This document shows, piece after piece, positions 1 through 64,000 of a DNA stretch of 64,000 nucleotides. This stretch comes from Pseudonocardia sp. CNS-004 (GTDB lineage: Bacteria; Actinomycetota; Actinomycetes; Mycobacteriales; Pseudonocardiaceae): contig MKJV01000069.1 in NCBI GenBank assembly GCA_001942185.1, forward strand, positions 1-64,000. Direction: 5' to 3'. A program made the translations under genes and the position numbers. The number at the start of each line of letters is the position of its first letter. Position 1 is the first letter of the stretch. The notes under the pieces are model-generated. The model did not search any database and had not been told where the DNA came from. It saw only the letters and a list, made by a program, of their open reading frames with translations.

Positions 1-166
1 CAGCACCGAGCTCCAGCAGTTCCTGCTGCCCTACGAGGTCGCGCGCGCCGCACCCGACCCCGACCGCGCGGTCGCCGAGTTCCTCCGCACCACCTACGAA
101 GCCGCCGCGGACCTCGGCCGCTGGGACCGCCCCGCGCTGGAGGACGACCCCCGCCGGTGGGCGTGA
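1..166 (+). CDS. DUF5996 family protein, C-terminal fragment
   Basis: This is the 3' end of a gene that begins before the window. Reading from base 2 it encodes about 54 residues and stops at TGA 164-166. The visible tail contains FLLPYEVARAAPDP, then a helix-rich stretch ending YEAAADLGRWDRPALE, which is how DUF5996 proteins of actinobacteria typically end. DUF5996 has no assigned biochemical role. The flavodoxin gene follows on the same strand about 60 bases later, so co-transcription is possible. The assignment rests on the tail only. Confidence 0.6.
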   Translation, partial: STELQQFLLPYEVARAAPDPDRAVAEFLRTTYEAAADLGRWDRPALEDDPRRWA

Positions 167-226
167 TCACCACAGCGACGGACCGGACCGCCACACCCAG
201 CACGACAACGCTCCCCAGGAGGAACC

Positions 227-828
227 TTGAGCACCGTCAAGCTCGCGATCGTCTACTACTCCGCGACCGGCACTCTCGACGCGATGGCGCACCACGCCGC
301 CGATGGCGCGGAGAAGGCCGGCGCCGAGGTCCGGCTGCGCCGGGTCGCCCGCCCGGCCACCACCGGTGAGCGCGGGGCCACCGACGCCCAGGCCGCGCAC
401 GCCGAGGCCGCGGCGCAGACCCGGCCGCCGAGCCCGACGACATCGTGTGGGCGGACGCCGTGTTGTTCGGCTCCCCCACCCGCTACGGCAACATCGCCGG
501 GCAGCTGAAGACCTTCATCGACTCCCTCGGCCCGCAGTGGGGTCAGGGCCTGCTCGCCGACAAGGTCTACGCAGGCTTCACCGCCAGCCAGACGTTGCAC
601 GGCGGCCAGGAGTCGACGCTGCTCGCGCTGTACAACACGATCCACCACTTCGGCGGGGTCGTCGTGGCGCCGGGCTACACCGACCCCACGAAGTTCGTCG
701 ACGGCAACCCCTACGGCGCCTCGCACGTCACCGGCGCGGACAACGCCCCGCTGCGCGACGCCGACATCGCCGCCCTGCACCACCTCGCCAGCCGCGTCGT
801 GACCGTCGCCGGCCGGCTGGCGAGCTGA
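227..828 (+). CDS. NAD(P)H:quinone oxidoreductase, WrbA/flavodoxin type (frameshifted)
   Basis: FMN-binding flavodoxin-fold protein of the WrbA type, which carries out two-electron reduction of quinones in the cytoplasm. The N-terminal reading begins MSTVKLAIVYYSATGT, the phosphate-binding loop of flavodoxins, after an AGGAGG-like ribosome-binding site. The second half (WADAVLFGSPTRYGNIAGQLKTF, then a GGQESTLLALYNTIHHFG segment) is the canonical WrbA FMN/dimer region. The two halves lie in different frames and join near base 420-440 (…EAAAQTR then PAAEPDDIVWAD), consistent with one lost base. Total length of about 200 residues is normal for the family. The glutaminase gene starts 8 bases downstream. 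Sequence error is more likely than a true pseudogene. Confidence 0.85.
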
Positions 829-835
829 CCGAGGC

Positions 836-2077
836 GTGCGCAACCCCGTTCCCGACTACCTTCACGAGATCCTCGACAGCCTGCGCGACGACCGGGCCGG
901 CGCCGTGGCCGACTACATCCCGCAGCTCGCCGACGCCGACCCGGACGTCCTGGGCGTCGCGCTGACGATCCCGAACGGGCGGACCTACTCGGCAGGCGAC
1001 GACCGGGTCGAGTTCTCCATCCAGTCGATCTCGAAACCGTTCGCCTACGCGGCGGCGCTGATCGACCGCGGCGCCGACGCCGTCGCCGCGACCGTGGGTG
1101 TCGAGCCCTCCGGTGAGGCGTTCGACGAGCTGTCGTTGGAAGGCGGCACCCACCGCCCGAAGAACCCGATGATCAATGCCGGTGCGCTCGCGGTCCACCA
1201 CCTCCTGGCCGGCGACGACGCCACGGGCCAGGACCGGGTGACCCGCATCGTCGAGTTCCTCTCCGAGCTCGCCGGCCGCGTCCTGACCGTGGACGAGGAG
1301 GTCTACCGCTCCGAGATCGAGAGCGCCGACCGCAACCTCGCGATCGTGCACATGCTGCGCAACTACGGGGTCGTCGCCGGCAGCGCACACGCCGTCGTGG
1401 ACGGCTACACGCGACAGTGCGCGGTGCGGGTCACCGTCCGGGACCTCGCCGTCATGAGCGCGACGCTGGCCAATGCCGGCGTCCAGCCCGTCACCGGGAA
1501 CCGGGTCGTTCCCGCCGCCGTCGCGCGCCGGACGCTGGCGGTGATGGCCGGCTGCGGCATGTACGACGCCGCGGGCGACTGGCTCGTACGGGTCGGCATC
1601 CCCGCCAAGAGCGGCGTGGCCGGCGGGCTGATGGGAGCACTGCCGGGTGAGCTCGGCCTCGGCACGGTCTCGCCCCGCCTGGACACGCACGGGAACAGCG
1701 TGCGTGGAGTCGCGATTTGCGAACGTCTCTCCCGCGACATGGGGATGCACCTGATGGACGCCGAACCCCACGGGCTCACCGCGGTCCGCGGAGTCACGGT
1801 CGAGGGCGACACCACCGTCTACGAGATCCAGGGGGCCATCCACTTCCCCGGTGCCGAGGCGATCCTCGACCGCCTGTCCGCGGACGCGATCAGCAGCTCC
1901 ACGGTGACGCTGGACCTCACACGCGTCGACCGGTTCAGCGACGTCGGCCGCCGCATGGTCCTCGAGGCACTGCGCCGCCTGACACTCGACGGCCACACCA
2001 CCGCACTCGTCGACCCCGACACCGTCCTCCCCGATCCGGACCTCGGCGACGGCAGACGCCCGGTGGTGCGGGGTTAG
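836..2077 (+). CDS. glsA: glutaminase A with C-terminal STAS domain
   Basis: Hydrolyses L-glutamine to glutamate and ammonia. This is a serine-dependent glutaminase of the beta-lactamase-like fold, 413 residues. The catalytic S-x-x-K motif is visible as S64-I-S-K67 (within FSIQSISKPFAY), followed by NPMINAGAL and later GIPAKSGVAGG, all hallmarks of bacterial glutaminases. Residues about 310-400 form a STAS domain (AIHFPGAEAILDRLSADA…VTLDLTRVDRFSDVGRRML-like), an arrangement seen in the long actinobacterial form. The GTG start at 836 follows the flavodoxin stop by 8 bases, suggesting one transcript. The STAS domain may sense a ligand or partner; this is inferred from the domain family. Confidence 0.93.
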   Translation: MRNPVPDYLHEILDSLRDDRAGAVADYIPQLADADPDVLGVALTIPNGRTYSAGDDRVEFSIQSISKPFAYAAALIDRGADAVAATVGVEPSGEAFDELSLEGGTHRPKNPMINAGALAVHHLLAGDDATGQDRVTRIVEFLSELAGRVLTVDEEVYRSEIESADRNLAIVHMLRNYGVVAGSAHAVVDGYTRQCAVRVTVRDLAVMSATLANAGVQPVTGNRVVPAAVARRTLAVMAGCGMYDAAGDWLVRVGIPAKSGVAGGLMGALPGELGLGTVSPRLDTHGNSVRGVAICERLSRDMGMHLMDAEPHGLTAVRGVTVEGDTTVYEIQGAIHFPGAEAILDRLSADAISSSTVTLDLTRVDRFSDVGRRMVLEALRRLTLDGHTTALVDPDTVLPDPDLGDGRRPVVRG

Positions 2078-2225
2078 CGCGTCGCCCGCCTCCGGCGTTC
2101 GTGTGCCCGGACCAGGGCGACCATGCTCACGTTGACGGCGACGAGGATCAACAGCGACGGACCGCCGGCTTCGGTCGAGGGCAGCGGCGTGTTCCCCTCC
2201 GCGGACGGCTGATCCGGTGGAGCGG

Positions 2226-2770
2226 CTATGCGGCGGTCGGTGACACCCGGTAGAAGAACGGGCCGGCACCGTTGCGGGCGATCCCGATCAGCAGTGGGCC
2301 GATGTCCTCGATCTGGCGGGCCATCTCCAGACCTCCGACGTGGATCGGTTCGAACCCGGCGTCCCGGTTGAGCCGGTCGACGAGCTCGCGGATCTCCGGC
2401 TCCGCGGCCACCAGGTTGCCCGGGGGTGTCGCCTGCGCCGTCAGCTTCGGGTACTCGGAGGCGAAGTTGGCGCTGAACGACTTCGCCACCGGGCCGCCGG
2501 TGAGGGACCGGACGAGGTGCGCGTTCGACTCGTGGCCGGGATCGCGGGGGCCGTAGACGTTCGTGGCGTCGATCGCGGGTGTGCCGGCGATGCCGGTGAC
2601 CCGCGCGAGTGCGTCGCGACCCTGTCGCCGGGGACGGCGACCACGAGGACATCGGCGTCGGTGCCGTCGCCACCGTCGCGGCCCACCGTGGTGACGGTGT
2701 GCCCGGCCGCCGTCCACAACGCGGCGAGGCCGCCTCCGACGTTGCCTCGACCCAGAACGATGATCTTCAC
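2226..2770 (-). CDS. NADPH-dependent F420 reductase-like protein (frameshifted)
   Basis: Rossmann-fold protein of the NADP/F420 oxidoreductase family. The N-terminus, from GTG at 2770, reads VKIIVLGRGNVGGGLAALW, a GxGxxG nucleotide-binding loop, and continues to DADVLVVAVPGDRV. The frame then shifts by one base near 2610-2620 to TGIAGTPAIDATNVYGPRD and SNAHLVRSLTGGPVAKSFSANFAS, matching the second half of this family (NAKVVKAFN-type strand). About 180 residues, slightly short for the family. A second family member lies at 11431-12138. It lies on the minus strand, downstream of the SDR gene with a 47-base gap, so the two may be co-transcribed. F420 use is inferred, not shown. Confidence 0.75.
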
Positions 2771-2817
2771 AGGTGATCCTCCTACGGGGGGCGGGGAGCG
2801 CTCGTGTCGGTGGCGCC

Positions 2818-3570
2818 TCAGATCTGGTTCGTACCGCCGTCCACGTAGAGGTTCACACCGACGACGTAGCTGCTCTCCTCCGAGGCGAGGAAGGCCACGA
2901 CCGCGGCGGCCTCCTCGGGTCGGCCGAAGCGGCCCTTGGGCACGGTCGCGGCGACGTTCTCCTTGACGGCCCGGAAGGTCTCCTCGTCGCCGAAGGCGGC
3001 GGTGCCCCCAGGAGTCTCGATCCAGGCCGGCGAGACCACGTTGACCCGGATGCCACGCCCCTTGAGCTCGGTGGACCACGTCCGCGCGAACGACCGGACG
3101 GCCGCCTTCGACGCCGCGTACGCGCCGAACGCCTCGACGCCGCGGTCGGCGGCCGTGGAGCCGATCAGGACGACCGAGGCGCCGTCGTTCAACACCTGGA
3201 GCGCCTTCTGCACGGTGAACACCATGCCTCGGACGTTGACCCCGAAGGTCTGGTCGAAGTGCTCCTCGGTGGTCTGCTCCAACGTCACGAACGCACCGAC
3301 CGCCGCGTTCGCCACGAGCACGTCCAGCCCCTTGCCCCGTGCCCGGACCGCCTCGTAGAGCCGGTCCAGGTCCTCCGGCTCCGAGACGTCGCCGACGACC
3401 GCCGTGGCACGGGCCGGTCCGATGGACTCGACGGCGGCGTCCAGCACGTCCTTGCGCCGCCCCGTGATGAACACGTAGGCGCCCTCGTCCGCCAGCCGCA
3501 CCGCGGTGGCCAGGCCGATCCCGGTGCTGCCACCGGTCACCACTGATGTCTTGCCCTCGAGCTGCCCCAC
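2818..3570 (-). CDS. SDR family oxidoreductase
   Basis: Classical short-chain dehydrogenase/reductase of 250 residues, predicted to be a cytosolic NAD(P)(H)-dependent enzyme with unknown substrate. The cofactor loop TGGSTGIG sits at residues 12-19, the structural NAA motif is VANAAVG, and the active-site triad includes Ser in LIGSTA and YAASK. The C-terminus has the usual VGVNLYVDGGT. The glycine-loop spacing and an arginine after the second strand (TGRRKD) favour NADP(H). A GACCGAT-type element lies 52-89 bases upstream on the same strand, shared with three other genes here, suggesting joint control, perhaps by the adjacent LuxR/ATPase regulator. Confidence 0.9.
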   Translation of the reverse strand: MGQLEGKTSVVTGGSTGIGLATAVRLADEGAYVFITGRRKDVLDAAVESIGPARATAVVGDVSEPEDLDRLYEAVRARGKGLDVLVANAAVGAFVTLEQTTEEHFDQTFGVNVRGMVFTVQKALQVLNDGASVVLIGSTAADRGVEAFGAYAASKAAVRSFARTWSTELKGRGIRVNVVSPAWIETPGGTAAFGDEETFRAVKENVAATVPKGRFGRPEEAAAVVAFLASEESSYVVGVNLYVDGGTNQI

Positions 3571-3622
3571 GGGCGTGCCTCCGTACCTCGCTGCGCTGAT
3601 CCGGCTCGCGGGGAAGCTACGA

Positions 3623-3659
3623 GGATCCGGGTCCGTACGGATCGGGCGCGCAATCGGTC
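3623..3659 (-). promoter_or_regulatory. GACCGAT-type element, copy 1 (upstream of SDR gene)
   Basis: Read on the minus strand, GACCGATT at 3659-3652 is followed, after six bases, by CCGATCCG and then ACGGACCCGGATCC. The same GACCGAT-[T/C]-N6-[C/G]-GATCC arrangement with identical spacing is found at 6512, 7270 and 10276, each ahead of a gene. Operator or promoter role is inferred from recurrence and position. Confidence 0.55.
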
Positions 3660-3673
3660 ATCAGCACAGCGGC

Positions 3674-6433
3674 TCAGTCACCGGCCGCGCCGAGCCGTAG
3701 GTCGCCCGCGAAGTCGATCCGGGCCAGCTCGGCACGGGAGGTGATGCCGAGCTTGGGGTAGACGCTGGCCAGGTGGTGGCCGACCGTGCGGGGGCTGATC
3801 AACAGCTGGGCCGCGATCTCCCGGTTGGTCAGGCGGTCCGCCGCCAGCCGCGCGACCCGCAGCTCCTGCGCGGTCAGCCCGGCCGCGGTCGCGGCATCGG
3901 GCACGCGGGGGGCGGCCGGCCGCTCGGTCAGGGCCTGCTCGCCCAGCGCTCGCACCCGCAGCGGTTCCGCACCGAGGCTGTCGAAGACCTCGGCCGCCCC
4001 GGCGAGCTGGATCCGGGCGTCGGCCCGGCGACGCGCCCGCCGCAGCCACTCCCCGTACAGGAGCCGGGTGCGGGCGTGCTCGAACGGGTACGCGCCCGCG
4101 CCCGCGACGTCCAGGGCGGCGCGGAACGAGGCCTCGGCCGCCGATCCGTCCTGGACGAGGGCGCGGAGCCGGTGGCCGGCCGCGCGGGCCCAGGCGGCGC
4201 CCGTGCGCTGTGCCCACTCCTCCACCATGACGACCCGGTCCTCGACGACGTCCGCGCTCCCGACCTGCACCGCCGCCTCCACGGTGTCCACGGCGGCGAG
4301 CAGCGCGAAGACGGGGTGAGCGGCCTCGTGGCCGGGCTCGGCGAGACGCCGCAGGTCGCTCAGTGCCTCCTGGGGACGACCGTCGAACAGCGCCGCCCGT
4401 CCACGCTGCCAGTAGGCCCCCGCGCTGAGCGCACGCACACCGCGCGGAACCGAGACCTGTAGGACGCGGGTGGCGTGGTCGGCGACGGCGCGGCCGTTGC
4501 CCCGGCCGGCGGCCACCGCGAGGAGGGACGCGTGGCACTGCGTCGCCACGTGGTCTGCCCCGACCTCCTCGGCCAGCAGCAGCGCCTCGCCCGCCGCGGC
4601 CTCGACGGCATCCCACCGGCCCGCGTTGAGGTCGAGGATCGCGGTCTGGGAGAGCACCACGGCCAGCGCGGCGAGCTCGTGGCGCCGCCGCAGCTGTGCG
4701 GCCTGCACGCGCAGCACGTCGAGCAGCCCGTCCTCGATCCCCCATCCCTGGACCAACGGCACGGGCGGAAGCAGCTCCCACGCGGCCGCACCGAGCCGGG
4801 CAACCGTGCCGCTGTCCATGTCCAGGGACGTCGGGCCGGCCTCACCGGCCTCGTCGTAGCAGGACCACCAGTTCCGCAGCACGGGCATCAGCTCCGACAG
4901 CGCGGGATCACCGTCGGTGTCCACGGCCCGCACCTGCTGCAGCGCCTCCCGCTGCAGGTCGGACCGGCCGGCCGACCACGCGGCGCGAACCGCCACCGTG
5001 CCCAGCTCCAGCGCACGCCAGGTGTCCGGGACCACGGCCATGTCGCAGACCAGGTAGCGCTGGGCGCGCTCGGGGATGCCGTGGGCGAACTCGAGGATGC
5101 CGCGCAGGCCGCCGCTCATCCGCGCGGCGGGAAGCTCACCGCACTGGCGCTCGGCGTCCTCGATCAGTTGCCGCGCAGCCTCGCCGCGGCCGGCGTCCCA
5201 CGCGGCACGGGCGGCCGCGGCCAGTCGACGCCCCGCCGCGTCCGGCGCAGGCGAGAGCTCGGCCGCCCGCCGCAGTGTGCGGGCCCCCATCGGCCCCGCG
5301 CTGCGTTGCAGGCACTGCTCGGCGGCCTGCTCCAGCAGCGAGGCGACGTCCTCGTCCGGCCCGTCGGCGGCGGCGGCCAGGTGCCAGGCCCGCTCCCCGA
5401 CGGCACTCGTCGGCAGGGCGGCCGCCAGCGCCCGGTGCACGGCCTGCCTCTCCAGGAAGGGGGCGCCGTCGTAGACCGCCGCCCGGATCAGCGGGTGCCG
5501 GAACTCCAGCCGGGCCCCCGAGCCGCGGATCAGGCCGGAGCGCAGGGCCTCCTCCCAGCTGGACGTGTCGACGCCCCACGCGGACCCGGCACGGTGCAGG
5601 ACGTGCCGGTCGCCCCGGTCCTCGGCGGCGGCCAGCAGCAGCAACGCCCGTGCCGACGGCTTCAGGGCCTCGACCCGCGCGCAGAACGCCCGCTGCAGCC
5701 GCGGCCCGACCGGCACCGGCCCCCCGGACGGCAGGAGGAGCGTCTCGCCGTCGATCTCGCGGTCGAGGGTGGGCAGCTCGTGCAGCGCCAACGGGTTGCC
5801 CCCGGCCGCCCAGACCGCGTGGTCGACCAGCGCCTCGTCGGCATCCGGCACGACGGCGTCGACCAGCCGGCGTGCGTCGTCGTCGGCCAGACCGACGACC
5901 TCCATCGCCGGCAACCCCTCCCACGGCCCCGAGGTGGGATCCTCGTGCCCGGTGAGCAGCACCACGACCGGCTCCGTCGCCACCCGGCGCGCGAGGAATC
6001 CCAGGCAGTGCGCGGTCGCCTCGTCGACCCACTGGGCGTCGTCCACCACGACGACCACCGGTCGCTCCCGCGCAAGACCGCTGACCAGCGACAGCACGGC
6101 CGCGCCGATGAGGAACCGGTTGGTCGTGTCCCGGCTCATCCCCAGCGCGCCGCGCAGCGCCGCTGCCTGCGGGGCGGCGAGCCTCTCCAGCCGGTCCACC
6201 ACCGGCCACAGCAGCTCGTGCAGCGCCGCGAAGGCGAGCCCCGACTCCATCCGGGTGCCCCGGCACCGCAGCACGGTCGCGTCGGACGCCGCCGCGACGG
6301 CGTGTTCGAGCAGGGCGGTCTTGCCGATGCCCGGCTCGCCCCACAACACGAGCGCGGAACCCGCGCCGTGTGCCGCGCGGTCCAGCAGCCCGTCGAGGGC
6401 CGCCGTCTCGACGCGCCGCCCGAACAGCTCCAT
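3674..6433 (-). CDS. large ATP-binding LuxR-family transcriptional regulator (LAL type)
   Basis: A 919-residue regulator combining an N-terminal AAA-type ATPase with a C-terminal LuxR helix-turn-helix, the LAL architecture common in actinomycetes. The Walker A motif GEPGIGKT is at residues 32-39, and the Walker B-like VVVVVDDAQWVDE is near residue 130. A long helical, TPR-like middle follows. The DNA-binding domain begins about residue 850 (LTAQELRVARLAADRLTNREIA) and ends with SPRTVGHHL. It is divergent from the isochorismatase-family hydrolase across about 130 bases that contain a 51-bp element repeated upstream of the LLM gene. It is the natural candidate to control the GACCGAT-element genes around it; this is inferred from proximity. 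Confidence 0.92.
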   Translation of the reverse strand: MELFGRRVETAALDGLLDRAAHGAGSALVLWGEPGIGKTALLEHAVAAASDATVLRCRGTRMESGLAFAALHELLWPVVDRLERLAAPQAAALRGALGMSRDTTNRFLIGAAVLSLVSGLARERPVVVVVDDAQWVDEATAHCLGFLARRVATEPVVVLLTGHEDPTSGPWEGLPAMEVVGLADDDARRLVDAVVPDADEALVDHAVWAAGGNPLALHELPTLDREIDGETLLLPSGGPVPVGPRLQRAFCARVEALKPSARALLLLAAAEDRGDRHVLHRAGSAWGVDTSSWEEALRSGLIRGSGARLEFRHPLIRAAVYDGAPFLERQAVHRALAAALPTSAVGERAWHLAAAADGPDEDVASLLEQAAEQCLQRSAGPMGARTLRRAAELSPAPDAAGRRLAAAARAAWDAGRGEAARQLIEDAERQCGELPAARMSGGLRGILEFAHGIPERAQRYLVCDMAVVPDTWRALELGTVAVRAAWSAGRSDLQREALQQVRAVDTDGDPALSELMPVLRNWWSCYDEAGEAGPTSLDMDSGTVARLGAAAWELLPPVPLVQGWGIEDGLLDVLRVQAAQLRRRHELAALAVVLSQTAILDLNAGRWDAVEAAAGEALLLAEEVGADHVATQCHASLLAVAAGRGNGRAVADHATRVLQVSVPRGVRALSAGAYWQRGRAALFDGRPQEALSDLRRLAEPGHEAAHPVFALLAAVDTVEAAVQVGSADVVEDRVVMVEEWAQRTGAAWARAAGHRLRALVQDGSAAEASFRAALDVAGAGAYPFEHARTRLLYGEWLRRARRRADARIQLAGAAEVFDSLGAEPLRVRALGEQALTERPAAPRVPDAATAAGLTAQELRVARLAADRLTNREIAAQLLISPRTVGHHLASVYPKLGITSRAELARIDFAGDLRLGAAGD

Positions 6434-6511
6434 GCCCCACCCCAGAACGTCTCGCCAGGCCGCAGTGGTGCGGCCGTTCCGAGGCTATAGTCCGATCTGC
6501 CCATTGTGGTC

Positions 6512-6562
6512 GACCGATCGACCGGCGGATCCGGTGAGGGCCGACGCGCTCGACACTCGATC
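6512..6562 (+). promoter_or_regulatory. GACCGAT-type element, copy 2 (51-bp block)
   Basis: GACCGATCGACCGGCGGATC opens a 51-base block whose remainder (GGTGAGGGCCG…CGACACTCGATC) is matched at 45 of 51 positions by the block at 10276-10326. It lies in the gap between the divergent LAL regulator and the hydrolase and ends 3 bases before the GTG start at 6566. The conservation as DNA between two unrelated genes argues for a regulatory role rather than coding sequence. Confidence 0.65.
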
Positions 6563-6565
6563 GCC

Positions 6566-7225
6566 GTGACCACGAAGACCGGGCTCGATGCGCTGCTGAC
6601 CCCGCAGGAGTGCGTCCTCCTGCTGATCGACCACCAGCCGTTCCAGTTCGCCAACCTCCACAGCCACGAACCGACGCTGGTCGTCAACAACGTCGTCGGG
6701 CTCGCGAAGACCGCCAAGGCGTTCGGCGTCCCCACGATCCTGACCACCGTCGTGGAGGAGCGCGGCGGCTACCTGATCCCCGCGCTGCAGGGCCTCTTCC
6801 CCGACCAGAAGCCGATCAACCGGACCTCCATCAACACCTGGGAGGACAGCCGCGTGGTGGACGCCGTCGCGGCGACCGGGCGCAAGAAGCTGGTCATCGC
6901 CGGCCTCTGGACGGAGATCTGCGTGGCCATGCCCGCGATCCAGGCCCTGGACGACGACTACGCCGTCTACGTCGTGACCGACGCCTCCGGCGGGGTGTCG
7001 GCCGAAGCGCACGACACGGCGGTGCGGCGCATGGTCCAGGCGGGCGTGGTGCCGATGACGTGGATGGCCGTGCAGGGCGAGCTGCAGCGGGACTGGGCCC
7101 GCGACGCGACCGTCCCGGCGCTCGCGCAGGTCATCGCGCAGCACGGCGGCGGCACCGGCGTCGCGTTCGGCTGGGAGACGCAGCTGCTCGAAACCCCCAC
7201 CCCCACCACCGGCACCCGCGCGTGA
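6566..7225 (+). CDS. isochorismatase-family cysteine hydrolase (YcaC-like)
   Basis: A 219-residue hydrolase of the isochorismatase-like superfamily, closest in pattern to YcaC-type amidohydrolases. The catalytic Asp is D22 in LLLIDHQPFQ and the nucleophile is C119 in GLWTEICVAMPA. SINTWED near residues 88-94 is typical of the YcaC branch. Its substrate is unknown. An upstream in-frame ATG exists at 6506, but codons 1-20 from there are encoded by a DNA element repeated elsewhere in non-coding sequence, so the GTG at 6566 is preferred. No clear ribosome-binding site precedes it, and a nearly leaderless mRNA is possible. It is divergent from the LAL regulator, a common regulator-target arrangement. 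Confidence 0.88.
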   Translation: MTTKTGLDALLTPQECVLLLIDHQPFQFANLHSHEPTLVVNNVVGLAKTAKAFGVPTILTTVVEERGGYLIPALQGLFPDQKPINRTSINTWEDSRVVDAVAATGRKKLVIAGLWTEICVAMPAIQALDDDYAVYVVTDASGGVSAEAHDTAVRRMVQAGVVPMTWMAVQGELQRDWARDATVPALAQVIAQHGGGTGVAFGWETQLLETPTPTTGTRA

Positions 7226-7269
7226 CGGCGCAGGCGCTCGGCACAGCGATGAGCTCCGCCTCCGCGGAT

Positions 7270-7305
7270 GACCGATTCGGTGTCCGATCCGCCCGGACCC
7301 GATCC
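7270..7305 (+). promoter_or_regulatory. GACCGAT-type element, copy 3
   Basis: GACCGATT at 7270-7277 is followed by six bases and CCGATCC at 7284-7290, then GCCCGGACCCGATCC. The second half resembles copy 1 (ACGGACCCGGATCC). It lies 75 bases ahead of the GNAT gene at 7380. Role inferred from recurrence. Confidence 0.5.
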
Positions 7306-7379
7306 TTCGTGGAGTCGAGGTCCGTGACAGGCCTCGGCGCACACATGACCGAGGGCATCGTCGACGTGGTGATCGACTC

Positions 7380-7772
7380 GTGAGTTGGCACGCGACCGAC
7401 AGGACCGGCGCCGCTGTGACGATCGGGCTCGAGGAGACGGTCCCGATGGGCGCCTACGTGGTCGGGCTCGGTGACGGCCCGCCGGTCGGCAGGGCCCAGT
7501 TCGTCGATCCACCCGGCGCGGCAGACGAGCGGATCTTCTTCCACACCGAGGTCGACGAGGAGTACGGCGGCCGCGGACTGGCCGGCCTGCTGCTGCGGGA
7601 GGCGCTCGCGGACAGCATCCGCAGGAAGCTCACCGTGGTGCCCGTGTGCCCGTTGTTCGCCCGCCACCTGAGGGCCCACGGCGACGAGTTCGTCGCCGCC
7701 GGGGGTGCGTTCCGCCGCCCGACCCGCGACGACCTCGCACTGGTGGCGCGCGCGACCCGGGGCGGGACGTGA
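7380..7772 (+). CDS. GNAT-like N-acetyltransferase, YjdJ type
   Basis: A 130-residue small acetyltransferase-fold protein. The acetyl-CoA-binding motif A is visible as EEYGGRGLAGLLLREAL (about residues 60-76), followed by VVPVCPLFARHLRAH, the Cys-Pro segment conserved in the short YjdJ/GNAT proteins. The acetyl acceptor is unknown. GTG at 7380 is taken as start; GTG at 7416 is an alternative that would remove 12 residues outside the conserved core. A GACCGAT-type element precedes it. The AhpD-like gene follows 67 bases downstream on the same strand. Confidence 0.75.
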   Translation: MSWHATDRTGAAVTIGLEETVPMGAYVVGLGDGPPVGRAQFVDPPGAADERIFFHTEVDEEYGGRGLAGLLLREALADSIRRKLTVVPVCPLFARHLRAHGDEFVAAGGAFRRPTRDDLALVARATRGGT

Positions 7773-7839
7773 GGCACGACTGGTAGAACGACCGGGGTCG
7801 ATCTCTGGAGGGTGGCAGGTGCGGGCTGAGGGGGAGACG

Positions 7840-8313
7840 ATGCACCCGGCGCTGGACAAGGTGATGCCCGAGGCGTGGCAGGCCGCGCAGGCGTTCTCGT
7901 CGGCCATCCGGGAAGCGGCATCGGCACGGGGGCTCTCGGCGCAGGAAGCCGAGCTGATCAAGGTACGCGCGTCGCAGCTCAACGCGTGTGCGTTCTGCCT
8001 GGACCTGCACTCCCGTCAGGCGCGGCAGGCGGGGATCGGGCAGCAGAAGCTGGACCTGTTGCCCGCGTGGCGGGAGGCCGGGCTGTTCGACGAGCGGGAG
8101 CGGGCGGTGCTCGCGGTGGCGGAGGCCGCGACCGCGCTCCCCCTGACCGACGAGGCGGAGGCCGACCTGCTCGGCGCCCGGTCGGTCCTCGGCGAGGAGG
8201 CCTTCGTCGCAGCCGAGTGGGTGGCGGCCACGATCAACGCGTTCAACCGGATCTCGATCCTCAGCCGGCATCCGGTCCGGCCCCGCGACAGCGAAGGGAA
8301 GCTCGTCCGATGA
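7840..8313 (+). CDS. carboxymuconolactone decarboxylase family protein (AhpD-like)
   Basis: A 157-residue all-helical alkylhydroperoxidase D-like protein. The redox motif C-x-x-C is present in NACAFCLDLHSRQARQAG, with the downstream His that completes the AhpD active site. These proteins reduce peroxides or act as disulfide relays; the partner here is not known. ATG at 7840 is preferred because GAGGGGGAG lies 4-12 bases upstream. Its stop overlaps the pirin gene start (ATGA at 8310-8313), implying translational coupling of two redox-linked proteins. Confidence 0.87.
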   Translation: MHPALDKVMPEAWQAAQAFSSAIREAASARGLSAQEAELIKVRASQLNACAFCLDLHSRQARQAGIGQQKLDLLPAWREAGLFDERERAVLAVAEAATALPLTDEAEADLLGARSVLGEEAFVAAEWVAATINAFNRISILSRHPVRPRDSEGKLVR

Positions 8314-9307
8314 CGAACCTCGACCCCCGGCCCGACCTGGAGGTCCTGGACGGCGGGCAGCCGTGCACGGCGGTCGAGGTCCTCGAGCCGCGCCAGGTGC
8401 CCCTCGGGGGCGTGCGGGCGACGACGGTGTACCGGACCCTCCCGCAGCGGCGGAGGTCGCTGGTGGGGGCGTGGTGCTTCCTGGACCACTACGGCCCGAC
8501 GACGTCGCGGTCACCGGGGGGATGCAGATGCCGCGGCATCCGCACACCGGGCTCGCGACGGTGTCGTGGCTGTTCAGCGGCCGCATCGAGCATCTCGACT
8601 CCGGTGGCACCGCGGCCTCGGTCCTGCCGGGGGAGCTCAACCTGATGCTCGCGGGCCGGGGCATCACCCATCAGGAGCTCAGCGCCGCCGGGACGCGGAC
8701 CCTGCACGGCGTGCAGCTCTGGTACGCGCTGCCGGACGAGACGCGGTTCGGCGAGAACGCCTTCGCCCACTACGCCCCCGAGCCGGTGACGCTCCCCGGT
8801 GTCACGGCGCAGGTGTTCCTCGGGGAGCTTCTCGGGTCCGCGTCCCCGGTCGAGACGCGCACACCCGACCTGCTCGGTGCCGAGCTGGTCCTCGACCCCG
8901 GCGCCACGGTCCGGCTGCCCGTGCGGGCGGACTTCGAGCACGCCGTCCTCGCCGAGAACGCGGAGGTCACGGTGAACTCCGCCGCCGTCGGACACCGGTC
9001 GCTCGCGTACGTCCCGCCCGGCGCCGACACGCTGGTCGTCACGGCAGGTGACACGCAGGCCCGCGCGATCCTGCTGGGCGGTGTCCCGCTGGACGAGCAG
9101 ATCGTGATGTGGTGGAACTTCGTCGGCCGCGACCACGACGAGATCGTCGAGTTCCGGCGCCGCTACCAGGCCGAGCTCGGGTTCGAGCCGGCCGATCCGC
9201 GGGACGGGGGCAAGTCCGCCCTCTTCGGCACCTTCCCACCGGACCAGCTGCCACCGCTGCCCGCCCCGCCGCTGCCGAACACCAGGTTGCTCCCGCGCGA
9301 GCAGTAG
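8310..9307 (+). CDS. pirin family protein (frameshifted)
   Basis: Cupin-fold pirin-like protein, about 330 residues. The start MTNLDPRPDLEVLDG overlaps the preceding stop by ATGA. The N-terminal part runs to SLVGAWCFLDHYGP. The frame then shifts by one base near 8500 and continues DDVAVTGGMQMPRHPHTGLATVSWLFSG, which carries the metal-binding His-x-His of pirins (PRHPHTG), then GRGITHQE and the C-terminal cupin ending PLPNTRLLP. Some pirins have quercetinase activity or bind regulators; no specific role can be assigned here. The coupling with an AhpD-like gene suggests an oxidative-stress context. Confidence 0.88.
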
Positions 9308-9324
9308 CGACCACGCGGAATTAG

Positions 9325-9336
9325 TTGAGCATTCAA
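9325..9336. promoter_or_regulatory. short palindrome upstream of VOC gene
   Basis: TTGA-GCAT-TCAA sits in an unusually AT-rich patch 16 bases ahead of the VOC gene. TTGA-N4-TCAA dyads within TAGTTGA…TCAA are typical of MarR-type operators, and no MarR gene is visible nearby. The site is short, so this is tentative. Confidence 0.3.
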
Positions 9337-9352
9337 GTCAGTTGGGGGGTGC

Positions 9353-10249
9353 ATGAGCACAGGCACACACCTCGCGGCCGACACCTCGATGGGGGCCGTC
9401 ACCCTGAACGTCGCGGATCTGGACGCGATGACGGCCTACTACCGCGACGGGATCGGCCTGGCCGTACTGGACCAGGCCGGGTCACGCGTGACTCTCGGTC
9501 GGGCCGGTCGGGCGGTCGTCGTCCTCATACACACACCAGGCCTGCAGCACGCCTCCCCCACGGATGCCGGGCTGTTCCACACCGCCATCGTCTTCGAGAC
9601 GGAGGCCGCCCTCGCCGCGGCGATCCAGTCCGTCGCGCGCCGACACCCCGGGTCGTTCACCGGCTCCAGCGACCATCTGGTCAACAAGGCCTTCTACTTC
9701 GACGACCCCGAGGGGAACGGCGTCGAGCTGTACTGGGACCGCGACCGGACGCAGTGGAGCTGGACGCACGGACAGATCAAGATGGGCGCCGTGTTCCTGG
9801 ACCCGAACGTCTACCTGCGCGAACACCTCGACGAACGGGGCGGCGAACGAGACCTCGCCGGTCAACCGATCGGGAACGCACGAGTCGGCCACGTCCACCT
9901 CTCCGTCGGCGACGTGGCGACGGCGCGCGACTTCTACGCCACGGCACTGGGCTTCGACGTGACGCTCACCCTGGGCGATCAGGCGCTGTTCGTCAGCGCA
10001 GGCGGATACCACCACCACATGGCGATGAACGTCTGGAAGAGCCGTGGCGCCGGTCGCCGCCGGCCCACCCTCGGCCTGGGGCGCCTCGACATCGGCCTCC
10101 CGTCCGCCGACGACGTCGGCGAGCTGGTGGAGCGCATGCAGCACCATCGCGTCCCCATCCGGAACGACGGCCGGACCGTCAGCTTCGAGGACCCGTGGGC
10201 CAACGCCGTCCACGTCGACGTGGTCCCGCGCTCGTCCGACGACGCGTAG
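9353..10249 (+). CDS. two-domain VOC family protein (glyoxalase / extradiol dioxygenase fold)
   Basis: A 298-residue protein with two vicinal-oxygen-chelate modules: one starting MGAVTLNVADLDAMTAYYRDGIGL (about residue 13) and one starting VGHVHLSVGDVATARDFYATALG (about residue 182). Metal ligands are visible as FHTAIVF, EGNGVELYWDRD, GHVHLSV, YHHHMAMN and DPWANAVHVDV. The layout is that of catechol-2,3-dioxygenase-like or CatE-like proteins, and the substrate is unknown. ATG at 9353 sits just after GGGGGG. It stands alone between the pirin gene and the LLM operon. Confidence 0.85.
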   Translation: MSTGTHLAADTSMGAVTLNVADLDAMTAYYRDGIGLAVLDQAGSRVTLGRAGRAVVVLIHTPGLQHASPTDAGLFHTAIVFETEAALAAAIQSVARRHPGSFTGSSDHLVNKAFYFDDPEGNGVELYWDRDRTQWSWTHGQIKMGAVFLDPNVYLREHLDERGGERDLAGQPIGNARVGHVHLSVGDVATARDFYATALGFDVTLTLGDQALFVSAGGYHHHMAMNVWKSRGAGRRRPTLGLGRLDIGLPSADDVGELVERMQHHRVPIRNDGRTVSFEDPWANAVHVDVVPRSSDDA

Positions 10250-10275
10250 CGGCGCCCGACCTACCCATCGCCGAA

Positions 10276-10326
10276 GACCGATTGACCGGCCGATCCGGTG
10301 AGGGCCGCCGCACCCGACACTGGATC
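10276..10326 (+). promoter_or_regulatory. GACCGAT-type element, copy 4 (51-bp block)
   Basis: GACCGATTGACCGGCCGATC at 10276 begins a 51-base block that matches 45 of 51 bases at 6512-6562, far beyond the short core shared by all four copies. It ends 72 bases ahead of the LLM gene start. Shared regulation of the LLM gene and the isochorismatase-family gene is inferred. Confidence 0.65.
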
Positions 10327-10398
10327 CCGTGGTGCGGAGCTCGCCGGGGAGCCGGCCGGTCGGACACGACCCCATCGAACGACATCCAGGAGCAAACC

Positions 10399-11434
10399 GT
10401 GAGCGACCTCGTGTTCGGCCTCGACACCTTCGGCGACGTGCCCGAGGACGACTCCGGCGCCCTCGTCTCCCACGCCGAGGCGATCCGCCAGGTCGTCACC
10501 GAGGCGATCCTCGCCGACGAGCTCGGCGTCGACGCCCTCACGCTCGGCGAGCACCACCGACCCGACTACGCGATCTCCACGCCCGAGACCGTGCTCGCCG
10601 GCATCGCCACCCGCACCTCCCGCATCCGCCTCGGCTCCGGCGTCACCGTGCTGAGCTCCGACGACCCCGTGCGCGTCTTCCAGCGCTTCGCCACCCTCGA
10701 CGCGATCTCCTCCGGCCGCGCGAGGTGATCCTCGGGCGCGGCTCGTTCACCGAGTCGTTCCCCCTGTTCGGCTACGACCTCGCCGACTACGAGGTGCTCT
10801 TCGAGGAGAAGCTCGAGCTGTTCGTCCAGCTCCTCGACGAGAAGCCGGTGACGTGGACCGGCACCGTGCGCGCCGCGCTCGACGGCGCCGACGTGTACCC
10901 CAAGACCGACTCCGGACGCCTGACCACCTGGGTCGCGTCGGCGGTTCACCACAGTCGATCATCCGCACCGCCCGCCACGGCCTGCCGCTCATGCTCGCCA
11001 TCATCGGCGGCCCGCCCGCGCGGTTCACCCCGCTCATCGAGCTCTACCAGCGCGCCACCGACCGCCTCGGCACCACCGCGTGGCCCGTCGGCATGCACTC
11101 CCCCGGGTTCATCGCCGACACCGACGACGAGGCCACGCAGCTGCACTACCCCCGCTACAAGGTCCTGCACGACCGCATCGGCGCCCTGCGCGGCTGGCCG
11201 CCGATGCGCCGGGAGGACTACGCCGCCGAGATCGAGCACGGCTCGATGTACGTCGGCTCCCCGGAGACCGTCGCCCGCAAGATCGCCCGGTCCGTCCGCA
11301 CACTCGGCGTCGGCCGGTTCGACATGATCTACACCGGCGGCTCGCAGCCGAAGAGCGCCCGCCTGCGCAGCGTCGAGCTCTACGGCAGCAAGGTCGTCCC
11401 CATGGTCCGCGACATCCTCTCCGAGACGGCATGA
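10399..11434 (+). CDS. LLM class flavin-dependent oxidoreductase (two frameshifts)
   Basis: Luciferase-like (alpha/beta)8-barrel monooxygenase or F420-dependent enzyme, about 345 residues. The start [17 protein letters not shown] follows AGGAGC. The family core [26 protein letters not shown] and [24 protein letters not shown] is clear. The frame shifts by one base near 10722 (to [17 protein letters not shown]) and again near 10940 (to [19 protein letters not shown]), both explained by single lost bases. The C-terminus has [13 protein letters not shown], typical of the family. The stop overlaps the F420 reductase-like start by ATGA, so a reduced-flavin or F420 supply partnership is plausible. 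Confidence 0.9.
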
Positions 11435-12138
11435 CCACCGTCGCGGTCCTGGGGGCCGGCAAGGTCGGCACCGTGCTGGCGCGGCTCGCCGTCGCCGCGG
11501 GCTACCGCGTGCTCGTCGCCGGCTCCGGCGACCCGGCGAGGATCGCGCTCATCGTCGAGGTCGTCACGCCCGGCGCGACCGCCACGACCGCCGCCGACGC
11601 GGCCGAGCAGGCCGACGTCGTCATCCTCGCCCTCCCCCTCGGCAAGCACCGCACCCTCCCCGCCGACGCGCTGCGCGGCAAGCTCGTCGTCGACGCCATG
11701 AACTACTGGTGGGAGACCGACGGCATCCGCGACGACCTCACCGACCCGCGCACCTCCTCCAGCGAGATCGTGCAGGCCTTCCTGCCCGAATCCCGGGTGG
11801 TCAAGGCGTTCAACCACATGGGCTACCACGACCTCGAGGACGAAGCCCGCCCCGCCGCGGCGCCCGGACGCAAGGCGCTCGCCATCGCGGGCGATGACGC
11901 CGCCGACGTCACCGCCGTGGGCCGGCTCGTCGACGCGCTCGGCTTCGACCCCGTCGTCGCGGGCCCGCTCGCCGAAGGCGTTCGCTTCGAACCCGGCGCC
12001 GAGCTGTTCGGCGCCGACGTCGACGCCGATGCGGTCCGCGCGATGCTCGAGCGTTTCCCCGACTCCCCGCGCGGCCGTACCGTCGCGCGAGCCCGCTCGA
12101 CGGGATCCGACGACGCCGCCCGGGGAGCCATCGCATGA
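11431..12138 (+). CDS. NADPH-dependent F420 reductase-like / NAD(P)-binding protein
   Basis: A 235-residue Rossmann protein. [21 protein letters not shown] provides the GxGxxG loop; [25 protein letters not shown] and [15 protein letters not shown] follow the F420:NADP oxidoreductase fold. In this family the strand NAxxxxxxD carries cofactor contacts; here it is DAMNYW, an alternative seen in homologues that may not bind F420. It overlaps the LLM gene by ATGA (translational coupling). A paralogue lies at 2226-2770. Confidence 0.82.
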
Positions 12139-12232
12139 GCAGCACCGGAACCGTCCCGGTACTCCCGCGTGGCGGCGGCGCCGGACCCGGCGCCCAGGGG
12201 TTCCGGGAACCGGGCGACGACCTCCTCCGCGA
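12135..12232 (+). other. gap with possible truncated 5' coding end
   Basis: An ATG overlaps the preceding stop (ATGA at 12135) and opens a reading of about 33 codons ([14 protein letters not shown]…) before it runs antisense into the molybdopterin subunit gene. I recognise no family. It may be the stub of a gene cut off by rearrangement, or chance. Nothing else is visible here. Confidence 0.2.
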
Positions 12233-14455
12233 TCACCCGAGTAGCGATTCCGGCGTGATGGGCAGCTCGCGGACGCGACGCCCCGTGGCGTGGAAGACGG
12301 CGTTGGCGATGGCAGGCGCGACCCCCACGATCACGATCTCCCCGAGGCCCTTCACCCCGATCGGGTCGGCCTCGCGGTCCTCACCGTCGACGTAGATCGC
12401 GCGCACGTCGGGGACGTCGGCGCTCACCGGGAGCAGGTAGCCGGCGAAGTCGGCGTTGACGATCCGGCCGTCGCGGTGGTCGGTGATGGTGTGCTCCAGC
12501 AGCGCCTGCCCGATGCCACCGATCATGCCGCCGTGGGCCTGGCTGTCGGCGAGCGTCGGGTTGATGATCCGCCCGGCGTCGAACACCCCGAGCATGCGCC
12601 GCACCCGCACCAGCCCCAGCCGGGCGTCCACGGCGACCTCGGCGAAGATCGCGCTGTAGGAGTACATCGAGAACCCGCTCTCCTCCGGAGGCTCGTAGGA
12701 GCCGATCACCTCGAGGTGGGAGCGGTTGTTGCGGCCCATCAGCTGTGGGTAGGTCTCCCCGCGGCCGGGGTCGGTCCCCACGCTCAGCCACCCGTCACGG
12801 ACCACGACGCGCCCGGGTCGGCGCCGTGAAGCGGTGAGCCCGGGTCGGTGACCGCGAGGTCGACGGCCTGGCGCGCAGCAGGTCGCACGCGTTCTGCACG
12901 GCCGAGCCGACGCTCGCCATCGTCCAGGCCAGCGCCTGGACCGGGGCGGGCGGCAGCAGCGAGTCGCCCAGGTCGAAGCGCACGGCGTCCACCGGCACGC
13001 CGAGGCGTCCGCGGCGACCTGCGACATCGAGGTGGCGGTGCCCGGCCCGATGTCGCTGGTGGCGGACTGGACCACGACGCGGCCGTCCGCGTCGAGCCGG
13101 GCGTACGCCTGGGCGTTCATCCGCTCGGTGGCGTAGGCGCCGGCGGCGAACCCCGTTCCGATCAGCCGGTCGCCGTCGCGGGTGGCCCCCGGCGTCGGGT
13201 TGCGGCGGTCCCAGCCGAACTCCCGCGCACCGATCGCGTAGCAGTCGCGCAGCCGCCGCGTGGAGAAGGGCGACCCGGTGGCCGGGTCGGACTCCGGCTC
13301 GTTGCGCAGCCGCAGCTCGATGGGGTCGATGCCGAGCTCGTGGGCGAGCTCGTCCATCGAGCACTCCAGCGCGTACGCGGCGGTGGACCAGCCGGGACCG
13401 CGCATCCAGGTCGGCGTGTTCACGTCGAGCGGCACCAGCGACACGGTCTGGGCGACGTGCGGCGTGGTGTAGAGCATCCGCCCGAGCGCCATGTCGTCGG
13501 CGTGCGACTCGTAGCGGGAGGTCTCCCCCCGGACGTCGTGGGCCATGGCCGTGACCCGCCCGCTCCGGTCGCTGCCCAGCCGCACCGCGTACTCGTACGC
13601 GGGCCGGTACCCGACCCCGGAGTAGAGCTGCTTGCGGGTCATCACCAGCTTCACCGGGCGCCGGACCTCGCGGGCCGCGAGCGCCGCGATCACGGAGTGG
13701 ACCCAGGTCCGCCCGCCGTTGCCGAACGCCCCGCCGACGACGGTGGACAGGCACCGCACCGACTCCTGCGGGATGCCGAACGCCGCGGCGAGCTCGTTGC
13801 GCGGGTCGGCCACCCACTGCGTCTTCTCCCACACGGTGAGGCGGTCGCCCTCCCACCGGGCGATGATCGCGTGCGGCTCCATCGCGTTGTGGTGGTTGCG
13901 GCCCGTCCGGTAGGTCATCTCCAGCCGCACCTCCGCGGAGCGCAGGCCCGCCTCCACGTCGCCGCGGCCGTAGGTCTCGGGCTCTCCACCGGGCGTCCCG
14001 GCAGCCAGGTCCGTGCCCACGCGCTCCGCGGCGTACCGGACCTCGACCAGGCGCGCCCCGTGCCGCGCCGTCTCCGGCGTGGTCGCGACGACCACCGCGA
14101 CCGGCTGGCCGAAGAACCGCACCCGGTCGTCCTGGAAGGCACGCAGCCGCTCGCCGGGCGGGTTGATCGAGTCCGGGAACGGGTTGTCCCGGTAGGGCAG
14201 CCGCGGCGCGTTGCCGTGGTGGAACACGGCCAGCACACCGGGCAGCTCCTCGGCGGCCCGGGTGTCGACGCCGGTGATCCGCGCGCGGCCGATCGTGGCC
14301 TCGACGAGGACGGCGTGCACGACCCCCTCGATCCCGTCGGCGGGGCCGTGGTCGGCCGCGTAGCGCGCCGAGCCGGTGACCTTGAGCCGCCCGTCCACCC
14401 GAGCCACGGGAGCGCCGACGGCGCTCTGGGGCTGCATCGACTGCGACCGGGTCAT
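12233..14455 (-). CDS. paoC: aldehyde oxidoreductase molybdenum-binding subunit, PaoC-like (three frameshifts)
   Basis: Large molybdopterin-cytosine-dinucleotide subunit of the xanthine oxidase family, about 740 residues, predicted to oxidise aldehydes to acids with water as oxygen donor. N-terminal landmarks are VARVDGRLKVTGSARYAAD and FFGQPVAVVVA; the cofactor loop GGAFGNGGRTW is near residue 245. The C-terminus has FDAGRIINPTLADSQAHGGMIGGIGQALLE and GVKGLGEI, where the Glu of GLGE is the catalytic base of the family. The reading shifts frame near 13018, 12868 and 12808 and returns to its original phase, as expected for three single-base losses. Start ATG 14455 overlaps the stop of the FAD subunit gene. 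Confidence 0.9.
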   Translation of the reverse strand: MTRSQSMQPQSAVGAPVARVDGRLKVTGSARYAADHGPADGIEGVVHAVLVEATIGRARITGVDTRAAEELPGVLAVFHHGNAPRLPYRDNPFPDSINPPGERLRAFQDDRVRFFGQPVAVVVATTPETARHGARLVEVRYAAERVGTDLAAGTPGGEPETYGRGDVEAGLRSAEVRLEMTYRTGRNHHNAMEPHAIIARWEGDRLTVWEKTQWVADPRNELAAAFGIPQESVRCLSTVVGGAFGNGGRTWVHSVIAALAAREVRRPVKLVMTRKQLYSGVGYRPAYEYAVRLGSDRSGRVTAMAHDVRGETSRYESHADDMALGRMLYTTPHVAQTVSLVPLDVNTPTWMRGPGWSTAAYALECSMDELAHELGIDPIELRLRNEPESDPATGSPFSTRRLRDCYAIGAREFGWDRRNPTPGATRDGDRLIGTGFAAGAYATERMNAQAYARLDADGRVVVQSATSDIGPGTATSMSQVAADASACRWTPCASTWATRCCRPPRSRRWPGRWRASARPCRTRATCCAPGRRPRGHRPGLTASRRRPGRVVVRDGWLSVGTDPGRGETYPQLMGRNNRSHLEVIGSYEPPEESGFSMYSYSAIFAEVAVDARLGLVRVRRMLGVFDAGRIINPTLADSQAHGGMIGGIGQALLEHTITDHRDGRIVNADFAGYLLPVSADVPDVRAIYVDGEDREADPIGVKGLGEIVIVGVAPAIANAVFHATGRRVRELPITPESLLG

Positions 14456-15431
14456 GACCCACCTCCCACGATGCGGAGCTGACGTTCGACCGTGCGGCGG
14501 AGCAGGTCGACCTTGAAACCGTTGTGCGCCAGCGGCCGGGCCCCCTCCGCGGCCCGTTCGGCCGCCGCGGCCCACAGCCCGCCGGCGGGGCGACGGCCGA
14601 CGAGGTGCTGCTCCACCGCGCGCAGCCGCCAGGGCACCGTGCCCACCCCGCCGGCAGCGACCCCGGCGGACCGGATCACGCCGCCCTGGACGTGCAGGGC
14701 GACGGCCGCCGAGGTCAGCGCGAACTCGTAGCTCTGCCGGTCACGCACCTTGAGGTAGCCGGACGCGAGCGGCCGCGGGTGCGGTGGCACCTCGACGGCG
14801 ACGATCAGCTCGCCGGGCCGCAGGTCCTGCTCGCGGTCGGGGGTGGTGCCCGGGAGCAGGTGGAAGTCGGCGAAGGGGACCGTGCGCTCGCCGCCGGGGC
14901 CGCGCGTGTGGATGCGCGCGTCCAGCGCCGCGAGCGCCACGGCGAGGTCGGAAGGGTGGGTGGCGACGCACGCGTCGGAGGTGCCGAGGATCGCGTGGCC
15001 GCGGTTGTAGCCCTCCCGAGCCGCGCACCCGGAGCCGGGCGCGCGCTTGTTGCACGCCGCCGACACGTCGCGGAAGTAGGAGCACCGGGTCCGCTGCATG
15101 ACGTTGCCGCCGATGGTGGCCATGTTGCGCAGCTGCGGCGAGGCGCTCAGCTCCAGCGCGTGGGCGATGACCGGGTACGCCTCCCGCACGGCCGGGTCGG
15201 CCGCGACGTCGGCCATCCGGGCGAGCGCGCCGAGACGCAGGCCGCCCTCCGGCGTGAACGTGATCTCGCCCAGCGGGAGCGCGGAGATGTCCACGAGCGT
15301 GCCGGGCGCTCGACGGTCTCGCGCATCAGGTCGACGAGCGTCGTCCCGCCCGCGATGTACCGGCCGCCGCTCTCACCGGCTCGGACGGCCGCGTCGACGT
15401 CGGTCACGGTGGTGCAGGAGAACGGGAACAC
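14452..15431 (-). CDS. paoB: aldehyde oxidoreductase FAD-binding subunit with extra Fe-S cysteines, PaoB-like (frameshifted)
   Basis: FAD subunit of the xanthine oxidase family, about 325 residues. GTG at 15431 begins VFPFSCTTVTDVDAAV, then GRYIAGGTTLVDLMRE, the FAD pyrophosphate loop. The frame shifts near 15300 and resumes DISALPLGEITFTPEGG. NMATIGGNVMQRTRCSYF, then CNKRAPGSGC and GTSDACVATHPSDLA supply the cysteine set that binds an extra [4Fe-4S] cluster in E. coli PaoB and 4-hydroxybenzoyl-CoA reductase-like enzymes. Its stop overlaps the PaoC-like start (ATGA). The gene lies one base from the preceding Fe-S subunit stop, a tightly coupled operon. Confidence 0.9.
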
Positions 15432-15432
15432 G

Positions 15433-16053
15433 TCACACCTCCCCTGCCGCCTGCTCGACCGCCCTGACGATCTTCACGTAGCAGCCGCAGCGGCACAGGT
15501 TCCCGCTCATCCACTCCCGGATCTCCTCCGCCGACCCGGTGTGGCGTTCCTGGATGCAGCCGACACCGGACATGATCTGCCCGGGCGTGCAGTAGCCGCA
15601 CTGGAGCGCGTCCTGCTCGATGAAGGCCGCCTGCAGGGGGTGCAGCGCGCCACCGGCAGGTGCGAGCCCCTCGATCGTGACGACGTCCGCGCCCTCCAGC
15701 CGCACCGCGAGCGTGAGGCACGACAGGACCCGGCGGCCGTCGACGTGCACGGTGCACGCGCCGCAGGCACCGGCGTCACATCCCTTCTTCGTGCCGGGCA
15801 GCTCCAGGTGCTCGCGCAGCAGGTCCAGCAGCGACGTCCGGCTGTCGACCTCCACGACGACGGGCTCGCCGTTCACCGCCAGCGCGACCCGGGCGACGGT
15901 CCCGGCATCCGGAGCGGCGGCGTCGACCACGGCGAGGCCGACCGCCACTCCCCCGGCCGCCACCCCCGTGACCACGAGGAACGTGCGCCGGGAAACGTGC
16001 CACGGCGAGGCATCGGGCGGCGGGTCGCCGGAGACGGGCTGTGAGGAGGACAT
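15433..16053 (-). CDS. paoA: aldehyde oxidoreductase [2Fe-2S] subunit with Tat signal, PaoA-like
   Basis: A 206-residue iron-sulfur subunit and first gene of the operon. A twin-arginine signal is visible: SRRTFLVV with R22-R23, followed by a hydrophobic stretch to AVVDAAAPD. This predicts export of the folded heterotrimer, as for periplasmic PaoABC. The plant-type ferredoxin cluster is [21 protein letters not shown], and the second [2Fe-2S] helix domain has [12 protein letters not shown] and [14 protein letters not shown] at 16053 follows GAGGAG. An ATCAAG/CTTGAT operator-like dyad lies 60-80 bases upstream. The aldehyde substrate is not evident from the sequence. Confidence 0.93.
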
Positions 16054-16111
16054 GGTCCCTCTCTCTGGTCGGGGCAGAAGCGGGTCGAGAGCTCGACCCC
16101 GGACGAGAGTA

Positions 16112-16135
16112 ATCAAGACCTTGATACTCATCAAG
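16112..16135. promoter_or_regulatory. overlapping ATCAAG/CTTGAT palindromes in the paoABC promoter region
   Basis: ATCAAG-AC-CTTGAT (16112-16125) is a perfect dyad, and the same CTTGAT half pairs again with ATCAAG at 16130-16135 over a 4-base spacer. Three half-sites in 24 bases in the gap between the divergent paoA-like and lipoprotein genes suggest an operator. The cognate regulator is not evident. Confidence 0.5.
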
Positions 16136-16178
16136 TAGCTGTACCCTGATGGTGCCAGCAACCCGAGAAGGAGGACCC

Positions 16179-17242
16179 GTGCACGCCCGGATCCCGCTCC
16201 TGTCCGCGGCCGTCGCCACGGCCGTCGCACTGACGGCCTGTGCGAGCAGCGCCGCGGGCGACATGTCACCCGCACCGGCGGCACCCTCCGCCCGGCCCGG
16301 CCCCGTCGCAGCCGGCCCCGGTCCGGCCGGCGTCACCGAGGCCGTCGCCGCCGCCGCCGGAGCCTTCCTGGCCGGCCTCACCGCAGAGCAGCGCGACCAA
16401 GTCCTCTACGACATGACCGACCCGGCTCTGCGCAGGTGGAGCTACTTCCCGAGCACCGGCGACCGCAACGGGATCGCATTCGGCGACCTCACCGACGACC
16501 AGCGCGCCGCAGCACTCGGCGTCGCCGACGCGACCCTTTCCGACAGCGGGTACTCCCAGCTGCGAGGCGTGCTCGCCGCCGAGGACGCACTCGGCGTGCG
16601 CAACGGCGACAGCGACGTCGGCTCCGACCGCTACTTCATCGCACTCTTCGGCGAACCCGGCACCGCCGCGCGGTTCACGGTCCAGATCACCGGACACCAC
16701 CTCGCCGTCAACACGACGTTCGAGAGCGACCGCGTCAGCCCCACACCGGCCTTCACCGGCGTCGACCCGGTGGACTTCGAGGAGGCCGGTCAGCGGCTCC
16801 GGCCGATGCTGGCCGAGGCCGACGCCGTCTCGGCACTGCTCGGCAGCATGGACGAGGACGACCTGGCCGCCGCGCGGATCGACCCGATCGACGACGTGCG
16901 CGTCGGCACCGGGCAGAGCGACCGGTATCCGGAGCCCGAGGGCTCCCTCGTCACCGACCTCACCGAGGAGCAGCGCGGGCGGGTCACCGCTGCGGTGCGG
17001 GCATGGGTCGCGACACCGACGAGCGGGTCGCCGAACTGCTGGTGGAGCAGTACCGGGCCGAGTTCGACCGCACCCGCGTCGCGTGGTCCGGTTCGACCGA
17101 CCCGAACACTCCGGGCTCCTACCTGCGCATCGACGGTCCCCGGCTGTGGATCGAGTTCTCCAACGTCGGCCGCTTCGGCAACGGCGACAACCACTACCAC
17201 AGCGTCTACCGGGACAAGCAGGCCGACTACATGGACCAGTAG
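16179..17242 (+). CDS. DUF3500 family lipoprotein (frameshifted)
   Basis: Secreted lipoprotein of about 355 residues. GTG at 16179 follows AGGAGG by 4 bases. The signal [24 protein letters not shown] ends in an LTAC lipobox, predicting lipidation on that Cys and anchoring outside the membrane. The body ([26 protein letters not shown]-like opening, [19 protein letters not shown]) is the DUF3500 pattern. A single-base shift near 17010 leads into [23 protein letters not shown] and ends [14 protein letters not shown], the His-rich DUF3500 tail. The function of DUF3500 is unknown. It diverges from the paoABC operon. Confidence 0.85.
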
Positions 17243-17285
17243 CCCACTTCGACGGCACGAAGAAGGGCCCGGGATCTCCTCACGG

Positions 17286-17867
17286 TCACTGCTGCCCGCC
17301 ACCCCGGCGCAGGCCGTCGACCAGCACGCCCACGATCCGCCGGCCGTGCTCGGGCCTCCGTCCGGGCACGGGCTGGCACAGCTGGGCGATGGCGTACAGG
17401 AGGTCCTCTGCGCCGATGTCACCGCGGATCTCCCCCTCGGCCACTGCCGCGTCGAGCAGCGCCGAGAGGGTGGGCGCGAGCCGCTCCATGAAGTAGCCGG
17501 GCAGCCCGGCGAACGCCGGGTCGCCCGAGTGCAGCGCCGAGGCGAGCCCGCGTTTGGCGCCGAGCAACTCGGTGTAGCGGTCAACCCACCGGGTCAGCGC
17601 TTCCGCGGGCTCGAACGCGGCGCTCAGCGCGGGGCCCGCATCGGCGACGGCGTCGATCCCGCTCTCCACCACGGCTTTCACCAGGTCCGTGCGCTGCGGG
17701 AAGTGCCGGTACAGCGTGCCGACCCCGACTCCGGCCAGGTCGGTGATCTCCTTCGCGGGCGCGTCCACACCGGAGGTGTCGAAGACGGCACGCGCGGCGT
17801 CGAGCAACGCGTCGACGTTGCGTTGCGCGTCGGCACGCCGCCGACGGGGCGCCGGGGTCGTGGTCAC
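17286..17867 (-). CDS. TetR family transcriptional regulator
   Basis: A 193-residue repressor. N-terminal helix-turn-helix: LLDAARAVFDTSGVDAPAKEITDLAGVGVGTLYRHFPQRTDLVKAV (about residues 18-63). The all-helical ligand-binding domain ends PGRRPEHGRRIVGVLVDGLRRG. GTG at 17867 is chosen because alignment begins just after it and GGAGGT lies upstream; longer in-frame extensions would run through the operators. It is divergent from an aldo-keto reductase over a 101-base gap holding two matching CGGAA-N5-TTCCG dyads, so it very likely represses itself and the reductase. Confidence 0.9.
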   Translation of the reverse strand: MTTTPAPRRRRADAQRNVDALLDAARAVFDTSGVDAPAKEITDLAGVGVGTLYRHFPQRTDLVKAVVESGIDAVADAGPALSAAFEPAEALTRWVDRYTELLGAKRGLASALHSGDPAFAGLPGYFMERLAPTLSALLDAAVAEGEIRGDIGAEDLLYAIAQLCQPVPGRRPEHGRRIVGVLVDGLRRGGGQQ

Positions 17868-17884
17868 GGTGGCATCACCTCCGC

Positions 17885-17931
17885 TTGCATAACCGGAAAG
17901 CTCTTCCGTATAGTTCCGGAAAGACGTTCCG
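17885..17931 (+). promoter_or_regulatory. aldo-keto reductase promoter with two TetR-type operators
   Basis: Two 15-bp dyads, CGGAA-AGCTC-TTCCG (17894-17908) and CGGAA-AGACG-TTCCG (17917-17931), are spaced 23 bases start to start. A plausible promoter, TTGCAT (17885-17890), 18-base spacer, TATAGT (17909-17914), has the first dyad in its spacer and the second just past its -10 element, so bound repressor would block polymerase. Confidence 0.7.
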
Positions 17932-17968
17932 CTTACGATACCCCGACCGCACCAAGAAAAGAGATCCC

Positions 17969-18983
17969 GTGCAGTACCGCACACTCGGCCGGACCGGCAT
18001 CAAGGTCAGCCCGTACGCCCTCGGCACGCTGATGTTCGCCACGGCCATGGGCAACGACCCCGCGGACTCGGCCCGCATCATCCACAAGGCGATCGACGCC
18101 GGCATCAACGTCGTCGACACCGCCGACGCCTACGGCGACTCCGAGGAGGTGGTCGGCAAAGCGCTGCAGGCCGCCGCGACGACGTCGTGCTCGCCACCAA
18201 GTTCGGCCGCCCCACCGGGCAGGACCCGAACCACCGAGGCGCCTCGCGACGCTGGATCGTCACCGCCGTCGAGAACTCGCTACGACGGCTGCAGACCGAC
18301 CACATCGACCTCTACCAGCTCCACCGCCCCGACCCCGACACCGACATCGAGGAGACCCTCTCGGCCCTCACCGATCTGGTCCGCAGCGGCAAGGTCCGCG
18401 CGATCGGCGCCTCCCAGACCCCCGCCACCGGCATCGTCGAGGCCCAGTGGGTGGCGCAGCGGCACGGCCTCGCGCACTTCCACACCGAGCAGCCCGCCTA
18501 CTCCATCCTCAACCGCGGCATCGAGCGCGAGATCCTGCCCACCGCCCAGCGGTTCGGCATGAGCACCCTCGTCTGGGGCCCGCTCGGACAGGGACTGCTC
18601 ACCGGCCGCGTCCGCCGCGACCACAACGACCTGAGCCGCGCCGGCATGTTCCGGCACCTCACCGACGAACGCAGGCTCGAGGCCGTCGAGAGGCTCGTCC
18701 CCCTCGCCGCCGAGGCCGGATTGCCCATGACCCACCTCGCGATGGCGTTCACCATCGCCCACCCCGGCGTCACCTGCGCTCTGCTCGCGCGCGGACCGAG
18801 CAGCAGCTCGACGACCTGCTCGCCGGCCTGGACGTGACCCTCTCCGACGACGTGCTCGACCGGATCGACGAGATCGTGCCGCCCGGCACCGACGTCGGCA
18901 CGCTCGACCAGGCCTACCAGCCACCCGCCGTCGAGGACCCCGGCCTCCGGCGCAGGCCCCTCGCCGCGCGCGCCGCCGCGTGA
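17969..18983 (+). CDS. aldo/keto reductase (two frameshifts)
   Basis: NADPH-dependent TIM-barrel reductase of about 338 residues. GTG at 17969 begins VQYRTLGRTGIKVSPYALGTLMF. The catalytic Asp-Tyr region is INVVDTADAYGDSEEVVGKAL (D and Y of the tetrad). A one-base shift near 18178 leads to VLATKFGRPTG with the catalytic Lys, and HIDLYQLHRPDPDTD supplies the catalytic His. A second shift near 18790 leads to RTEQQLDDLLAGLDVTLSDDVLDRIDEIVPPG, the normal family tail. It is divergent from the TetR gene and likely induced by a compound the TetR protein binds. The substrate is unknown. Confidence 0.9.
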
Positions 18984-19113
18984 GCACGCCTGCGGGCACG
19001 ACGGGCGCTGGCTGACCCCGACCTCCGGGCGCACCGAGCAAGGAATCGACCGTGCGGCTGCGAAGTCGCCAAAGGGAGCGCAGTTTGCGCACCAGGCCGT
19101 CCAGAGCGCCATC

Positions 19114-19134
19114 CTCTTGCCTTATGGGCAAGAG
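19114..19134. promoter_or_regulatory. perfect 8-5-8 inverted repeat upstream of the flavin oxidoreductase
   Basis: CTCTTGCC-TTATG-GGCAAGAG lies about 90 bases before the start at 19224. It sits in a 240-base gap with no gene. As an RNA it could also fold as a stem, but no T-run follows, so an operator is more likely than a terminator. No regulator gene is adjacent. Confidence 0.45.
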
Positions 19135-19223
19135 AGAATGCGAATCCAGCAAGACAGCGTTACCTTCTGACACAGGGCGGCTGACGAACCGGCCGCACGG
19201 ACGAGAGTGGAAGGAGCACCGCG

Positions 19224-20230
19224 ATGCACACGGCAACCGTCGGGGACACCGACGACACGCTCCCGGCCGGGACGGTCGACGCCATCGTGATCGGCGGCGG
19301 AGCAGCGGGTTTGAACGGCGCACTCATGCTGGCCCGCTCGCGCCGCTCCGTCGTCGTGATCGACAGCGGTAGCCCGCGCAACGCGCCGGCCGAGGGCGTG
19401 CACGGCCTGCTCGGCCTGGACGGAACGCCCCCGGCCGAGCTGCTGCGCCGCGGCCGGGAGGAGGTGCGCCGCTACGGGGGCCGGGTCGTGGCCGGCGAGG
19501 TGACCTCCGCATCCCCGGCCGCCGGCCCCGGGGAGCGAGACCCACGGTTCACCATCGCCCTGGCCGACGGCAGGACCGCGGCGGCCGCCGGGTACTGGTC
19601 GCCACCGGGCTGCGCGACGTGCTCCCCGACGTTCCCGGCCTTGCCCAGCACTGGGGTCACGGCGTGGTGCACTGCCCGTACTGCCACGGCTGGGAGGTGC
19701 GCGACGAACCCATCGGCGTCCTCGCGGTGGGGCCCGCCTCGATCCACCACGCCCTGCTGTTCCGCCAGCTGACCGACGACCTCGTGTACTTCACCCGCGG
19801 CACCGAGCTCGACCACGACTCCCGTGCCCGATTGACCGCCCGCGGCGTCCACGTCGTCGACACCCCGGTGTCCCGCGTCGAGTCCGACGACAACGGCATC
19901 ACCGGCGTGCGCCTCGACGACGGGCAGGTCCTCCCGCGGCGCGTCCTCGCCGTGGCCACCACGATGCTGGCCCGCACCGACGGTCTCGAGGGCCTGCAGC
20001 TACCGATGGAGGACCTCCCCCACGGCATGGGCCGCCGCTTCGTGAGCGGCATCGCGGGCACCACCGCCGTCCCAGGGGTGTGGGTCGCGGGCAACGCCAC
20101 CGACCTGGCCGCACAGGTCGGCGCTTCAGCCGCGGCCGGAGCCCTCGCCGGCGCTCACATGAACGCCGACCTCGCCGCCGCCGACGCCGACACGGCGCTG
20201 GCCGCGCAGCTCGCCGCCTCCCCCGCCTGA
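19224..20230 (+). CDS. NAD(P)/FAD-dependent oxidoreductase, thioredoxin reductase-like (frameshifted)
   Basis: About 335 residues. The FAD loop VIGGGAAGLNGALMLARSRRSVVVID (GGGAAG at 24-29) opens the protein. A one-base shift near 19595 joins ALADGRTAAAAG to VLVATGLRDVLPDVPGLAQHWG. A redox C-x-x-C is present in VVHCPYCHGWEVRDEP, as in thioredoxin reductase-like and dithiol oxidase (GliT/HlmI-like) flavoproteins. The C-terminal FAD motif is TAVPGVWVAGNATDLAAQVGASAAAGALAG. ATG at 19224 follows GGAAGGAG. A 21-bp palindrome lies upstream. Whether it is a true thioredoxin reductase or a disulfide-forming enzyme cannot be told from sequence. Confidence 0.88.
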
Positions 20231-20579
20231 GCGTCCACCGCCGCAGCCCGCGCGCCGGCCGGCCCTGCACGGCAGCCGGAGGAGGCAACTGGATGCGGAC
20301 GAGGTGCCTGATCCTGTCGAGGTCGACGTCTGCCGCAAGGCTCGCCCCCTCCGGCATCTCGTCCACAGCCGGTTCGATTCGCAGGAGCAGGCGGGAAGCG
20401 TCGGGTGGACGACGAGGCCGATCAGCTCGTTCGCCTCCGCCTCGTCGGCCGCGAGCCCGAACGCCGTGACGAGGTGCGAGCCGGGCCGGTGGACCAGGTG
20501 CCGGTAGGACGGCACTTCCAGCAGGCCCCTGCCGCCGCACACCCGCTGATCAGCCGATCCGAACTGGCAGCGGCGCAGT
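20231..20579 (-). other. gene-poor stretch with a degraded minus-strand coding trace
   Basis: On the minus strand a GTG near 20542 opens a protein-like reading, LLEVPSYRHLVHRPGSHLVT, then LAADEAEANELIGLVVHPTLP. After a one-base shift near 20395 it continues LLLRIEPAVDEMPEGASLAAD. It has no clear stop before it runs antisense into the flavin oxidoreductase. I recognise no family. It could be a broken gene. Confidence 0.3.
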
Positions 20580-20913
20580 TCAGCGCGCGGCCGGGACGCT
20601 GCCGGCCGCGTACCAGGCCCTCGCGTCGAGCGAGAACGGGCCGTCGGGCAGCATCTCCCGGCACCCGGCGCGCACGCACGCCCGCAGCTCGGGGGGCAGC
20701 GAGGCGAGGTACTGCCCCGCGGGCCCGACCCGGTAGGTGAAGGGGTCCCAGAAGTCGTCGAAGCCGGTGTAGTCGGCCTCGGCGAGCAGCGAACCGGCGA
20801 TGACGTCCTCGAGCCCGGCGCGGCGGAACCGCTGCTCGATGTCACCTTCGGCGGTGCCGGGCAGCCCCTGCTCGCCCCGGGCGCCCGGCCGCACGCGCCC
20901 GCCCGGCGGCCCT
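20580..20913 (-). pseudogene. C-terminal remnant of a SAM-dependent methyltransferase
   Basis: Minus-strand reading of about 95 recognisable residues: EGDIEQRFRRAGLEDVIAGS, then ADYTGFDDFWDPFTYRVGPAGQYLASLP and MLPDGPFSLDARAWYAAG. This is the usual C-terminal third of class I methyltransferases (the PF…GPAG…LP.GPF.L.ARAW pattern). The SAM-binding N-terminal domain is absent: the sequence upstream is already the 3' end of the citrate-synthase-like gene. Truncation by deletion is likely, and no mobile element is visible at the junction. Confidence 0.55.
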
Positions 20914-20914
20914 C

Positions 20915-21715
20915 TCAGGCCCCAGCCCTGTGGACGTGCCGCGTGGCGGCCTCGTCGGTCGTCCGCCACAGGGTCGTGGCCATCGGCCGGGCCAGCTCCT
21001 CGCGCAGGTGCCCGACCAACCCGACGGTCCGCGAGATGACCCCCAGCCCCCGCGCGATGCGCCAGTCGAGGCCCAGCAGCGCGACAACGGTGCCGATGGC
21101 CCCGGTGACGTTGACCGGCAGCGCGCGTCCCGACGCCTCGCTACCCGCCGCCGCGACGGCCCGCACGAGCCGGACCGGCAGCGTCGGGAAGCCCTCCGAC
21201 TCCGCGATCTCGAAGAGCACCTCTGCGCGCGGGTCGACCGGCTCGTGGATGGGGTGCCCGATCCCGGGGACGTGCTCGCGCCGCGCACGGAAGTCGGCGA
21301 CGATGCGCCCGGCCTCGGCGCGGACCGCGGCCTCCGACTCGTCGCCGTCCAGGCGCGCGACGCCCTCCTCGACGAACCGCGCCGCCCCCTCGATCGTGCC
21401 CACGAACCTGCTGCCCAGCCCGAGCAGGCCCGCCGCGACGGCGCTCTGCAACGACTCCGGCGCCCCGAGGTGGGTCAGGCGGGTGGCCATCGCGTTCGGG
21501 GTGATGCCGTGTTCGACGAGGCTCACGAGGGCCGCGTTGAAGAGCGCGGCATCGGCCTCGCTGGGCATCCGCTCGGTGAGCAGGAGGAACGCGAAGCTCC
21601 CGAAGTCGAGCCGGCCGATGATGTCGTGGCAGAGGTCGCGGCCCAGGACGGTGATGCTCGTCGCGTCGCTCCAGCAGATGTCGCTGCGGACGTCGAGCGC
21701 GGTTCCGTCGGACAA
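20915..21715 (-). CDS. citryl-CoA lyase / citrate synthase-like protein
   Basis: A 266-residue protein with the citrate-synthase fold but only about two-thirds of normal length, as in the short citryl-CoA lyase type. Landmarks: SITVLGRDLCHDIIGRLDFG, FAFLLLTERMPSEADAALFNAALVSLVEHGITPN (His-containing), VPGIGHPIHEPVDPRAEVL (the GxGHP motif of citrate synthases) and ISRTVGLVGHLREE. The start is taken as TTG at 21715, preceded by GAAGGAG with good spacing; no ATG/GTG fits. It is last in an operon with a CoA ligase and an MHS transporter. It would cleave (or form) a C-C bond in a CoA-activated hydroxy acid; the true substrate is unknown. Confidence 0.82.
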   Translation of the reverse strand: MSDGTALDVRSDICWSDATSITVLGRDLCHDIIGRLDFGSFAFLLLTERMPSEADAALFNAALVSLVEHGITPNAMATRLTHLGAPESLQSAVAAGLLGLGSRFVGTIEGAARFVEEGVARLDGDESEAAVRAEAGRIVADFRARREHVPGIGHPIHEPVDPRAEVLFEIAESEGFPTLPVRLVRAVAAAGSEASGRALPVNVTGAIGTVVALLGLDWRIARGLGVISRTVGLVGHLREELARPMATTLWRTTDEAATRHVHRAGA

Positions 21716-21746
21716 CTGGTTCTCCTTCTCGGGTCGGTGGTCGGGT

Positions 21747-23278
21747 TCAGCGCTCGGCGAGCAGCTGCTCCAGCTCGCGCCGGACGAGTTTCCCCGAGGG
21801 GTTCCTGGGGAGGGAGCCGGGCGCGGCGAAGACGATGTCCTTCGGCACCTTGTAGGAGGGCAGGTGCTGCCTGCAGGCCTGTTGCAGCGCGTCGGCGGAG
21901 GTCTCGCCCGCGTGCACGACGACGGCGACCGGCACCTCGCCCCACGTCGGGTCGGAACGGCGGACGACCCCGGCCTCCAGCACGCCGGGCAAGCGCAGGA
22001 GGACGCGCTCGATCTCGGCGGGGTAGATGTTCTCCCCACCGCTCTTGATCATGTACTTGACGCGGTCGACGAACGTGAGCCGGCCGTCCGCCTCCCGGAC
22101 GAGCACGTCGCCCATGTGGAACCAGCCGTCCCGGAAGTCGGTGTTCGTCGCCTCCGGGTTGTTCCAATAGCCGCTGAAGAGCGTGGGGCCGCGCATGCAG
22201 AGCTCGCCGGGCACGCCGTCGGGCACGTCCCGGCCGTCCGGGTCGACGAGGCGGACCTCGCAGTAGCCGCTCTGCTCTTTGGGGAAGGCCGTGGGCGCCT
22301 CCCCGACCGGGATGACGCCCGCCGAGCACGGTGGGCAACCGGTCTCGGTGGCGCCGAAGGTGTTGGCGAACGGGGCGTCCAGCAGGCTCGTGATCTCGGC
22401 GATCTCCTCGGGCCGGACGAGGTCGGGCATCACACCGCAGAGCCGCACGCCCGCCGGCCGGGTGCCGCGGTCGCGCAGGGCCTGCGCGAGCCGGGCCACG
22501 GTGCCGGGCATGACGAGCAGCCATCCCAGCCGCTCCGCGGCGACGACGTCGGCCAGCTCGTCGGGCCTGAACCCGTCGACGACGACGACCTTGCCCCCGG
22601 ACACGAGCGTGCTCACCGAGTTGTCGAGCGCGCCCATGTGGTGCAGCGGCGACCACGCGACGAACGTGTCGTCGGCCGCGATGCGAGCTCGGCCCGCGTG
22701 GCCATGCTCCGCACGACCTCCGCGCGGTGGCTGATGCACGCACCCTTGGGCAGGCCGGTGGTACCGCTCGTGTAGATGATCACGGCGACGTCCTCGGCGT
22801 CGGCCGCGGACGGCTGCGTCCACGGGTCGGCCGACGCGAGCCCCTGCTCGTACGCCGTGCCGAGCACGATCCGTTCCCCGGAACGCGACCGCAGGTCGTA
22901 CCGCGCGTCGGCGCGCTCCGACGCGACCGTCACGGCCGGCGCGACGAGGTCGAGGCACGCCGCGAGCTCCTCGTCGGATGCACGCATGCTCTGGCAGGCG
23001 ACGATCGCCCCGAGGCGCCAGGCGGCGAGGAGGATCTCGAGGTACTCGGGCCGGTTCTCCGACAGCAACCCGACGCGGTCGCCGCGGCCCACCCCGGCGG
23101 CCGCGAGGAGGCCCGCGGCCCGCCTGCTGCGCTCCTCGAGATCGCGGTACGTCGTCCGCGACGCGCCTGCCTGCACGGCGACCCGCGCCGGGTGCAGCCG
23201 GGCCCGCGTGTCGAACAGGCTGACGATCGTGCTGTCGGCAGCCCGGACGACGAGCTCCGATCGGGCGGGGTCGGTCAC
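21747..23278 (-). CDS. AMP-dependent acyl-CoA synthetase (frameshifted)
   Basis: ATP-dependent acid:CoA ligase of the ANL superfamily, about 510 residues. From GTG 23278 the N-terminus runs VVRAADSTIVSLFDTRARLHP to the P-loop VAVIIYTSGTTGLPKGACIS. A one-base shift near 22690 joins MATRAELA to IAADDTFVAWSPLHHMGALDN. Downstream are NTFGATETGC, GWFHMGDVLVREADGRLTFVDRVKYMIKSGGENIYPAEIE and PRNPSGKLVRREL with the catalytic Lys. Its GTG overlaps the stop of the MFS gene (GTGA), so it is translated coupled to the transporter. It likely activates the acid imported by that transporter. Confidence 0.92.
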
Positions 23279-24615
23279 CGGGCCGCTCCGCGGGTGTCGA
23301 CCGGCTCGGCGGCGACCGGACGCACGAGCAGCACCCCGACGATCCCGAGCAGGCTCGTCAGCAGCATCCAGCCCGAGACCGCCCAGCTGGACCCGCCCTG
23401 CCACGCCAATAGCCCGGCCGCGATCAAGGGCGCCAGGCCTCCTCCGATCACCGTGCCCCCTTCGCGCCCGATCGAGACCCCGCTGAACCGGCTCTGGGCC
23501 CCGAACATGCCCGTGAAGTAGGCGGGCTGGATGGCGTCGGCGGCGGCCGCGCCCCCGGCGATCGCGACGACGACGGCGATGAGGATCGCCGCGAAGTTCC
23601 GCGTGTCGACGAGCAGGAAGAACGGGAAGGCGAACGCGGCCTGCACCACCAGCGCCACGAGCATGACCCGTCCGAAGCCGAAGCGGTCCCCGAGGTGGCC
23701 GTACAGCGGGCACAGCAGCCCGGCGACCAGCGCGCCGACCAGGGTGGCCGCGAGGATGGTCGGTCGCGGCAGGTCGAGCGTCGTGGTGGCGTAGGTCAGC
23801 ACGAACACCGAGACGATGTAGAAGGTCGTGTTCTGCCCGACCCGCATCAGGAAGATCGCGATGACGTTGCGCGGCCGCCGCAGCGCGGCGATGATCGGCG
23901 CCCGCTCCCGCACCTCGCCGCGCTTGACCTGCTCGAACTCGGCCGTCTCCGGCAGGTCGCGGCGGATCCAGAGCCCGATGACGACGAGCAGGACGCTCAC
24001 GAGGAACGGGACGCGCCAGCCCCAGCCGAACAGCTGCTCCTCGGTGAGTACCGAGGCCAGCGCGGTGTAGACGACCGACCCGAGGATCAGCCCCGCGAAG
24101 ACCGAGGCGGACAGGAACGAACCGAAGAACCCGGGCCGCGAGCTGCCGTTCTCCTTCGTCATCAGGGCCGCGCCGCCCCACTCGCCGCCCGTGCCGAGGC
24201 CCTGGACGATCCGCAGCGCGACGAGCAGGACCGGTGCGGCGACGCCGACCTGGTCGTAGGTCGGCAGCAGGCCGATCCCGACCGTGGCGACGCCCATCAG
24301 GATCAGGGTCGTCACGAGGACGGTCTTGCGGCCCACCCGGTCACCGAGGTGCCCGAAGATGATCCCGCCGAGGGGCCGTGCGGCGAAGCCCGTTGCGAAG
24401 GTCGCGAACGACAGCAGGGCGCCGACCGTGCTGTTCTGCGCCGGGAAGAACAGGTGCGGGAAGACCAGCGCCGCCGCGGTGCCGTAAAGGAAGAAGTCGT
24501 ACCACTCGATGACCGTTCCCAGCGAGACCGCCGTCGTGACCTTCCTCGTCAGGTGGGGCGGCGGTACCTCGGCACCGGACGGTGTCGCCCCCGCCTTCTG
24601 TGCAGCACTGCTCAT
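23275..24615 (-). CDS. MFS transporter, metabolite:H+ symporter (MHS) family
   Basis: A 446-residue, twelve-helix carrier. VTTAVSLGTVIEWYDFFLYGTAAALVF is the signature opening of MHS proteins (ProP, shikimate, dicarboxylate carriers). HLGDRVGRKTVLVTTL is the MFS loop 2-3 motif, RIVQGLGTGGEWGGAAL lies in helix 4-5, and a second HLGDRFGFGR motif starts the C-terminal half. ATG at 24615 follows GGAGG with 4-base spacing. First gene of the operon with ligase and lyase, facing an IclR regulator. A proton-coupled uptake role for an organic acid is inferred from family and context. Confidence 0.92.
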   Translation of the reverse strand: MSSAAQKAGATPSGAEVPPPHLTRKVTTAVSLGTVIEWYDFFLYGTAAALVFPHLFFPAQNSTVGALLSFATFATGFAARPLGGIIFGHLGDRVGRKTVLVTTLILMGVATVGIGLLPTYDQVGVAAPVLLVALRIVQGLGTGGEWGGAALMTKENGSSRPGFFGSFLSASVFAGLILGSVVYTALASVLTEEQLFGWGWRVPFLVSVLLVVIGLWIRRDLPETAEFEQVKRGEVRERAPIIAALRRPRNVIAIFLMRVGQNTTFYIVSVFVLTYATTTLDLPRPTILAATLVGALVAGLLCPLYGHLGDRFGFGRVMLVALVVQAAFAFPFFLLVDTRNFAAILIAVVVAIAGGAAAADAIQPAYFTGMFGAQSRFSGVSIGREGGTVIGGGLAPLIAAGLLAWQGGSSWAVSGWMLLTSLLGIVGVLLVRPVAAEPVDTRGAAR

Positions 24616-24644
24616 CACGCCTCCTCGTTGGGGCTTGACCGAGT

Positions 24645-24676
24645 TTCGCTGAGCGAATAAGCTTTCGCTCTCCGAA
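24645..24676. promoter_or_regulatory. paired TTCG…CGAA dyads between MFS operon and IclR gene
   Basis: TTCGCT-G-AGCGAA (24645-24657) is a perfect dyad, and TTCG-CTCTC-CGAA (24664-24676) a second, 19 bases apart, in the 90-base gap between the divergent transcripts. IclR-type regulators commonly bind such TTCG/CGAA repeats, so this is the likely operator for the adjacent IclR protein. Confidence 0.55.
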
Positions 24677-24705
24677 CGCGCGCAGCATGCGACGGAGGAG
24701 GCGGC

Positions 24706-25521
24706 ATGTCAACCCCGCGCCGGCCCGTGCCGGACAAGGAACAGTTCGTCAGCTCACTGGCCCGGGGCCTCGCCGTGTTGCGGGCATTCGGGCCGGCAGG
24801 CCCCGAACTCACCCTCAGCGAAGTGGCCACGGCCACCGACCTCAACCCGGCCGTCGCCCGGCGCTTCCTGTTGACACTCGTGCAGCTGGGATACGTGAAG
24901 AAGGTCGGCCGCACGTTCGTGCTCACGCCCCAGGTCATGGAGCTGGGGGCCGGCTACCCGGACTCGATGAACCTGGCCGAGGTTGCGCAGCCCCACCTGC
25001 AGCACCTGCGGGACGAGACCGGCGACAGCGTCTCGCTGACCACCCTCATCGGGGTCGACATCATCCACCTCTGCCACATGCAGACCGAAGGCCTGCTCCG
25101 CTTCGCGGTGACGCCGGGCAGCCGGGTGCCCGCCTATGTGTCGGCCACGGGCCGGGCCATCCTCGCCTTCCAGCCCGAGCCGCGACTCGCCGCGTACTTC
25201 GCCGCGGCGCACCTCCTCCGGCGCACCCCGCACACCGTCACCACAGAGGCCGGGCTGCGGGACTGCCTGGAGCGCGCCCGGCGCGACGGGTACGCCCTCG
25301 TCGCCGACGAGCTGGACTTCGGGATCACGGTTCTGGGCGTGCCGATCTTCAATGACGGGGTCGCCATCGCGGGGATCAGCTGCGCCACCACGTCCGGCCG
25401 CCAGCCCACCGACGAGTTCCTGCGGTCCCGCCTCCCGCTGTTGCAGTCGGCGGCCACGGCCCTGCGGCGGCAGCTGGACCGCTTCCCCGCACTGGTCCAC
25501 TCCCTGGACCTGGGCGTCTAG
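24706..25521 (+). CDS. IclR family transcriptional regulator
   Basis: A 271-residue regulator. The winged helix-turn-helix is at residues 15-75 (SSLARGLAVLRAFGPAGPELTLSEVATATDLNPAVARRFLLTLVQLGYV). The VARRFLLTL helix resembles the PcaR/PcaU branch that activates aromatic-acid genes. The effector domain includes VPAYVSATGRAILAF and RDGYALVADELDFGITVLGVPIF. ATG 24706 follows GGAGGAGG. It is divergent from the MHS transporter-ligase-lyase operon and most likely controls it in response to the imported acid or its CoA ester. Confidence 0.92.
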   Translation: MSTPRRPVPDKEQFVSSLARGLAVLRAFGPAGPELTLSEVATATDLNPAVARRFLLTLVQLGYVKKVGRTFVLTPQVMELGAGYPDSMNLAEVAQPHLQHLRDETGDSVSLTTLIGVDIIHLCHMQTEGLLRFAVTPGSRVPAYVSATGRAILAFQPEPRLAAYFAAAHLLRRTPHTVTTEAGLRDCLERARRDGYALVADELDFGITVLGVPIFNDGVAIAGISCATTSGRQPTDEFLRSRLPLLQSAATALRRQLDRFPALVHSLDLGV

Positions 25522-25688
25522 CCAGGACGGCAGGAAGGCCGCACACACCGGCGCTGGCGCGCGACCGGACAGGTGGTGGTACCCACCGCCCTCGCCTCGC
25601 GCTGATCCCGGGTCTCCCGGCCGGCCGGCGGCTCGTCATCGCCCCCACCGGCCGTCGCGGCGTCGACGGAGAACGCGCCGTGTGGCGG

Positions 25689-26120
25689 TCAGCCCCGCCC
25701 GTCCTGCTCGGCCGGCTCGTCCGTGCAGTCCTCGCCGCGCGCGATCAGGTCGCGGTAGTGCGCGATCTCGTTCTGGACGGTGGCGTGGTCGGCCTGCAGC
25801 TGCGCCACCAGCTTCTCGATGCAGGCGGCGTGCTGTTCGAGCAGCGCGATGCGGGGCGCGTGGTGTGCGAGCTCCCCGCCGCCCAGCTGCACGAACTCGC
25901 GGACCCGCGCCACGGGCATGCCGGTGCGCCGCAGCACCTGGACGAGCTGGACGAACCCGAGGGCGTACGTGGAGTAGCGGCGGCGGCCGTCGGTGCCACG
26001 CCGCACGTCGGGCACGAGGCCCTGGCGCTCGTACCAGCGCAGGGTGTCGATGCTCAGGCCCGTTCGCTCGGACACTTCGCGGATGCCGACGACGCCCCGC
26101 GTCGAAGGGGAGGCGGTCAC
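25689..26120 (-). CDS. MerR family transcriptional regulator
   Basis: A 143-residue activator. VVGIREVSERTGLSIDTLRWYERQGLVPDVRRGTDGRRRYS is the MerR helix-turn-helix and wing, followed by RTGMPVARVREFVQLGGG and a long coiled-coil (LLEQHAACIEKLVAQLQADHATVQNEIAHYRDLI). Two C-terminal-region cysteines are not in a metal-binding pattern, so a small-molecule or aldehyde signal is more likely than a metal. GTG at 26120 is chosen; it lies 10 bases after the alcohol dehydrogenase stop, so the pair is one operon. The dehydrogenase promoter bears a classic MerR site. The 167 bases downstream to the IclR gene show no gene. Confidence 0.9.
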   Translation of the reverse strand: MTASPSTRGVVGIREVSERTGLSIDTLRWYERQGLVPDVRRGTDGRRRYSTYALGFVQLVQVLRRTGMPVARVREFVQLGGGELAHHAPRIALLEQHAACIEKLVAQLQADHATVQNEIAHYRDLIARGEDCTDEPAEQDGRG

Positions 26121-26130
26121 GCGCACCACG

Positions 26131-27174
26131 CTAGGCCGCGACCTGCGCACCGGCCACGTCGAGCACGAAGCGGTAGCGGACATCGTTGTTCGCGAGCCGC
26201 TGGAACCCGGTGTTGACCTCGGCGAGGGGGATGACCTCGACATCGGCGACGATGCCGTGGGCGGCGCAGAACTCGAGCATCTCCCGGGTGCGCACCGTGC
26301 CCGCCGATGCCGACAACGTCATCGTCCGGCCGAGCAGGGCCATGGCCTCGGGCTCGTAGCGGTCCGGGGTGCCGAGCATGCACAGCGTGCCGTCGAGGCG
26401 GAGCACCCGCAGGTAGGGCGACGGGTCGTGCTTGCCGGATGCGGTGTCGAGGACGAAGTCGAGCGTCTGGCCCACCGCGGCCATCGCGGCGTCGTCGGTG
26501 GACACGACCACCGCGTCCGCACCGAGATCGTGCGCCGCCCGCACCTTCGCCGCGGAGGTGGTGAAGACGGTGACGTGCGCGCCGAGCGCCTTGGCGAACT
26601 TCACCGCGATGTGCCCGAGCCCGCCCAGCCCCACGATGCCGACCCGGTCGCCGGCCCCGACGCCCGCCCGCCGCAACGGGTCGAACGTCGTGACGCCCGC
26701 GCACATCAAGGGAGCCGCCCCGGCGGGGTCGAGACCGGCCGGCAGGTGGTGGACGAACCTGTCGCGGGCGACGTACTCGGCCGAGTAGCCGCCACGGGTG
26801 GTGGTGCCGTCGTGGCGGTCGATGCCGCCCCAGGTGGTGGTCGGCGACTCGACGCAGTAGGGCTCGCGGTGGTCTCGGCAGGCCGGGCACACCTCACAGG
26901 AGTCGACGATGTTCCCGACCGCCACGGCATCACCCACCCGGAAGCGGGTCACGTCCGCACCGACGGCGGCGACCTCCCCGACGAACTCGTGACCCGGGAC
27001 GAACGGGTCGCCACCGGTCGGGAGCGCGTCGACGGCGTGCAGATCGCTGTGGCAGATCCCGCTGAACGTGACTCGCACGGCGACGTCGTCCGGACGCAGG
27101 TCGCGCCGTTCGAACCTGTAGGGCCGCAGCTCCTCGCCAGGCCCGAACGCGGCGAATCCGATGGTCTCTCGCAT
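26131..27174 (-). CDS. zinc-type NAD(P)-dependent alcohol dehydrogenase
   Basis: A 347-residue medium-chain dehydrogenase of the cinnamyl-alcohol/YahK type. Catalytic zinc ligands are in FSGICHSDLHAVDAL (Cys, His pair) and VPGHEFVGEV. Structural zinc cysteines are in SCEVCPACRDHREPYCVES. The coenzyme loop is GIVGLGGLGHIAVKFAKALGAHVTVFT; TTSAAK after the second strand suggests NADP(H). ATG 27174 is nearly leaderless relative to the predicted -10 element. With its MerR partner it resembles AdhR-type aldehyde-responsive units, suggesting aldehyde detoxification. Confidence 0.92.
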   Translation of the reverse strand: MRETIGFAAFGPGEELRPYRFERRDLRPDDVAVRVTFSGICHSDLHAVDALPTGGDPFVPGHEFVGEVAAVGADVTRFRVGDAVAVGNIVDSCEVCPACRDHREPYCVESPTTTWGGIDRHDGTTTRGGYSAEYVARDRFVHHLPAGLDPAGAAPLMCAGVTTFDPLRRAGVGAGDRVGIVGLGGLGHIAVKFAKALGAHVTVFTTSAAKVRAAHDLGADAVVVSTDDAAMAAVGQTLDFVLDTASGKHDPSPYLRVLRLDGTLCMLGTPDRYEPEAMALLGRTMTLSASAGTVRTREMLEFCAAHGIVADVEVIPLAEVNTGFQRLANNDVRYRFVLDVAGAQVAA

Positions 27175-27181
27175 GACCGCG

Positions 27182-27212
27182 ACGCTAGGAACTGGAGCGG
27201 ACTCCAGCGCAA
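27182..27212 (-). promoter_or_regulatory. MerR-type promoter with 19-bp spacer
   Basis: On the minus strand: -35 TTGCGC (27212-27207), a 19-base spacer (27206-27188), -10 TAGCGT (27187-27182). A perfect dyad CTGGAG-TCCG-CTCCAG (27207-27192) fills most of the spacer. An over-long spacer with a central dyad is the defining layout of promoters activated by MerR proteins through DNA distortion. The MerR gene is second in the same operon, implying autoregulation. Confidence 0.8.
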
Positions 27213-27259
27213 GTCCGCTGCTCAGCGCCGTAGGGCCGCGACGCCCGAGGCGCACTCCG

Positions 27260-28048
27260 TCAGTCCGCCGTCATCCCGCCGTCGATGACGATCTCGGCTC
27301 CGGTGATGTGGCGGGCCGAGTCCGAGGCCAGGAAGCAGACCGTGTCCGCGACCTCGCCCGGGGAGCAGGCGACGCCGATCGGCACCGTCGTCTTCGCGAC
27401 CTCGTCGAGGTCCCGCGGTCCCCGGCCGGGCTCGGCCCGGTGGCCCCGGGCGAGGGCGCTCCGCAGGGCGGGCGTGTCGACGAAACCGGGGTGGACCGAG
27501 TTGACCCGGACCTCGTTGCGCAGGCCTGCGCACTCGAGCGCCACGGCCTTCGTCATCATGCGGATCGCGCCCTTCGACCCGCAGTAGGCGGTCCAGCCGG
27601 CCATGCCCTTCAGGCCGGCGACGGACGAGATGTTGAGGACGGCTCCGCCGCCCGACTCCGCGATGCGGGGGATGGCGTGCTTCATGCCGAGGAACGTCCC
27701 CTCCACGTTCACCGCCATGATCCGCCGGAAGTCGTCGAGCGGCATCGAGAAGGTGTCGGTCACGGCGTGCGTGCCGGCGCAGTTGACCAGCACGGTCAGC
27801 GGGGCGTCGTGGGAGTCGGAGCGGGCCAGCGCGTCCTGCCACTGCGTCTCGTGCCGCACGTCGAGCGGGATCGCCTCCCCCCGGCCGCCGGCCTGCCGGG
27901 CCAGCTCGACGGTGCCGTCGGCGCTCGCACCGTCGAAGTCGGTGGCCCACACGAAGGCACCCCGGGCCGCCAGCGCGAGCGCGATCGCCCGCCCGATGCC
28001 GCTGCCGGCACCGGTCACGAACGCTGCTCTTCCTGCGTGTTCCGACAT
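27260..28048 (-). CDS. SDR family NAD(P)-dependent oxidoreductase (copy A)
   Basis: A 262-residue short-chain dehydrogenase. The cofactor loop TGAGSGIG is at 12-19, WATDFDGASADG after the second strand has an Asp that favours NAD(H), NCAGTHAV is the NAG-type motif, and the active site is SSVAG with YCGSK. It is closely similar along its whole length to the next gene (copy B, 28080-28879), for example in the shared VNVEGTFLGMKHAIPRIA and KAVALECA segments, so the pair arose by tandem duplication. Preceded by GAGAGGAG. Probably oxidises hydroxylated or hydroxyacyl-CoA intermediates of the cluster that follows. Confidence 0.9.
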   Translation of the reverse strand: MSEHAGRAAFVTGAGSGIGRAIALALAARGAFVWATDFDGASADGTVELARQAGGRGEAIPLDVRHETQWQDALARSDSHDAPLTVLVNCAGTHAVTDTFSMPLDDFRRIMAVNVEGTFLGMKHAIPRIAESGGGAVLNISSVAGLKGMAGWTAYCGSKGAIRMMTKAVALECAGLRNEVRVNSVHPGFVDTPALRSALARGHRAEPGRGPRDLDEVAKTTVPIGVACSPGEVADTVCFLASDSARHITGAEIVIDGGMTAD

Positions 28049-28079
28049 GCGGACTCCTCTCGGTGTGCGGTGACGGGCA

Positions 28080-28879
28080 TCAGCCTGCGGTCATCCCGCC
28101 GTCGATGGCGATCTCGGCACCGGTGATGTGGCGGGCGGCGTCCGAGGCGAGGAAGCAGACGGTATCCGCGACCTCCGCCGGGGAGCAGGCGACGCCGATC
28201 GGCACCGCGGTCTCGGCGACCACGTGGGGGTCGAGGACCCGGGCTCCCGGCGAGCCGTGGCGGGAGCGTCCGACCTCCTCGGGATCGTGCTTGCGCCACG
28301 CGGGCGTGTCGACGACGCCGGGTGGACCGAGTTGACGCGGACCCCGTTGCGGAGCTCCGCGCACTCCAGCGCCACCGCCTTGGTCATCATGCGGATCGCG
28401 CCCTTCGTCGCGCAATACGCGGCCATCCCGGGAATCCCTTTCAGGCCGGCCAGCGACGAGATGGTGACGACGGCACCGCCGCCCGACCCCGCGATGCGCG
28501 GGATCGCGTGCTTCATCCCGAGGAACGTCCCCTCCACGTTGACCGCGAGCAGGCTGCGGAAGTCGTCGAGCGGCATGGTGGCGGTGTCGGCGATCATGGA
28601 TCTTCCCGCGCAGCTGACGAGCACCGTCAGCGCCTCGTCGCGGTCGTCGGCGCGGGCCAGTGCGGCCGTCCACTGCGCCTCATCGCTGACGTCGAGCCGC
28701 ACCGCCGCTGCCCGGCCGCCCTCCCGCGCGATCAGCTCGGCGGTGCCCTCGGCGCCCGCCTCGTCGACGTCGGTGACCCACACGTAGGCGCCGCGCCGGG
28801 CCAATCCGAGGCTGCTCGCCCGCCCGATGCCACTCCCGGCGCCCGTCACGAACGCTGCTCGCCCTGCGAGTTCCGACAT
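28080..28879 (-). CDS. SDR family NAD(P)-dependent oxidoreductase (copy B, frameshifted)
   Basis: About 266 residues. MSELAGRAAFVTGAGSGIGRASS opens the protein; the active site is SSLAG with YCATK. The frame shifts near 28318: VRVNSVHP continues as GVVDTPAWRKHDPEEVG, where copy A reads VHPGFVDTPAL without interruption. One C appears lost from the C-run. The C-terminus CFLASDAARHITGAEIAIDGGM is nearly identical to copy A. First gene of this minus-strand pair; a GAACA-N4-TGTTC dyad lies directly upstream and the crotonase operon is divergent. Confidence 0.88.
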
Positions 28880-28881
28880 GG

Positions 28882-28895
28882 GAACAATCCTGTTC
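28882..28895. promoter_or_regulatory. GAACA-ATCC-TGTTC dyad upstream of SDR copy B
   Basis: A perfect 5-4-5 inverted repeat ends 3 bases before the SDR start codon, overlapping its ribosome-binding region. It could be an operator. The GAAC…GTTC halves recall LexA boxes, but their spacing (six bases) is wrong for LexA. Confidence 0.35.
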
Positions 28896-28942
28896 TCCCG
28901 CGATTTCGACGAGCGGCAGTGAACCACGAGTGCGCGGAACGG

Positions 28943-28994
28943 GCAACAACCAACGTTTCCGGCATGGCTGCGATAAGCAGCAAGTATTTGTCGC
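28943..28994 (+). promoter_or_regulatory. 52-bp repeated element, copy 1 (crotonase operon promoter region)
   Basis: GCAACAA, nine bases, then CCGGCATGGCTGCGATAAGC and AGCA, then GTATT and GTCGC. The same element occurs inverted at 39078-39129 with identical spacing (46 of 52 bases match). It contains a GCTGC-GATAA-GCAGC dyad. It ends 58 bases ahead of the crotonase start. A LysR-type binding site is inferred, because a LysR gene lies inside the same cluster. Confidence 0.65.
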
Positions 28995-29052
28995 TGCTGC
29001 GGGCGCCGCCTACGGTCGAGCCAACAACGAGCGCGAGAGCGGATTTCACGTC

Positions 29053-29940
29053 ATGACCAGAACGTACGATCAGTGCGAGTTCCTGGAACTCGACCGTCCT
29101 CGGGACGGCATCCTGCGGGTGACGCTCAACCGCCCGGAAAAGCGCAACGCCATGAGCAACGAGCTGCGTCGGGAATTGTTCGCCGTGCTCGAGCAGGCGG
29201 ACGCCGACGAGGACGTCCGCGTGATGATCCTGCGTGGCGCCGGAACGTGCTTCTCCTCGGGGTACGACCTGACGCAGGGCTCGGTGGAGGGTGGCGGTGA
29301 GCGTCCGAAGCGGCCCACGCCCTACTACACGGCGCGCGGGATCGGATACTGGGCGCGGCACGTCGTGGACGGCTGCTTCCGGTTGTGGGACCTCGCCACA
29401 CCGTTGATCGCGCAGGTGCACGGCTACTGCCTGGCGGGCGGCACCGAGCTCGCCGCGTCCTGCGACCTCGTGTACGTCGCCGACGACGCCCAGATCGGCT
29501 ACCCGCCGATCCGGCTGATGAGCCCGCCCGACAACCAGGTCTTCCCCTGGTTGATGGGCATGCGCGCCGCGATGGAGATGATGCTCACCGGGGACTCGAT
29601 CTCCGGCCGGCAGGCCGCCGAGTCGGGCTTCGCGAACCGCTCGTTCCCGGTCGGGGAGCTCGAGAGTGCGGTGCTGGACGTCGCCGAGCGCGTCGCCAAG
29701 GTGCCCGCGAACCTGCAGCAGATGAACAAGCGCGCGCTGCACCGCCAGATGGAGGCGATGGGGATCCGCACCGGGCTCCGCGCGGGCACCGAGGTGCAGG
29801 CGCAGGCGTGGTACACCCCGGAGGTCATCGCCTACGTCGGCGAGCTGCGCAAGGGCATCACCAGCGCGCTCGACCGGCGCGACGGCCGGTTCGGGGACTA
29901 CCGGACGGCCGGGCGATCCCGATCGGAAGGGGAAAGCTGA
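29053..29940 (+). CDS. enoyl-CoA hydratase/isomerase family protein (crotonase)
   Basis: A 295-residue crotonase-superfamily enzyme. VTLNRPEKRNAMSNELRRELF opens the fold. GTCFSSGYDLTQG is the first oxyanion-hole loop, and QVHGYCLAGGTELAASCDLVYVADDAQIGYPPIR the second. The position of the usual catalytic Glu in GGG/E motifs is occupied by GTELA; the C-terminal trimerisation helices are present. It has an unusually aromatic insertion (PYYTARGIGYWARHVVDGCFRLW). First gene of a plus-strand operon with an NTF2-like protein, a hydratase and an SDR. It acts on a CoA-thioester, but which one is unknown. Confidence 0.9.
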   Translation: MTRTYDQCEFLELDRPRDGILRVTLNRPEKRNAMSNELRRELFAVLEQADADEDVRVMILRGAGTCFSSGYDLTQGSVEGGGERPKRPTPYYTARGIGYWARHVVDGCFRLWDLATPLIAQVHGYCLAGGTELAASCDLVYVADDAQIGYPPIRLMSPPDNQVFPWLMGMRAAMEMMLTGDSISGRQAAESGFANRSFPVGELESAVLDVAERVAKVPANLQQMNKRALHRQMEAMGIRTGLRAGTEVQAQAWYTPEVIAYVGELRKGITSALDRRDGRFGDYRTAGRSRSEGES

Positions 29941-29942
29941 AA

Positions 29943-30365
29943 ATGGCTACCGCCAGCGAGAACTTCCAACTGTTGGTCGACTACTACGCGGCGCACGGCG
30001 ACGGCGGCCCCGAGAGCGTGGAGCGCATGGCGCGCTTCTACGCCGACGACAAGCCGGCGTACATCGCGGGCAACTCCGCACTGTCGGGCCATGTGAAGAA
30101 CACCGAAGAGGCGAAGGAGTACCTGCTCCGCCTGCAGGACCTGAACGGCGGCAAGGTCGAGCTCGTCGGTACGCCGACCATTCTGCTGGCCGGCGACACG
30201 ATCGTCGCGGCGCTCATCCACCAGAGGCACACCCGCCCCGGCAAGCCCGCGATCATCGTGCCGCGGCTGTGCGTCTACGAGATCGCCGACGGGAAGCTCA
30301 GCAAAGCGTTCATGTGGCAGCTCGAATCGAAGATCTTCGACGAGTACTACCCCCGAGAGGATTGA
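29943..30365 (+). CDS. NTF2-like / SnoaL-type protein
   Basis: A 140-residue cone-shaped NTF2-like fold protein: MATASENFQLLVDYYAAHGDG helix, then YADDKPAYIAGNSALSG, EYLLRLQDLNGGKVELVGTPTILLAGDTIVAALIHQRHTRPGK and IIVPRLCVYEIADGKLSKAFMWQLESKIFDEYY. Members act as isomerases, dehydratases (for example bile-acid BaiE-type) or ligand binders. It begins 2 bases after the crotonase stop, so its role is tied to the same substrate. Catalytic residues cannot be assigned with certainty. Confidence 0.75.
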   Translation: MATASENFQLLVDYYAAHGDGGPESVERMARFYADDKPAYIAGNSALSGHVKNTEEAKEYLLRLQDLNGGKVELVGTPTILLAGDTIVAALIHQRHTRPGKPAIIVPRLCVYEIADGKLSKAFMWQLESKIFDEYYPRED

Positions 30366-30368
30366 CCC

Positions 30369-31141
30369 GTGGATCAGATGAGTGCCGATCGCGCTGCCGA
30401 CCTGGTCAGCTCGCTCTACCGCGGCACCGCCGGCCGACAGGTGAAGAGCTTTCCCGAGGGCTGCGTCCCCGAGACGTTCTTCGACGTGCAGATGATCCTC
30501 GACGGCCTGGTCGACCGGCTCGGCAGACCGGTGCAGGGGTGGAAGCTCTACTTCCCGTTCAAGGCGGGCCAGCCCAACCTGGTCGCGCCGATCTTCACCG
30601 CGCTCCCGTCGGGCGCCACATCACGCGCGAGCTGTCCCGGCTGCGGATCTGGGAGCCGGAGATCGTGTTCCGCGCCCGGACGGACCTGCCGCCGCGCGAG
30701 CAGCCCTACACCTACGAGGAGGTGGCGCAGGCCGTCGAGGCGGCACCGGCGATCGAGTTCCTCGCCACCCGGTTCGACGTCGACGACCTCGACGAGCTCG
30801 CGGGCCGCACGTTCGAGCGGTACGCCGACAACACGCTGAGCGGCGGCTTCGTCGTCGGCGATCCCCGGCCGGACTGGCGGTCGATCGACTTCAGCGGGTT
30901 GCGGATCGTCTCCGAGCAAGGCGGCGAGACGGTCGGTGACATCCGCGGCGGCCATCCCGTCGTCGACCCCTTCATCCTGGTGTTCGTCGGGGCCAACACC
31001 GCCCGGAAGCGGCACGGGATCCGCGCGGGCCAGGTCCTCGCCACGCTGTCGCCGTCCGCGCTGCTGACGGCCGAACCGCAGGCGACGATCAGCGCACGCT
31101 TCGAGGGGCTGGGCGACGTCTCGGCCACGTTCGACTACTGA
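30369..31141 (+). CDS. 2-keto-4-pentenoate hydratase-like protein (frameshifted)
   Basis: About 258 residues, MhpD/fumarylacetoacetase-like. GTG 30369 begins VDQMSADRAADLVSSLYRGT, with GWKLYFPFKAGQPN (the usual GYKIG-like strand of this family). After a one-base shift near 30620 it continues ELSRLRIWEPEIVFRARTDLPP (metal-binding E-x-E-type strand), AIEFLATRF and GGHPVVDPFILVFVGANTARKRHGIRAG, ending FEGLGDVSATFDY as the family does. Such hydratases add water to 2-hydroxydienoates in meta-cleavage pathways. Three bases separate it from the NTF2-like gene. The exact substrate is unknown. Confidence 0.85.
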
Positions 31142-31176
31142 CCGCCCGACCACCGACCGAGGGAGGGAGGACGGCT

Positions 31177-31979
31177 GTGGACCTGAGTGGGAGGACGGCG
31201 ATCGTGACCGGCGGCGGCACCGGCATCGGTCGCGCCACGTCGCTGGCGCTGGCGACCCGCGGGGCCGATGTCGCCGTCAACTACCGGGTGAGCCGCGACG
31301 CCGCGGAGGACACGGCGCGCGAGTGCCGGGCACGTGGTGTGCGCGCGGTGGCGATCGCCGCGGACGTGGCGGTCGACGACGACTGCCGCCGGCTCGTCGC
31401 CGAGGCGGCGAAGGAGCTCGACGCCGACGTCGACCTGCTCGTCAACACGCGGGCGCGACGAAGTTCGTGCCGCACACCCAGCTCGACGGCCTGTCCGGCG
31501 AGGACTTCGCCGGCATCTACCGCGTCAACGTGATCGGCGCCTACCAGATGATCCGCGCGGCGGCGCCTGGCATGCGGGCGGCGGGCGGCGGGGCCGTCGT
31601 GAACATCGCCTCGATCGCCGGACTGTTCGGGGGCGGCTCCTGCACGGCCTACGGGGCGTCGAAGGCGGCGCTGCTCAACCTGACCAGGACGCTGGCACGG
31701 GCGCTCTCGCCGGACATCCGGGTGAACGCGGTGTGCCCGGGCTTCGTGGGCACTCGGTGGTACGAGGACCGCCTGTCGCCCGAGGACTACGCGGCCGTCG
31801 TGCGGGAGGTCGCGCAGACCGTGCCGCTCGAGCGAGCACCCACCCCCGAGGACGTGGCGGGCGGCATCGCCTACTTCTGCTCACCCGACTCCGCGGCCAT
31901 CACGGGCGAGACCCTCATCGTGGACGCCGGCGCCCATCTCGACCAGGCCATGTCCCGCCGCCCGGTCGGGAAGGCCTAG
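31177..31979 (+). CDS. SDR family oxidoreductase (frameshifted)
   Basis: About 267 residues. VDLSGRTAIVTGGGTGIGRATSL gives the cofactor loop, and VNYRVSRDAAEDTARE after the second strand is FabG-like (NADP type). A one-base loss near 31447 turns the expected LLVNNAG into LLVNT; the reading resumes GATKFVPHTQLDGLSGEDFAG. Active site: IASIAG with YGASK. C-terminus ITGETLIVDAGAHL. Last gene of the crotonase operon, 35 bases after the hydratase. It likely oxidises a hydroxy intermediate; FabG-like reduction is the alternative. Confidence 0.88.
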
Positions 31980-32912
31980 TGTCCCTAGCTGGAAGGCGCT
32001 CTCGACGAGGGTGACCCCCGGCCATCTCCCTTCCGCCGCGCGCGCGTGGACGACCTGGCCCAGCACCCCCGCGAAGGCCTTCATCGCCGCGGTGGGGGGA
32101 TGGGTGCGCAACCGTGCCACGGTCCAGGTGACGGAGTGGTCGGTGATCGGCACCGCCTCCATGTCGTAGCGCCGGGACCCCATCGCGCATCCCGGCATCG
32201 TCACGAACCCGTGCACCAGGTCCGCCAGCTCCAGCAACATCGACGAGCTCGTCTTGATCAGCACGTTCTGCGACCGGCCGACGCGCGCGAGCAGCTGGTC
32301 GGTGCGCTTCGCGGCAGCTGTGGCGTTGTGCTGGCGGATCGTGGGCCATTCGGCGAGATCGGCGAGGGTGATGGTGCCGAGCTCGGTGAGACCGGAACCG
32401 TGGGGACCGAAGAGGTACATGGGATCATGCACAGCAGGACGGGAGTCGATCTCGGGATCGTTCTCGATCGTCGAGAGCACGGCGAAATCAAGGTACTGCG
32501 ACTTGAGCATGCCCTCGAGCGTCTCGCTGGAGTCGGCGATGACGGTGAGCCGGACATCCGGGTACTGCTCGTTGAACTGCTTCACGACGGGGGCGGTGAT
32601 GTTCTCCGTCCAGGAATAGGGCAGCCCGACCGAAAGCGATCCGCGGGGTTCGGTCTGACACGCGAGGAGCTCGCTCGACAACATGTCGATGTCGGCGAGG
32701 ATCGTGGTGGCCCGGGCGACGAGCAGGTGCCCCGGCTCGGTGAGGCGCACGCCGCGGCCGTGCCGCATCAACAGCTTCACGCCGAGCTCGTGTTCGAGCT
32801 GGGACACGTGCCGGCTGAGCGCGGGCTGGGTGATGTGCAGCTCGGCGGCGGCCTGGGTGATGCTGCCCCGCTCGGCGATCTTGAGAAAGTAGCGCAAACT
32901 CAAGATGTTCAT
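31881..32912 (-). CDS. LysR family transcriptional regulator
   Basis: Typical LTTR. MNILSLRYFLKIAERGSITQAAAELHITQPALSRHVSQLEHELGVKLLMRHGRGVRLT is the N-terminal winged HTH; the effector domain includes GSLSVGLPYSW and VRLTVIADSSETLEGML. ATG 32912 follows AAAGGAGAG. The open reading continues to 31881, overlapping the 3' end of the SDR gene by 99 bases; family length suggests the natural end is near 31990 (VTLVESAFQ), so one further base error is possible. It is divergent from the CoA ligase and sits between the two operons that carry the 52-bp element, making it the likely cluster regulator. Confidence 0.88.
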   Translation of the reverse strand: MNILSLRYFLKIAERGSITQAAAELHITQPALSRHVSQLEHELGVKLLMRHGRGVRLTEPGHLLVARATTILADIDMLSSELLACQTEPRGSLSVGLPYSWTENITAPVVKQFNEQYPDVRLTVIADSSETLEGMLKSQYLDFAVLSTIENDPEIDSRPAVHDPMYLFGPHGSGLTELGTITLADLAEWPTIRQHNATAAAKRTDQLLARVGRSQNVLIKTSSSMLLELADLVHGFVTMPGCAMGSRRYDMEAVPITDHSVTWTVARLRTHPPTAAMKAFAGVLGQVVHARAAEGRWPGVTLVESAFQLGTLGLPDRAAGHGLVEMGAGVHDEGLARDGRGVG

Positions 32913-33004
32913 TCTCTCTCCTTTGAGCAGATGAAGCCGAGCGTCTCCATCGACCGGGCCACGATTTACCTCATGGGTCAAGCCGAAATCGAAGGAGTTG
33001 TGCG

Positions 33005-34498
33005 ATGCCCCTCATTCCGATGGGCGACGTTCCCGCCTGGTTCGCCGATCACCTCGGCCCCGACCGACTGTGCGTGGCGCATCGTGACGAAAGCGTGTCC
33101 TGGGCCGATATGGCCATTCGCTCGAATCGTCGGGCGTTTGCCCTGAAGCGACTGGGGGTGGCGCCCGACGACTTCGTCGCGCTGGTGCTGCCGAACTCCA
33201 ATGCGGTGTTCGAGTTCGCCTTCGCCGTCTGGAAGCTCGGCGCCACTCCGTGCGTGATCTCGCCACGGCTGCCCGCGGACGAGCTCGGATCCGTGCTCGA
33301 CCTCGCTCGGCCGCGTGCGATCGTCGCCGACGACGCGGCGATCCGGCGGGCGACCGGCGCGCTGCCCACCGACCTCGGGCTGGACGAGGAGCCCGGCGAG
33401 ACCGTGCCGTCCGTCGTCGGGAGCCGGTGGAAGGCGATCACGTCGGGCGGCTCGTCGGGCCGGCCGAAGGTGATCGTCGACCTCGCGCCGGGCGCCGTCG
33501 ACCCGGACGAGGCGCTGCTCGACCTGCCTCGCGGTGGCGTGGTGCTCAACGCCGGGCCGCTCCACCACAACGCTCCTTTCCGGTTCATGTGCGGTGCACT
33601 GTTCCGCGGGAACAGCGTCGTCAGCATGCCGCGGTTCGACGCCGAGGAGGCGTTGCGGCTGATCGAGCACCACCGCGTGGAGTGGGCCAACCTGGTGCCG
33701 ACGATGATGAGCCGCATCTGGGGGCTGCCGCAGGAGGTCCGGTCGCGCTACGACCTCTCCTCGCTGCGAGCGGTCTGGCACACCGCCGCGCCGATGCCCG
33801 CCTGGCTGAAGGAGGCGTGGATCGACTGGATCGGCCCGGAGAAGGTCTGGGAGATCTACGGCGGGACGGAGCGGCAGGGCAACACCGTCATCAGCGGCCA
33901 CGACTGGTTGACCCACCGGGGCTCGGTCGGCCGTCCGATCAACTGCGACATCCGCATCCTGGGCGAGGGCGGCGAGGTGCTGCCGCCCGGCGAGGTCGGT
34001 GAGGTGCACTTCCTGCCGCACACCGGTCCGGGTTCGACGTACCGCTACCTCGGCGCCGAACCGCAGCGGTCCGCGGACGGCTACGAGACGATCGGTGACT
34101 TCGGACGGGTGGACGAGGAGGGCTACCTCTACATCGCCGACCGCCGCACGGACCTGATCATCCGCGGCGGGGTGAACATCTACCCCGCCGAGATCGAGAA
34201 CGCGATGTCCGAGCACCCCGGGGTGGACGACGCCGTGGTGATCGGCCTTCCGGACCGGGACCTGGGCGCGGTGGTGCACGCGATCGTCGCCCGGTCGGCG
34301 GACGGTGCCGTACCGGTGACCGCGGAGGCGCTGCACGCGTTCCTGGCCACGAGGCTGGCGAAGTACAAGCTGCCGGTCGCCTACGAGTTCGCCGAACCAC
34401 CGCTGCGCGACGAGGCGGGCAAGGTCCGGCGCAGCCGGCTGCGGGCCGAGCGCATCGCCGGGCGGGCGGACGCAGAGGGGGTGCCGGCCGATGTCTGA
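33005..34498 (+). CDS. AMP-dependent CoA ligase, bile-acid/carnitine-CoA-ligase-like
   Basis: A 497-residue ANL enzyme. The P-loop is ITSGGSSGRPKVI, a variant with SGGSSG in place of the usual TSGTTG, as in BaiB/cholate-CoA-ligase-like proteins. Further motifs: WEIYGGTERQG, GRVDEEGYLYIADRRTDLIIRGGVNIYPAEIE and LRDEAGKVRRSRLRAE; the lysine of EAGKVRR is the expected catalytic residue. ATG 33005 follows GAAGGAG. It is divergent from the LysR gene and its end overlaps the esterase start by 8 bases. It probably makes the CoA thioester that the crotonase and MaoC proteins process. Confidence 0.9.
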   Translation: MPLIPMGDVPAWFADHLGPDRLCVAHRDESVSWADMAIRSNRRAFALKRLGVAPDDFVALVLPNSNAVFEFAFAVWKLGATPCVISPRLPADELGSVLDLARPRAIVADDAAIRRATGALPTDLGLDEEPGETVPSVVGSRWKAITSGGSSGRPKVIVDLAPGAVDPDEALLDLPRGGVVLNAGPLHHNAPFRFMCGALFRGNSVVSMPRFDAEEALRLIEHHRVEWANLVPTMMSRIWGLPQEVRSRYDLSSLRAVWHTAAPMPAWLKEAWIDWIGPEKVWEIYGGTERQGNTVISGHDWLTHRGSVGRPINCDIRILGEGGEVLPPGEVGEVHFLPHTGPGSTYRYLGAEPQRSADGYETIGDFGRVDEEGYLYIADRRTDLIIRGGVNIYPAEIENAMSEHPGVDDAVVIGLPDRDLGAVVHAIVARSADGAVPVTAEALHAFLATRLAKYKLPVAYEFAEPPLRDEAGKVRRSRLRAERIAGRADAEGVPADV

Positions 34499-35467
34499 GG
34501 CACGGACGGACGGCCGCGCCGCGCTGGACCCGGCCCTGTTCGACGGGAGCGCCGTTCCCGAGGACACCCGCGCGGCGGCGGCCGTGGTCAGGGCGCGGAT
34601 ACCCGGGATCCCCGTGTGGACCGCCGAGCACGCCGGGCCGATCCGGGAGGCCAAGAGGTCGGGCACCGGGCAGTTCCCGCCCGTCGTCCGGTCGCCGCGG
34701 GCGAAGACGATCCGCATCCCCGGGCCCGGCGGGGAACTCGTGCTGCGCGAAATCGCGTCGGAATCACCCACGGGGGTCTACCTGCACATCCATGGTGGTG
34801 GCTGGTTCATGGGCGGGGCCGACCTGCAGGACCACAAGCTCGAGGCACTGGCCGACGACGCAGACCTGGCCTGCGTGAGCGTCGACTACCGCCTCGCGCC
34901 CGAACACCCCTTCCCCGCCGCTCTCGAGGACTGCGTCGCCGCGGCGGCCTGGCTGGCCGAGACCGCACCGCGCAGGTGGGGCACCGACCGCCTCGTGATC
35001 GGCGGCGACTCCGCGGGGGCGCACCTCGCCGCGCTGACGCTGCTGCGGATGCGCGACACGGCAGCCGCCCCCTTCGCCTGCGCGCACCTGATCTTCGGGT
35101 TCTTCGACCTCGCCCTGACCCCGGGCGCCCGGCAGTTCGGTGGGGAGCGCAGCATCCCGCGCACCGCCGACCTGCACGGCTACGTCGACGCGTTCGTCGG
35201 CACCGATCTCGACCGCCGGGCGCCGGGGTCTCGCCGCTCTACGCCGACCTGTCGGGCCTCTGCCCCGCGGCGTTCGTCGTCGGCACCGAGGACGCGTTGC
35301 TCGACGACTCGCTGTTCATGCACATGCGGTGGCTGGCCGCAGGCAATCCGAGCGAGCTGCACGTCTACCCCGGCGCACCGCACAACTTCGTCGCGATGCC
35401 CTGCCGCGCCGCGGCGGATGCACACGCGAGGGCCGTGGCCTTCATCCGCCGCCACATCGGTGCCTGA
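34491..35467 (+). CDS. alpha/beta hydrolase, hormone-sensitive lipase family (frameshifted)
   Basis: About 325 residues. VYLHIHGGGWFMGGADLQDH is the oxyanion HGGG motif; LVIGGDSAGAHLAALTLLR carries the nucleophile Ser in GDSAG. After a one-base shift near 35222 the protein continues VSPLYADLSGLCPAAFVVGTEDALLDDSLF (acid Asp) and LHVYPGAPHNFVAM (catalytic His). The start overlaps the CoA ligase stop. An esterase or lactonase role upstream of CoA activation is plausible, for example releasing the acid that the ligase uses. Confidence 0.88.
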
Positions 35468-35483
35468 GTCGGTCCCCGCCCCG

Positions 35484-36422
35484 TCAATCCACGACGAGGA
35501 CGATCTTCCCGGTCGTGCGCCCGGTCTCGCCGTGAGCGTGCGCGCCGGCGGCCTCGGCGAGCGGGAAGGTCGCCTCGACGTGGACGCGCAACGCGCCCTG
35601 CTCGACGAGCCGGGCGATGGCGCACATGCCCCCGTGGTCGGCTTCGACGAGCAGCCCCTGCAACCGGACGCCCCGGTCGGCGGCCTTCCTCGCGTCGGCG
35701 GCGTCGACGGCCGGGTCGCCCGCCACGAGCGAGATCATCCTGCCGCCCTCCCGCAGGACGTCCAGGAACGGGTGCGCACCTCGCCCGCGAGGGTGTCGAG
35801 GACGACGTCGACGTCGTCGAGGGCCTCGGCGAAGTCCGTGGTCCGGTAGTCGATCAGCTCGTCGGCACCGAGCTCGCGCAGGAGGTCGTGCTTCGCCGCG
35901 CTGGCCGTGCCGATGACGTGCGCACCGCGCGCCTTCGCGATCTGCACCGCCAGGTGGCCGACCCCGCCCGCCGCGGCGTGGATCAGCACCCGCTGGCCGG
36001 GCTGGACGTCCGCCGTGTCGACCAGCGCCTGGTGCGCCGTCAGCGCGGCGAGGGGCAACGCGGCGGCCTGCACGTGGTCCAGGTTCGCCGGCATGCGGGC
36101 GAAGGACCGCGTGGGCGCTTGGCGTACTCGGCGTACGCCCCGGCGCCCCGCGGGTAGGGCAGCATGCCGAACACCTCTCGCCGGGCTCGTACAGGGTGAC
36201 CCCGCCGCCGACCCGTTCGACGACCCCGGCGACGTCCCACCCGAGGACCGGCACCGGTTCCGTCATCCACGGCAGGCCCGCGCGGTGCTTCCAGTCCGTC
36301 GGGTTCACGCCCGCCGCGTGGACCCGGACGACGATCTCCCCCGGGCCCGCGACGGGCTGCGGCCGGGTGACCACGTGGAGCACGTCCGGGCTGCCGAGCA
36401 CGTCCTGGCTGATGGCGCGCAT
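35484..36422 (-). CDS. NADP-dependent zinc-free alcohol dehydrogenase / quinone oxidoreductase (three frameshifts)
   Basis: Medium-chain reductase of about 314 residues without zinc ligands. MRAISQDVLGSPDVLHVVTRPQPV opens the catalytic domain, with VHAAGVNPTDWKHRAG and VLGWDVAGVVERVG. Shifts near 36180 (to FGMLPYPRGAGAYAEYA), 36118 (to PANLDHVQAAALPLAALTAH) and 35778 (to FLDVLREGGRMISLVAGDP) restore the normal order. The coenzyme loop is VLIHAAAGGVGHLAVQIAKARGAHVIGTAS. ATG 36422 is preferred over 36446 because GAAGGTG precedes it. It is divergent from the GlxA-type regulator, which probably controls it. Confidence 0.86.
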   Translation of the reverse strand: MRAISQDVLGSPDVLHVVTRPQPVAGPGEIVVRVHAAGVNPTDWKHRAGLPWMTEPVPVLGWDVAGVVERVGGGVTLYEPGERCSACCPTRGAPGRTPSTPSAHAVLRPHAGEPGPRAGRRVAPRRADGAPGAGRHGGRPARPAGADPRRGGRGRPPGGADREGARCARHRHGQRGEARPPARARCRRADRLPDHGLRRGPRRRRRRPRHPRGRGAHPFLDVLREGGRMISLVAGDPAVDAADARKAADRGVRLQGLLVEADHGGMCAIARLVEQGALRVHVEATFPLAEAAGAHAHGETGRTTGKIVLVVD

Positions 36423-36481
36423 GGTGGCACCTTCGCTTCCGCTCATGATCTCAGTCTGTTGTGGACCCGCGCACGCGACAA

Positions 36482-36495
36482 TGGCAAGATTGCCA
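36482..36495. promoter_or_regulatory. TGGCAA-GA-TTGCCA dyad
   Basis: A perfect 6-2-6 inverted repeat midway in the gap between the dehydrogenase (minus) and the GlxA-type regulator (plus). Its position and symmetry make it a good candidate operator for the regulator. Confidence 0.55.
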
Positions 36496-36550
36496 CTATT
36501 CGATGGGATCCTGCCAGCAGCCGATGATCCCTGATCCAAGGAGCCACACC

Positions 36551-37516
36551 GTGCCGCGAGCGCACCGGGTCGCCGTCCTCGCCATCGACGGGGTGTACCC
36601 GTTCGAACTCGGCATGCCGAGCCGGATCCTCGGCGCCACCGAAGGGCTCTACGAGGTGCTGACCTGCAGCGTCGACGGCCGCCCGGTACGCACGAGCAGC
36701 GACTTCACCATCGCCGTCGAACACGGCCCCGAACTGCTGTCCACCGCCGACACCGTGGTGATCGCGCCGTTCGCCCCGCCCTCCGACGACGCCGAACCGA
36801 TCGTGCCGCAGCTCCCGGAACCGATCGCGGCCGCCTTCCGGCGGATCCGGCCCGGCACCCGGCTCGTGTCCATCTGCACCGGGGCCTTCGTGCTCGCGGC
36901 CGCCGGCCTGCTCGACGGCCGCCCGGCCACCACCCACTGGCAGGCGGCCGAGCCGTTCCGCCGCCTCTTCCCGAAGGTCGACCTGAACCCCGACGTCCTG
37001 TTCGTCGACGACGGCGACGTGCTGACCTCCGCGGGCGCCGCCTCCGGCGTCGACCTGTTCCTGCACCTGCTGCGCACCGACCACGGCAGCGAGATCGCCA
37101 ACCGGGCCGCCCGCCGCTGCGTGGTACCTCCCTGGCGGGACGGCGGGCAGGCGCAGTACATCGAGTCGCCGGTCCCCCGGACCACCCAGGACGGCACCGC
37201 GGCCGCCCGGCAGTGGGCGCTCACGCACCTGCACGAGCCCCTCGCCCTCGCCGATCTCGCCGAGCACGCCCGGATGAGCCTGCGCACCTTCGCCCGCCGC
37301 TTCACCGACGAGGTCGGCACGAGCCCCGGGCGGTGGATCACCCAGCAACGCCTCGCCCGCGCCCGCCACCTCCTCGAATCCAGCGATCTCCCGATCGACG
37401 AGATCGCCGGCGAAGTCGGCTTCGCCACCGGCACGTCGCTGCGCCAACACCTCCACGCCGCGATCGGGGTCTCCCCCCTGGCCTACCGGCGCACCTTCCG
37501 GGCGGAGCGCGCCTGA
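36551..37516 (+). CDS. GlxA family transcriptional regulator (DJ-1/PfpI domain plus AraC HTH)
   Basis: A 321-residue regulator. The N-terminal class I amidotransferase-like domain runs HRVAVLAIDGVYPFELGMPSRILG to VSICTGAFVLAAAGLLDGRPATTHW, where the nucleophile-position Cys of SICTGAF is retained. The C-terminal AraC domain (about residues 225-318) has two helix-turn-helices: LALADLAEHARMSLRTFARRFTDEVGTSPGRWI and LPIDEIAGEVGFATGTSLRQHLHAAIGVSPLAYRR. GTG 36551 is chosen since AAGGAG lies 8 bases upstream. Its 3' end overlaps the convergent MBL gene by 34 bases. Likely activates the divergent dehydrogenase. Confidence 0.93.
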   Translation: MPRAHRVAVLAIDGVYPFELGMPSRILGATEGLYEVLTCSVDGRPVRTSSDFTIAVEHGPELLSTADTVVIAPFAPPSDDAEPIVPQLPEPIAAAFRRIRPGTRLVSICTGAFVLAAAGLLDGRPATTHWQAAEPFRRLFPKVDLNPDVLFVDDGDVLTSAGAASGVDLFLHLLRTDHGSEIANRAARRCVVPPWRDGGQAQYIESPVPRTTQDGTAAARQWALTHLHEPLALADLAEHARMSLRTFARRFTDEVGTSPGRWITQQRLARARHLLESSDLPIDEIAGEVGFATGTSLRQHLHAAIGVSPLAYRRTFRAERA

Positions 37517-38397
37517 CGGGCTCCCACCCGCCACACGTCGCCGTCGGGCTCCAGGAAGACACCGGTGGGACCGGAGAAGTGCGATCCCAGCAGCAGGGCC
37601 CCGCGGTCCGACACCTGCTGCAGCAGTAGCCGTCGCGTGGCCGCGGCCCGTTCCCGATCCCAGCAGAAGTTGTCCCCGACGTTCGGGATCGCGACCTGCA
37701 CGGGATGGTGCAGGGCATCGCCGGTGATCACCGCCTCCTGGCCGTCGGACGAGATCACGACCGCGCAGTGCCCCGGCGTGTGCCCGGGCGCCGCCTCCAG
37801 ACGCACGCCCTCGACGACGACGTGCCCCGGGTCGACGAACCGGGCGAGACCGGCGTCGACGACGGGTTGCACGGAGTCCGCCAGCACGGCGGGGGCGTCA
37901 CCGCGCTCGTCGGCCGACAGGCTCTCGTACTCGGCGTGGGTGAACAGGTACTGCGCCCGGGGGAAGGTGGGTGTCCACACCCCGTCGACCAGCATGGTGT
38001 TCCAGCCGCAGTGGTCGGCGTGCAGGTGCGTGCAGACGACGTAGTCCACGCTCTCCCGCGGACAACCGGCCGCCTCCAGCTGTTCCAGGAAAGGCCCGTC
38101 GAGCATGTGGAGTGCTTCGTAGCCGCGCTGCTTGTCGTTGCCGATGCACGGATCCACCAGGATTCGCACGCCCCGGATCTCCACGACGAACGCCTGGAAA
38201 TTCAGCAGGATGTCGCCGTTCTCGTCGGCGAAGTCCGGGACCAACCAGTCCCGGTATGCCAGGACGTCCGCCCGGCCGGCCTGGATGAACCTCGCCGGAT
38301 CCGCTCGAACGGGCGGCATCTCGAGCACACGGGTGACCTGCGCGGCGCCGATCGACCAGCGGCGGAAGGATTCCACTTCCGTTGTTTCGGGGGGCAT
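37483..38397 (-). CDS. MBL fold metallo-hydrolase
   Basis: A 304-residue metallo-beta-lactamase-fold enzyme. The dinuclear metal motif is THLHADHCGWNTML (H-x-H-x-D-H), with further ligands in APGHTPGHCAVVI, VITGDALHHPVQV and LLGSHFSGPTGVFL. The first 60 residues (RRWSIGAAQVTRVLEMPPV) are typical of a quorum-quenching-lactonase-like clade annotated only as MBL hydrolase. ATG 38397 follows CTAGGAGG. It lies 8 bases after the AhpD-like gene stop, the second gene of that operon. Lactone or thioester hydrolysis in the catabolic cluster is an inference. Confidence 0.9.
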   Translation of the reverse strand: MPPETTEVESFRRWSIGAAQVTRVLEMPPVRADPARFIQAGRADVLAYRDWLVPDFADENGDILLNFQAFVVEIRGVRILVDPCIGNDKQRGYEALHMLDGPFLEQLEAAGCPRESVDYVVCTHLHADHCGWNTMLVDGVWTPTFPRAQYLFTHAEYESLSADERGDAPAVLADSVQPVVDAGLARFVDPGHVVVEGVRLEAAPGHTPGHCAVVISSDGQEAVITGDALHHPVQVAIPNVGDNFCWDRERAAATRRLLLQQVSDRGALLLGSHFSGPTGVFLEPDGDVWRVGARQARSARKVRR

Positions 38398-38405
38398 GAT
38401 TCCTC

Positions 38406-38990
38406 CTAGGACCGGCCGACCTGCATCGCCGCGTCGGCCGCACCCGGCTCCAGCGGCGTGCGGGTGGCCAGTGTGATCCGATTCATCGTCATGTAATAGC
38501 CGATCGCGAGGATCGCCTCGACGATCTCCCGTGCCGTGAGATGGCACGCGACGCGCTCGAGGACCTGGTCCTCGACCGGCCCACCGCGGATCACCTGCCT
38601 CCCGAAGGCCAGCAGGGCGCGGTCTGCCTCGTCGAACTCCCCGGAGCACAGCTGAAGCGCCTCGACGGCCGCCACCATGGCGGGGGTGGCGCCGAGGCCT
38701 TCGGCGATCCGGCGGTGCTGCGACCACACGTACTGGGCACTGTCGATCCGGGCCGCGAGCAGGATCAGCAGCTCGCGGCGCAGAGGTGGGAGCGACTGCG
38801 CCGTCATGACGGCGCGCCCGAGGCCGAGCTGCGGGAGCACGCACGTTTCCGCGTGCGCCATCATGGCGATGATGTGGAGCCGCGCGGGCGCGGCACGCAG
38901 CGCGTCGCCCACGGGGCCAGGCATCGTCTCGACGTCGACCAGCGCCAGCCCGCCCTCGGCGGTGATCTCGGCCGGGATTTCGGCAGCCAT
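38406..38990 (-). CDS. carboxymuconolactone decarboxylase family protein
   Basis: A 194-residue AhpD/CMD-like helical protein: IIAMMAHAETCVLPQLGLGRAVMTAQSLPPLRRELLILLAARIDSAQYVWSQHRRIAEGLG. The canonical C-x-x-C is replaced: AQYVWSQH stands where CxxCxxxH occurs in AhpD, so a peroxidase role is unlikely and a CMD-like or novel lyase role more plausible. First gene of a minus-strand operon with the MBL hydrolase. The 52-bp element ends 87 bases upstream. Confidence 0.85.
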   Translation of the reverse strand: MAAEIPAEITAEGGLALVDVETMPGPVGDALRAAPARLHIIAMMAHAETCVLPQLGLGRAVMTAQSLPPLRRELLILLAARIDSAQYVWSQHRRIAEGLGATPAMVAAVEALQLCSGEFDEADRALLAFGRQVIRGGPVEDQVLERVACHLTAREIVEAILAIGYYMTMNRITLATRTPLEPGAADAAMQVGRS

Positions 38991-39077
38991 ACGAGGTCCT
39001 TTCCGGTGGGCGCACCGCCGGCGCGACGGGTTCTGCGCTCATCGGCGGAGCTCGACCGTAACCGGCCGTGGGCGATG

Positions 39078-39129
39078 GCGACCAATACCTGCTGCTTATC
39101 GCAGCCATGCCGGCATCGATGCTTGTTGC
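39078..39129 (-). promoter_or_regulatory. 52-bp repeated element, copy 2 (between AhpD-like and MFS genes)
   Basis: Inverted copy of the element at 28943-28994: the 20-base part GGCATGGCTGCGATAAGCAG is identical, and the flanking GCAACAA, GTATT and GTCGC blocks keep exact spacing. It lies in the 230-base gap between the AhpD-like/MBL operon (minus) and the MHS transporter operon (plus), so it may serve both. Confidence 0.65.
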
Positions 39130-39220
39130 GGACAGGGATCCGTGGTTGACTTTTTCACACTGATTCGGCGTGACACTTACTTTCTGCGATGATACCGCCG
39201 AGGACCGAAGGAGTTCCTTG

Positions 39221-40621
39221 ATGGAAAACACCGGAACCGCAGCTGCGGATCGGCGGCGACAACAGCGCCGTGTCGTGCTCGCCACGGGCGTCGGCACGAC
39301 GATCGAATGGTTCGACTTCTTCATCTACGCCCAGGCCGCCGCACTCGTCTTCGGCCCGGTTTTCTTCGCGGCGCTGGGCCCGTCGGCGGGATTGCTGGTG
39401 TCGTTGGCGACGATCGGGATCAGCTTCCTGTTCCGGCCGCTGGGCGCCGTGATCGCCGGCCACTACGGCGACAAGGTGGGCCGGCGGCAGGTGCTGGTGG
39501 TCAGCCTGTTCCTGATGGGCGGCGCGACGACGCTCATCGGAATCCTCCCCACGCCGGCGGCGATCGGCGTCGTCGCCCCCGTGCTGCTCCTGCTGCTGCG
39601 CATCGTGCAGGGATTGTCCGCCGGCGCCGAATGGGGCGGAGCCGCGCTCATGGCCGTCGAATCGGCGCCCACCGACCGTCGGGCACGCTATGGATCCGCA
39701 CCGCAGCAGGGCGCCCCGCTCGGGCTGATCCTCGCCACCGGGTGCTTCGCACTGATGACGGTCGTGGCGCCGGACGACGAGGCGTTCCTGAGTTGGGGAT
39801 GGCGGGTTCCGTTCCTGTTCAGCGCCGTGCTGGTCGTCGTCGGCTACTTCATCCGCCGTCGCGTCGAGGAGTCCCCGACCTTCGTCGAGATGTCCCGTGG
39901 AGGCCAGGTGCGCAAGGCGCCGGTCGGCGTGCTGTTCCGCACCCGGCCTGCGCTGGTCATCGTGGCTGCGCTCGCGTTCGCGGCCAACAGCGCCGCGTCG
40001 TACATCGTGGCGGGCGGCTTCCTGCAGAACTACCTGACCGCACCCGGACACCCCGGACAGCTCTCCAGGACCACCGTGCTGATGGTGGTGACGCTGTCGG
40101 GGCTGTCGTGGCTCGTCGTGCTGCACTTCGCCGCCGTGGTCTCCGACCGGATCGGCCGTCGGACCACCTTCGTGATCGGCTGGATCGCGCTGGCCGCCAC
40201 GACGTTCCCACTGCTGCTCGCGATGGACAGCGGCAGCGTCGTCGTGCTCTTCGTGGCGGTCACCGCCTACATGTGGGCCGTCATGATCAACTCGGGCCCG
40301 CTGGCGGCCTACCTGGCCGAGCTGTTCCCGGCCGAGATCCGCTACTCCGGAGTCGCACTCGCGTACGCCTTCGGCTCGATCTTCGGCGGCGCCTTCGCCC
40401 CGATGATCGCCACCGCCCTCTACACCGGGACCGGCTCGCTGTACTCGGTCGGGTGGTACGTCGTCGGCATCGTCGCCGTGAGCCTCACCTGCACCCTGCT
40501 GCTGCGCGACCGCTCGGGCGTCGACCTCGGCCCGGGGTCCGGGGCATACGACGGGTCCTCGTTCGTCTTCGGACGCCGCGCGGGCCACTCCGAGCACGAC
40601 CGGTCGACGGTGGCGTCGTGA
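39221..40621 (+). CDS. MFS transporter, metabolite:H+ symporter (MHS) family
   Basis: A 466-residue carrier with twelve predicted helices. RVVLATGVGTTIEWFDFFIYAQAAALVF is the MHS signature; HYGDKVGRRQVLVVSLF the loop 2-3 motif; RIVQGLSAGAEWGGAAL and AELFPAEIRYSGVALAYAFGSIFGGAFAP are typical of benzoate/shikimate/alpha-ketoglutarate-type carriers. ATG 39221 follows GAAGGAG with 7-base spacing. Its stop overlaps the MaoC gene (GTGA). It probably imports the acid that this catabolic cluster degrades. A second MHS carrier at 23275-24615 belongs to a different operon. Confidence 0.92.
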   Translation: MENTGTAAADRRRQQRRVVLATGVGTTIEWFDFFIYAQAAALVFGPVFFAALGPSAGLLVSLATIGISFLFRPLGAVIAGHYGDKVGRRQVLVVSLFLMGGATTLIGILPTPAAIGVVAPVLLLLLRIVQGLSAGAEWGGAALMAVESAPTDRRARYGSAPQQGAPLGLILATGCFALMTVVAPDDEAFLSWGWRVPFLFSAVLVVVGYFIRRRVEESPTFVEMSRGGQVRKAPVGVLFRTRPALVIVAALAFAANSAASYIVAGGFLQNYLTAPGHPGQLSRTTVLMVVTLSGLSWLVVLHFAAVVSDRIGRRTTFVIGWIALAATTFPLLLAMDSGSVVVLFVAVTAYMWAVMINSGPLAAYLAELFPAEIRYSGVALAYAFGSIFGGAFAPMIATALYTGTGSLYSVGWYVVGIVAVSLTCTLLLRDRSGVDLGPGSGAYDGSSFVFGRRAGHSEHDRSTVAS

Positions 40622-41124
40622 GCAGCGACGACACCGCGGTGACGGCACGGCCCCGGGGCATCTTCCGGCGGGAGACGAAGGGGTTCTCGGCCACGCCGGT
40701 GACTGTCCGGGTCGAACGCGGCCGGGTCGTGACCTTCGCCCGGCTGCTGGGCGAGACGGATCCCGTCTGCAGCGACGTCGCCGCGGCGCGCGCACAGGGT
40801 CATCCGGACGTCGTCGCTCCGCCGTCGTTCCCCATGGTGGTCGAGATGCTGGCGCACGAGGAGCGCAGCAGGCAGGGCGCGCCGAACCCGACGGAGGTGA
40901 TCGGCTGCGACTTCCGCCGCCTGCTCCACGGGGAGCAGCACCACACCTACGAGGGCCTCGTCTACGCGGGGGACGAGGTGTCGGTCGAGACCACGGTCGT
41001 GGACTTCTACGACAAGCGCGGGGGCCTCCTGGAGTTCGTCATCCTGGAGTCGACCATCCACCACGACGACCGCGGAGTGCTCGTCCGGGCCAGGCGGACC
41101 CTCCTGCACCGGCTGGCCCGATGA
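40618..41124 (+). CDS. MaoC-like dehydratase, N-terminal-type hotdog protein (FAS1/HadA-like)
   Basis: A 168-residue hotdog-fold protein: VTVRVERGRVVTFARLLGETDPVCSD and AAARAQGHPDVVAPPSFPMVVEM correspond to the non-catalytic N-terminal half of two-part R-specific hydratases. The strand YEGLVYAGDEVSVETTVVDFYDKRGGLLEFVILESTI follows. The GTG start overlaps the transporter stop and its own stop overlaps the next gene (ATGA). Together with that partner it should form a HadA-HadB-like heterodimer that hydrates or dehydrates a CoA ester. Confidence 0.88.
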   Translation: MSSDDTAVTARPRGIFRRETKGFSATPVTVRVERGRVVTFARLLGETDPVCSDVAAARAQGHPDVVAPPSFPMVVEMLAHEERSRQGAPNPTEVIGCDFRRLLHGEQHHTYEGLVYAGDEVSVETTVVDFYDKRGGLLEFVILESTIHHDDRGVLVRARRTLLHRLAR

Positions 41125-41546
41125 GTGAGCCCGCGCCCGGCACCGTGCTGCCGGCACTGACCTTCGGACCGATCTCGCGCACCCTGCTGGCGCTCTACGC
41201 CGGCGTCTCGGGCGACCACGACCCGGTCCACATCGACATCGACTTCGCCAGGGAGGCAGGGCTGCCCGATGTGTTCGCCCACGGGATGCTCTCCTTCGGC
41301 GTGCTGTCCCGCGTGGTCACCCGGTGGTCCGGGGTGGCGGGCCTGCGCTCCTTGCGGGCGCGCTTCGTCTCGATCACGCACGTCCACGACCTGATCACCT
41401 GCCGCGGCACGGTGGCCGAGTACCTGGACGAGGCCGGAGAGCGGAGGGCCAGGATCGACCTGGTCGTGACCGCACAGGACGGCCGACCGACGCTCACCGG
41501 CGAGGCTGTCGTCGCCGTCGACGGGCTCCGGGATCGGCCGGCATGA
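41121..41546 (+). CDS. MaoC-like dehydratase, catalytic hotdog subunit (HadB-like)
   Basis: A 141-residue hotdog protein carrying the hydratase 2 motif: YAGVSGDHDPVHIDIDFAREAGLPDVFAHGMLSFGVLSRVV, with catalytic Asp and His in the D-x-x-P-x-H motif (DHDPVHID) and FAHGML after it. ATG 41121 overlaps the preceding stop. It supplies the active site to the upstream HadA-like partner. Being coupled to an MHS carrier, the pair likely acts in breakdown of the imported acid rather than in mycolic or fatty acid synthesis; this is inferred from context. Confidence 0.9.
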   Translation: MSEPAPGTVLPALTFGPISRTLLALYAGVSGDHDPVHIDIDFAREAGLPDVFAHGMLSFGVLSRVVTRWSGVAGLRSLRARFVSITHVHDLITCRGTVAEYLDEAGERRARIDLVVTAQDGRPTLTGEAVVAVDGLRDRPA

Positions 41547-41562
41547 GGGCGAGGTCGGCGCG

Positions 41563-42411
41563 TTACTCGCGGACCCGGGCATCCATCGTGGGCGGCGCGT
41601 CACCGCTGTCCGCGCCCAGACCGGCGAGCAGGCGCAGCCCGTCCTCGGCGGGGCTGCCGGGCGCCGCGGACAGCACCAGCAGCTCCATGCCCGATTCGCC
41701 GGGGAGTGCGAAGTTCTCCTGGTGCAGTTCCAGCAATCCGACCAGTGGGTGCCGGAACGCCTTGCGTCCATGGGTGCGGGCGCGTACGTCCGCGCGGGCC
41801 CAGAGGCGGCGGAAGCGTTCGCTGCCCATCGCCAGCTCGCCGATGAGCGAGGCCAGGCGGGGGTCGTCGGGGTACTTGCCGGCGGCCAGGCGCAGGTGCC
41901 CGACGACGTCGAGGGTGCACGTGTCCCAGTCCGCGTAGAAGCCGCGCTCGGACTCCTCGAGGAAGATGTGCCGGGCGGTGTTCAGGCCCGGCATCGGCCT
42001 GCCGTAGAGCAGGCGGGCGATGCGGTTCCCGGCGAGCACGTCCAGGCGGTGGTCCATGATCAGCGCTGGTGCGTCGACGACCAGGTCGAGGACGCGGTGC
42101 AGCTCGGGCCGGACCCGCCCGCCCGGCGCCTTCGCGCGGCGGCGGCGCTGCCGGGCGAGCCGGTAGAGGTGCCCGCGTTCGGTCTCGTCGAGGCCGAGGA
42201 CGCCGGCGAGCGCGTCGAGGACCTGTTCGGAGGGCTGGGTCGCGCGGCCCTGCTCCAGGCGCACGTAGTAGTCGACGCTGACTCCCGACAGGTGCGCGAC
42301 GTCTTCGCGGCGCAGGCCCTCGACCCGGCGCCGCCGGTCGGTGGGGATGCCGACGACCGCCGGGTCGACCCGCGCGCGCCGGGTACGCAGGAAGCCCGCG
42401 AGATCGTCCAT
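41563..42411 (-). CDS. helix-turn-helix regulator, XRE/MmyB-like
   Basis: A 282-residue regulator. FLRTRRARVDPAVVGIPTDRRRRVEGLRREDVAHLSGVSVDYYVRLEQGR is the XRE HTH in its actinobacterial form. The C-terminal MmyB-like ligand domain includes DAPALIMDHRLDVLAGNRIARLLYG and GKYPDDPRLASLIGELAMGSERFRRLWARADV. MmyB domains can bind fatty-acid-like ligands. It is divergent from a quinone reductase gene across a 117-base gap with a TCCTG-N7-CAGGA dyad, a pairing repeatedly seen for this regulator type. Confidence 0.92.
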   Translation of the reverse strand: MDDLAGFLRTRRARVDPAVVGIPTDRRRRVEGLRREDVAHLSGVSVDYYVRLEQGRATQPSEQVLDALAGVLGLDETERGHLYRLARQRRRRAKAPGGRVRPELHRVLDLVVDAPALIMDHRLDVLAGNRIARLLYGRPMPGLNTARHIFLEESERGFYADWDTCTLDVVGHLRLAAGKYPDDPRLASLIGELAMGSERFRRLWARADVRARTHGRKAFRHPLVGLLELHQENFALPGESGMELLVLSAAPGSPAEDGLRLLAGLGADSGDAPPTMDARVRE

Positions 42412-42448
42412 GCCCCCAGTATCGCCTCGGCGGTGCCGGTGAAGGTGG

Positions 42449-42465
42449 TCCTGCGATTACCAGGA
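42449..42465. promoter_or_regulatory. TCCTG-CGATTAC-CAGGA dyad
   Basis: A 5-7-5 inverted repeat with an AT-rich centre in the gap between the MmyB-like regulator and the quinone reductase. Likely operator of the regulator, by position and symmetry. Confidence 0.5.
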
Positions 42466-42528
42466 AGTCCCGTCCGACGGAAGCGGCGCCCCTGAACGCC
42501 GGGCGCCGCGGCACCCAGGATCGACGGC

Positions 42529-43308
42529 ATGAAGACACTGATCGTCTACGCCCACCCGGAGCCGAAGTCGCTCAACGGCTCGCTGAAGGACCTCGCGGTG
42601 TCCACATTGGAGACCGCCGGGCACGAGGTGCGGGTGAGCGACCTGTACGCGATGAGCTGGAAAGCGGTCGTGGAGGCCGCGGACTACGGCCCCGACGCCT
42701 CGAGCCCGCTGAAGGTCGCCCGGGACTCGGGCCGGGCCTTCGACGCCCGGACGCTCACCCCGGACGTCCTCGCCGAGCAGGAGAAGCTGCTGTGGGCCGA
42801 CACGATCATCTTCCAGTTCCCGCTGTGGTGGTACACGATGCCCGCGATCCTCAAGGGCTGGGTCGACCGCGTGTTCACCTACCACTTCGCCTACGGCGTC
42901 GGTGAGCACAGCGACACCAGGTACGGCGAGCGCTTCGGCGAAGGCACCCTCGCGGGCCGGAAGGCGCTGCTGTCGGTGACCGCAGGCGGCCCGGAGTCGC
43001 ACTACGCCGCCCGCGGGATCAACGGCCCCATCGACGACCTGCTGTTCCCGATCCACCACGGGATCCTCTACTACCCCGGGATCGAGGTGCTGCCGCCGTT
43101 CGTGCTGTACGGCGCCGACCGGATGACGGTCGAGGACCACGCGGTCGCCGCCAAGGCCTGGGAGCAGCGCCTGCTCACGCTGGAGTCGACCGAGCCGATC
43201 GCGTTCCGGCGGCAGAACTTCGGCGACTACGAGATCCCCTCACTGCACCTGAAGGAGGGGCTGGAGCCCGCGGGCCGCACGGGTTTCGGGCTGCACGTGC
43301 GCGGCTGA
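42529..43308 (+). CDS. NAD(P)H-dependent quinone oxidoreductase (flavodoxin fold, NQO1/MdaB-like)
   Basis: A 259-residue flavoprotein. KTLIVYAHPEPKSLNGSLKDLAV is the FAD/FMN phosphate loop; DTIIFQFPLWWYTMPAILKGWVDRVF the isoalloxazine-contacting stretch of NQO1-like reductases; LLSVTAGGPESHYAARGINGPIDDLLFPIHHGILYYPGIEVLPPFVLYGAD the C-terminal half. It reduces quinones by two electrons, avoiding semiquinone radicals. It is divergent from, and probably repressed by, the XRE/MmyB-like regulator. Confidence 0.92.
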   Translation: MKTLIVYAHPEPKSLNGSLKDLAVSTLETAGHEVRVSDLYAMSWKAVVEAADYGPDASSPLKVARDSGRAFDARTLTPDVLAEQEKLLWADTIIFQFPLWWYTMPAILKGWVDRVFTYHFAYGVGEHSDTRYGERFGEGTLAGRKALLSVTAGGPESHYAARGINGPIDDLLFPIHHGILYYPGIEVLPPFVLYGADRMTVEDHAVAAKAWEQRLLTLESTEPIAFRRQNFGDYEIPSLHLKEGLEPAGRTGFGLHVRG

Positions 43309-43346
43309 CGGGCCCGGTGCGGCCGGGGCCGGACCCACCGCACGCC

Positions 43347-43363
43347 ACCCACATCGGGTGAGG
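43347..43363. promoter_or_regulatory. TCAYCC-N5-GGRTGA site (regulon site 1)
   Basis: CCACCC-ACATC-GGGTGA, one mismatch from the consensus, 62 bases ahead of the DUF6069 gene. Confidence 0.55.
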
Positions 43364-43425
43364 TGATCGCGGACCCCGTCGTCCTAGCGTCCAGGGCACC
43401 CGAGCAGCCCGGGGACGGAGGCACC

Positions 43426-43878
43426 ATGGGTCCACCGAGTGGGCGAGCCCAGCCGCGGCTCGTCGTCGACTCCGCCCGGCTCTGGTCCGGCGGGGTGGCG
43501 ACCGCGGTCGTGGCCGCGCTCGTCGCGCTGGTCGGCGTGCTGATCGGCGCCGGCGCCCTCGACCTGGACATGGCCGTGCCGCCGCTGCTGCCGCTGGGCG
43601 GCTCGTTCGCCGTGCGATACGCGATCACCGCTGCCGTGCTGGCGCTGGCCGCCACCGGGCTGGCTCACCTGCTCGCGCTGGCGCGCCGCGGCCGCGGTCC
43701 TTCTTCGCGTGGATCGTCGGGCTCGCGACGGTCGTCGGGGTCGTCCTCCCGTTCGTCGGCGGCGGGTCGCTGGGTGGATGCGTGGCGACGGCCGTGGTGA
43801 ACCTCGTGATCGGGCTGTGCATCTTCAGCCTCATCTCGTCCGTCCTGTCGAGGACGACCCGGATCGGGTGGGACGGCT
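43426..43878 (+). CDS. DUF6069 family membrane protein (frameshifted)
   Basis: Small integral membrane protein of about 151 residues with four predicted helices: LWSGGVATAVVAALVALVGVLIG; FAVRYAITAAVLALAATGLAHLLALA; after a one-base shift near 43700, FFAWIVGLATVVGVVLPFVGGG; and CVATAVVNLVIGLCIFSLISSVLS. The opening ARLWSGGVATAVVAALVALVG is typical of DUF6069. ATG 43426 follows GGACGGAGG. The function is unknown. A regulon-type inverted repeat lies upstream. Confidence 0.72.
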
Positions 43879-43896
43879 GACCGGCGTTCCGTCCCG

Positions 43897-44469
43897 TCAG
43901 CTCTGCGACTCCTGCCGGTCCCGCACCACCCGCCGCTGAACGACCCACCCGGCCCAGGCGAGGGCGAGCCACCCGGCGGTCGCCACGACGGACTGCCACG
44001 GGAGCTGGGGGTACCGGAGGAAGCCCAGCACCTCGGGGAAGGTCCGCGCCAGACCGCTCAGTGCAAGCCCCGCGCCGCCGAGGGCGCAGGCCAGGGACAA
44101 CATCCCGTGCCGGAACCGCTGTACGGCGATGCCGACGACGAACGCGGACGCCAGCACGAACAGCACCGCGAGGACGACGTTCCCGCTGCCCTGCTCGAGC
44201 AGGCCGAACAGCTTCGCGCCGATCACACCACCGCAGATCGCACCGACGAAGAAGAGCGCGGTCCGGAACACGAAGACGGCCAGGACCCATGCCGCGATCG
44301 CCGCGGCCACGGCGATGAGGAACGCGGTCAGGACGGATGCGCCCAAGGGTTCGGCCAACAGCCACCCGAGGGCGAATCCGGACGTGACGACCGCCAGGTG
44401 CAACGAGCGGACCCCGAGGAAGCACAGCACGAGGCCGACGGCCAGGACTCCGAGCCCACTACCGTCCAT
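43897..44469 (-). CDS. DUF4203/TMEM198-like multi-pass membrane protein
   Basis: A 190-residue protein with seven hydrophobic segments, for example LGVLAVGLVLCFLGVRSLHLAVVTSGFALGWLLAE, VLTAFLIAVAAAIAAWVLAVFVFRTALFFVGAICGGVIGAKLFG and VVLAVLFVLASAFVVGIAVQ. The glycine-rich GGVIGAKLFG between helices is characteristic of the TM7S3/TMEM198-type domain. No catalytic residues are visible and the function is unknown. ATG 44469 follows GAGGAT. A TCAYCC-type inverted repeat lies 35 bases upstream. Confidence 0.75.
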   Translation of the reverse strand: MDGSGLGVLAVGLVLCFLGVRSLHLAVVTSGFALGWLLAEPLGASVLTAFLIAVAAAIAAWVLAVFVFRTALFFVGAICGGVIGAKLFGLLEQGSGNVVLAVLFVLASAFVVGIAVQRFRHGMLSLACALGGAGLALSGLARTFPEVLGFLRYPQLPWQSVVATAGWLALAWAGWVVQRRVVRDRQESQS

Positions 44470-44504
44470 CCCAGATCCTCCGACTCTCGGTGACGCCACG
44501 CGCA

Positions 44505-44521
44505 CCACCCGCGCCGGATGA
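44505..44521. promoter_or_regulatory. TCAYCC-N5-GGRTGA site (regulon site 2)
   Basis: CCACCC-GCGCC-GGATGA, one mismatch from consensus, 35 bases upstream of the DUF4203-like gene on the minus strand. Confidence 0.55.
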
Positions 44522-44553
44522 GTCCCGGGCCGCGGTGCCGGGCGTCGACGGGC

Positions 44554-45524
44554 CTACCGGGCTTCTCCCTCCGCGCGATGCGCGGGCACGGCCCGCTGCT
44601 CGCGGGTGGCCCCGAGCTCGACGAGCTCGACGTCGGCGGCTGCGGCCCGTTCGCTCGTGCGGTCCCGGTCGGCGGTGCGCCGCCGGGCGAGCCAGGACGC
44701 GAACGGGAGCTCGACGGCGAGCCCGACCAGCAGGACCCCGGTGAGGCCCGCGAGGATCGCCGGGTCGTTCCCGAACGCGATGGCGACGGCGGCGAAGGCG
44801 GGCCCCGCGTTGCGGTCGGTGCGATGAGCGCGGCGGTGGTGCGGGTCGTGGACGGGCCGCCGGCCAGTGCCCATCCCGCGAGTGCGCCGGTGACGGTGAA
44901 GACCGCCGCGGCCAGCAGGACCCTGGATCCGATCAGGTCGACGATCTGCGCCCAGCTGCCGAGCACGCCGAAGGCGAGCACGCCGACGAAGGCGAGGTTG
45001 GAGGTGCGGGCGACGGGCGGCATCCAGCTCGCCGCCGTTGCCGGGGCCCAGGCCCGCACGGCGAGCCCGACGGCGAAGGGCACCAGCTGGAGCACGGCCA
45101 CGCTGACGATCAACCTGCCGACCGGGATGCTGATGTCGTCGCCGAGGTTCGCCCAGCCCAGGAGCAGGTTCGCGGTGATCGGGAACGTCAGGCTGCCGAT
45201 GGCGGCGAGGAGGACCTGCAGCACCGAGCCGGTGACCACGTCCCCCTTCTGGATCATCGCCATCTTCGCCCCGAACGCGCCGGGCGATGACGCGACGAGG
45301 ACGAGCGCGACGAGACCGGCGGTCGACAGCGCGAACAGCAGCCCGACCGCGAGCCCGAGCAGCGGCACGACCACGAGGTTCGCGACGAGGACCAGCACGA
45401 CGAGCAGGCCGTTGCGCAGCACGCCGAGGAGGGCGGGGATGGAGGTGCGCAGCCCCGCGGAGAGCATCGTGGCCACCACGAAGGCGATGAGCACGGTGTT
45501 CAGCAGTGCGGTGAGAACCTCCAC
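44554..45524 (-). CDS. bile acid:sodium symporter (BASS/SBF) family protein (frameshifted)
   Basis: About 323 residues, nine to ten predicted helices. VEVLTALLNTVLIAFVVATMLSAGLRTSIPALLGVLRN, VANLVVVPLLGLAVGLLFAL and VASSPGAFGAKMAMIQKGDVVTGSVLQVLLAAIGSLTFPITANLLLG match the SBF core, with the discontinuous-helix PGAFGAKMAMIQKGD motif. After a one-base shift near 44820 it continues GPAFAAVAIAFGNDPAILAGLTGVLLVGLAVELPFA. GTG 45524 is the likeliest start, with TTG at 45533 a possible alternative. It transports an organic anion, identity unknown. A perfect regulon site lies 35 bases upstream, shared with the divergent sulfatase. Confidence 0.85.
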
Positions 45525-45559
45525 GGCGCTCAACCTGCCCGGCCGTCGATCCGCGGGCC

Positions 45560-45576
45560 TCATCCGGCACGGATGA
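45560..45576. promoter_or_regulatory. TCAYCC-N5-GGRTGA site (regulon site 3)
   Basis: TCATCC-GGCAC-GGATGA, an exact and perfectly symmetric match, in the gap between the BASS gene (35 bases away, minus) and the alkylsulfatase gene (plus, 140 bases away). Confidence 0.7.
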
Positions 45577-45716
45577 CCCGGCGGGCGGGCTCCCGCCGGT
45601 GCCGACGCGGCCCGGTTCACTCGTGACGGGCGAGGCCTCGAACGCGGACGCCCCATAGCGTCGCCGTCCCGACCGCCGGGAGCACCACCCGCACGTCCCG
45701 AGGAGATGTGGCAACC

Positions 45717-47604
45717 GTGTCCCAGAACCCCACTCCCCACACTGCAGCGGCCAACCGGGCCGTCCGGGAGTACCTGCCCTTCGACGACGACGCCGACTTC
45801 GCGCAGGCCGAACGCGGGCTGATCGGTTCCGAGGACCACCTGACCGTGACGAACGGGGACGGCGGCCCCGTGTGGGACCTCGGGCCGTGGGCCTTCCTCA
45901 CCGGCGAGGCGCCGGACACGGTGAACCCGAGCCTGTGGCGCCAGGCCCGGCTCAACGCGATCCACGGGCTGTTCCGCGTGGTCGACGGGGTGCACCAGGT
46001 CCGCGGCTACGACCTGTCGGTCATGTCGGTGATAGAAGGCGACACCGGCTACATCGTCGTGGATCCGCTGATCTCGACCGAAACCGCGGCGGCGGCCATG
46101 GCGCTGGTCCGCCGGCACCTCGGGGATCGGCCGGTCGTCGCGGTGATCCACACCCACAGCCACGTCGACCACTTCGGCGGTGTGCGCGGTGTGGTCGACC
46201 AGGCCGACGTCGAAGCGGGCGACGTGCGGATCGTCGTGCCGCACGGGTTCTTCGAGCACGCGATCAGCGAGAACGTGATGGCGGGCACCGCGATGTCGCG
46301 GCGGTCCAGCTACATGTACGGCAACCTGCTGCCGAAGGACCCGACGGGCACGGTCGGCGGCGGGCTGGGCAAGGGCACCTCAGCGGGGCGAATCGGTCTG
46401 CTCGCGCCCACCGACGTCGTCCGCGAGACCGGCGAGACCCTCACGATCGACGGCGTCGAGCTCGTCTTCCAGGACACCCCCGGCGCCGAGGCGCCGGCCG
46501 AGTTCTGCTTCTACCTCCCCCGGTACAAGGCCCTGTGCATGGCCGAGATCGCCACGCACACGCTGCACAACTGCTACACGCTGCGCGGCGCCGAGGTCCG
46601 CAACGCCCTGCTCTGGTCGAAGTACCTCGGCAGGCGGTCGAGCTGTTCGGCGACGAGGCCGAGGCCGTGTTCGCCAGCCACCACTGGCCGACCTGGGGCA
46701 ACGCCGAGGTGCGGGAGTACCTCATCACCCAGCGGGACCTGTACCGCTACATCCACGACGAGACCCTGCGCCTGGCCAACCACGGCTACGTGTCGGAGGA
46801 GATCGCCGAGATGGTGCGGCTGCCCGACTCGCTGGCGACGCAGTTCGCCAACCGGGGCTACTACGGCACCCTCAGCCACAACGTGAAGGCCCAGTACCAG
46901 CTCTACCTCGCTGGTTCGACGGGAACCCGGCCAACCTGGAGCCCCTTCCGCCCGTGGAAACCGCGAAGCGCCGGATCGCGTACATGGGAGGCGCCGACGC
47001 CGTGCTCGAACGCGCCAGGGCCGACTACGAGCGCGGCGAGTACCGCTGGGTCGCCCAGGTCGTCAACGACATGGTCTTCGCCGACCCCGACAACCGCGCG
47101 GCCCGGGAACTGCAGGCCGACACGCTCGAACAGCTCGGCTACCAGGCCGAGTCCGGGCCCTGGCGCAACTTCTACCTCTCGGCCGCCCAGGAACTGCGCC
47201 ACGGCGTGCGGCAGCTGCCCACACCCGTCACGGCGTCACCGGACACGATCCGCGGGATGTCGCTGGAGATGTACTTCGACTACCTCGCGATTCGCCTCAA
47301 CGGCCCGGCGGCCGCGGACGAGATGCTGCGGTTCAACGCGACGTTCACCGATCTCGACACGACCTACGACCTGGTCGTGGCCAACGGGGTGCTCAACTAC
47401 ACGAAGGGCCGCAGCGACCCCGCCGCCGACGCCACGCTGACGCTGACCCGCTCCGCGCTCGACGACGTCACGCTCGGTGTCGCGACGTTCGACGAGAAGG
47501 TCGACAAGGGCGAGATCACGATCGAGGGCGACCGGGCGGCGTTCACCCGCTTCCTCGGCCTCCTCGACAGCTTCGAGTTCTGGTTCGACATCGTCACGCC
47601 CTGA
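45717..47604 (+). CDS. alkyl/aryl-sulfatase, SDS-hydrolase (SdsA1-like) type (two frameshifts)
   Basis: MBL-fold sulfatase of about 630 residues that would hydrolyse primary alkyl sulfates such as dodecyl sulfate. DLSVMSVIEGDTGYIVVDPLISTETAAAAMALVRRHL is followed by the zinc motif VIHTHSHVDHFGGVRG; GTAMSRRSSYMYGNLLPKDPTGTVGGGLGKG and EAPAEFCFYLP are SdsA1 landmarks. Shifts near 46630 (YLG to QAVELFGDEAEAVF) and 46910 (LYLG to WFDGNPANLEPLPP) restore the reading into the C-terminal SCP2-like domain. GTG 45717 is preferred since AGGAG at 45701 is too close to GTG 45708. A DUF7144 gene follows 31 bases later. Confidence 0.92.
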
Positions 47605-47635
47605 GATCACACCCTGAGCGAGTGTGGAGGAGACC

Positions 47636-48058
47636 ATGAGTACTACCGAGCCCCAGGCGGCCGGCCGGGCCCCGGCACCGATCTCGCTCCCGTGGGCGAC
47701 CGGGTTCGCGCTGTTCGCCGGCGTGATGATGCTGGTGGTCGGGGTGTACCACGCGCTGGGCGGGATCGCGGCGATCATCCAGGACCCGCTCTACGTGACC
47801 ACGCCCGAGAACTACACCTACACGGTCGACATCACCACATGGGGCTGGATCCACCTGGTGCTCGGCGTGCTCATCGCCGTCACCGGCGGCGGGGTCCTGT
47901 CGGGCCGGGGATGGGGCCGGTTCGGCGGCATCACCATCGCGGCACTGAGCATGATCGCGAACTTCCTGTTCCTCCCGTACTACCCCGTCTGGTCCCTGGT
48001 GATGATCGCGCTCTGCGTCGCCGTCATCTGGGCGCTCGCGGTGTACGACACCGCCTGA
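47636..48058 (+). CDS. DUF7144 family membrane protein (paralogue 1)
   Basis: A 140-residue, four-helix membrane protein. Landmarks: GFALFAGVMMLVVGVYHALGGIAAI, the DITTWGWIHLVLGVLIAVTGGGVLSG signature, and MIANFLFLPYYPVWSLVMIALCVAVIWALAVYD. The role is unknown; charged or catalytic residues are lacking inside the membrane. ATG 47636 follows GGAGGA with good spacing. It lies directly behind the sulfatase and is one of four paralogues in this window (others at 59974, 62648 and 63483). Confidence 0.85.
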   Translation: MSTTEPQAAGRAPAPISLPWATGFALFAGVMMLVVGVYHALGGIAAIIQDPLYVTTPENYTYTVDITTWGWIHLVLGVLIAVTGGGVLSGRGWGRFGGITIAALSMIANFLFLPYYPVWSLVMIALCVAVIWALAVYDTA

Positions 48059-48826
48059 GCTCGGCGCCGGCCACGGCGGCGACGACCAGCAGCATGCCGA
48101 GCACGACCAGCCACGACACCACGACGAACGCCGCGCCGATGGCGCCGAAGCGCTCTGCCTGGCGACCGACCACCTGCGGCAGGTACAGCCCGGACACGGC
48201 CATGACGACGACCTGACCGAGCCCGGTCACGGCGGCGCCGGGCAGCAGCGCGCGCCATCCCACGGCGCCGCCGAGGAGCATCCACTGCACGACCCACCAC
48301 AGACCCACCGACGGAGCGAGGCGCACCAGCGCGGTGAGCAGTGGTGGGTTCGGGAGTGCCTGCATCAGCGGCGCCACCAGGACCAGCACCACGACACCCG
48401 CCACGAGCACCGCGGCACCGAGCACACCCCACCCGAACGCGAACAGCCCGGGACGGGGCAGGTCCCACGCGGCCACGAAGGTCCGTTGCAGTGTGCGGGT
48501 GAACCCGGTCACCGACATGACCAACAGCGCCAACCCGAGCGCCGTCACCTGCCCGGCGTCGACGGTGGGGGTTGCAGGAGCGGATCGAGCACCGCAGCGG
48601 CGTCCCCGCCGGGATCGGGGACCTCGAACAGCCAGGTGGCCACCGCCTGCCGGGCCGCGTCCGGAGCCGCGGCAGCGACGATGAGCAGCAGCGGGACGAG
48701 TGCGACGAACGCTTGAGCGGCCAGCGCCAGCGCGCGGTCGTAGCCGCTGATCGACGTGGTCCGCGTGACGACCCGGCCGACGAACGCCGCAGCCTGGCAC
48801 ACGGCGGCGCGCAGCCGGACGTGCAT
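48024..48826 (-). CDS. YihY/BrkB family membrane protein (frameshifted)
   Basis: About 267 residues, six predicted helices. MHVRLRAAVCQAAAFVGRVV then YDRALALAAQAFVALVPLLLIVAAAAP is the YihY opening. After a one-base shift near 48570 it continues GLALLVMSVTGFTRTLQRTFVAAWDLP, the conserved YihY loop, and IGAAFVVVSWLVVLGMLLVVAAVAGAELRR. Function unresolved; formerly called RNase BN in error. ATG 48826 is 3 bases after the AI-2E family gene stop, so the two form an operon. The 3' end overlaps the convergent DUF7144 gene by 35 bases. Confidence 0.85.
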
Positions 48827-48829
48827 CCC

Positions 48830-49981
48830 TCAGCCGGCGGACGGGCTGCCCTTGACGGGCTCCGGATCCGGGGATGCGCGACGGGGCGGGGGGACCGGGA
48901 CCGGGGTCTCGGGCGCCCCCATCGTCACCAGCGAGGTCATCCACCGCGTGTGCGGGTCGATGTCGAGCAGCAGCGCCTTGGTGAGCAGGGTCAGCGGGAT
49001 GGCCAGCAGCGCGCCGAGCGGCCCGATGATCCAGGCCCAGATCACCAGGGACAGGAAGGTCAGGGTCAGCGACATGTCCACGGCGTCCCCGACGAACTTC
49101 GGCTGGATCACCGTCTGGATGATGAAGTTGATGACGACGTAGACGACGATCACCAGCAGCATGAGCCGCGGACCGCCCTCGAGCAGCGCGAGCAGGGCGG
49201 GTGGCACCAGGCCGATGATGAAGCCGATGTTCGGGATGTAGTTGGTGATGAACGCCAGCAGGCCCCAGAGCACCGCCAGCGGCACGCCCATCCACCAGAG
49301 CGCCACCCCGTCGAGCACCGCGACGATCAGACCGAAGACCGTGGAGACCAGCAGGTAGCTGCGGGTGCCGTTGGCGAAGGACGAGAAGGCCACCGCGACG
49401 TCAGGGCGGGCCCCGCCGACCGCGCGCATCCGGGCCGGGAAACTCGCGGCGTCCAGCCCCATGAACAGCAGCACGGCGAGGATGAACACGAGGTTGGAGA
49501 ACGCGCCTGCCAGGCCGAGGAGCAGCCCGGCCAGCAGGCCTGCCAGCGCTCCGAAATCGACCTGGTCGAGCGCGGTGCGCACCTGCTCCGTCCCGACGCC
49601 CAGCCCGTTCAACCACGCCACGAGGTCCTGGACCAGTCCTTCGAACCGGTCCTGGTAGGTGGGCAGCAGCGTCGCCAGCTGCGCGACCGAGAGCGCCAGC
49701 GACGCGGCGAGCCCCAGCACGATCGCGAACACGGTCAGCAGCGTCACCGTGACGGCCAGCCAGCCCGGGGCGCCCGCGCGGCGCAGCCGGCCCATCAGCG
49801 GGTGCACGGCGACGGTGAGCATCAGCGCGAGGAAGACCGGCCCGAGGATGTCGGCGAACGCGCGCAGCCCGGCGATGACGACGACCATGGCGGCGAGCGC
49901 GAGCAGCACGATCAAGCCGCGCGGCAGCGGCCAGCGCGGTGTCGGTGGTGCGGCCGCTGTCGCCTCGGTCGAACTGGTCAC
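48830..49981 (-). CDS. AI-2E family transporter
   Basis: A 383-residue membrane protein with about eight helices. GLIVLLALAAMVVVIAGLRAFADILGPVFLALMLTVAVHPL opens it; the central amphipathic stretch LLPTYQDRFEGLVQDLVAWLNGLG and WGLLAFITNYIPNIGFIIGLVPPALLALLEGG (the conserved NYIPNIG motif) and LGALLAIPLTLLTKALL are family signatures. Some members export autoinducer-2, others exchange Na+ for H+; which applies is unknown. GTG 49981 is chosen because the hydrophobic core starts soon after. A regulon site lies 34 bases upstream. Confidence 0.9.
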   Translation of the reverse strand: MTSSTEATAAAPPTPRWPLPRGLIVLLALAAMVVVIAGLRAFADILGPVFLALMLTVAVHPLMGRLRRAGAPGWLAVTVTLLTVFAIVLGLAASLALSVAQLATLLPTYQDRFEGLVQDLVAWLNGLGVGTEQVRTALDQVDFGALAGLLAGLLLGLAGAFSNLVFILAVLLFMGLDAASFPARMRAVGGARPDVAVAFSSFANGTRSYLLVSTVFGLIVAVLDGVALWWMGVPLAVLWGLLAFITNYIPNIGFIIGLVPPALLALLEGGPRLMLLVIVVYVVINFIIQTVIQPKFVGDAVDMSLTLTFLSLVIWAWIIGPLGALLAIPLTLLTKALLLDIDPHTRWMTSLVTMGAPETPVPVPPPRRASPDPEPVKGSPSAG

Positions 49982-50015
49982 GACAGCATGGTGTTGGTCG
50001 GGGCGGTCAGGCACG

Positions 50016-50032
50016 TCACCCCCGCGGGATGA
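50016..50032. promoter_or_regulatory. TCAYCC-N5-GGRTGA site (regulon site 4)
   Basis: TCACCC-CCGCG-GGATGA, exact to consensus, between the AI-2E gene (34 bases away, minus) and the first SulP gene (160 bases away, plus). Confidence 0.65.
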
Positions 50033-50192
50033 GGTACCAGCAGGTTCGGCAAAGCCACGTTGCGCTACCCCGGGTTCAGGAACGTGGCTTTCCCGAACCC
50101 CCCGGGCCCCCTCACCTGCCACGGAGGATGCCCCGCCCCGCTCGATCTCGTCAGCCTCGGGCGAACAGCCGAAGCGGCGGACGGAGGCCGGC

Positions 50193-51978
50193 GTGCGACC
50201 ACACCTACGAGCCCCCCGTCTCCTGGTCTCTCTGCGGGGTTACCGCCGCTCGTGGCTGCGCACGGACCTCGTGGCCGGGCTGACGGTGTGGGCGGTGCTC
50301 GTGCCGGAGGCTCTCGCATACGCGACGATCGCCGGGGTCCCGCCGGTGGTGGGGCTCTACGCCGCGGTCGCGTCGCTGGTGCTCTACGCCGTCGTCGGGA
50401 GCTCGCGGCACCTGGTCGTCGGACCCATGTCCGCCACGGCGGCCCTGTCCGCCGGGATCCTCGGGGGCCTCGCCGGTGGAGGCGCCGAGTACATCGCGTT
50501 GACCGCGGCGCTCGCCGTCGTCACCGGTGTCGTCGGCATCCTCGCCGGGCTCCTGCGGCTGGGGTTCATCGCGGCGTTCATCTCCGAGCCGGTGCTCAAG
50601 GGTTTCATCGTCGGGCTCGCGCTGACGATCATCATCGGCCAGCTCCCCGCGCTGTTCGGGGTGGAGAAGGAGCCCGGGAACGCGTTCGAGCAGGTCGCGG
50701 GGCTCGTCGGCCACCTGGGCGACACGAGCGTTCCCACGCTGGGGGTCGGGCTCGCGGCGCTCGCCCTGCTCGCCGTGCTGCGCAGGGTGCTGCCGCTCGT
50801 TCCGGGAGCACTCGCCGTCGTCCTGCTGGGGGTCCTGTCCGTCGCCTGTTCGACCTCGACGCCCGCGGGGTCGAGGTCGTCGGCACGATCGAGCCGGGTC
50901 TGCCCGCGCTGGGCCTGCCGTCGGGGATCGGGCTCGACGACTTCCTCGCGCTCGTCGGCCCGGCGCTGGGGGTCCTGCTGGTCGCTTCGCCGAGGGCCTG
51001 GGCGCCGCGAAGACCTACGCCGCGAAGGCCGGCTACGAGATCGACGCCGACCGCGAGCTGCTGGGCCTCGGAACCGCCAACCTCGGCGCCGGCCTGTCGT
51101 CCGGGATGGTCGTCAACGGCAGCCTGTCGAAGACCGCGGTCAACGGCAGCGCGGGCGCCCGCTCCCAGGTCTCCGGGCTCACGGTGGCGGTGCTGACCGT
51201 GGTGACGCTGCTGTTCCTCACCGGACTGTTCGAGCAGCTGCCCGAGGCCGTGCTCGCGGCCGTGGTCATCGTCGCGGTCGTCGAGCTCGTCGACGTCGCG
51301 GCACTGAGGGCGCTGTACGCGGTCTGGACGAGCCGGTTGGGCAGCATCTACGGGGCGGCTGCCCGGGCGGACTTCGCGGCCGCCGTCGCGACGTTGTTGG
51401 GGGTCCTCGTCTTCGAGACCCTGCCGGGCCTGTTCATCGGCATCGCGATGTCGCTCGTGCTCCTGCTGTACCGGGCGTCCCGTCCCCACGTCGCCGTACT
51501 GGGCCGGGCGCCGACGGCGGCCGGGACGTGGGTGGACGTCGCCCGCAACCCGGAGGGTGTGCCGGTGCCCGGCGTTCTCGTGGCCCGGGTCGAGGGCGGG
51601 CTGTTCTTCGCCAACGCCGACCACGTCCGGGACCGGCTCCGCGCCCTCTCCGGCGAACAGGAGGCCCACGCGATCGTCCTCGACGCGCAGACGGTGCCGT
51701 TCGTCGACGTCACGGCCGCGGCGATGCTGCGGCGGCTCGGTGCCGATCTCGAGGGTGCCGGCATCCGGCTGGTGATCGCCCGCGACGTCGGCCAGGTGCG
51801 CGACGTGCTCGCCCGCACCGGTGGCGCGACCGTGGCCCACCGCACGCTGGACGACGCGGTCGCCGCGGTGGCGTCCGACAGCGAGCCGGGCGGCCCTGAA
51901 CCCGCCGACCCCGCAGGCCCGGAACCCCTCAGCCCTGGAGGAGTCGACCCTTCGCCGCCTGGAACTCCTCCTCGCTGA
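50193..51978 (+). CDS. SulP family inorganic anion transporter with STAS domain (two frameshifts)
   Basis: About 595 residues. RTDLVAGLTVWAVLVPEALAYATIAGVPPVVGLYAAVASL is the SulP signature; GPMSATAALSAGILGG and LGFIAAFISEPVLKGFIVGLALTIIIGQLP follow. Shifts near 50850 (to LFDLDARGVEVVGTIEPGLP) and 50990 (to FAEGLGAAKTYAAKAGYEID) restore the order. AGLSSGMVVNGSLSKTAVNGSAGARSQ is the late SulP motif. The C-terminal STAS domain (VPGVLVARVEGGLFFANADHVRDRL…VPFVDVTAAAMLRRL) is intact. GTG 50193 follows GGAGG. Substrate could be sulfate, bicarbonate or an organic anion. Confidence 0.9.
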
Positions 51979-52220
51979 GCGCGCCGGTGTCGCGCAGCCG
52001 GGCCAGCGTCTCCAGGCGGGTCACGAGGTCGTCCCCGGCGGGCGGCGCGGCCTGCGGCGGGGGCGGCGTTCGCCTGAGCGGCGGCGGCCTCCTCCATCGC
52101 GCGCTGCTGGGCGTGCCGGTTGATCGCGTTCGAGGTCATCTGCGCGGTTCCGGCGACGACCGCCGTGCGGGCGACCGTGCCGAGCAGTCCGGGCCGCCCG
52201 AGGCGGCGGAGTGGAAACAT
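51929..52220 (-). CDS. SHOCT domain-containing protein (frameshifted)
   Basis: About 96 residues. The N-terminal part MFPLRRLGRPGLLGTVARTAVVAGTAQMTSNAINRHAQQRAMEEAA contains the hydrophobic SHOCT-partner segment. After a one-base shift near 52060 the reading is DDLVTRLETLARLRDTGALSEEEFQAAKGRLL, a textbook short C-terminal SHOCT domain. It lies 18 bases after the DUF6325 gene on the same strand, a common pairing in actinobacteria. Its end overlaps the convergent SulP gene by 50 bases. The domain probably mediates oligomerisation or membrane association. Confidence 0.85.
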
Positions 52221-52238
52221 CGCGGGTTCCTCCGGGGA

Positions 52239-52655
52239 TCAGGCGACCGTGGCGGCGGCGTAGGCGGCGTCGACGTCCGCAGCGGGGATGCGCACGTGCA
52301 GCGCGACCTCGCCGCCTGCCTCACCGACCGCGGCACTGACCCGGCGGGCCCAGGTGTGCTCGTAGACGGCGACGAGCGCCGAGGAGCCGGGTGGCATGCC
52401 GTCGCGGATCGTCTCGAGGTCGTCGGCCGACAGGAGCGCATCCCCGCGCGCGGTCAGCCGGGCGAGCCCGAACCGGTCGAGGTCCTCGTCGATCTCGACG
52501 ACGCGGACGTCACCGTCGTCCTGCGCCGCCACGAAGAGCAGGTCGAGGACCGTGATCGTGCCCTGGTCCACGAGTTCGGCCACCCCCTCGACCACGGTGG
52601 CGGGGACCTGCGGTTCGGGAAAGGTCAGGACGAGGATCTCGACGGGTCCTGTCAT
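52239..52655 (-). CDS. DUF6325 family protein
   Basis: A 138-residue soluble protein: MTGPVEILVLTFPEPQVPATVVEGVAELVDQGTITVLDLLFVAAQDDGDVRVVEIDED, then a long helical middle and GMPPGSSALVAVYEHTWARRVSAAVGEAGGEVALHVRIPAADVDAAY. The GSSALVAVYEHTWA stretch is typical of DUF6325, which is often found next to SHOCT proteins and assumed to be stress-related. No catalytic motif is visible. A regulon-type site lies 78 bases upstream. Confidence 0.88.
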   Translation of the reverse strand: MTGPVEILVLTFPEPQVPATVVEGVAELVDQGTITVLDLLFVAAQDDGDVRVVEIDEDLDRFGLARLTARGDALLSADDLETIRDGMPPGSSALVAVYEHTWARRVSAAVGEAGGEVALHVRIPAADVDAAYAAATVA

Positions 52656-52733
52656 CGGCCGGCTCCTCGGGTGTGACGGCTCGGGTGTGACGGCATCCGG
52701 CCGGACGGTAGGCGCGCCGGGCGGCCACCGGCC

Positions 52734-52750
52734 TCACCCATCGCGGGCGA
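52734..52750. promoter_or_regulatory. TCAYCC-N5-GGRTGA site (regulon site 5)
   Basis: TCACCC-ATCGC-GGGCGA, one mismatch, upstream of the DUF6325-SHOCT operon (minus strand, 78 bases). Confidence 0.5.
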
Positions 52751-52776
52751 TCCGCGGTCGCGGACCTCGGCGGTCG

Positions 52777-54497
52777 TCACGCGTCCGGAGCGTCCGTCCC
52801 GTCGTGATCGCGCACCCACGCGGTGGCGTCCCGGTGCGCCCGCTGCAGGGTGCGACCCACCCATTCGCCGCCCTGGTAGAGGTTCTCCTCCCCGAGCACG
52901 CGCAGGGCGCCGGTCACCCGCAGCTGCCGGCGGATCCGGGGGCTGTCCGTGACGACGACGAGCCGGCCGCCGACGCCGTGCAAGGCGGCCGCGTAGCGGG
53001 TGAGGACGTCGATGAAGGTGGCGCCCGCCTCGTCGGCGCCGCGCAGCCGCAAGATCACGGCGCTTGCCGCCGACGCCTCGGTCACGGCAGGCAGCTGGTC
53101 CTCCAGGGCGGGGGCCGAGGCGAAGAAGATGCTGCCGTAGGGCTGGAGCACGACGACCTGCCCGCCCGCGACGGTGGGGGGCGGCAGGGTTTCCCGCATC
53201 CGGTGCCCGTCGGCGAGGTGCAGCTGCCGGATCCGCAGCCCGCTGGATTGGCGCACGACGTGCAGGACGACCGAGAGCCCGACCCCGACCAGCACGGCGT
53301 ACTGCAGCGGCACGATCAGCGTCAGCACGAAGGTGGTGGCCATGACGGTCGCCTGGACGGCTCCGGTCCGGGCCACCGAGAGGATCTGGCGCGGGCGCAC
53401 CGAGCCGGCCCCGACGACGATCAGCAGTCCGGCGAGCGCGGGCATCGCGACGTAGCCGATGACGCCCCCGAGCAGCAGGATCACCACCGCCATGACGACG
53501 CCGGCGACGAGCAGGGCGAGCCGGGTGCGGGCCCCGGCCGCGGCGACCAGAGAGCTCGCCGACATGGACCCGCCCACGGGCATCCCCTGGAACAGCCCGG
53601 ATGCGAGGTTCCCGGCGCCTGACCGAGGAAGTCCTGCGACGGGTCGGGTCGCCGCCCGTCCGGGTTCGGCACGCCCGCCGACACGCCCGCGCCCTGGACC
53701 AGGCCGACGAACGCGAGCGAGAGCGCGGGCACCAGCAGGCCGGGGACCTCCGCGAATGCGGGCAGCACCGGCAGCGGGAGGGCGCGCGGCACGTCGAGGA
53801 CGTCGGCGAGCCGCTGCACCGGTGCGCCGAGGCCGCCGAACAGCATCCCGAGCCCCGAGCCCGCCGCGACGGCGACGACCAGACCGAGCGACCGCAGCGG
53901 GGTGCGCTGCAGCGCCAGGATGAGAACGACGGTGACGACGCCGACCGCCGTCGAGGCGAGATCGATCCGGTCGATCGTGAGCAGCAGCTGCACGGTCCGC
54001 GAAACCCGGCCGTCGCCCGGCGCGTCGTAGCCGGTGAAGTTGCCGAGCTGCCCGAGCACGATGTTGACCCCGACCGCGGTGATGAAGCCCGTCATGACCG
54101 GGGTGGAGACGAAGCGCAGCAGCCGTCCGAGCCGGGCCACCCCGGCCGCGATCATGACGATCCCGGTGAGGAGGGCGAGGGTGTACAGCGACCGCTCGGG
54201 ATCGGAGCGGGAGGCGAGGTCGACGTCGGCGACCACGATCGCCATGGCCCCGGTGGACTGCACCGCCATCAACGCGGTCCCGGTGAACAGCGCTCCACCC
54301 ATCATCCCGAACAGGTAGGAGTACAGCCCGGCAACCGGGTTGACCCCGGCGAGGAGCCCGCTGGCCAGGCCGTCGGGCACGCTCTCGACCCCGAGGACGA
54401 CCCCCGCCCTGGCGTCGGCGCCGAGCGTCGCGCGCCGGCAGGCCCTGCGTAGCGCGGCGAGCGGGGCGAGGGCCCGGCGGGCCCAGGCGGTCGTCAC
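52777..54497 (-). CDS. second SulP family transporter with STAS domain (frameshifted)
   Basis: About 574 residues. ARAGVVLGVESVPDGLASGLLAGVNPVAGLYSYLFGMMGGALFTGTALMAVQSTGAMAIVVAD is the SulP N-terminal core; FVSTPVMTGFITAVGVNIVLGQLGNFTGYDAPGD follows. A one-base shift near 53620 joins GVPNPDGRRPDPSQDFLGQ to NLASGLFQGMPVGGSMSASSLVAAAGARTR. The STAS-like C-terminus (QPYGSIFFASAPALEDQLP…AGATFIDVLTRYAAAL) is present. The start is uncertain: GTG 54497 is the best available, and no clear ribosome-binding site is seen. It abuts a truncated DUF389 gene head to head. Confidence 0.85.
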
Positions 54498-54570
54498 GGC
54501 CAGGCGGGCGACGAGCGGTCCCGGTCGTTGCGCCGTCCCATCCGCACATTCCCCCTTTGCGTCGCGCGCC

Positions 54571-55113
54571 TGCCTGCCCGGGGTGGCGATCGCGATCTCG
54601 CTGGTCCCACCCCTGTCCGTGGTCGGGCTGACGCTGGAGTCCGGGGCGCCCGGACAGGCGGCGGGCGCGTTGCTGCTGTTCGCCACGAACGTGACCGCGA
54701 TCATCGCCACCGGCACCGTCGTGCTCATCGGCTACCGGGTGCGTGCCGCAGCGGTTGCCGCGGGCCGGCCGGTCGGCAGGCTGCGCGCCCGGACCGTGGT
54801 CGTCGTCGGGTTGCTCGTCCTCGTCGTCGCGGTGCCGCTGGGGATCGGCAGCTACCAGGTCTTCCGCGACCACATGATCGTCATGACCGCACAGCCCGTG
54901 GCGGAGCGCTGGGCGGTGACCCGTTCCTGGGACGTCATCGGGGTGACCGTCCGGGAGGGCGTGCTGCAGGTCGCGGCCGCCGGGCCACCGCCGAGCGCCG
55001 ACGGCGCGTCCCTGCGGCAGGCGCTGGACGAGGCGGGGCTGGCGGACGTCCACGCGCACCTGTCACTGGTCGTCGGCGGGTCGCGTGACCTACCGGCCAC
55101 GCAGCCGGGATGA
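54571..55113 (+). pseudogene. DUF389 family protein, C-terminal remnant
   Basis: LPGVAIAISLVPPLSVVGLTLESGAPGQAAGALLLFATNVTAIIATGTVVLIGYRVR is the conserved last third of DUF389 membrane proteins, followed by VVVVGLLVLVVAVPLGIGSYQVFRDHMIV and a soluble tail ending HAHLSLVVGGSRDLP. The first half of the normal protein is absent: bases just upstream belong to the divergent SulP gene. Either a deletion fused the two loci or an assembly join occurred at about 54560. A short product from GTG 54583 remains possible. Confidence 0.7.
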
Positions 55114-55129
55114 CCGCTGTCATCCACGA

Positions 55130-55146
55130 CGGGTGACGCGCGAGCG
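55130..55146. promoter_or_regulatory. TCAYCC-N5-GGRTGA site (regulon site 6)
   Basis: TCATCC-ACGAC-GGGTGA, exact to consensus, 52 bases ahead of the DUF1269 gene. Confidence 0.65.
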
Positions 55147-55198
55147 AACGCCGCCGCGCACGCTCACGGTGCCGGACCCACACACCGAAGGAGACGAC

Positions 55199-55687
55199 AT
55201 GGCCACCCTCAGCGTCTGGAAGTTCGACAGCGAGACGGGCGCCGACGAGGCCGTCCGCACGCTGGAGAACCTCGCGAAGCAAGAGTTGATCAAGATCCAC
55301 GACGCGGCGACGGTGTCGTGGAAAGTCGACGCCAAACGGCCGAAGACACGGCAGCTGAACAACCTCGCCGGCGCCGGAGCACTCGGCGGCATGTTCTGGG
55401 GCCTGCTGTTCGGCCTGATCTTCTTCGTGCCCCTGCTCGGCGCCGCGATCGGCGCCGCCACCGGCGCGATCGGCGGCGCCCTCACCGACGTCGGCATCGA
55501 CGACGACTTCATCAAACAAACCCGCGACCAGGTCACCCCCGGCACCTCCGCCCTGTTCCTCCTGTCCTCCGACGCCGTGATCGACAAGGTCCAGGAAGCC
55601 TTCGCCGGTCAACACAAGCCGCAGCTGATCTCGACCAACCTGTCCACGGAACAGGAAGAGGCACTGCGCACGACCTTCTCCGAGTGA
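55199..55687 (+). CDS. DUF1269 domain-containing membrane-associated protein
   Basis: A 162-residue protein. MATLSVWKFDSETGADEAVRTLENLAKQELIKIHDAATVSW opens it. A hydrophobic glycine-rich hairpin follows (GAGALGGMFWGLLFGLIFFVPLLGAAIGAATGAIGGAL), then DDFIKQTRDQVTPGTSALFLLSSDAVIDKV, all diagnostic of DUF1269. These proteins are linked to general stress responses in other bacteria, but their activity is unknown. ATG 55199 follows GAAGGAG. An exact regulon site lies upstream. Confidence 0.93.
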   Translation: MATLSVWKFDSETGADEAVRTLENLAKQELIKIHDAATVSWKVDAKRPKTRQLNNLAGAGALGGMFWGLLFGLIFFVPLLGAAIGAATGAIGGALTDVGIDDDFIKQTRDQVTPGTSALFLLSSDAVIDKVQEAFAGQHKPQLISTNLSTEQEEALRTTFSE

Positions 55688-55750
55688 GATTCGGACCCCG
55701 AAGGCACCGGATCGCGCCGCGAACCCGCCCGATGACGGCGGAACGACGAC

Positions 55751-56277
55751 GTGCGTGATCCGGTGCCTCGGCGCGTGGTCGTCCGCTCGTTGCTGCGCTC
55801 GGCGTCGGCGGCGGCACTCCTCGTGCTGGCCTACTACGTGCTTCCGCTCGACGCGGGGCTCGGCGCGGCGCTGGCCTGGCTCGTGCTCGGGCCGGCCGCG
55901 GTCGCCGCCGTGCTGGTGTGGCAGCTGCGCGCGATCGTCGCGGCTCCCCATCCGCGCCTACGGGCGATCACGCCCTCGCGGTGGGCGTGCCCATGCTGCT
56001 GGTCGTGTTCGCGGCGACGTACCTGCTCCTCGCCGAGAACACCCCGGGGAGCTTCTCCCAGCCGCTGGATCGCACGGGCGCGCTGTACTTCGCCGTGACG
56101 GTGCTGGCGACCGTGGGTTTCGGCGACATCGCGCCGGTGACGTCCACGGCTCGGACCGTGACGATGGTGCAGATGCTGCTCGACCTGATCGCGTTCGGTT
56201 TCGCCGCGAAGGTGGTCGTCGAGGCCGTCGACGAAGGCCTGCGCCGTCGCTCCGGAGGGGACGCGGAGCCACGGTAG
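55751..56277 (+). CDS. two-pore-helix potassium channel family protein (frameshifted)
   Basis: About 176 residues with three to four hydrophobic segments. RSLLRSASAAALLVLAYYVLPL and LAWLVLGPAAVAAVLVWQLR come first. After a one-base shift near 55955, LAVGVPMLLVVFAATYLLLAENTPGSF leads to the pore LYFAVTVLATVGFGDIAPVTSTAR, whose TVGFGD is the K+ selectivity filter. A last helix MVQMLLDLIAFGFAAKVVVEAV follows. There is no RCK domain, so gating is by another means. Starts with GTG 55751, 63 bases after DUF1269. Confidence 0.88.
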
Positions 56278-56311
56278 GCGCCGCACGCCGACGGGTCCGG
56301 ACCGAACGAGC

Positions 56312-56926
56312 TCAGGCGCTGGATCCCGCCGGGTTCGCCGCGGCCTGCTCCGGGGCAGGGCTGTGGGCGCGCCGCGCCATCAGACCCTGGATCACGAACG
56401 CCACGCCGACGACCACGAGCACGACCCCGAACAGCCAGGTCAGGACGACGAGGCTGGTGCCCGGGTACACCAGCACGACGGCACCGCCGATCATCGACAG
56501 GACGCCGGCGGCGATCCCCCAGCCGCGCGCCGCACCCCGTTCCGAGCTCACCGCGTCCACGACCCCGGAGATGCCCTGCACCACCCACAGCGCCCCGATC
56601 ACCAGGCCGAGGACCAGCGCGGTCTGCAGCGTCGCCCGCAGGCACAGCAACCCGACCAGGATCGACAACGCCCCGAGCAGCACCGACAGCACGCGACCAC
56701 CGGGTTCGCGGCCGGCCGCGAACGCCGAGACCAGCTGCAACACGCCGGCCACGAGCAGCTGCACCGCGAACAACCACGCGATGACCACGATCGTCGCGCC
56801 CGGCCACGCGAGGACGAGCACGCCGATGAGGATGCTCAGCACGCCGGAGCCGATCACGAGGGCCGGTGAGTCCGCCACCCGTGTGAGGCCCTGCGCCGCC
56901 GTGCCGTCCGGTCCGTGTCGGCTCAT
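56312..56926 (-). CDS. HdeD family acid-resistance protein
   Basis: A 204-residue protein with six predicted helices in three repeated pairs: ALVIGSGVLSILIGVLVLAWPGATIVVIAWLFAVQLLVAGVLQLV, VLSVLLGALSILVGLLCLRATLQTALVLGLVIGALWVVQGISGV and IAAGVLSMIGGAVVLVYPGTSLVVLTWLFGVVLVVVGVAFVIQGL. The repeated GVLSxxxGxxxLxxPG motif is the HdeD/DUF308 signature. It is associated with acid and other stress in enterobacteria; the role here is inferred. ATG 56926 follows GAGGAC. Convergent with the K+ channel gene. Confidence 0.92.
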   Translation of the reverse strand: MSRHGPDGTAAQGLTRVADSPALVIGSGVLSILIGVLVLAWPGATIVVIAWLFAVQLLVAGVLQLVSAFAAGREPGGRVLSVLLGALSILVGLLCLRATLQTALVLGLVIGALWVVQGISGVVDAVSSERGAARGWGIAAGVLSMIGGAVVLVYPGTSLVVLTWLFGVVLVVVGVAFVIQGLMARRAHSPAPEQAAANPAGSSA

Positions 56927-57028
56927 CCCGTCCTCCTCGTTCCGCACCGTCTCGCTCGTGGCCGTCGTCGCACGGAGCATCGACGTCCGCGACCAGGCCC
57001 ACCTCCCCCGAACCAGGTGACACGGCTG

Positions 57029-59669
57029 CTACCTCTGGCGCATGCCGATCGCGAGCAGCCCGTTCTCGTGTGCCGCGAGCACTGCCAGCCGCCTGCTGCT
57101 GACCCCGAGCTTCGTGTAGATCGACCGCACGTGGGTCTTGATCGTGTTCACCGAGACCGTGAGGTCGTCGGCGATCTCGTCCAGTGACAACATCGACGGG
57201 AGCAGTCCGAGGACGGTGAGCTCCCGTTCGCTGAGCACCGCCTGTCGTTGCAGCGCATCACGCGCCCCGCGGTGAGCGCACGCTCGGCGAACCCGTCGGA
57301 GGCGCCGGAGGTGCCGAGGTGGTGTACGAGCAGCTCGCGGACCCCGGGCCCGGTGTGCAGGAACGGCCGGAGCGCTTCGAGCGGTTCGGCGATGCCCAGG
57401 GAGCTCTGCAGCGCCCTGCGGGCGGCGGGCCGGTCCCCGTGGGCGATGGCGAGGGCGGCTTCCAGCAACCACGCATCGACGGGGGTGTGCGCGAGAACGG
57501 GCCGGACCTCCTCGTCCAGAACCGGTCGGAGTACCGCTCGCGCGTGCTCGTGGCGGCCGCCGGCAGCGTCCGTCCACGCCTGCATCACCAGGAGCTCCGC
57601 GTTGGCGCCGGTGCGGTCGGCGAGCCATCCCCGCACCGTTCGCGCCGCCGTGGAGTGGCCGAGGAGCAGCGCTGCGCGGAACTCCAGCACGGCGAGTGCG
57701 GCGACCTGCTGCGGATCGGCCGGACGGTCGCCGAACTCCGTCCGCGTCTGTTGCAGCTCGGTCAGGCCTGCTGCCCGGCCCCCGCGGTCGAAGACGGCCG
57801 CGCCGTGGATGCTGCGCAGCATGCACCACAGCTGTGGCGACGACGCCGTGGCGCTCAGCCCCAGCCCCTCGGTCGCCAGGCGCTCGGCGGCAACGGTTTC
57901 CGTGCGCATGAGCGCCGAGTAGGCCAGCATCGCCGTCGCCGCGCCGGCCCAGGACGTGTCCGTCCAACCGTGCTCGGCTGCTGCCGCACGGACCTCGTCG
58001 CTCATGGCCCGCATCGTGCGGGTGTCACCCCCGGAGCCCGCGACGACCGCCAGTAGCGCGAGGTTCTGCATCGTCAGGTAGTCGAAGCCCTGGTCACGGC
58101 TGATGTGCAGTGCGGTTTCGAACTCGGCGCGTGCGCCGCCGAGGTCGTCCTGGCCGAGCCGCGCCGTACCCCGGCTCATGTGCGCGAGGGCCTCCAGCTC
58201 GGGCTCGACGGGCAGCTCACGAATCTCCTTCACGACCGAGGCGACGACCGGATCGCCAGCCGGTGCCGATCCGATCGGCGTATCCGCAGCAGCGCTGAAC
58301 TGCTCGGTCACCGCGCGGAGCACCGCGAGGCCGGCTTGATCGTGGGCGGGCCAGGATCGCCGCGCGCGGCGCAGGTCCTCGCGGGCCGTGACGAGTTCAC
58401 CGGCCTCGAGGTGGGTCAGCGCCGAGGTCAGCGCGAGCCAGGGATCGGATCCGATGGTTTGTGCACCCGCGATGCTCAGGGCGCGTCGCAGCGGCCCGTG
58501 GTTCCCGGCGACGATCAACGGAACGGCGAAGCGGTGCAGCAGGTCCGTCAGCAGGTCGAGATCCTGTCCCTGCGTCGCGTGCTCGAGCGCCTGGACCGGT
58601 TCCGGCCTGCCGGCCCACCACCTGGCGGCCGCGCGGTGCAGCTCGGCGGCCTGTTCCACGCCCTGTCTGCGCAGGTCGGCGCGCAGGTAGGTCTGCAGGA
58701 GCTGCTGGATGCGGTAGGAGTCGCGGTGCGGCCCGCCGGAGGACAGCAGGGCGGAGTCGTGCTCGATCCGGTCGAGCAGGCGGCCCGCGTCCTGCCGGCC
58801 GGTCAGCGCGGCGGCCAGACCGGTCGGGATCGGCTCGCTGATGCTGATCAGCCGCAGGAACTCCTGCACGTCGTCGGGAAAGCCGGACAGGACCTCCCCC
58901 ACGAGGTAGTCCGCGACACTGCGCTCGTCGCCCGAGAACCGATCGAGGAAGCCGTCCGGGTCCGGGGACGCCGCCGCGCCGGACACGGCCAGGCGCAGGC
59001 CGGCCGCCCATCCCCCGGTCTGCTGGTGCAGAAGATCGACCCCGGCGGAGGTGAGTTGCAGTCCCGACCTCTCCAGGAGCGCTTCCGTCTCCGCCCGGGA
59101 GAATCGCAGGTGGGATGCCCGAACCTCGCGGAGCCGACCCGCGAGGCGTAGGCGGGGGAGCGCCAACGGGGGGTCGGCGCGGCTGGACAGGACGAGCTGG
59201 ACGCCGGGGCAGCGGGCGCGGGTGAGGATCTGCACGCCGTGCAGTGCCTGGGAGTCGGTCAGCTCGTGGACGTCGTCGAGTACCAGCCGGATCGGTCGGG
59301 GCAGGGCCTCGAGGGCGTCGACGAGCTCGGCGAGGAACTCCGGCTGGGCGTCGGCTCGCCAGACCCACGGCTGGTGCAGTCGGCTGGTGCTGGGAACCTG
59401 CGTGCTCGCCACGACCGAGGCGACGACCGAGGACCAGAGCCTCCTCGGGTCGTTGTCGTCGGGGTCGAGGCTGACCCAGGCGGTGTCCGCCGTGGTGTCG
59501 GTCCGCGACCAGTCCGCCAGCAGCAACGTCTTGCCGTACCCGGCCGCGCGCAGACGAGCACGACCTCGCAGGCGAGGGCCGCCTCGAGGCTCGTGCGCAA
59601 TTCCGTCCGGACGACGAATTCCGGCGGAATCGATGGAATTGAGATCTTGACGTTCGGGACGAACGCCAC
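57029..59669 (-). CDS. MalT-like LuxR-family ATP-dependent regulator (two frameshifts)
   Basis: About 880 residues. VKISIPSIPPEFVVRTELRTSLEAAL is the MalT-type opening. A one-base shift near 59550 restores the Walker A motif AGYGKTLLLADW, then TAWVSLDPDDNDPRRLWSSVVAS and LVLDDVHELTDSQAL (Walker B). The middle is winged-helix plus helical repeats. A second shift near 57250 restores the C-terminal LuxR domain LSERELTVLGLLPSMLSLDEIADDLTVSVNTIKTHVRSIYTKLGVSSR. GTG 59669 has GGGAGG at good spacing; GTG 59678 does not. It is the only transcription regulator in the 43.3-64 kb island and thus a candidate for its operator, though MalT itself binds direct repeats. Confidence 0.9.
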
Positions 59670-59973
59670 GGCGATCACCTCCCGATAGGCGCCCCCGCGC
59701 CGTGCGATCCCCCCGTTAGCGACCCGAGCTGATCTTCCCCATCAGTCGGACCGAAGCCGGATTTCCGGCAGCACGGGATCGTCACGATAACGGCGCGCCG
59801 GCGGCGGGTGTCCACCGGGCAGAACCACTACTACCTGCTGCGACAGGCCCGGCGCCCGCCCGAACGCGCGGCTGCACCAGGTCCGTTCGGCGGAACGCGG
59901 CGGCCGCCGTAATCGCGCAGCGTGACCTTCGGGCAAAATGTGCGGATACAATTGTCGCCGAGCGCGAACCCCA
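59670..59973. other. 304-base intergenic region upstream of the MalT-like regulator
   Basis: No convincing gene on either strand. It must hold the promoter of the regulator; I find no copy of the TCAYCC-N5-GGRTGA site in it. A locally AT-rich patch (AAAATGTGCGGATACAATTG) lies near 59935-59955, toward the 3' end of the DUF7144 gene. Confidence 0.4.
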
Positions 59974-60438
59974 TCATCGTTTCGCCGCCTCACGGTCGAA
60001 CGAGCACAACGCCCAGATCACGACGACGTCGAACGCGATGATCAACAAGGCCCACACGGGGTAGTAGGGGACGAACAGGAAGTTCGCGATCATGCTCAGC
60101 ACCGCGAGCGTGATCCCGACGATCCGGGCCCACAGCTGCCCCGCGAGCACACCACAGCCCGCGGCGAGGACGAGGATCCCGGCGAGCAGGTGGATCCAAC
60201 CCCAGGTCGTCACATCGACGGAGAACATGTACTCGCTGCCGACGACGTAGATCTCGTTCCGGAAGAGCGCGACCAGACCCGCGATGGCGTGGAAGATCCC
60301 GATGACGATCATGAGGGAGCCCGCGAACACGGCGAACCCGGCCGCCCAGGGCGAGACCGCATCGCGCCCGGCCGTCTCGTGGTAGCCGGGCCGGCTGTCG
60401 GGCCGGCTGTCGGGCGCGGTCTCGTGCGATGTGGACAT
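59974..60438 (-). CDS. DUF7144 family membrane protein (paralogue 2)
   Basis: A 154-residue, four-helix protein with a hydrophilic 30-residue head (SHETAPDSRPDSRPGYHETAG). Family signatures: WAAGFAVFAGSLMIVIGIFHAIAGLVALFRNEIYVV, VDVTTWGWIHLLAGILVLAAGCGVLAGQLWARIVGITLAVLSMIANFLFVPYYPVWALLIIAFDVVVIWALCSFD. It is the closest of the four to the family pattern. ATG 60438 has GGAGAAGG upstream. A perfect regulon site lies 114 bases upstream. Confidence 0.88.
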   Translation of the reverse strand: MSTSHETAPDSRPDSRPGYHETAGRDAVSPWAAGFAVFAGSLMIVIGIFHAIAGLVALFRNEIYVVGSEYMFSVDVTTWGWIHLLAGILVLAAGCGVLAGQLWARIVGITLAVLSMIANFLFVPYYPVWALLIIAFDVVVIWALCSFDREAAKR

Positions 60439-60472
60439 GGGCCTTCTCCGGGGTGGTTCAACGGTGTCGACA

Positions 60473-60697
60473 TCAGCTGTGTCGACTCTGCGGTGCCGGC
60501 CGGTCGCCCCGGGTATCCGGCCCTGCGAGCGTCGCGATGTGCGGCGGCGGTTTCGTCACCCGGCACGGGTGAGCCGGGACCACGCCCCGCCGCGTGGATC
60601 GCTCCCGCCTACCGAGCAGCTCGAGCTCGAGCCGCTCCATCGCGAGCAGGAACACACAGATCAGGAGGGGGACCAGGACCACGACCAGGACCACCAC
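60473..60697 (-). CDS. small single-pass membrane protein
   Basis: Reading of 74 codons from GTG 60697, which follows AGGAGGT at ideal spacing. VVLVVVLVPLLICVFLLAMERLELELLG is one hydrophobic helix followed by an acidic/basic amphipathic segment, as in small actinobacterial membrane proteins of unknown role. The last 35 residues (PAHPCRVTKPPPH…) look non-native and overlap a perfect regulon palindrome, so the true protein probably ends near LLGRRERS and one base may be missing. Confidence 0.6.
   Translation of the reverse strand: MVVLVVVLVPLLICVFLLAMERLELELLGRRERSTRRGVVPAHPCRVTKPPPHIATLAGPDTRGDRPAPQSRHS
60553..60569. promoter_or_regulatory. TCAYCC-N5-GGRTGA site (regulon site 7)
   Basis: TCACCC-GGCAC-GGGTGA, exact and perfectly symmetric, 114 bases ahead of DUF7144 paralogue 2. 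It falls inside the doubtful 3' part of the small membrane protein reading. Confidence 0.65.
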
Positions 60698-60809
60698 GAC
60701 ACCTCCTGCGAGAGATCGGGCCGGCGACACCGGATGAGGTAGGACCGTTCACCAGGTGCCGGGAGCCCGCATCACCCTTCGGGTAGGAACCGAGCCACCC
60801 CCGCTCGAC

Positions 60810-61098
60810 TCAGGCGTCGAACCACACGTCGACGAGGTCGATCGCGGTCAGACCCTGATCCGCCGCGATCCGTTCGAGTGCTGACGCGAGTCGCAGAGCC
60901 AGGTCGACAGCGACGTCGGACAGGCCATCGGATCCGTGCTCGGCGAGCACGGAGGAAGCGACGCTGCGCGCCGCCGATTCCTTCTGATCCTCGTCCTGAT
61001 CCTCGTCGCGGTCGGCCAGCACGCCTCGAAGCAACTCGTAGGCCCGGGCGCGACGCGAGATCGACGGAATCGTCGCGGCCCGTCCTGTCCTCGCCCAC
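60810..61098 (-). CDS. small uncharacterised protein, paralogue of 61309-61572 (probable frameshift)
   Basis: About 95 residues. The C-terminal portion RARAYELLRGVLADRDEDQDEDQKE, then DVAVDLALRLASALERIAADQGLTAIDLVDVWFDA aligns along its length with the divergent neighbour (…RRLLEAMRAVLSDD…ALSLALAEALDRIARHQELDTADLAEVWFAD). No in-frame start lies near. GTG 61098, with GGAGG 8 bases upstream, gives VGEDRTGRDDSVDLAS, and one lost base near 61040 would join it to ARAYELL. The family is unknown to me. Confidence 0.55.
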
Positions 61099-61308
61099 GC
61101 GTCACTCCTCCGGGGCCTGACCGGATGTACGGCTCCAGCCGTGTGATGATCCACGCTGCAGCCTCCGGCTTCGTCACGGACAGTACCCACGAATGGAGCT
61201 GTCCGTCCCTGCGGGGCACCCGGTGCGGCGCGTCCGGGCGGGCTACAGTGGCCGACTTCGTCCGGTCGAGGAGCAACGCCGCTCACCATCGACTTGAGGA
61301 GCACGAGC

Positions 61309-61572
61309 GTGAGTCATCCACCTGAAGGGGCGGGCACCCAGCGGAGACTCCTCGAGGCCATGCGCGCGGTCCTGTCCGATGACCACAACTACGAACGAGG
61401 GCTGGCCGCCCTGCGAGCGATGGTCGACCGAATCGCACGCGAGGACGGCGAGGACGAGCTCTGCGACTTCACCGTGGCGCTCTCGCTCGCACTGGCAGAG
61501 GCGCTCGACCGGATCGCCCGCCACCAGGAGCTCGACACGGCCGATCTCGCGGAGGTCTGGTTCGCGGACTGA
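61309..61572 (+). CDS. small uncharacterised acidic protein
   Basis: An 87-residue, probably all-helical soluble protein: SHPPEGAGTQRRLLEAMRAVLSDDHNYERGLAALRAMVDRIAREDGEDELCDFTVALSLALAEALDRIARHQELDTADLAEVWFAD. GTG 61309 follows GAGGAG by 7 bases. I do not recognise the family. The C-terminal D-L-x-x-V-W-F motif is shared with the divergent paralogue at 60810-61098 and may be an interaction motif. A -10-like TACAGT lies in the 210-base gap between the pair. Confidence 0.7.
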   Translation: MSHPPEGAGTQRRLLEAMRAVLSDDHNYERGLAALRAMVDRIAREDGEDELCDFTVALSLALAEALDRIARHQELDTADLAEVWFAD

Positions 61573-61590
61573 CGACCCGACCGGCTCGGG

Positions 61591-61800
61591 TCAGCCGTCC
61601 GGCAGCCGTTGCAGGGAGACCACCTGCAGCCCCATGGCGTTGCAGAGCGCGAGCAGATCACGCAGCTCGGCCGGCTCCGACAGCTCCCCGAACATGATCG
61701 TCTGTGGCGGGACGGGACGCACGTCCATCGTGCGGAACGCACCTCGGGCACGCTCGGAGAGGCGACCGTTGACCCGTACCTCGTACCGCGCACGATCCAT
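61591..61800 (-). CDS. small uncharacterised protein of the RYExRVxGRLSExAR type (copy 1)
   Basis: A 69-residue protein: MDRARYEVRVNGRLSERARGAFRTMDVRPVPPQTIMFGELSEPAELRDLLALCNAMGLQVVSLQRLPDG. The pattern suggests a small alpha/beta fold (strand, helix, strand-strand, helix, strand). Clear paralogue of 63071-63271. Conserved points are RYE-RV-GRL, the DMRV/TMDVRP strand, E-T-I-G, a helix, then LG(I/L)xVVS. The family is unnamed to my knowledge. ATG 61800 follows GAGGAG. A near-consensus regulon site lies 73 bases upstream. Confidence 0.75.
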   Translation of the reverse strand: MDRARYEVRVNGRLSERARGAFRTMDVRPVPPQTIMFGELSEPAELRDLLALCNAMGLQVVSLQRLPDG

Positions 61801-61873
61801 CGTCGACCTCCTCTCCTCTTCGCCCACCGGCCGGGCAGGACCGTCAGCCTCGCCCACCCGAGCTCACCCGGCA

Positions 61874-61890
61874 TCGCCCCGCGCGGATGA
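61874..61890. promoter_or_regulatory. TCAYCC-N5-GGRTGA site (regulon site 8)
   Basis: TCGCCC-CGCGC-GGATGA, one mismatch, 73 bases upstream of the small-protein gene at 61800 (minus strand). An extra TCACCC half-site lies at 61864. Confidence 0.5.
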
Positions 61891-61934
61891 GCGCAGGCAC
61901 GGGCGAGGAGGACGCGGCCCGCCACCCTCCGGGT

Positions 61935-62456
61935 TCATCCGAGGTGGGGCTCGCTCGCCCCGGCGAGTGCGTGGTGGATCCACCGGCGGGCCCGCGGCTC
62001 CAGGGCCAGCACGGTGACGACGGCCGGATCGAACCAGGCGGCGTCCGACGTCGCGTACCGGTTGGGGCGGGGACGTCCCCACTCGGCCCAGCCGTGGAAG
62101 CACACCACGAACTCCTGGAATCCCTCGCCGTCCCCGACCGTCTCGACGGCGCGTGCCGGGTCGGTGAACAACCCGACCAGCCCGGTGATCCGCACCCGCA
62201 ACCCGGCCTCCCCCGCGGTCATGCGCACCGCGGCCTCGATCGCGCTCTCCCCGACGTCGACCCGGCCACCGGGCAGCTCCCAGGCGGCACAGCCACAGCG
62301 TTTGACCAAGAGCAGCCGCCCCTGCTCCTCGCGGACCGCGACGAACACCGACGGCGTCACGACGGCGGACACCGGGGTCTCCGGCTCGGGAACGTCCACG
62401 CTCCGCAGCGCCCTGGGGCGGGGTCGCACACCCCCGGTCTCCCCTCGCGTCGTCAT
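61935..62456 (-). CDS. Nudix-fold protein with a degenerate Nudix box
   Basis: A 173-residue protein. SVFVAVREEQGRLLLVKRCGCAAWELPGGRVDVGESAIEAAVRMTAGEAGLRVRITGLVGLF is the Nudix core. In the box G-x5-E-x7-R-E-U-x-E-E-x-G-U the sequence reads GRVDVGE…RMTAGEAGL: the first Glu after Arg is Met, and the next Glu is Gly, so two of the metal/catalytic acidic residues are missing. The fold and hydrophobic positions remain, suggesting a binding or weakly active protein. ATG 62456 follows GGAGTG. It lies between two small stress-type genes. Confidence 0.82.
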   Translation of the reverse strand: MTTRGETGGVRPRPRALRSVDVPEPETPVSAVVTPSVFVAVREEQGRLLLVKRCGCAAWELPGGRVDVGESAIEAAVRMTAGEAGLRVRITGLVGLFTDPARAVETVGDGEGFQEFVVCFHGWAEWGRPRPNRYATSDAAWFDPAVVTVLALEPRARRWIHHALAGASEPHLG

Positions 62457-62569
62457 GTCGCCCACTCCGCCTCCCCCGGACCGCCATGCCGGTCGACGGC
62501 GACGGCGCGTCGAGCAGCACCCCCCGGGCTGCACCCGACGCACTCTGCGTGCAGCGGCCCGCCCTGCCA

Positions 62570-62586
62570 TCACCCCGCACGGGTGA
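62570..62586. promoter_or_regulatory. TCAYCC-N5-GGRTGA site (regulon site 9)
   Basis: TCACCC-CGCAC-GGGTGA, exact and perfectly symmetric, 61 bases ahead of DUF7144 paralogue 3 and 113 bases from the divergent Nudix gene. Confidence 0.7.
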
Positions 62587-62647
62587 GGTCATCCCACGAG
62601 CTCGGCGCCACCGTCGATCGGGTCACCGTCGGCCGGAGGAGGAATCC

Positions 62648-63105
62648 ATGACCGAGTCGCCCGACGCGAGCAGCAGCCCGGGCATCACCGGTTGGGCGGG
62701 CTGGGTCGCCTTCGCGGGAACCATGCTGATCGCGCTCGGCAGCTTCCAGGCGATCGAAGGGCTCGTCGCCCTGTTCCACAACAGCCTCTACCTGGTCGGA
62801 CCCGAAGGATTCGTGGTGAACCTCGACTACGACGCGTGGGCTGGACGCACCTCGTCGTCGGCGTCGTCGCGATCGCCGTCGGGTTCGGACTCTTCACCGG
62901 CAACCTGATCGCCCGCGTGGCCGGCACTGCGATCGCGATGATCAGCGCGACCCTCAACCTCGTCTTCCTCTCCGCCTACCCGGTGTGGTCGACGGTCACC
63001 ATCGCCCTGGACGTGATCGTGATCTACGCCATCGTGGTGCACGGTCGCGAGCTCGAGAGGCACGACGTCGCTACTCCGGGACCGGGCGCGCCGACACCAC
63101 GGTGA
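62648..63105 (+). CDS. DUF7144 family membrane protein (paralogue 3, frameshifted)
   Basis: About 152 residues. WAGWVAFAGTMLIALGSFQAIEGLVALFHNSLYLVGPEGFVVNLDYDAWG; then, after a one-base shift near 62840, WTHLVVGVVAIAVGFGLFTGNLIARVAGTAIAMISATLNLVFLSAYPVWSTVTIALDVIVIYAIVVHG. The signature TTWGWIHL is changed to YDAWGWTHL-like, and the IWAL end to IYAI, so this is the most divergent paralogue. ATG 62648 follows GGAGGAGG. The 3' end overlaps the convergent small gene at 63071. Confidence 0.85.
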
Positions 63106-63271
63106 TCCCGAGCGTCTGGAGCTGGACGATGATGCCGTGCAGGTGCGACTCGTCGACCACGTCACCGTCGATCACCGTCTCCGGTGCGATCTCGGTCACC
63201 CGCATGTCGCCGATGGCGGTCCTGGCCTCCTGCGTCAGCCGACCCTCCACCCGGAACTCGTAGCGCGTCAT
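63071..63271 (-). CDS. small uncharacterised protein of the RYExRVxGRLSExAR type (copy 2)
   Basis: A 66-residue protein: MTRYEFRVEGRLTQEARTAIGDMRVTEIAPETVIDGDVVDESHLHGIIVQLQTLGITVVSARPVPE. It aligns end to end with the 61591-61800 product. ATG 63271 is the common start; GAGATGAGG lies upstream. A regulon-type site is 76 bases upstream, nearly the same distance as for copy 1. The function is unknown. Confidence 0.78.
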   Translation of the reverse strand: MTRYEFRVEGRLTQEARTAIGDMRVTEIAPETVIDGDVVDESHLHGIIVQLQTLGITVVSARPVPE

Positions 63272-63347
63272 CGTCGTCGGCCTCATCTCGTGTCGAGGCG
63301 GTGGTCGAGCCTTCGGCACGGTGACGGTCCCGGGACGGCAGCGGCAT

Positions 63348-63364
63348 CACCCGTGGGGGACGAA
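63348..63364. promoter_or_regulatory. TCAYCC-N5-GGRTGA site (regulon site 10)
   Basis: TCACCC-GTGGG-GGACGA, one mismatch, 76 bases upstream of the small-protein gene at 63271 (minus strand). Confidence 0.45.
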
Positions 63365-63395
63365 CCCCCTGACCGCCCGTCGCCCGCCGTACCGG

Positions 63396-63412
63396 TCACC
63401 TCGGCGAGGTGA
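63396..63412. promoter_or_regulatory. TCAYCC-N5-GGRTGA-like site (regulon site 11)
   Basis: TCACCT-CGGCG-AGGTGA, a perfect dyad with one compensated change in each arm, 70 bases ahead of DUF7144 paralogue 4. Confidence 0.55.
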
Positions 63413-63482
63413 TGCGCCGGCACGGGCCGGGCCGCACCGTGGGTGCGGCGACCGAGGGCACACCGGCAGGAGGAGGCTGGGA

Positions 63483-63953
63483 ATGGCCACCGAGCCGCGG
63501 GCCGGCGCAAGCGGCCCGGTCGACCCCGTGCGGCGCACCGATGGGGCCACCGCTCCGCCGTGGACCACCGGGCTCGCCCGGTTCGGCGGCCTGATGATGG
63601 TGCTGCTCTGCGTGCTGTACATCGTCGCCGGGACCGCGGAGCTGTTCCGGGACGAGGTGGATGTCGAAGGGCCGCGCCACGTCCTCGTGCTCGACGCCGT
63701 CACCTGGGGCTGGCTCCACCTCGTGCTCGGCATGCTCCTGGGGCTCGCGGGCGGTGCCGTCATCACCGGCCAACTCTGGGGGCGGCTGATCGGGATCGTC
63801 CTGGCCGTCGCCGGTATCTGCGCGAGCTTCCTCTCCGCACCGCAGCACCTGGCGCTGTCGCTCATCGCCATCGCCCTGGGTGTCGCCGTGATCTGGGCGC
63901 TCTGCGTCTTCGACGAGGAGGCATCGGCCGCCTCGCCCACGATGTTGGACTGA
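63483..63953 (+). CDS. DUF7144 family membrane protein (paralogue 4)
   Basis: A 156-residue, four-helix protein with a 28-residue hydrophilic head. Signatures: GLARFGGLMMVLLCVLYIVAGTAELFRDEVDVEGPRHVLVLDAVTWGWLHLVLGMLLGLAGGAVITGQLWGRLIGIVLAVAGICASFLSAPQHLALSLIAIALGVAVIWALCVFDEE. The NFLxxPYYPVW segment of the family is replaced by SFLSAPQHLAL. ATG 63483 follows GGAGGAGG. After its stop at 63953 the last 47 bases show nothing recognisable. Confidence 0.85.
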   Translation: MATEPRAGASGPVDPVRRTDGATAPPWTTGLARFGGLMMVLLCVLYIVAGTAELFRDEVDVEGPRHVLVLDAVTWGWLHLVLGMLLGLAGGAVITGQLWGRLIGIVLAVAGICASFLSAPQHLALSLIAIALGVAVIWALCVFDEEASAASPTMLD

Positions 63954-64000
63954 ACACCAGGGCCCCGAACCACACCCGGCGATCGCCGTCCTCCGCATCT

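Follow-up and report, generated by a model that had tools for sequence, protein, structure and literature searches.

The inverted repeats TCAYCC-N5-GGRTGA in the window (the whole 64,000-nt stretch of Pseudonocardia sp. CNS-004 DNA analyzed here) are operators of a regulon type: they are associated with promoters, are far from random, and recur upstream of related genes elsewhere. In the window they appear to precede a block of membrane-protein and stress-type genes. They are very probably the sites of a MalT-type activator of the LAL class, most likely encoded at 57029–59678 and/or by its relatives at a sister island. The first-pass annotation was right in regarding the dyads as such operators. 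Its phrase "undescribed regulon" was nevertheless wrong, since the same motif with the same spacer was tied to a MalT-like LuxR/LAL activator in 2020 (Droste et al. 2020, PMC7567727), and the window system is a further example of that described MalT-type regulon, not an unknown system. In that paper, TCATCC-N5-GGATGA is the site of MalT (ACSP50_3915), which activates an island of 51 genes in Actinoplanes; the motif overlaps the −35 region and lies 34.4 nt from the transcription start site (TSS). MalT-dependent transcription was shown there, and direct MalT binding was inferred by its authors. Transcription of the island is higher on maltose than on glucose and rises over growth, the targets have no common pathway in the account given, and the core hexamer of the MalT box is GGA(T/G)GA. 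No report of the motif outside this paper was found in the open-licence literature, and reports may exist elsewhere; nor was any joint treatment found there of at least two among DUF7144, DUF6325, DUF1269 and Pseudonocardia.

In a pattern scan of the window, all 11 dyads claimed by the first-pass annotation were present, with the claimed division into five exact sites, five sites with one mismatch and one site with a compensated change (TCACCT-N5-AGGTGA). Their positions are listed in Table 1. Seven of the 11 claimed starts were right, and those given as 43347, 55130, 60553 and 63348 were off by 2, 10, 3 and 1 bases, respectively. The first-pass annotation had not seen the motif in the promoter gaps of the first 42 kb, and in fact no site with one mismatch or fewer occurs before position 43,000. 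When up to two mismatches were allowed, 20 sites were found in the window versus 10.65 ± 3.0 in 100 shuffled sequences (maximum 17). Ten of the dyads had been assigned to intergenic DNA and the eleventh to a doubtful gene tail; the minus-strand SBF/BASS frame at 45560 indicates that this tail is probably spurious, so that the site there is probably promoter-like as well. The claimed clusters of box-to-start distances (34–35 and 52–78 bases) held in part: the distance is 35 bases for the gene at 43897–44469 and 61–78 bases for most others, while it is 106 bases for the AI-2E gene and 117 bases for the DUF7144 gene at 59974. The gene calls come from our own simple codon-usage gene finder, by which the BASS start was not called, and the starts and distances are approximate.

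Table 1 Predicted MalT-type boxes, their targets and the candidate regulator in the window (offsets refer to [TC]ANNNT hexamers)
Feature	Position	Strand	Target or description	Hexamer (offset)
Box, one mismatch	43345–43361	+	DUF6069-like gene 43363/43426–43800 (weak DUF6069 match)	TAGCGT (23)
Box, one mismatch	44505–44521	−	Membrane protein 43897–44469	none at 22/23
Box, exact	45560–45576	−	SBF/BASS gene, minus strand	CAGGTT (22)
SBF (BASS) domain stretch of the 45560-box target	44979–45479	−	Frame 44328–46259; PF01758, E=1.5e-11, residues 261–427	
Box, exact	50016–50032	−	AI-2E transporter 48830–49909 (PF01594)	CACCAT (22)
Box, one mismatch	52734–52750	−	DUF6325 gene 52239–52655 (PF19850)	TACCGT (23)
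Box, exact	55120–55136	+	DUF1269 gene 55199–55687 (PF06897)	CACGCT (22)
LAL regulator, MalT-like (STAND-type NTPase, TPR, GerE HTH)	57029–59678	−	Candidate reader of the boxes; GerE E=8.5e-13, weak TPR_MalT	
Box, exact	60556–60572	−	Upstream of DUF7144 gene 59974–60438	none at 22/23
Box, one mismatch	61874–61890	−	69-aa small protein 61591–61800	none at 22/23
Box, exact	62570–62586		Between divergent DUF7144 (62648, +) and Nudix (61935–62465, −) genes	CACCGT and CAGAGT (22), one per side
Box, one mismatch	63347–63363	−	66-aa small protein 63071–63271	CACCGT (23)
Box, compensated	63396–63412	+	DUF7144 gene 63483–63953 (PF23636)	CACCGT (22)

Three features of the distribution beyond the window bear on the nature of these sites. 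One is their restriction: the 9.2-Mb genome contains 11 exact sites and 80 sites with one mismatch or fewer, versus none and 15 for a reversed control pattern, and the exact sites occur only in two clusters of about 20 kb, namely, the window (five sites) and the sister island on contig C68 (481970–502465; six sites). LAL genes are present at both, in the window and beside the sister island, and two weaker site clusters exist in the genome in addition. Another is the specificity of the spacer. For all other spacers of 0–12 nt, no exact site was found in the two islands as against 11 for N5, and in 607 kb of related loci each gave at most two exact sites as against 39. The last feature is that these related loci contain 39 exact and 76 one-mismatch sites, against 0 and 2 in the chance comparison. 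Coding DNA does not carry the sites at equal density: 99 of the 115 are intergenic, where intergenic bases account for 17%. In other genomes, too, the sites recur before related genes, and the recurrent targets comprise DUF7144, DUF1269, a 66-aa family, AI-2E, GH15, SulP and HdeD.

A −10-like hexamer, [TC]ANNNT, is located 22 or 23 nt past the box (offset 22/23) in 29 of the 66 sites that could be oriented, as compared with 8 of the 66 flanks on the opposite side. The corresponding numbers for other families are 13 of 32 and 2 of 32, and there the strict form TANNNT at offset 22 occurs in only 2 of 112 flanks. Among the window boxes, three lack such a hexamer (Table 1). This offset implies a distance of about 34–35 nt from the box to the predicted TSS, in agreement with the published 34.4 nt. 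On the opposite side of the box at 50016, CACGTT occurs at offset 23, and no gene start was called on that side.

The regulator at 57029–59669, which the first-pass annotation had picked as a candidate for testing, was an apt choice; it is a MalT-like LAL. In this assembly, its gene is split into separate reading frames by frameshifts; the DUF7144 gene at 59974–60438 precedes it on the same strand. An intact relative is found in P. kunmingensis, and it matches the MalT structure 8bob over residues 14–392 (E=2.8e-28) and GerE above the cut-off, with TPR_MalT, AAA_16 and nSTAND matches below the Pfam cut-offs. The NTPase, the MalT-like TPR region and the C-terminal GerE HTH of the MalT family are thus combined in this one protein. 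The HTH region is similar to that of E. coli MalT, and the TPR similarity is too weak for placing ligand residues.

Of the 97 exact sites in 29 other LAL-bearing genomes of the family, 37 are located no more than 10 kb from a LAL gene versus 0.33 expected; the other 60 are not, and 6 of the 29 genomes have no exact site near the LAL. The association was also found across other families. Family genomes without a LAL match contain 155 scattered exact sites in 611 Mb, and the site density is 0.43 per Mb in the 29 LAL-bearing genomes versus 0.26 per Mb in the 90 without a match, the LAL counts being lower bounds because only the best 8, 3 or 2 candidates per genome were scored. Because isolated sites occur without a LAL match, the genome-wide site count is a weak marker of LAL presence; the actual marker is the clustering of sites around the LAL. 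High site counts without a LAL match were inspected in 8 of the 90 genomes. In one (G006), a single repeated sequence, or its complement, is common to six of the eight sites on different contigs (seven of the eight rows); in another (G017), a weaker LAL (7e-61) lies about 2 kb from a site on the same contig; in a third (G111), the LAL is a distant one (2.7e-37), no site lies close to it, and three sites are identical. In the remaining ones, the sites looked scattered.

The Actinoplanes SE50/110 system (PMC7567727) and the present one share inverted hexamers with a 5-nt spacer before numerous genes of a single island (here with Y/R at one position per arm), and the −35 overlap and TSS distance published for Actinoplanes agree with those predicted here from the −10-like hexamers. 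In both, a MalT-like LuxR/LAL gene lies in the island or next to it and is accompanied in tandem by a second LAL, and there are many membrane-protein and unknown genes whose order is rearranged between species. A further shared feature is an arginine deiminase gene, which lies near a weaker site cluster (C66) here. Unlike Actinoplanes, the present organism belongs to a different family and carries two main islands and two weaker clusters. E. coli MalT resembles the LAL in protein architecture, sequence and the core hexamer; unlike E. coli MalT, which controls maltose genes, the present system has a fixed inverted pair with N5, and its islands showed no genes for maltose uptake. The DosR regulon likewise involves a GerE-type HTH and islands with stress-like genes, whereas the island regulator here is a large NTPase and not a response regulator. 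The sites differ from the DosR consensus, so the DosR box was rejected, as the first-pass annotation had also concluded.

It is unlikely that some other regulator, such as a NarL/DosR-type response regulator, a GntR or a TetR protein, reads the boxes, with the LAL as a mere neighbor. The case for LAL binding is indirect both here and in the Actinoplanes paper (PMC7567727), and the regulators surveyed were the LALs, which leaves some room for this reading; against it stand the association of sites with LAL genes across genomes and families, the likeness of the half-site to the MalT core, and the MalT dependence in Actinoplanes (PMC7567727). TagR is of the TetR type and gave no lead.

Since the dyads are inverted repeats, they might instead form RNA hairpins, e.g., terminators or attenuators. 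This is very improbable and was rejected, because the arms lack covariation (among 88 exact sites, the non-pairing combination C-A occurs 13 times and T-G 12 times; Fisher p=0.12); the fixed spacer, the placement before gene starts and the fixed −10 hexamer also argue against it. Chance clustering in GC-rich DNA, in favor of which stand the isolated exact sites in family genomes without a LAL match, has a negligible probability for the islands: it is already refuted by the island restriction with its empty reversed control, which bears out the claim of non-randomness in the first-pass annotation, and by the LAL proximity, the related-loci counts and the spacer specificity.

The proposed action of the MalT-type activator builds on what was computed here: the sites, the spacer, the promoter geometry, the island restriction, the association with regulator genes and the recurrence before the same gene families. 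The half-site GGRTGA would correspond to the MalT-box core that it resembles, and two inverted half-sites 5 bp apart would occupy the −35 position, 22–23 nt before a weak −10 hexamer. The bound activator would then recruit RNA polymerase, standing in for a good −35 element. For this organism, we infer direct binding and activation, with a sugar or another ligand as the trigger. The output may be a late-growth or reserve-carbon and envelope-stress program, which is the least certain step; a stress or dormancy program for the targets is no more than plausible. More broadly, we tentatively consider it possible that a MalT-box regulon detached from maltose use extends across five or more actinobacterial families. 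It would command a recurrent set of mostly uncharacterized membrane proteins (DUF7144, DUF1269, the 66-aa family without a Pfam match, AI-2E, SulP, SfLAP and HdeD) along with GH15 and G6PD; an envelope-protection and redox program would be elicited by a sugar-type signal, which the breakdown of reserves might supply, the LAL would often control its own gene, and satellite islands would join by gaining boxes.

The motif should accordingly not be reported as undescribed. What is new is its extension to Pseudonocardiaceae and other families, past the family of the original publication, together with the recurrent target set. In this genome, about two dozen promoter sites, along with several protein families of unknown function, are thereby tied to a type of regulator that has experimental backing, and a short target list is gained for asking what the DUF proteins respond to.

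A pattern scan verified that the eleven TCAYCC-N5-GGRTGA dyads (boxes) reported in the first-pass annotation are a real and well-observed feature of the window: five are exact, five have one mismatch and one is a compensated variant. Seven of the start coordinates had been given correctly and four were wrong by 1–10 bases; corrected positions are listed in the table. The earlier observation that the motif is missing from promoter gaps of the first 42 kb also holds, as every match with at most one mismatch lies past base 43,000. With up to two mismatches, 20 matches were found in the window, as compared with 10.65 ± 3.0 in shuffled sequences. In the whole assembly (9.2 Mb, 156 contigs, 83% complete), 11 exact sites and 80 sites with at most one mismatch occur, against 0 and 15, respectively, for the reversed pattern. 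All 11 exact sites are confined to two clusters, the window and a sister island on another contig (C68), and 24 of the 80 sites fall within these two main islands. At least two weaker one-mismatch clusters also exist, on contigs C63 (5 sites) and C66 (4 sites).

Boxes, regulator genes, clusters and small-protein genes (L, fetched loci of relatives)
Feature	Position	Strand
Exact box	45560
Exact box	50016
Exact box	55120
Exact box	60556
Exact box	62570
One-mismatch box	43345
One-mismatch box	44505
One-mismatch box	52734
One-mismatch box	61874
One-mismatch box	63347
Compensated variant box	63396
LAL regulator	57029-59678	-
Sister island	C68:481970-502465
Two LAL genes	C68:475180-479872
DUF2252/GH15/G6PD cluster	C63:119140-126868
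One-mismatch cluster	C66:64950-73555
RYE protein	61591-61800	-
RYE protein	63071-63271	-
RYE relative	L064:6743-6943
RYE relative	L064:7091-7300
70–75-aa protein	60810-61022	-
70–75-aa protein	61360-61572	+
70–75-aa protein	C68:476694-476921	-
ANTAR protein (also GAF)	L080:4584-5348
ANTAR protein	L082:4312-5073

The half-site GGRTGA resembles the MalT core, and this resemblance first pointed to MalT. The window carries a large MalT-like regulator (LAL) with a GerE HTH (E=8.5e-13) and a weak match to the MalT-like TPR. The two LAL genes adjoining the sister island are likewise in pieces, and over 33 residues at its HTH end the second shares 85% identity with the window LAL. A scan able to detect only close relatives identified one named relative, the intact LAL (882 aa) of Pseudonocardia kunmingensis, which is 82% identical in the best segment. 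This protein matched MalT in the PDB (8bob, E=2.8e-28); in Pfam, GerE was over the cut-off, and TPR_MalT, AAA_16, AAA_22 and nSTAND were under theirs. Sequence comparison indicated that the HTH recognition region of the LAL is similar to that of E. coli MalT.

According to the available text of Droste et al. (2020; PMC7567727), 17 TSSs of a 51-gene island in Actinoplanes sp. SE50/110 are preceded by 5′-TCATCC-5nt-GGATGA-3′, which overlaps the −35 region at a TSS distance of 34.4 ± 1.0 nt and is also reported in four other Micromonosporaceae. There, malT deletion lowered 42 of the 51 island genes and overexpression raised 39; transcription of the island rises on maltose and over growth. The same text describes no effect on maltose-metabolism genes, names no common pathway, and treats the binding of MalT to the motif as an assumption (PMC7567727). 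Since both the motif and its MalT dependence were thus published, the regulon cannot be called "undescribed", as it had been at first.

In the family set (120 genomes, own included), at least 30 bear an LAL at E≤1e-60. When the own genome is left out, 37 of the 97 exact sites in the 29 LAL-bearing genomes lie within 10 kb of an LAL (0.33 expected); one or more such sites occur in 23 of these genomes, and the other 6 lack an exact site within 20 kb. In one family genome without an LAL hit (G006), seven of the eight exact sites consist of a single 17-mer or the complement of it, spread over several contigs and mostly close to their ends, a pattern like that of a repeated element. We examined 31 loci (607 kb): 30 LAL stretches, 24 with and 6 without a nearby site, and the P. 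kunmingensis locus. Exact sites number 39 and one-mismatch sites 76 in these loci, as compared with 0 and 2 for the reversed control. As most loci were selected for exact sites, the informative results are the intergenic share (99 of 115 sites, where intergenic DNA makes up 17% of the bases), the spacer specificity (at most 2 exact matches for each other spacer of 0–12) and the −10 signal described below.

The LAL was also found in at least 21 of 393 other class genomes (E≤1e-75) and at least 1 of 295 other phylum genomes (G313; E≤1e-100). Among the matches listed, 16 of 24 LAL loci of the other class genomes have an exact site. Thirteen other-family loci of 11–20 kb, the one from G313 and 12 from the preceding 24, contain 38 exact and 18 one-mismatch sites against 0 controls, and 50 of the 56 are intergenic; 11 loci have a site with at most one mismatch and 9 an exact one. 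Exact sites occur in families f17, f87, f88 (which may be Micromonosporaceae) and f110, and f72 has one-mismatch sites only; in one f88 locus the only site has one mismatch, and no site was seen in the examined loci of f104 and f2. Some of these sites precede DUF7144, DUF1269, SfLAP, SulP, 66-aa and LAL genes.

A −10-like element tends to lie at offset 22–23 from the boxes. For 33 own-genome sites (66 flanks), offsets 0–59 contain TANNNT seven times: five at 23, one at 22 and one at 13. Among 139 sites (own main islands plus the 31 loci), a gene start lies on one side in 66, on both in 50 and on neither in 23; in the one-sided sites, [TC]ANNNT occurs at offset 22/23 on the gene side in 29 of 66 and on the opposite side in 8 of 66. 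The corresponding values for the other-family loci are 13 and 2 of 32, and strict TANNNT in their 112 flanks occurs twice at 22 and never at 23. When the hexamer is taken as −12 to −7, the TSS would fall about 34–35 nt past the box, in agreement with the distance in the available text of PMC7567727. Of the 11 window boxes, 8 show the hexamer in the gene direction; it is absent at 22/23 from 44505, 60556 and 61874, and present on both sides of 62570. Box 63347 is aimed at a 66-aa gene and 63396 at a DUF7144 gene. Most likely, a MalT-type activator would bind the inverted half-sites, standing in for the −35 element, and would then recruit polymerase. Between the two arms, the variable Y and R show no significant association (p=0.12, 88 exact sites), which agrees with the expectation for reading by a protein.

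A box with at most one mismatch lies within 250 bp upstream of DUF1269 (12/17), DUF7144 (14/26), GH15 (6/9), 66-aa (9/17), AI-2E (6/11), HdeD-like (3/3), SHOCT/PLDc_N (4/5), SfLAP (3/3), SulP (3/6), ion channel (3/7), DUF389 (2/2), LAL (12/45) and other (42/373) genes in the 31 loci; these shares are descriptive, as the target families were chosen for frequently following boxes, and two family names each rest on one representative. In two relatives, ANTAR-domain proteins lie directly 3′ of boxes (the first also has a GAF domain), a hint of regulation by antitermination within the regulon.

Pfam matches of the window island and its surroundings are Flavodoxin_2, DUF6069 (below cut-off), SBF/BASS, alkyl sulfatase pieces, DUF7144 (four genes), BrkB, AI-2E, SulP pieces, DUF6325, DUF389, DUF1269, an ion channel, DUF308 (HdeD-like), the LAL and Nudix. 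The sister island encodes DUF2252, Nudix, DAGK, AI-2E, GH15, G6PD, MFS, an ion channel, catalase-like, DyP-like, YccF, DUF1269, DUF7144, FGGY kinase and two proteins of 67–68 aa related to the small RYE proteins in the window. DUF7144 is matched six times in this genome, corresponding to five genes (one split), all inside the main islands. The C63 cluster includes another DUF2252/GH15/G6PD set, which shares about 80% identity with that of C68 and lies amid five one-mismatch boxes, together with CLC, M48 and MarR genes; no LAL was matched on its contig at E≤1e-60. The C66 cluster has arginine deiminase, DUF308 and PCuAC genes. In 42–64 kb of the window and on C68/C63, the LAL, alkyl sulfatase, SulP, DUF389, DUF7144, AI-2E and G6PD genes are apparently frameshift-split, which may reflect assembly error or decay. 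The RYE family (66–69 aa) comprises two subfamilies about 35% identical, is often encoded near an LAL and follows a box in 9 of 17 cases, and its window copies have no Pfam match at E≤0.1. A second small family (70–75 aa) is at most 75% identical between the two islands and gives sub-threshold Pfam hints only.

A reserve-carbon or late-growth signal would fit the GH15 and G6PD genes beside the boxes and the increases on maltose and over growth in the available text of PMC7567727, and a stress role would fit the HdeD-like, catalase-like, DyP-like and channel genes. The system is already described in kind, and the present case adds a member from a further family, widening the distribution and sharpening the list of targets.
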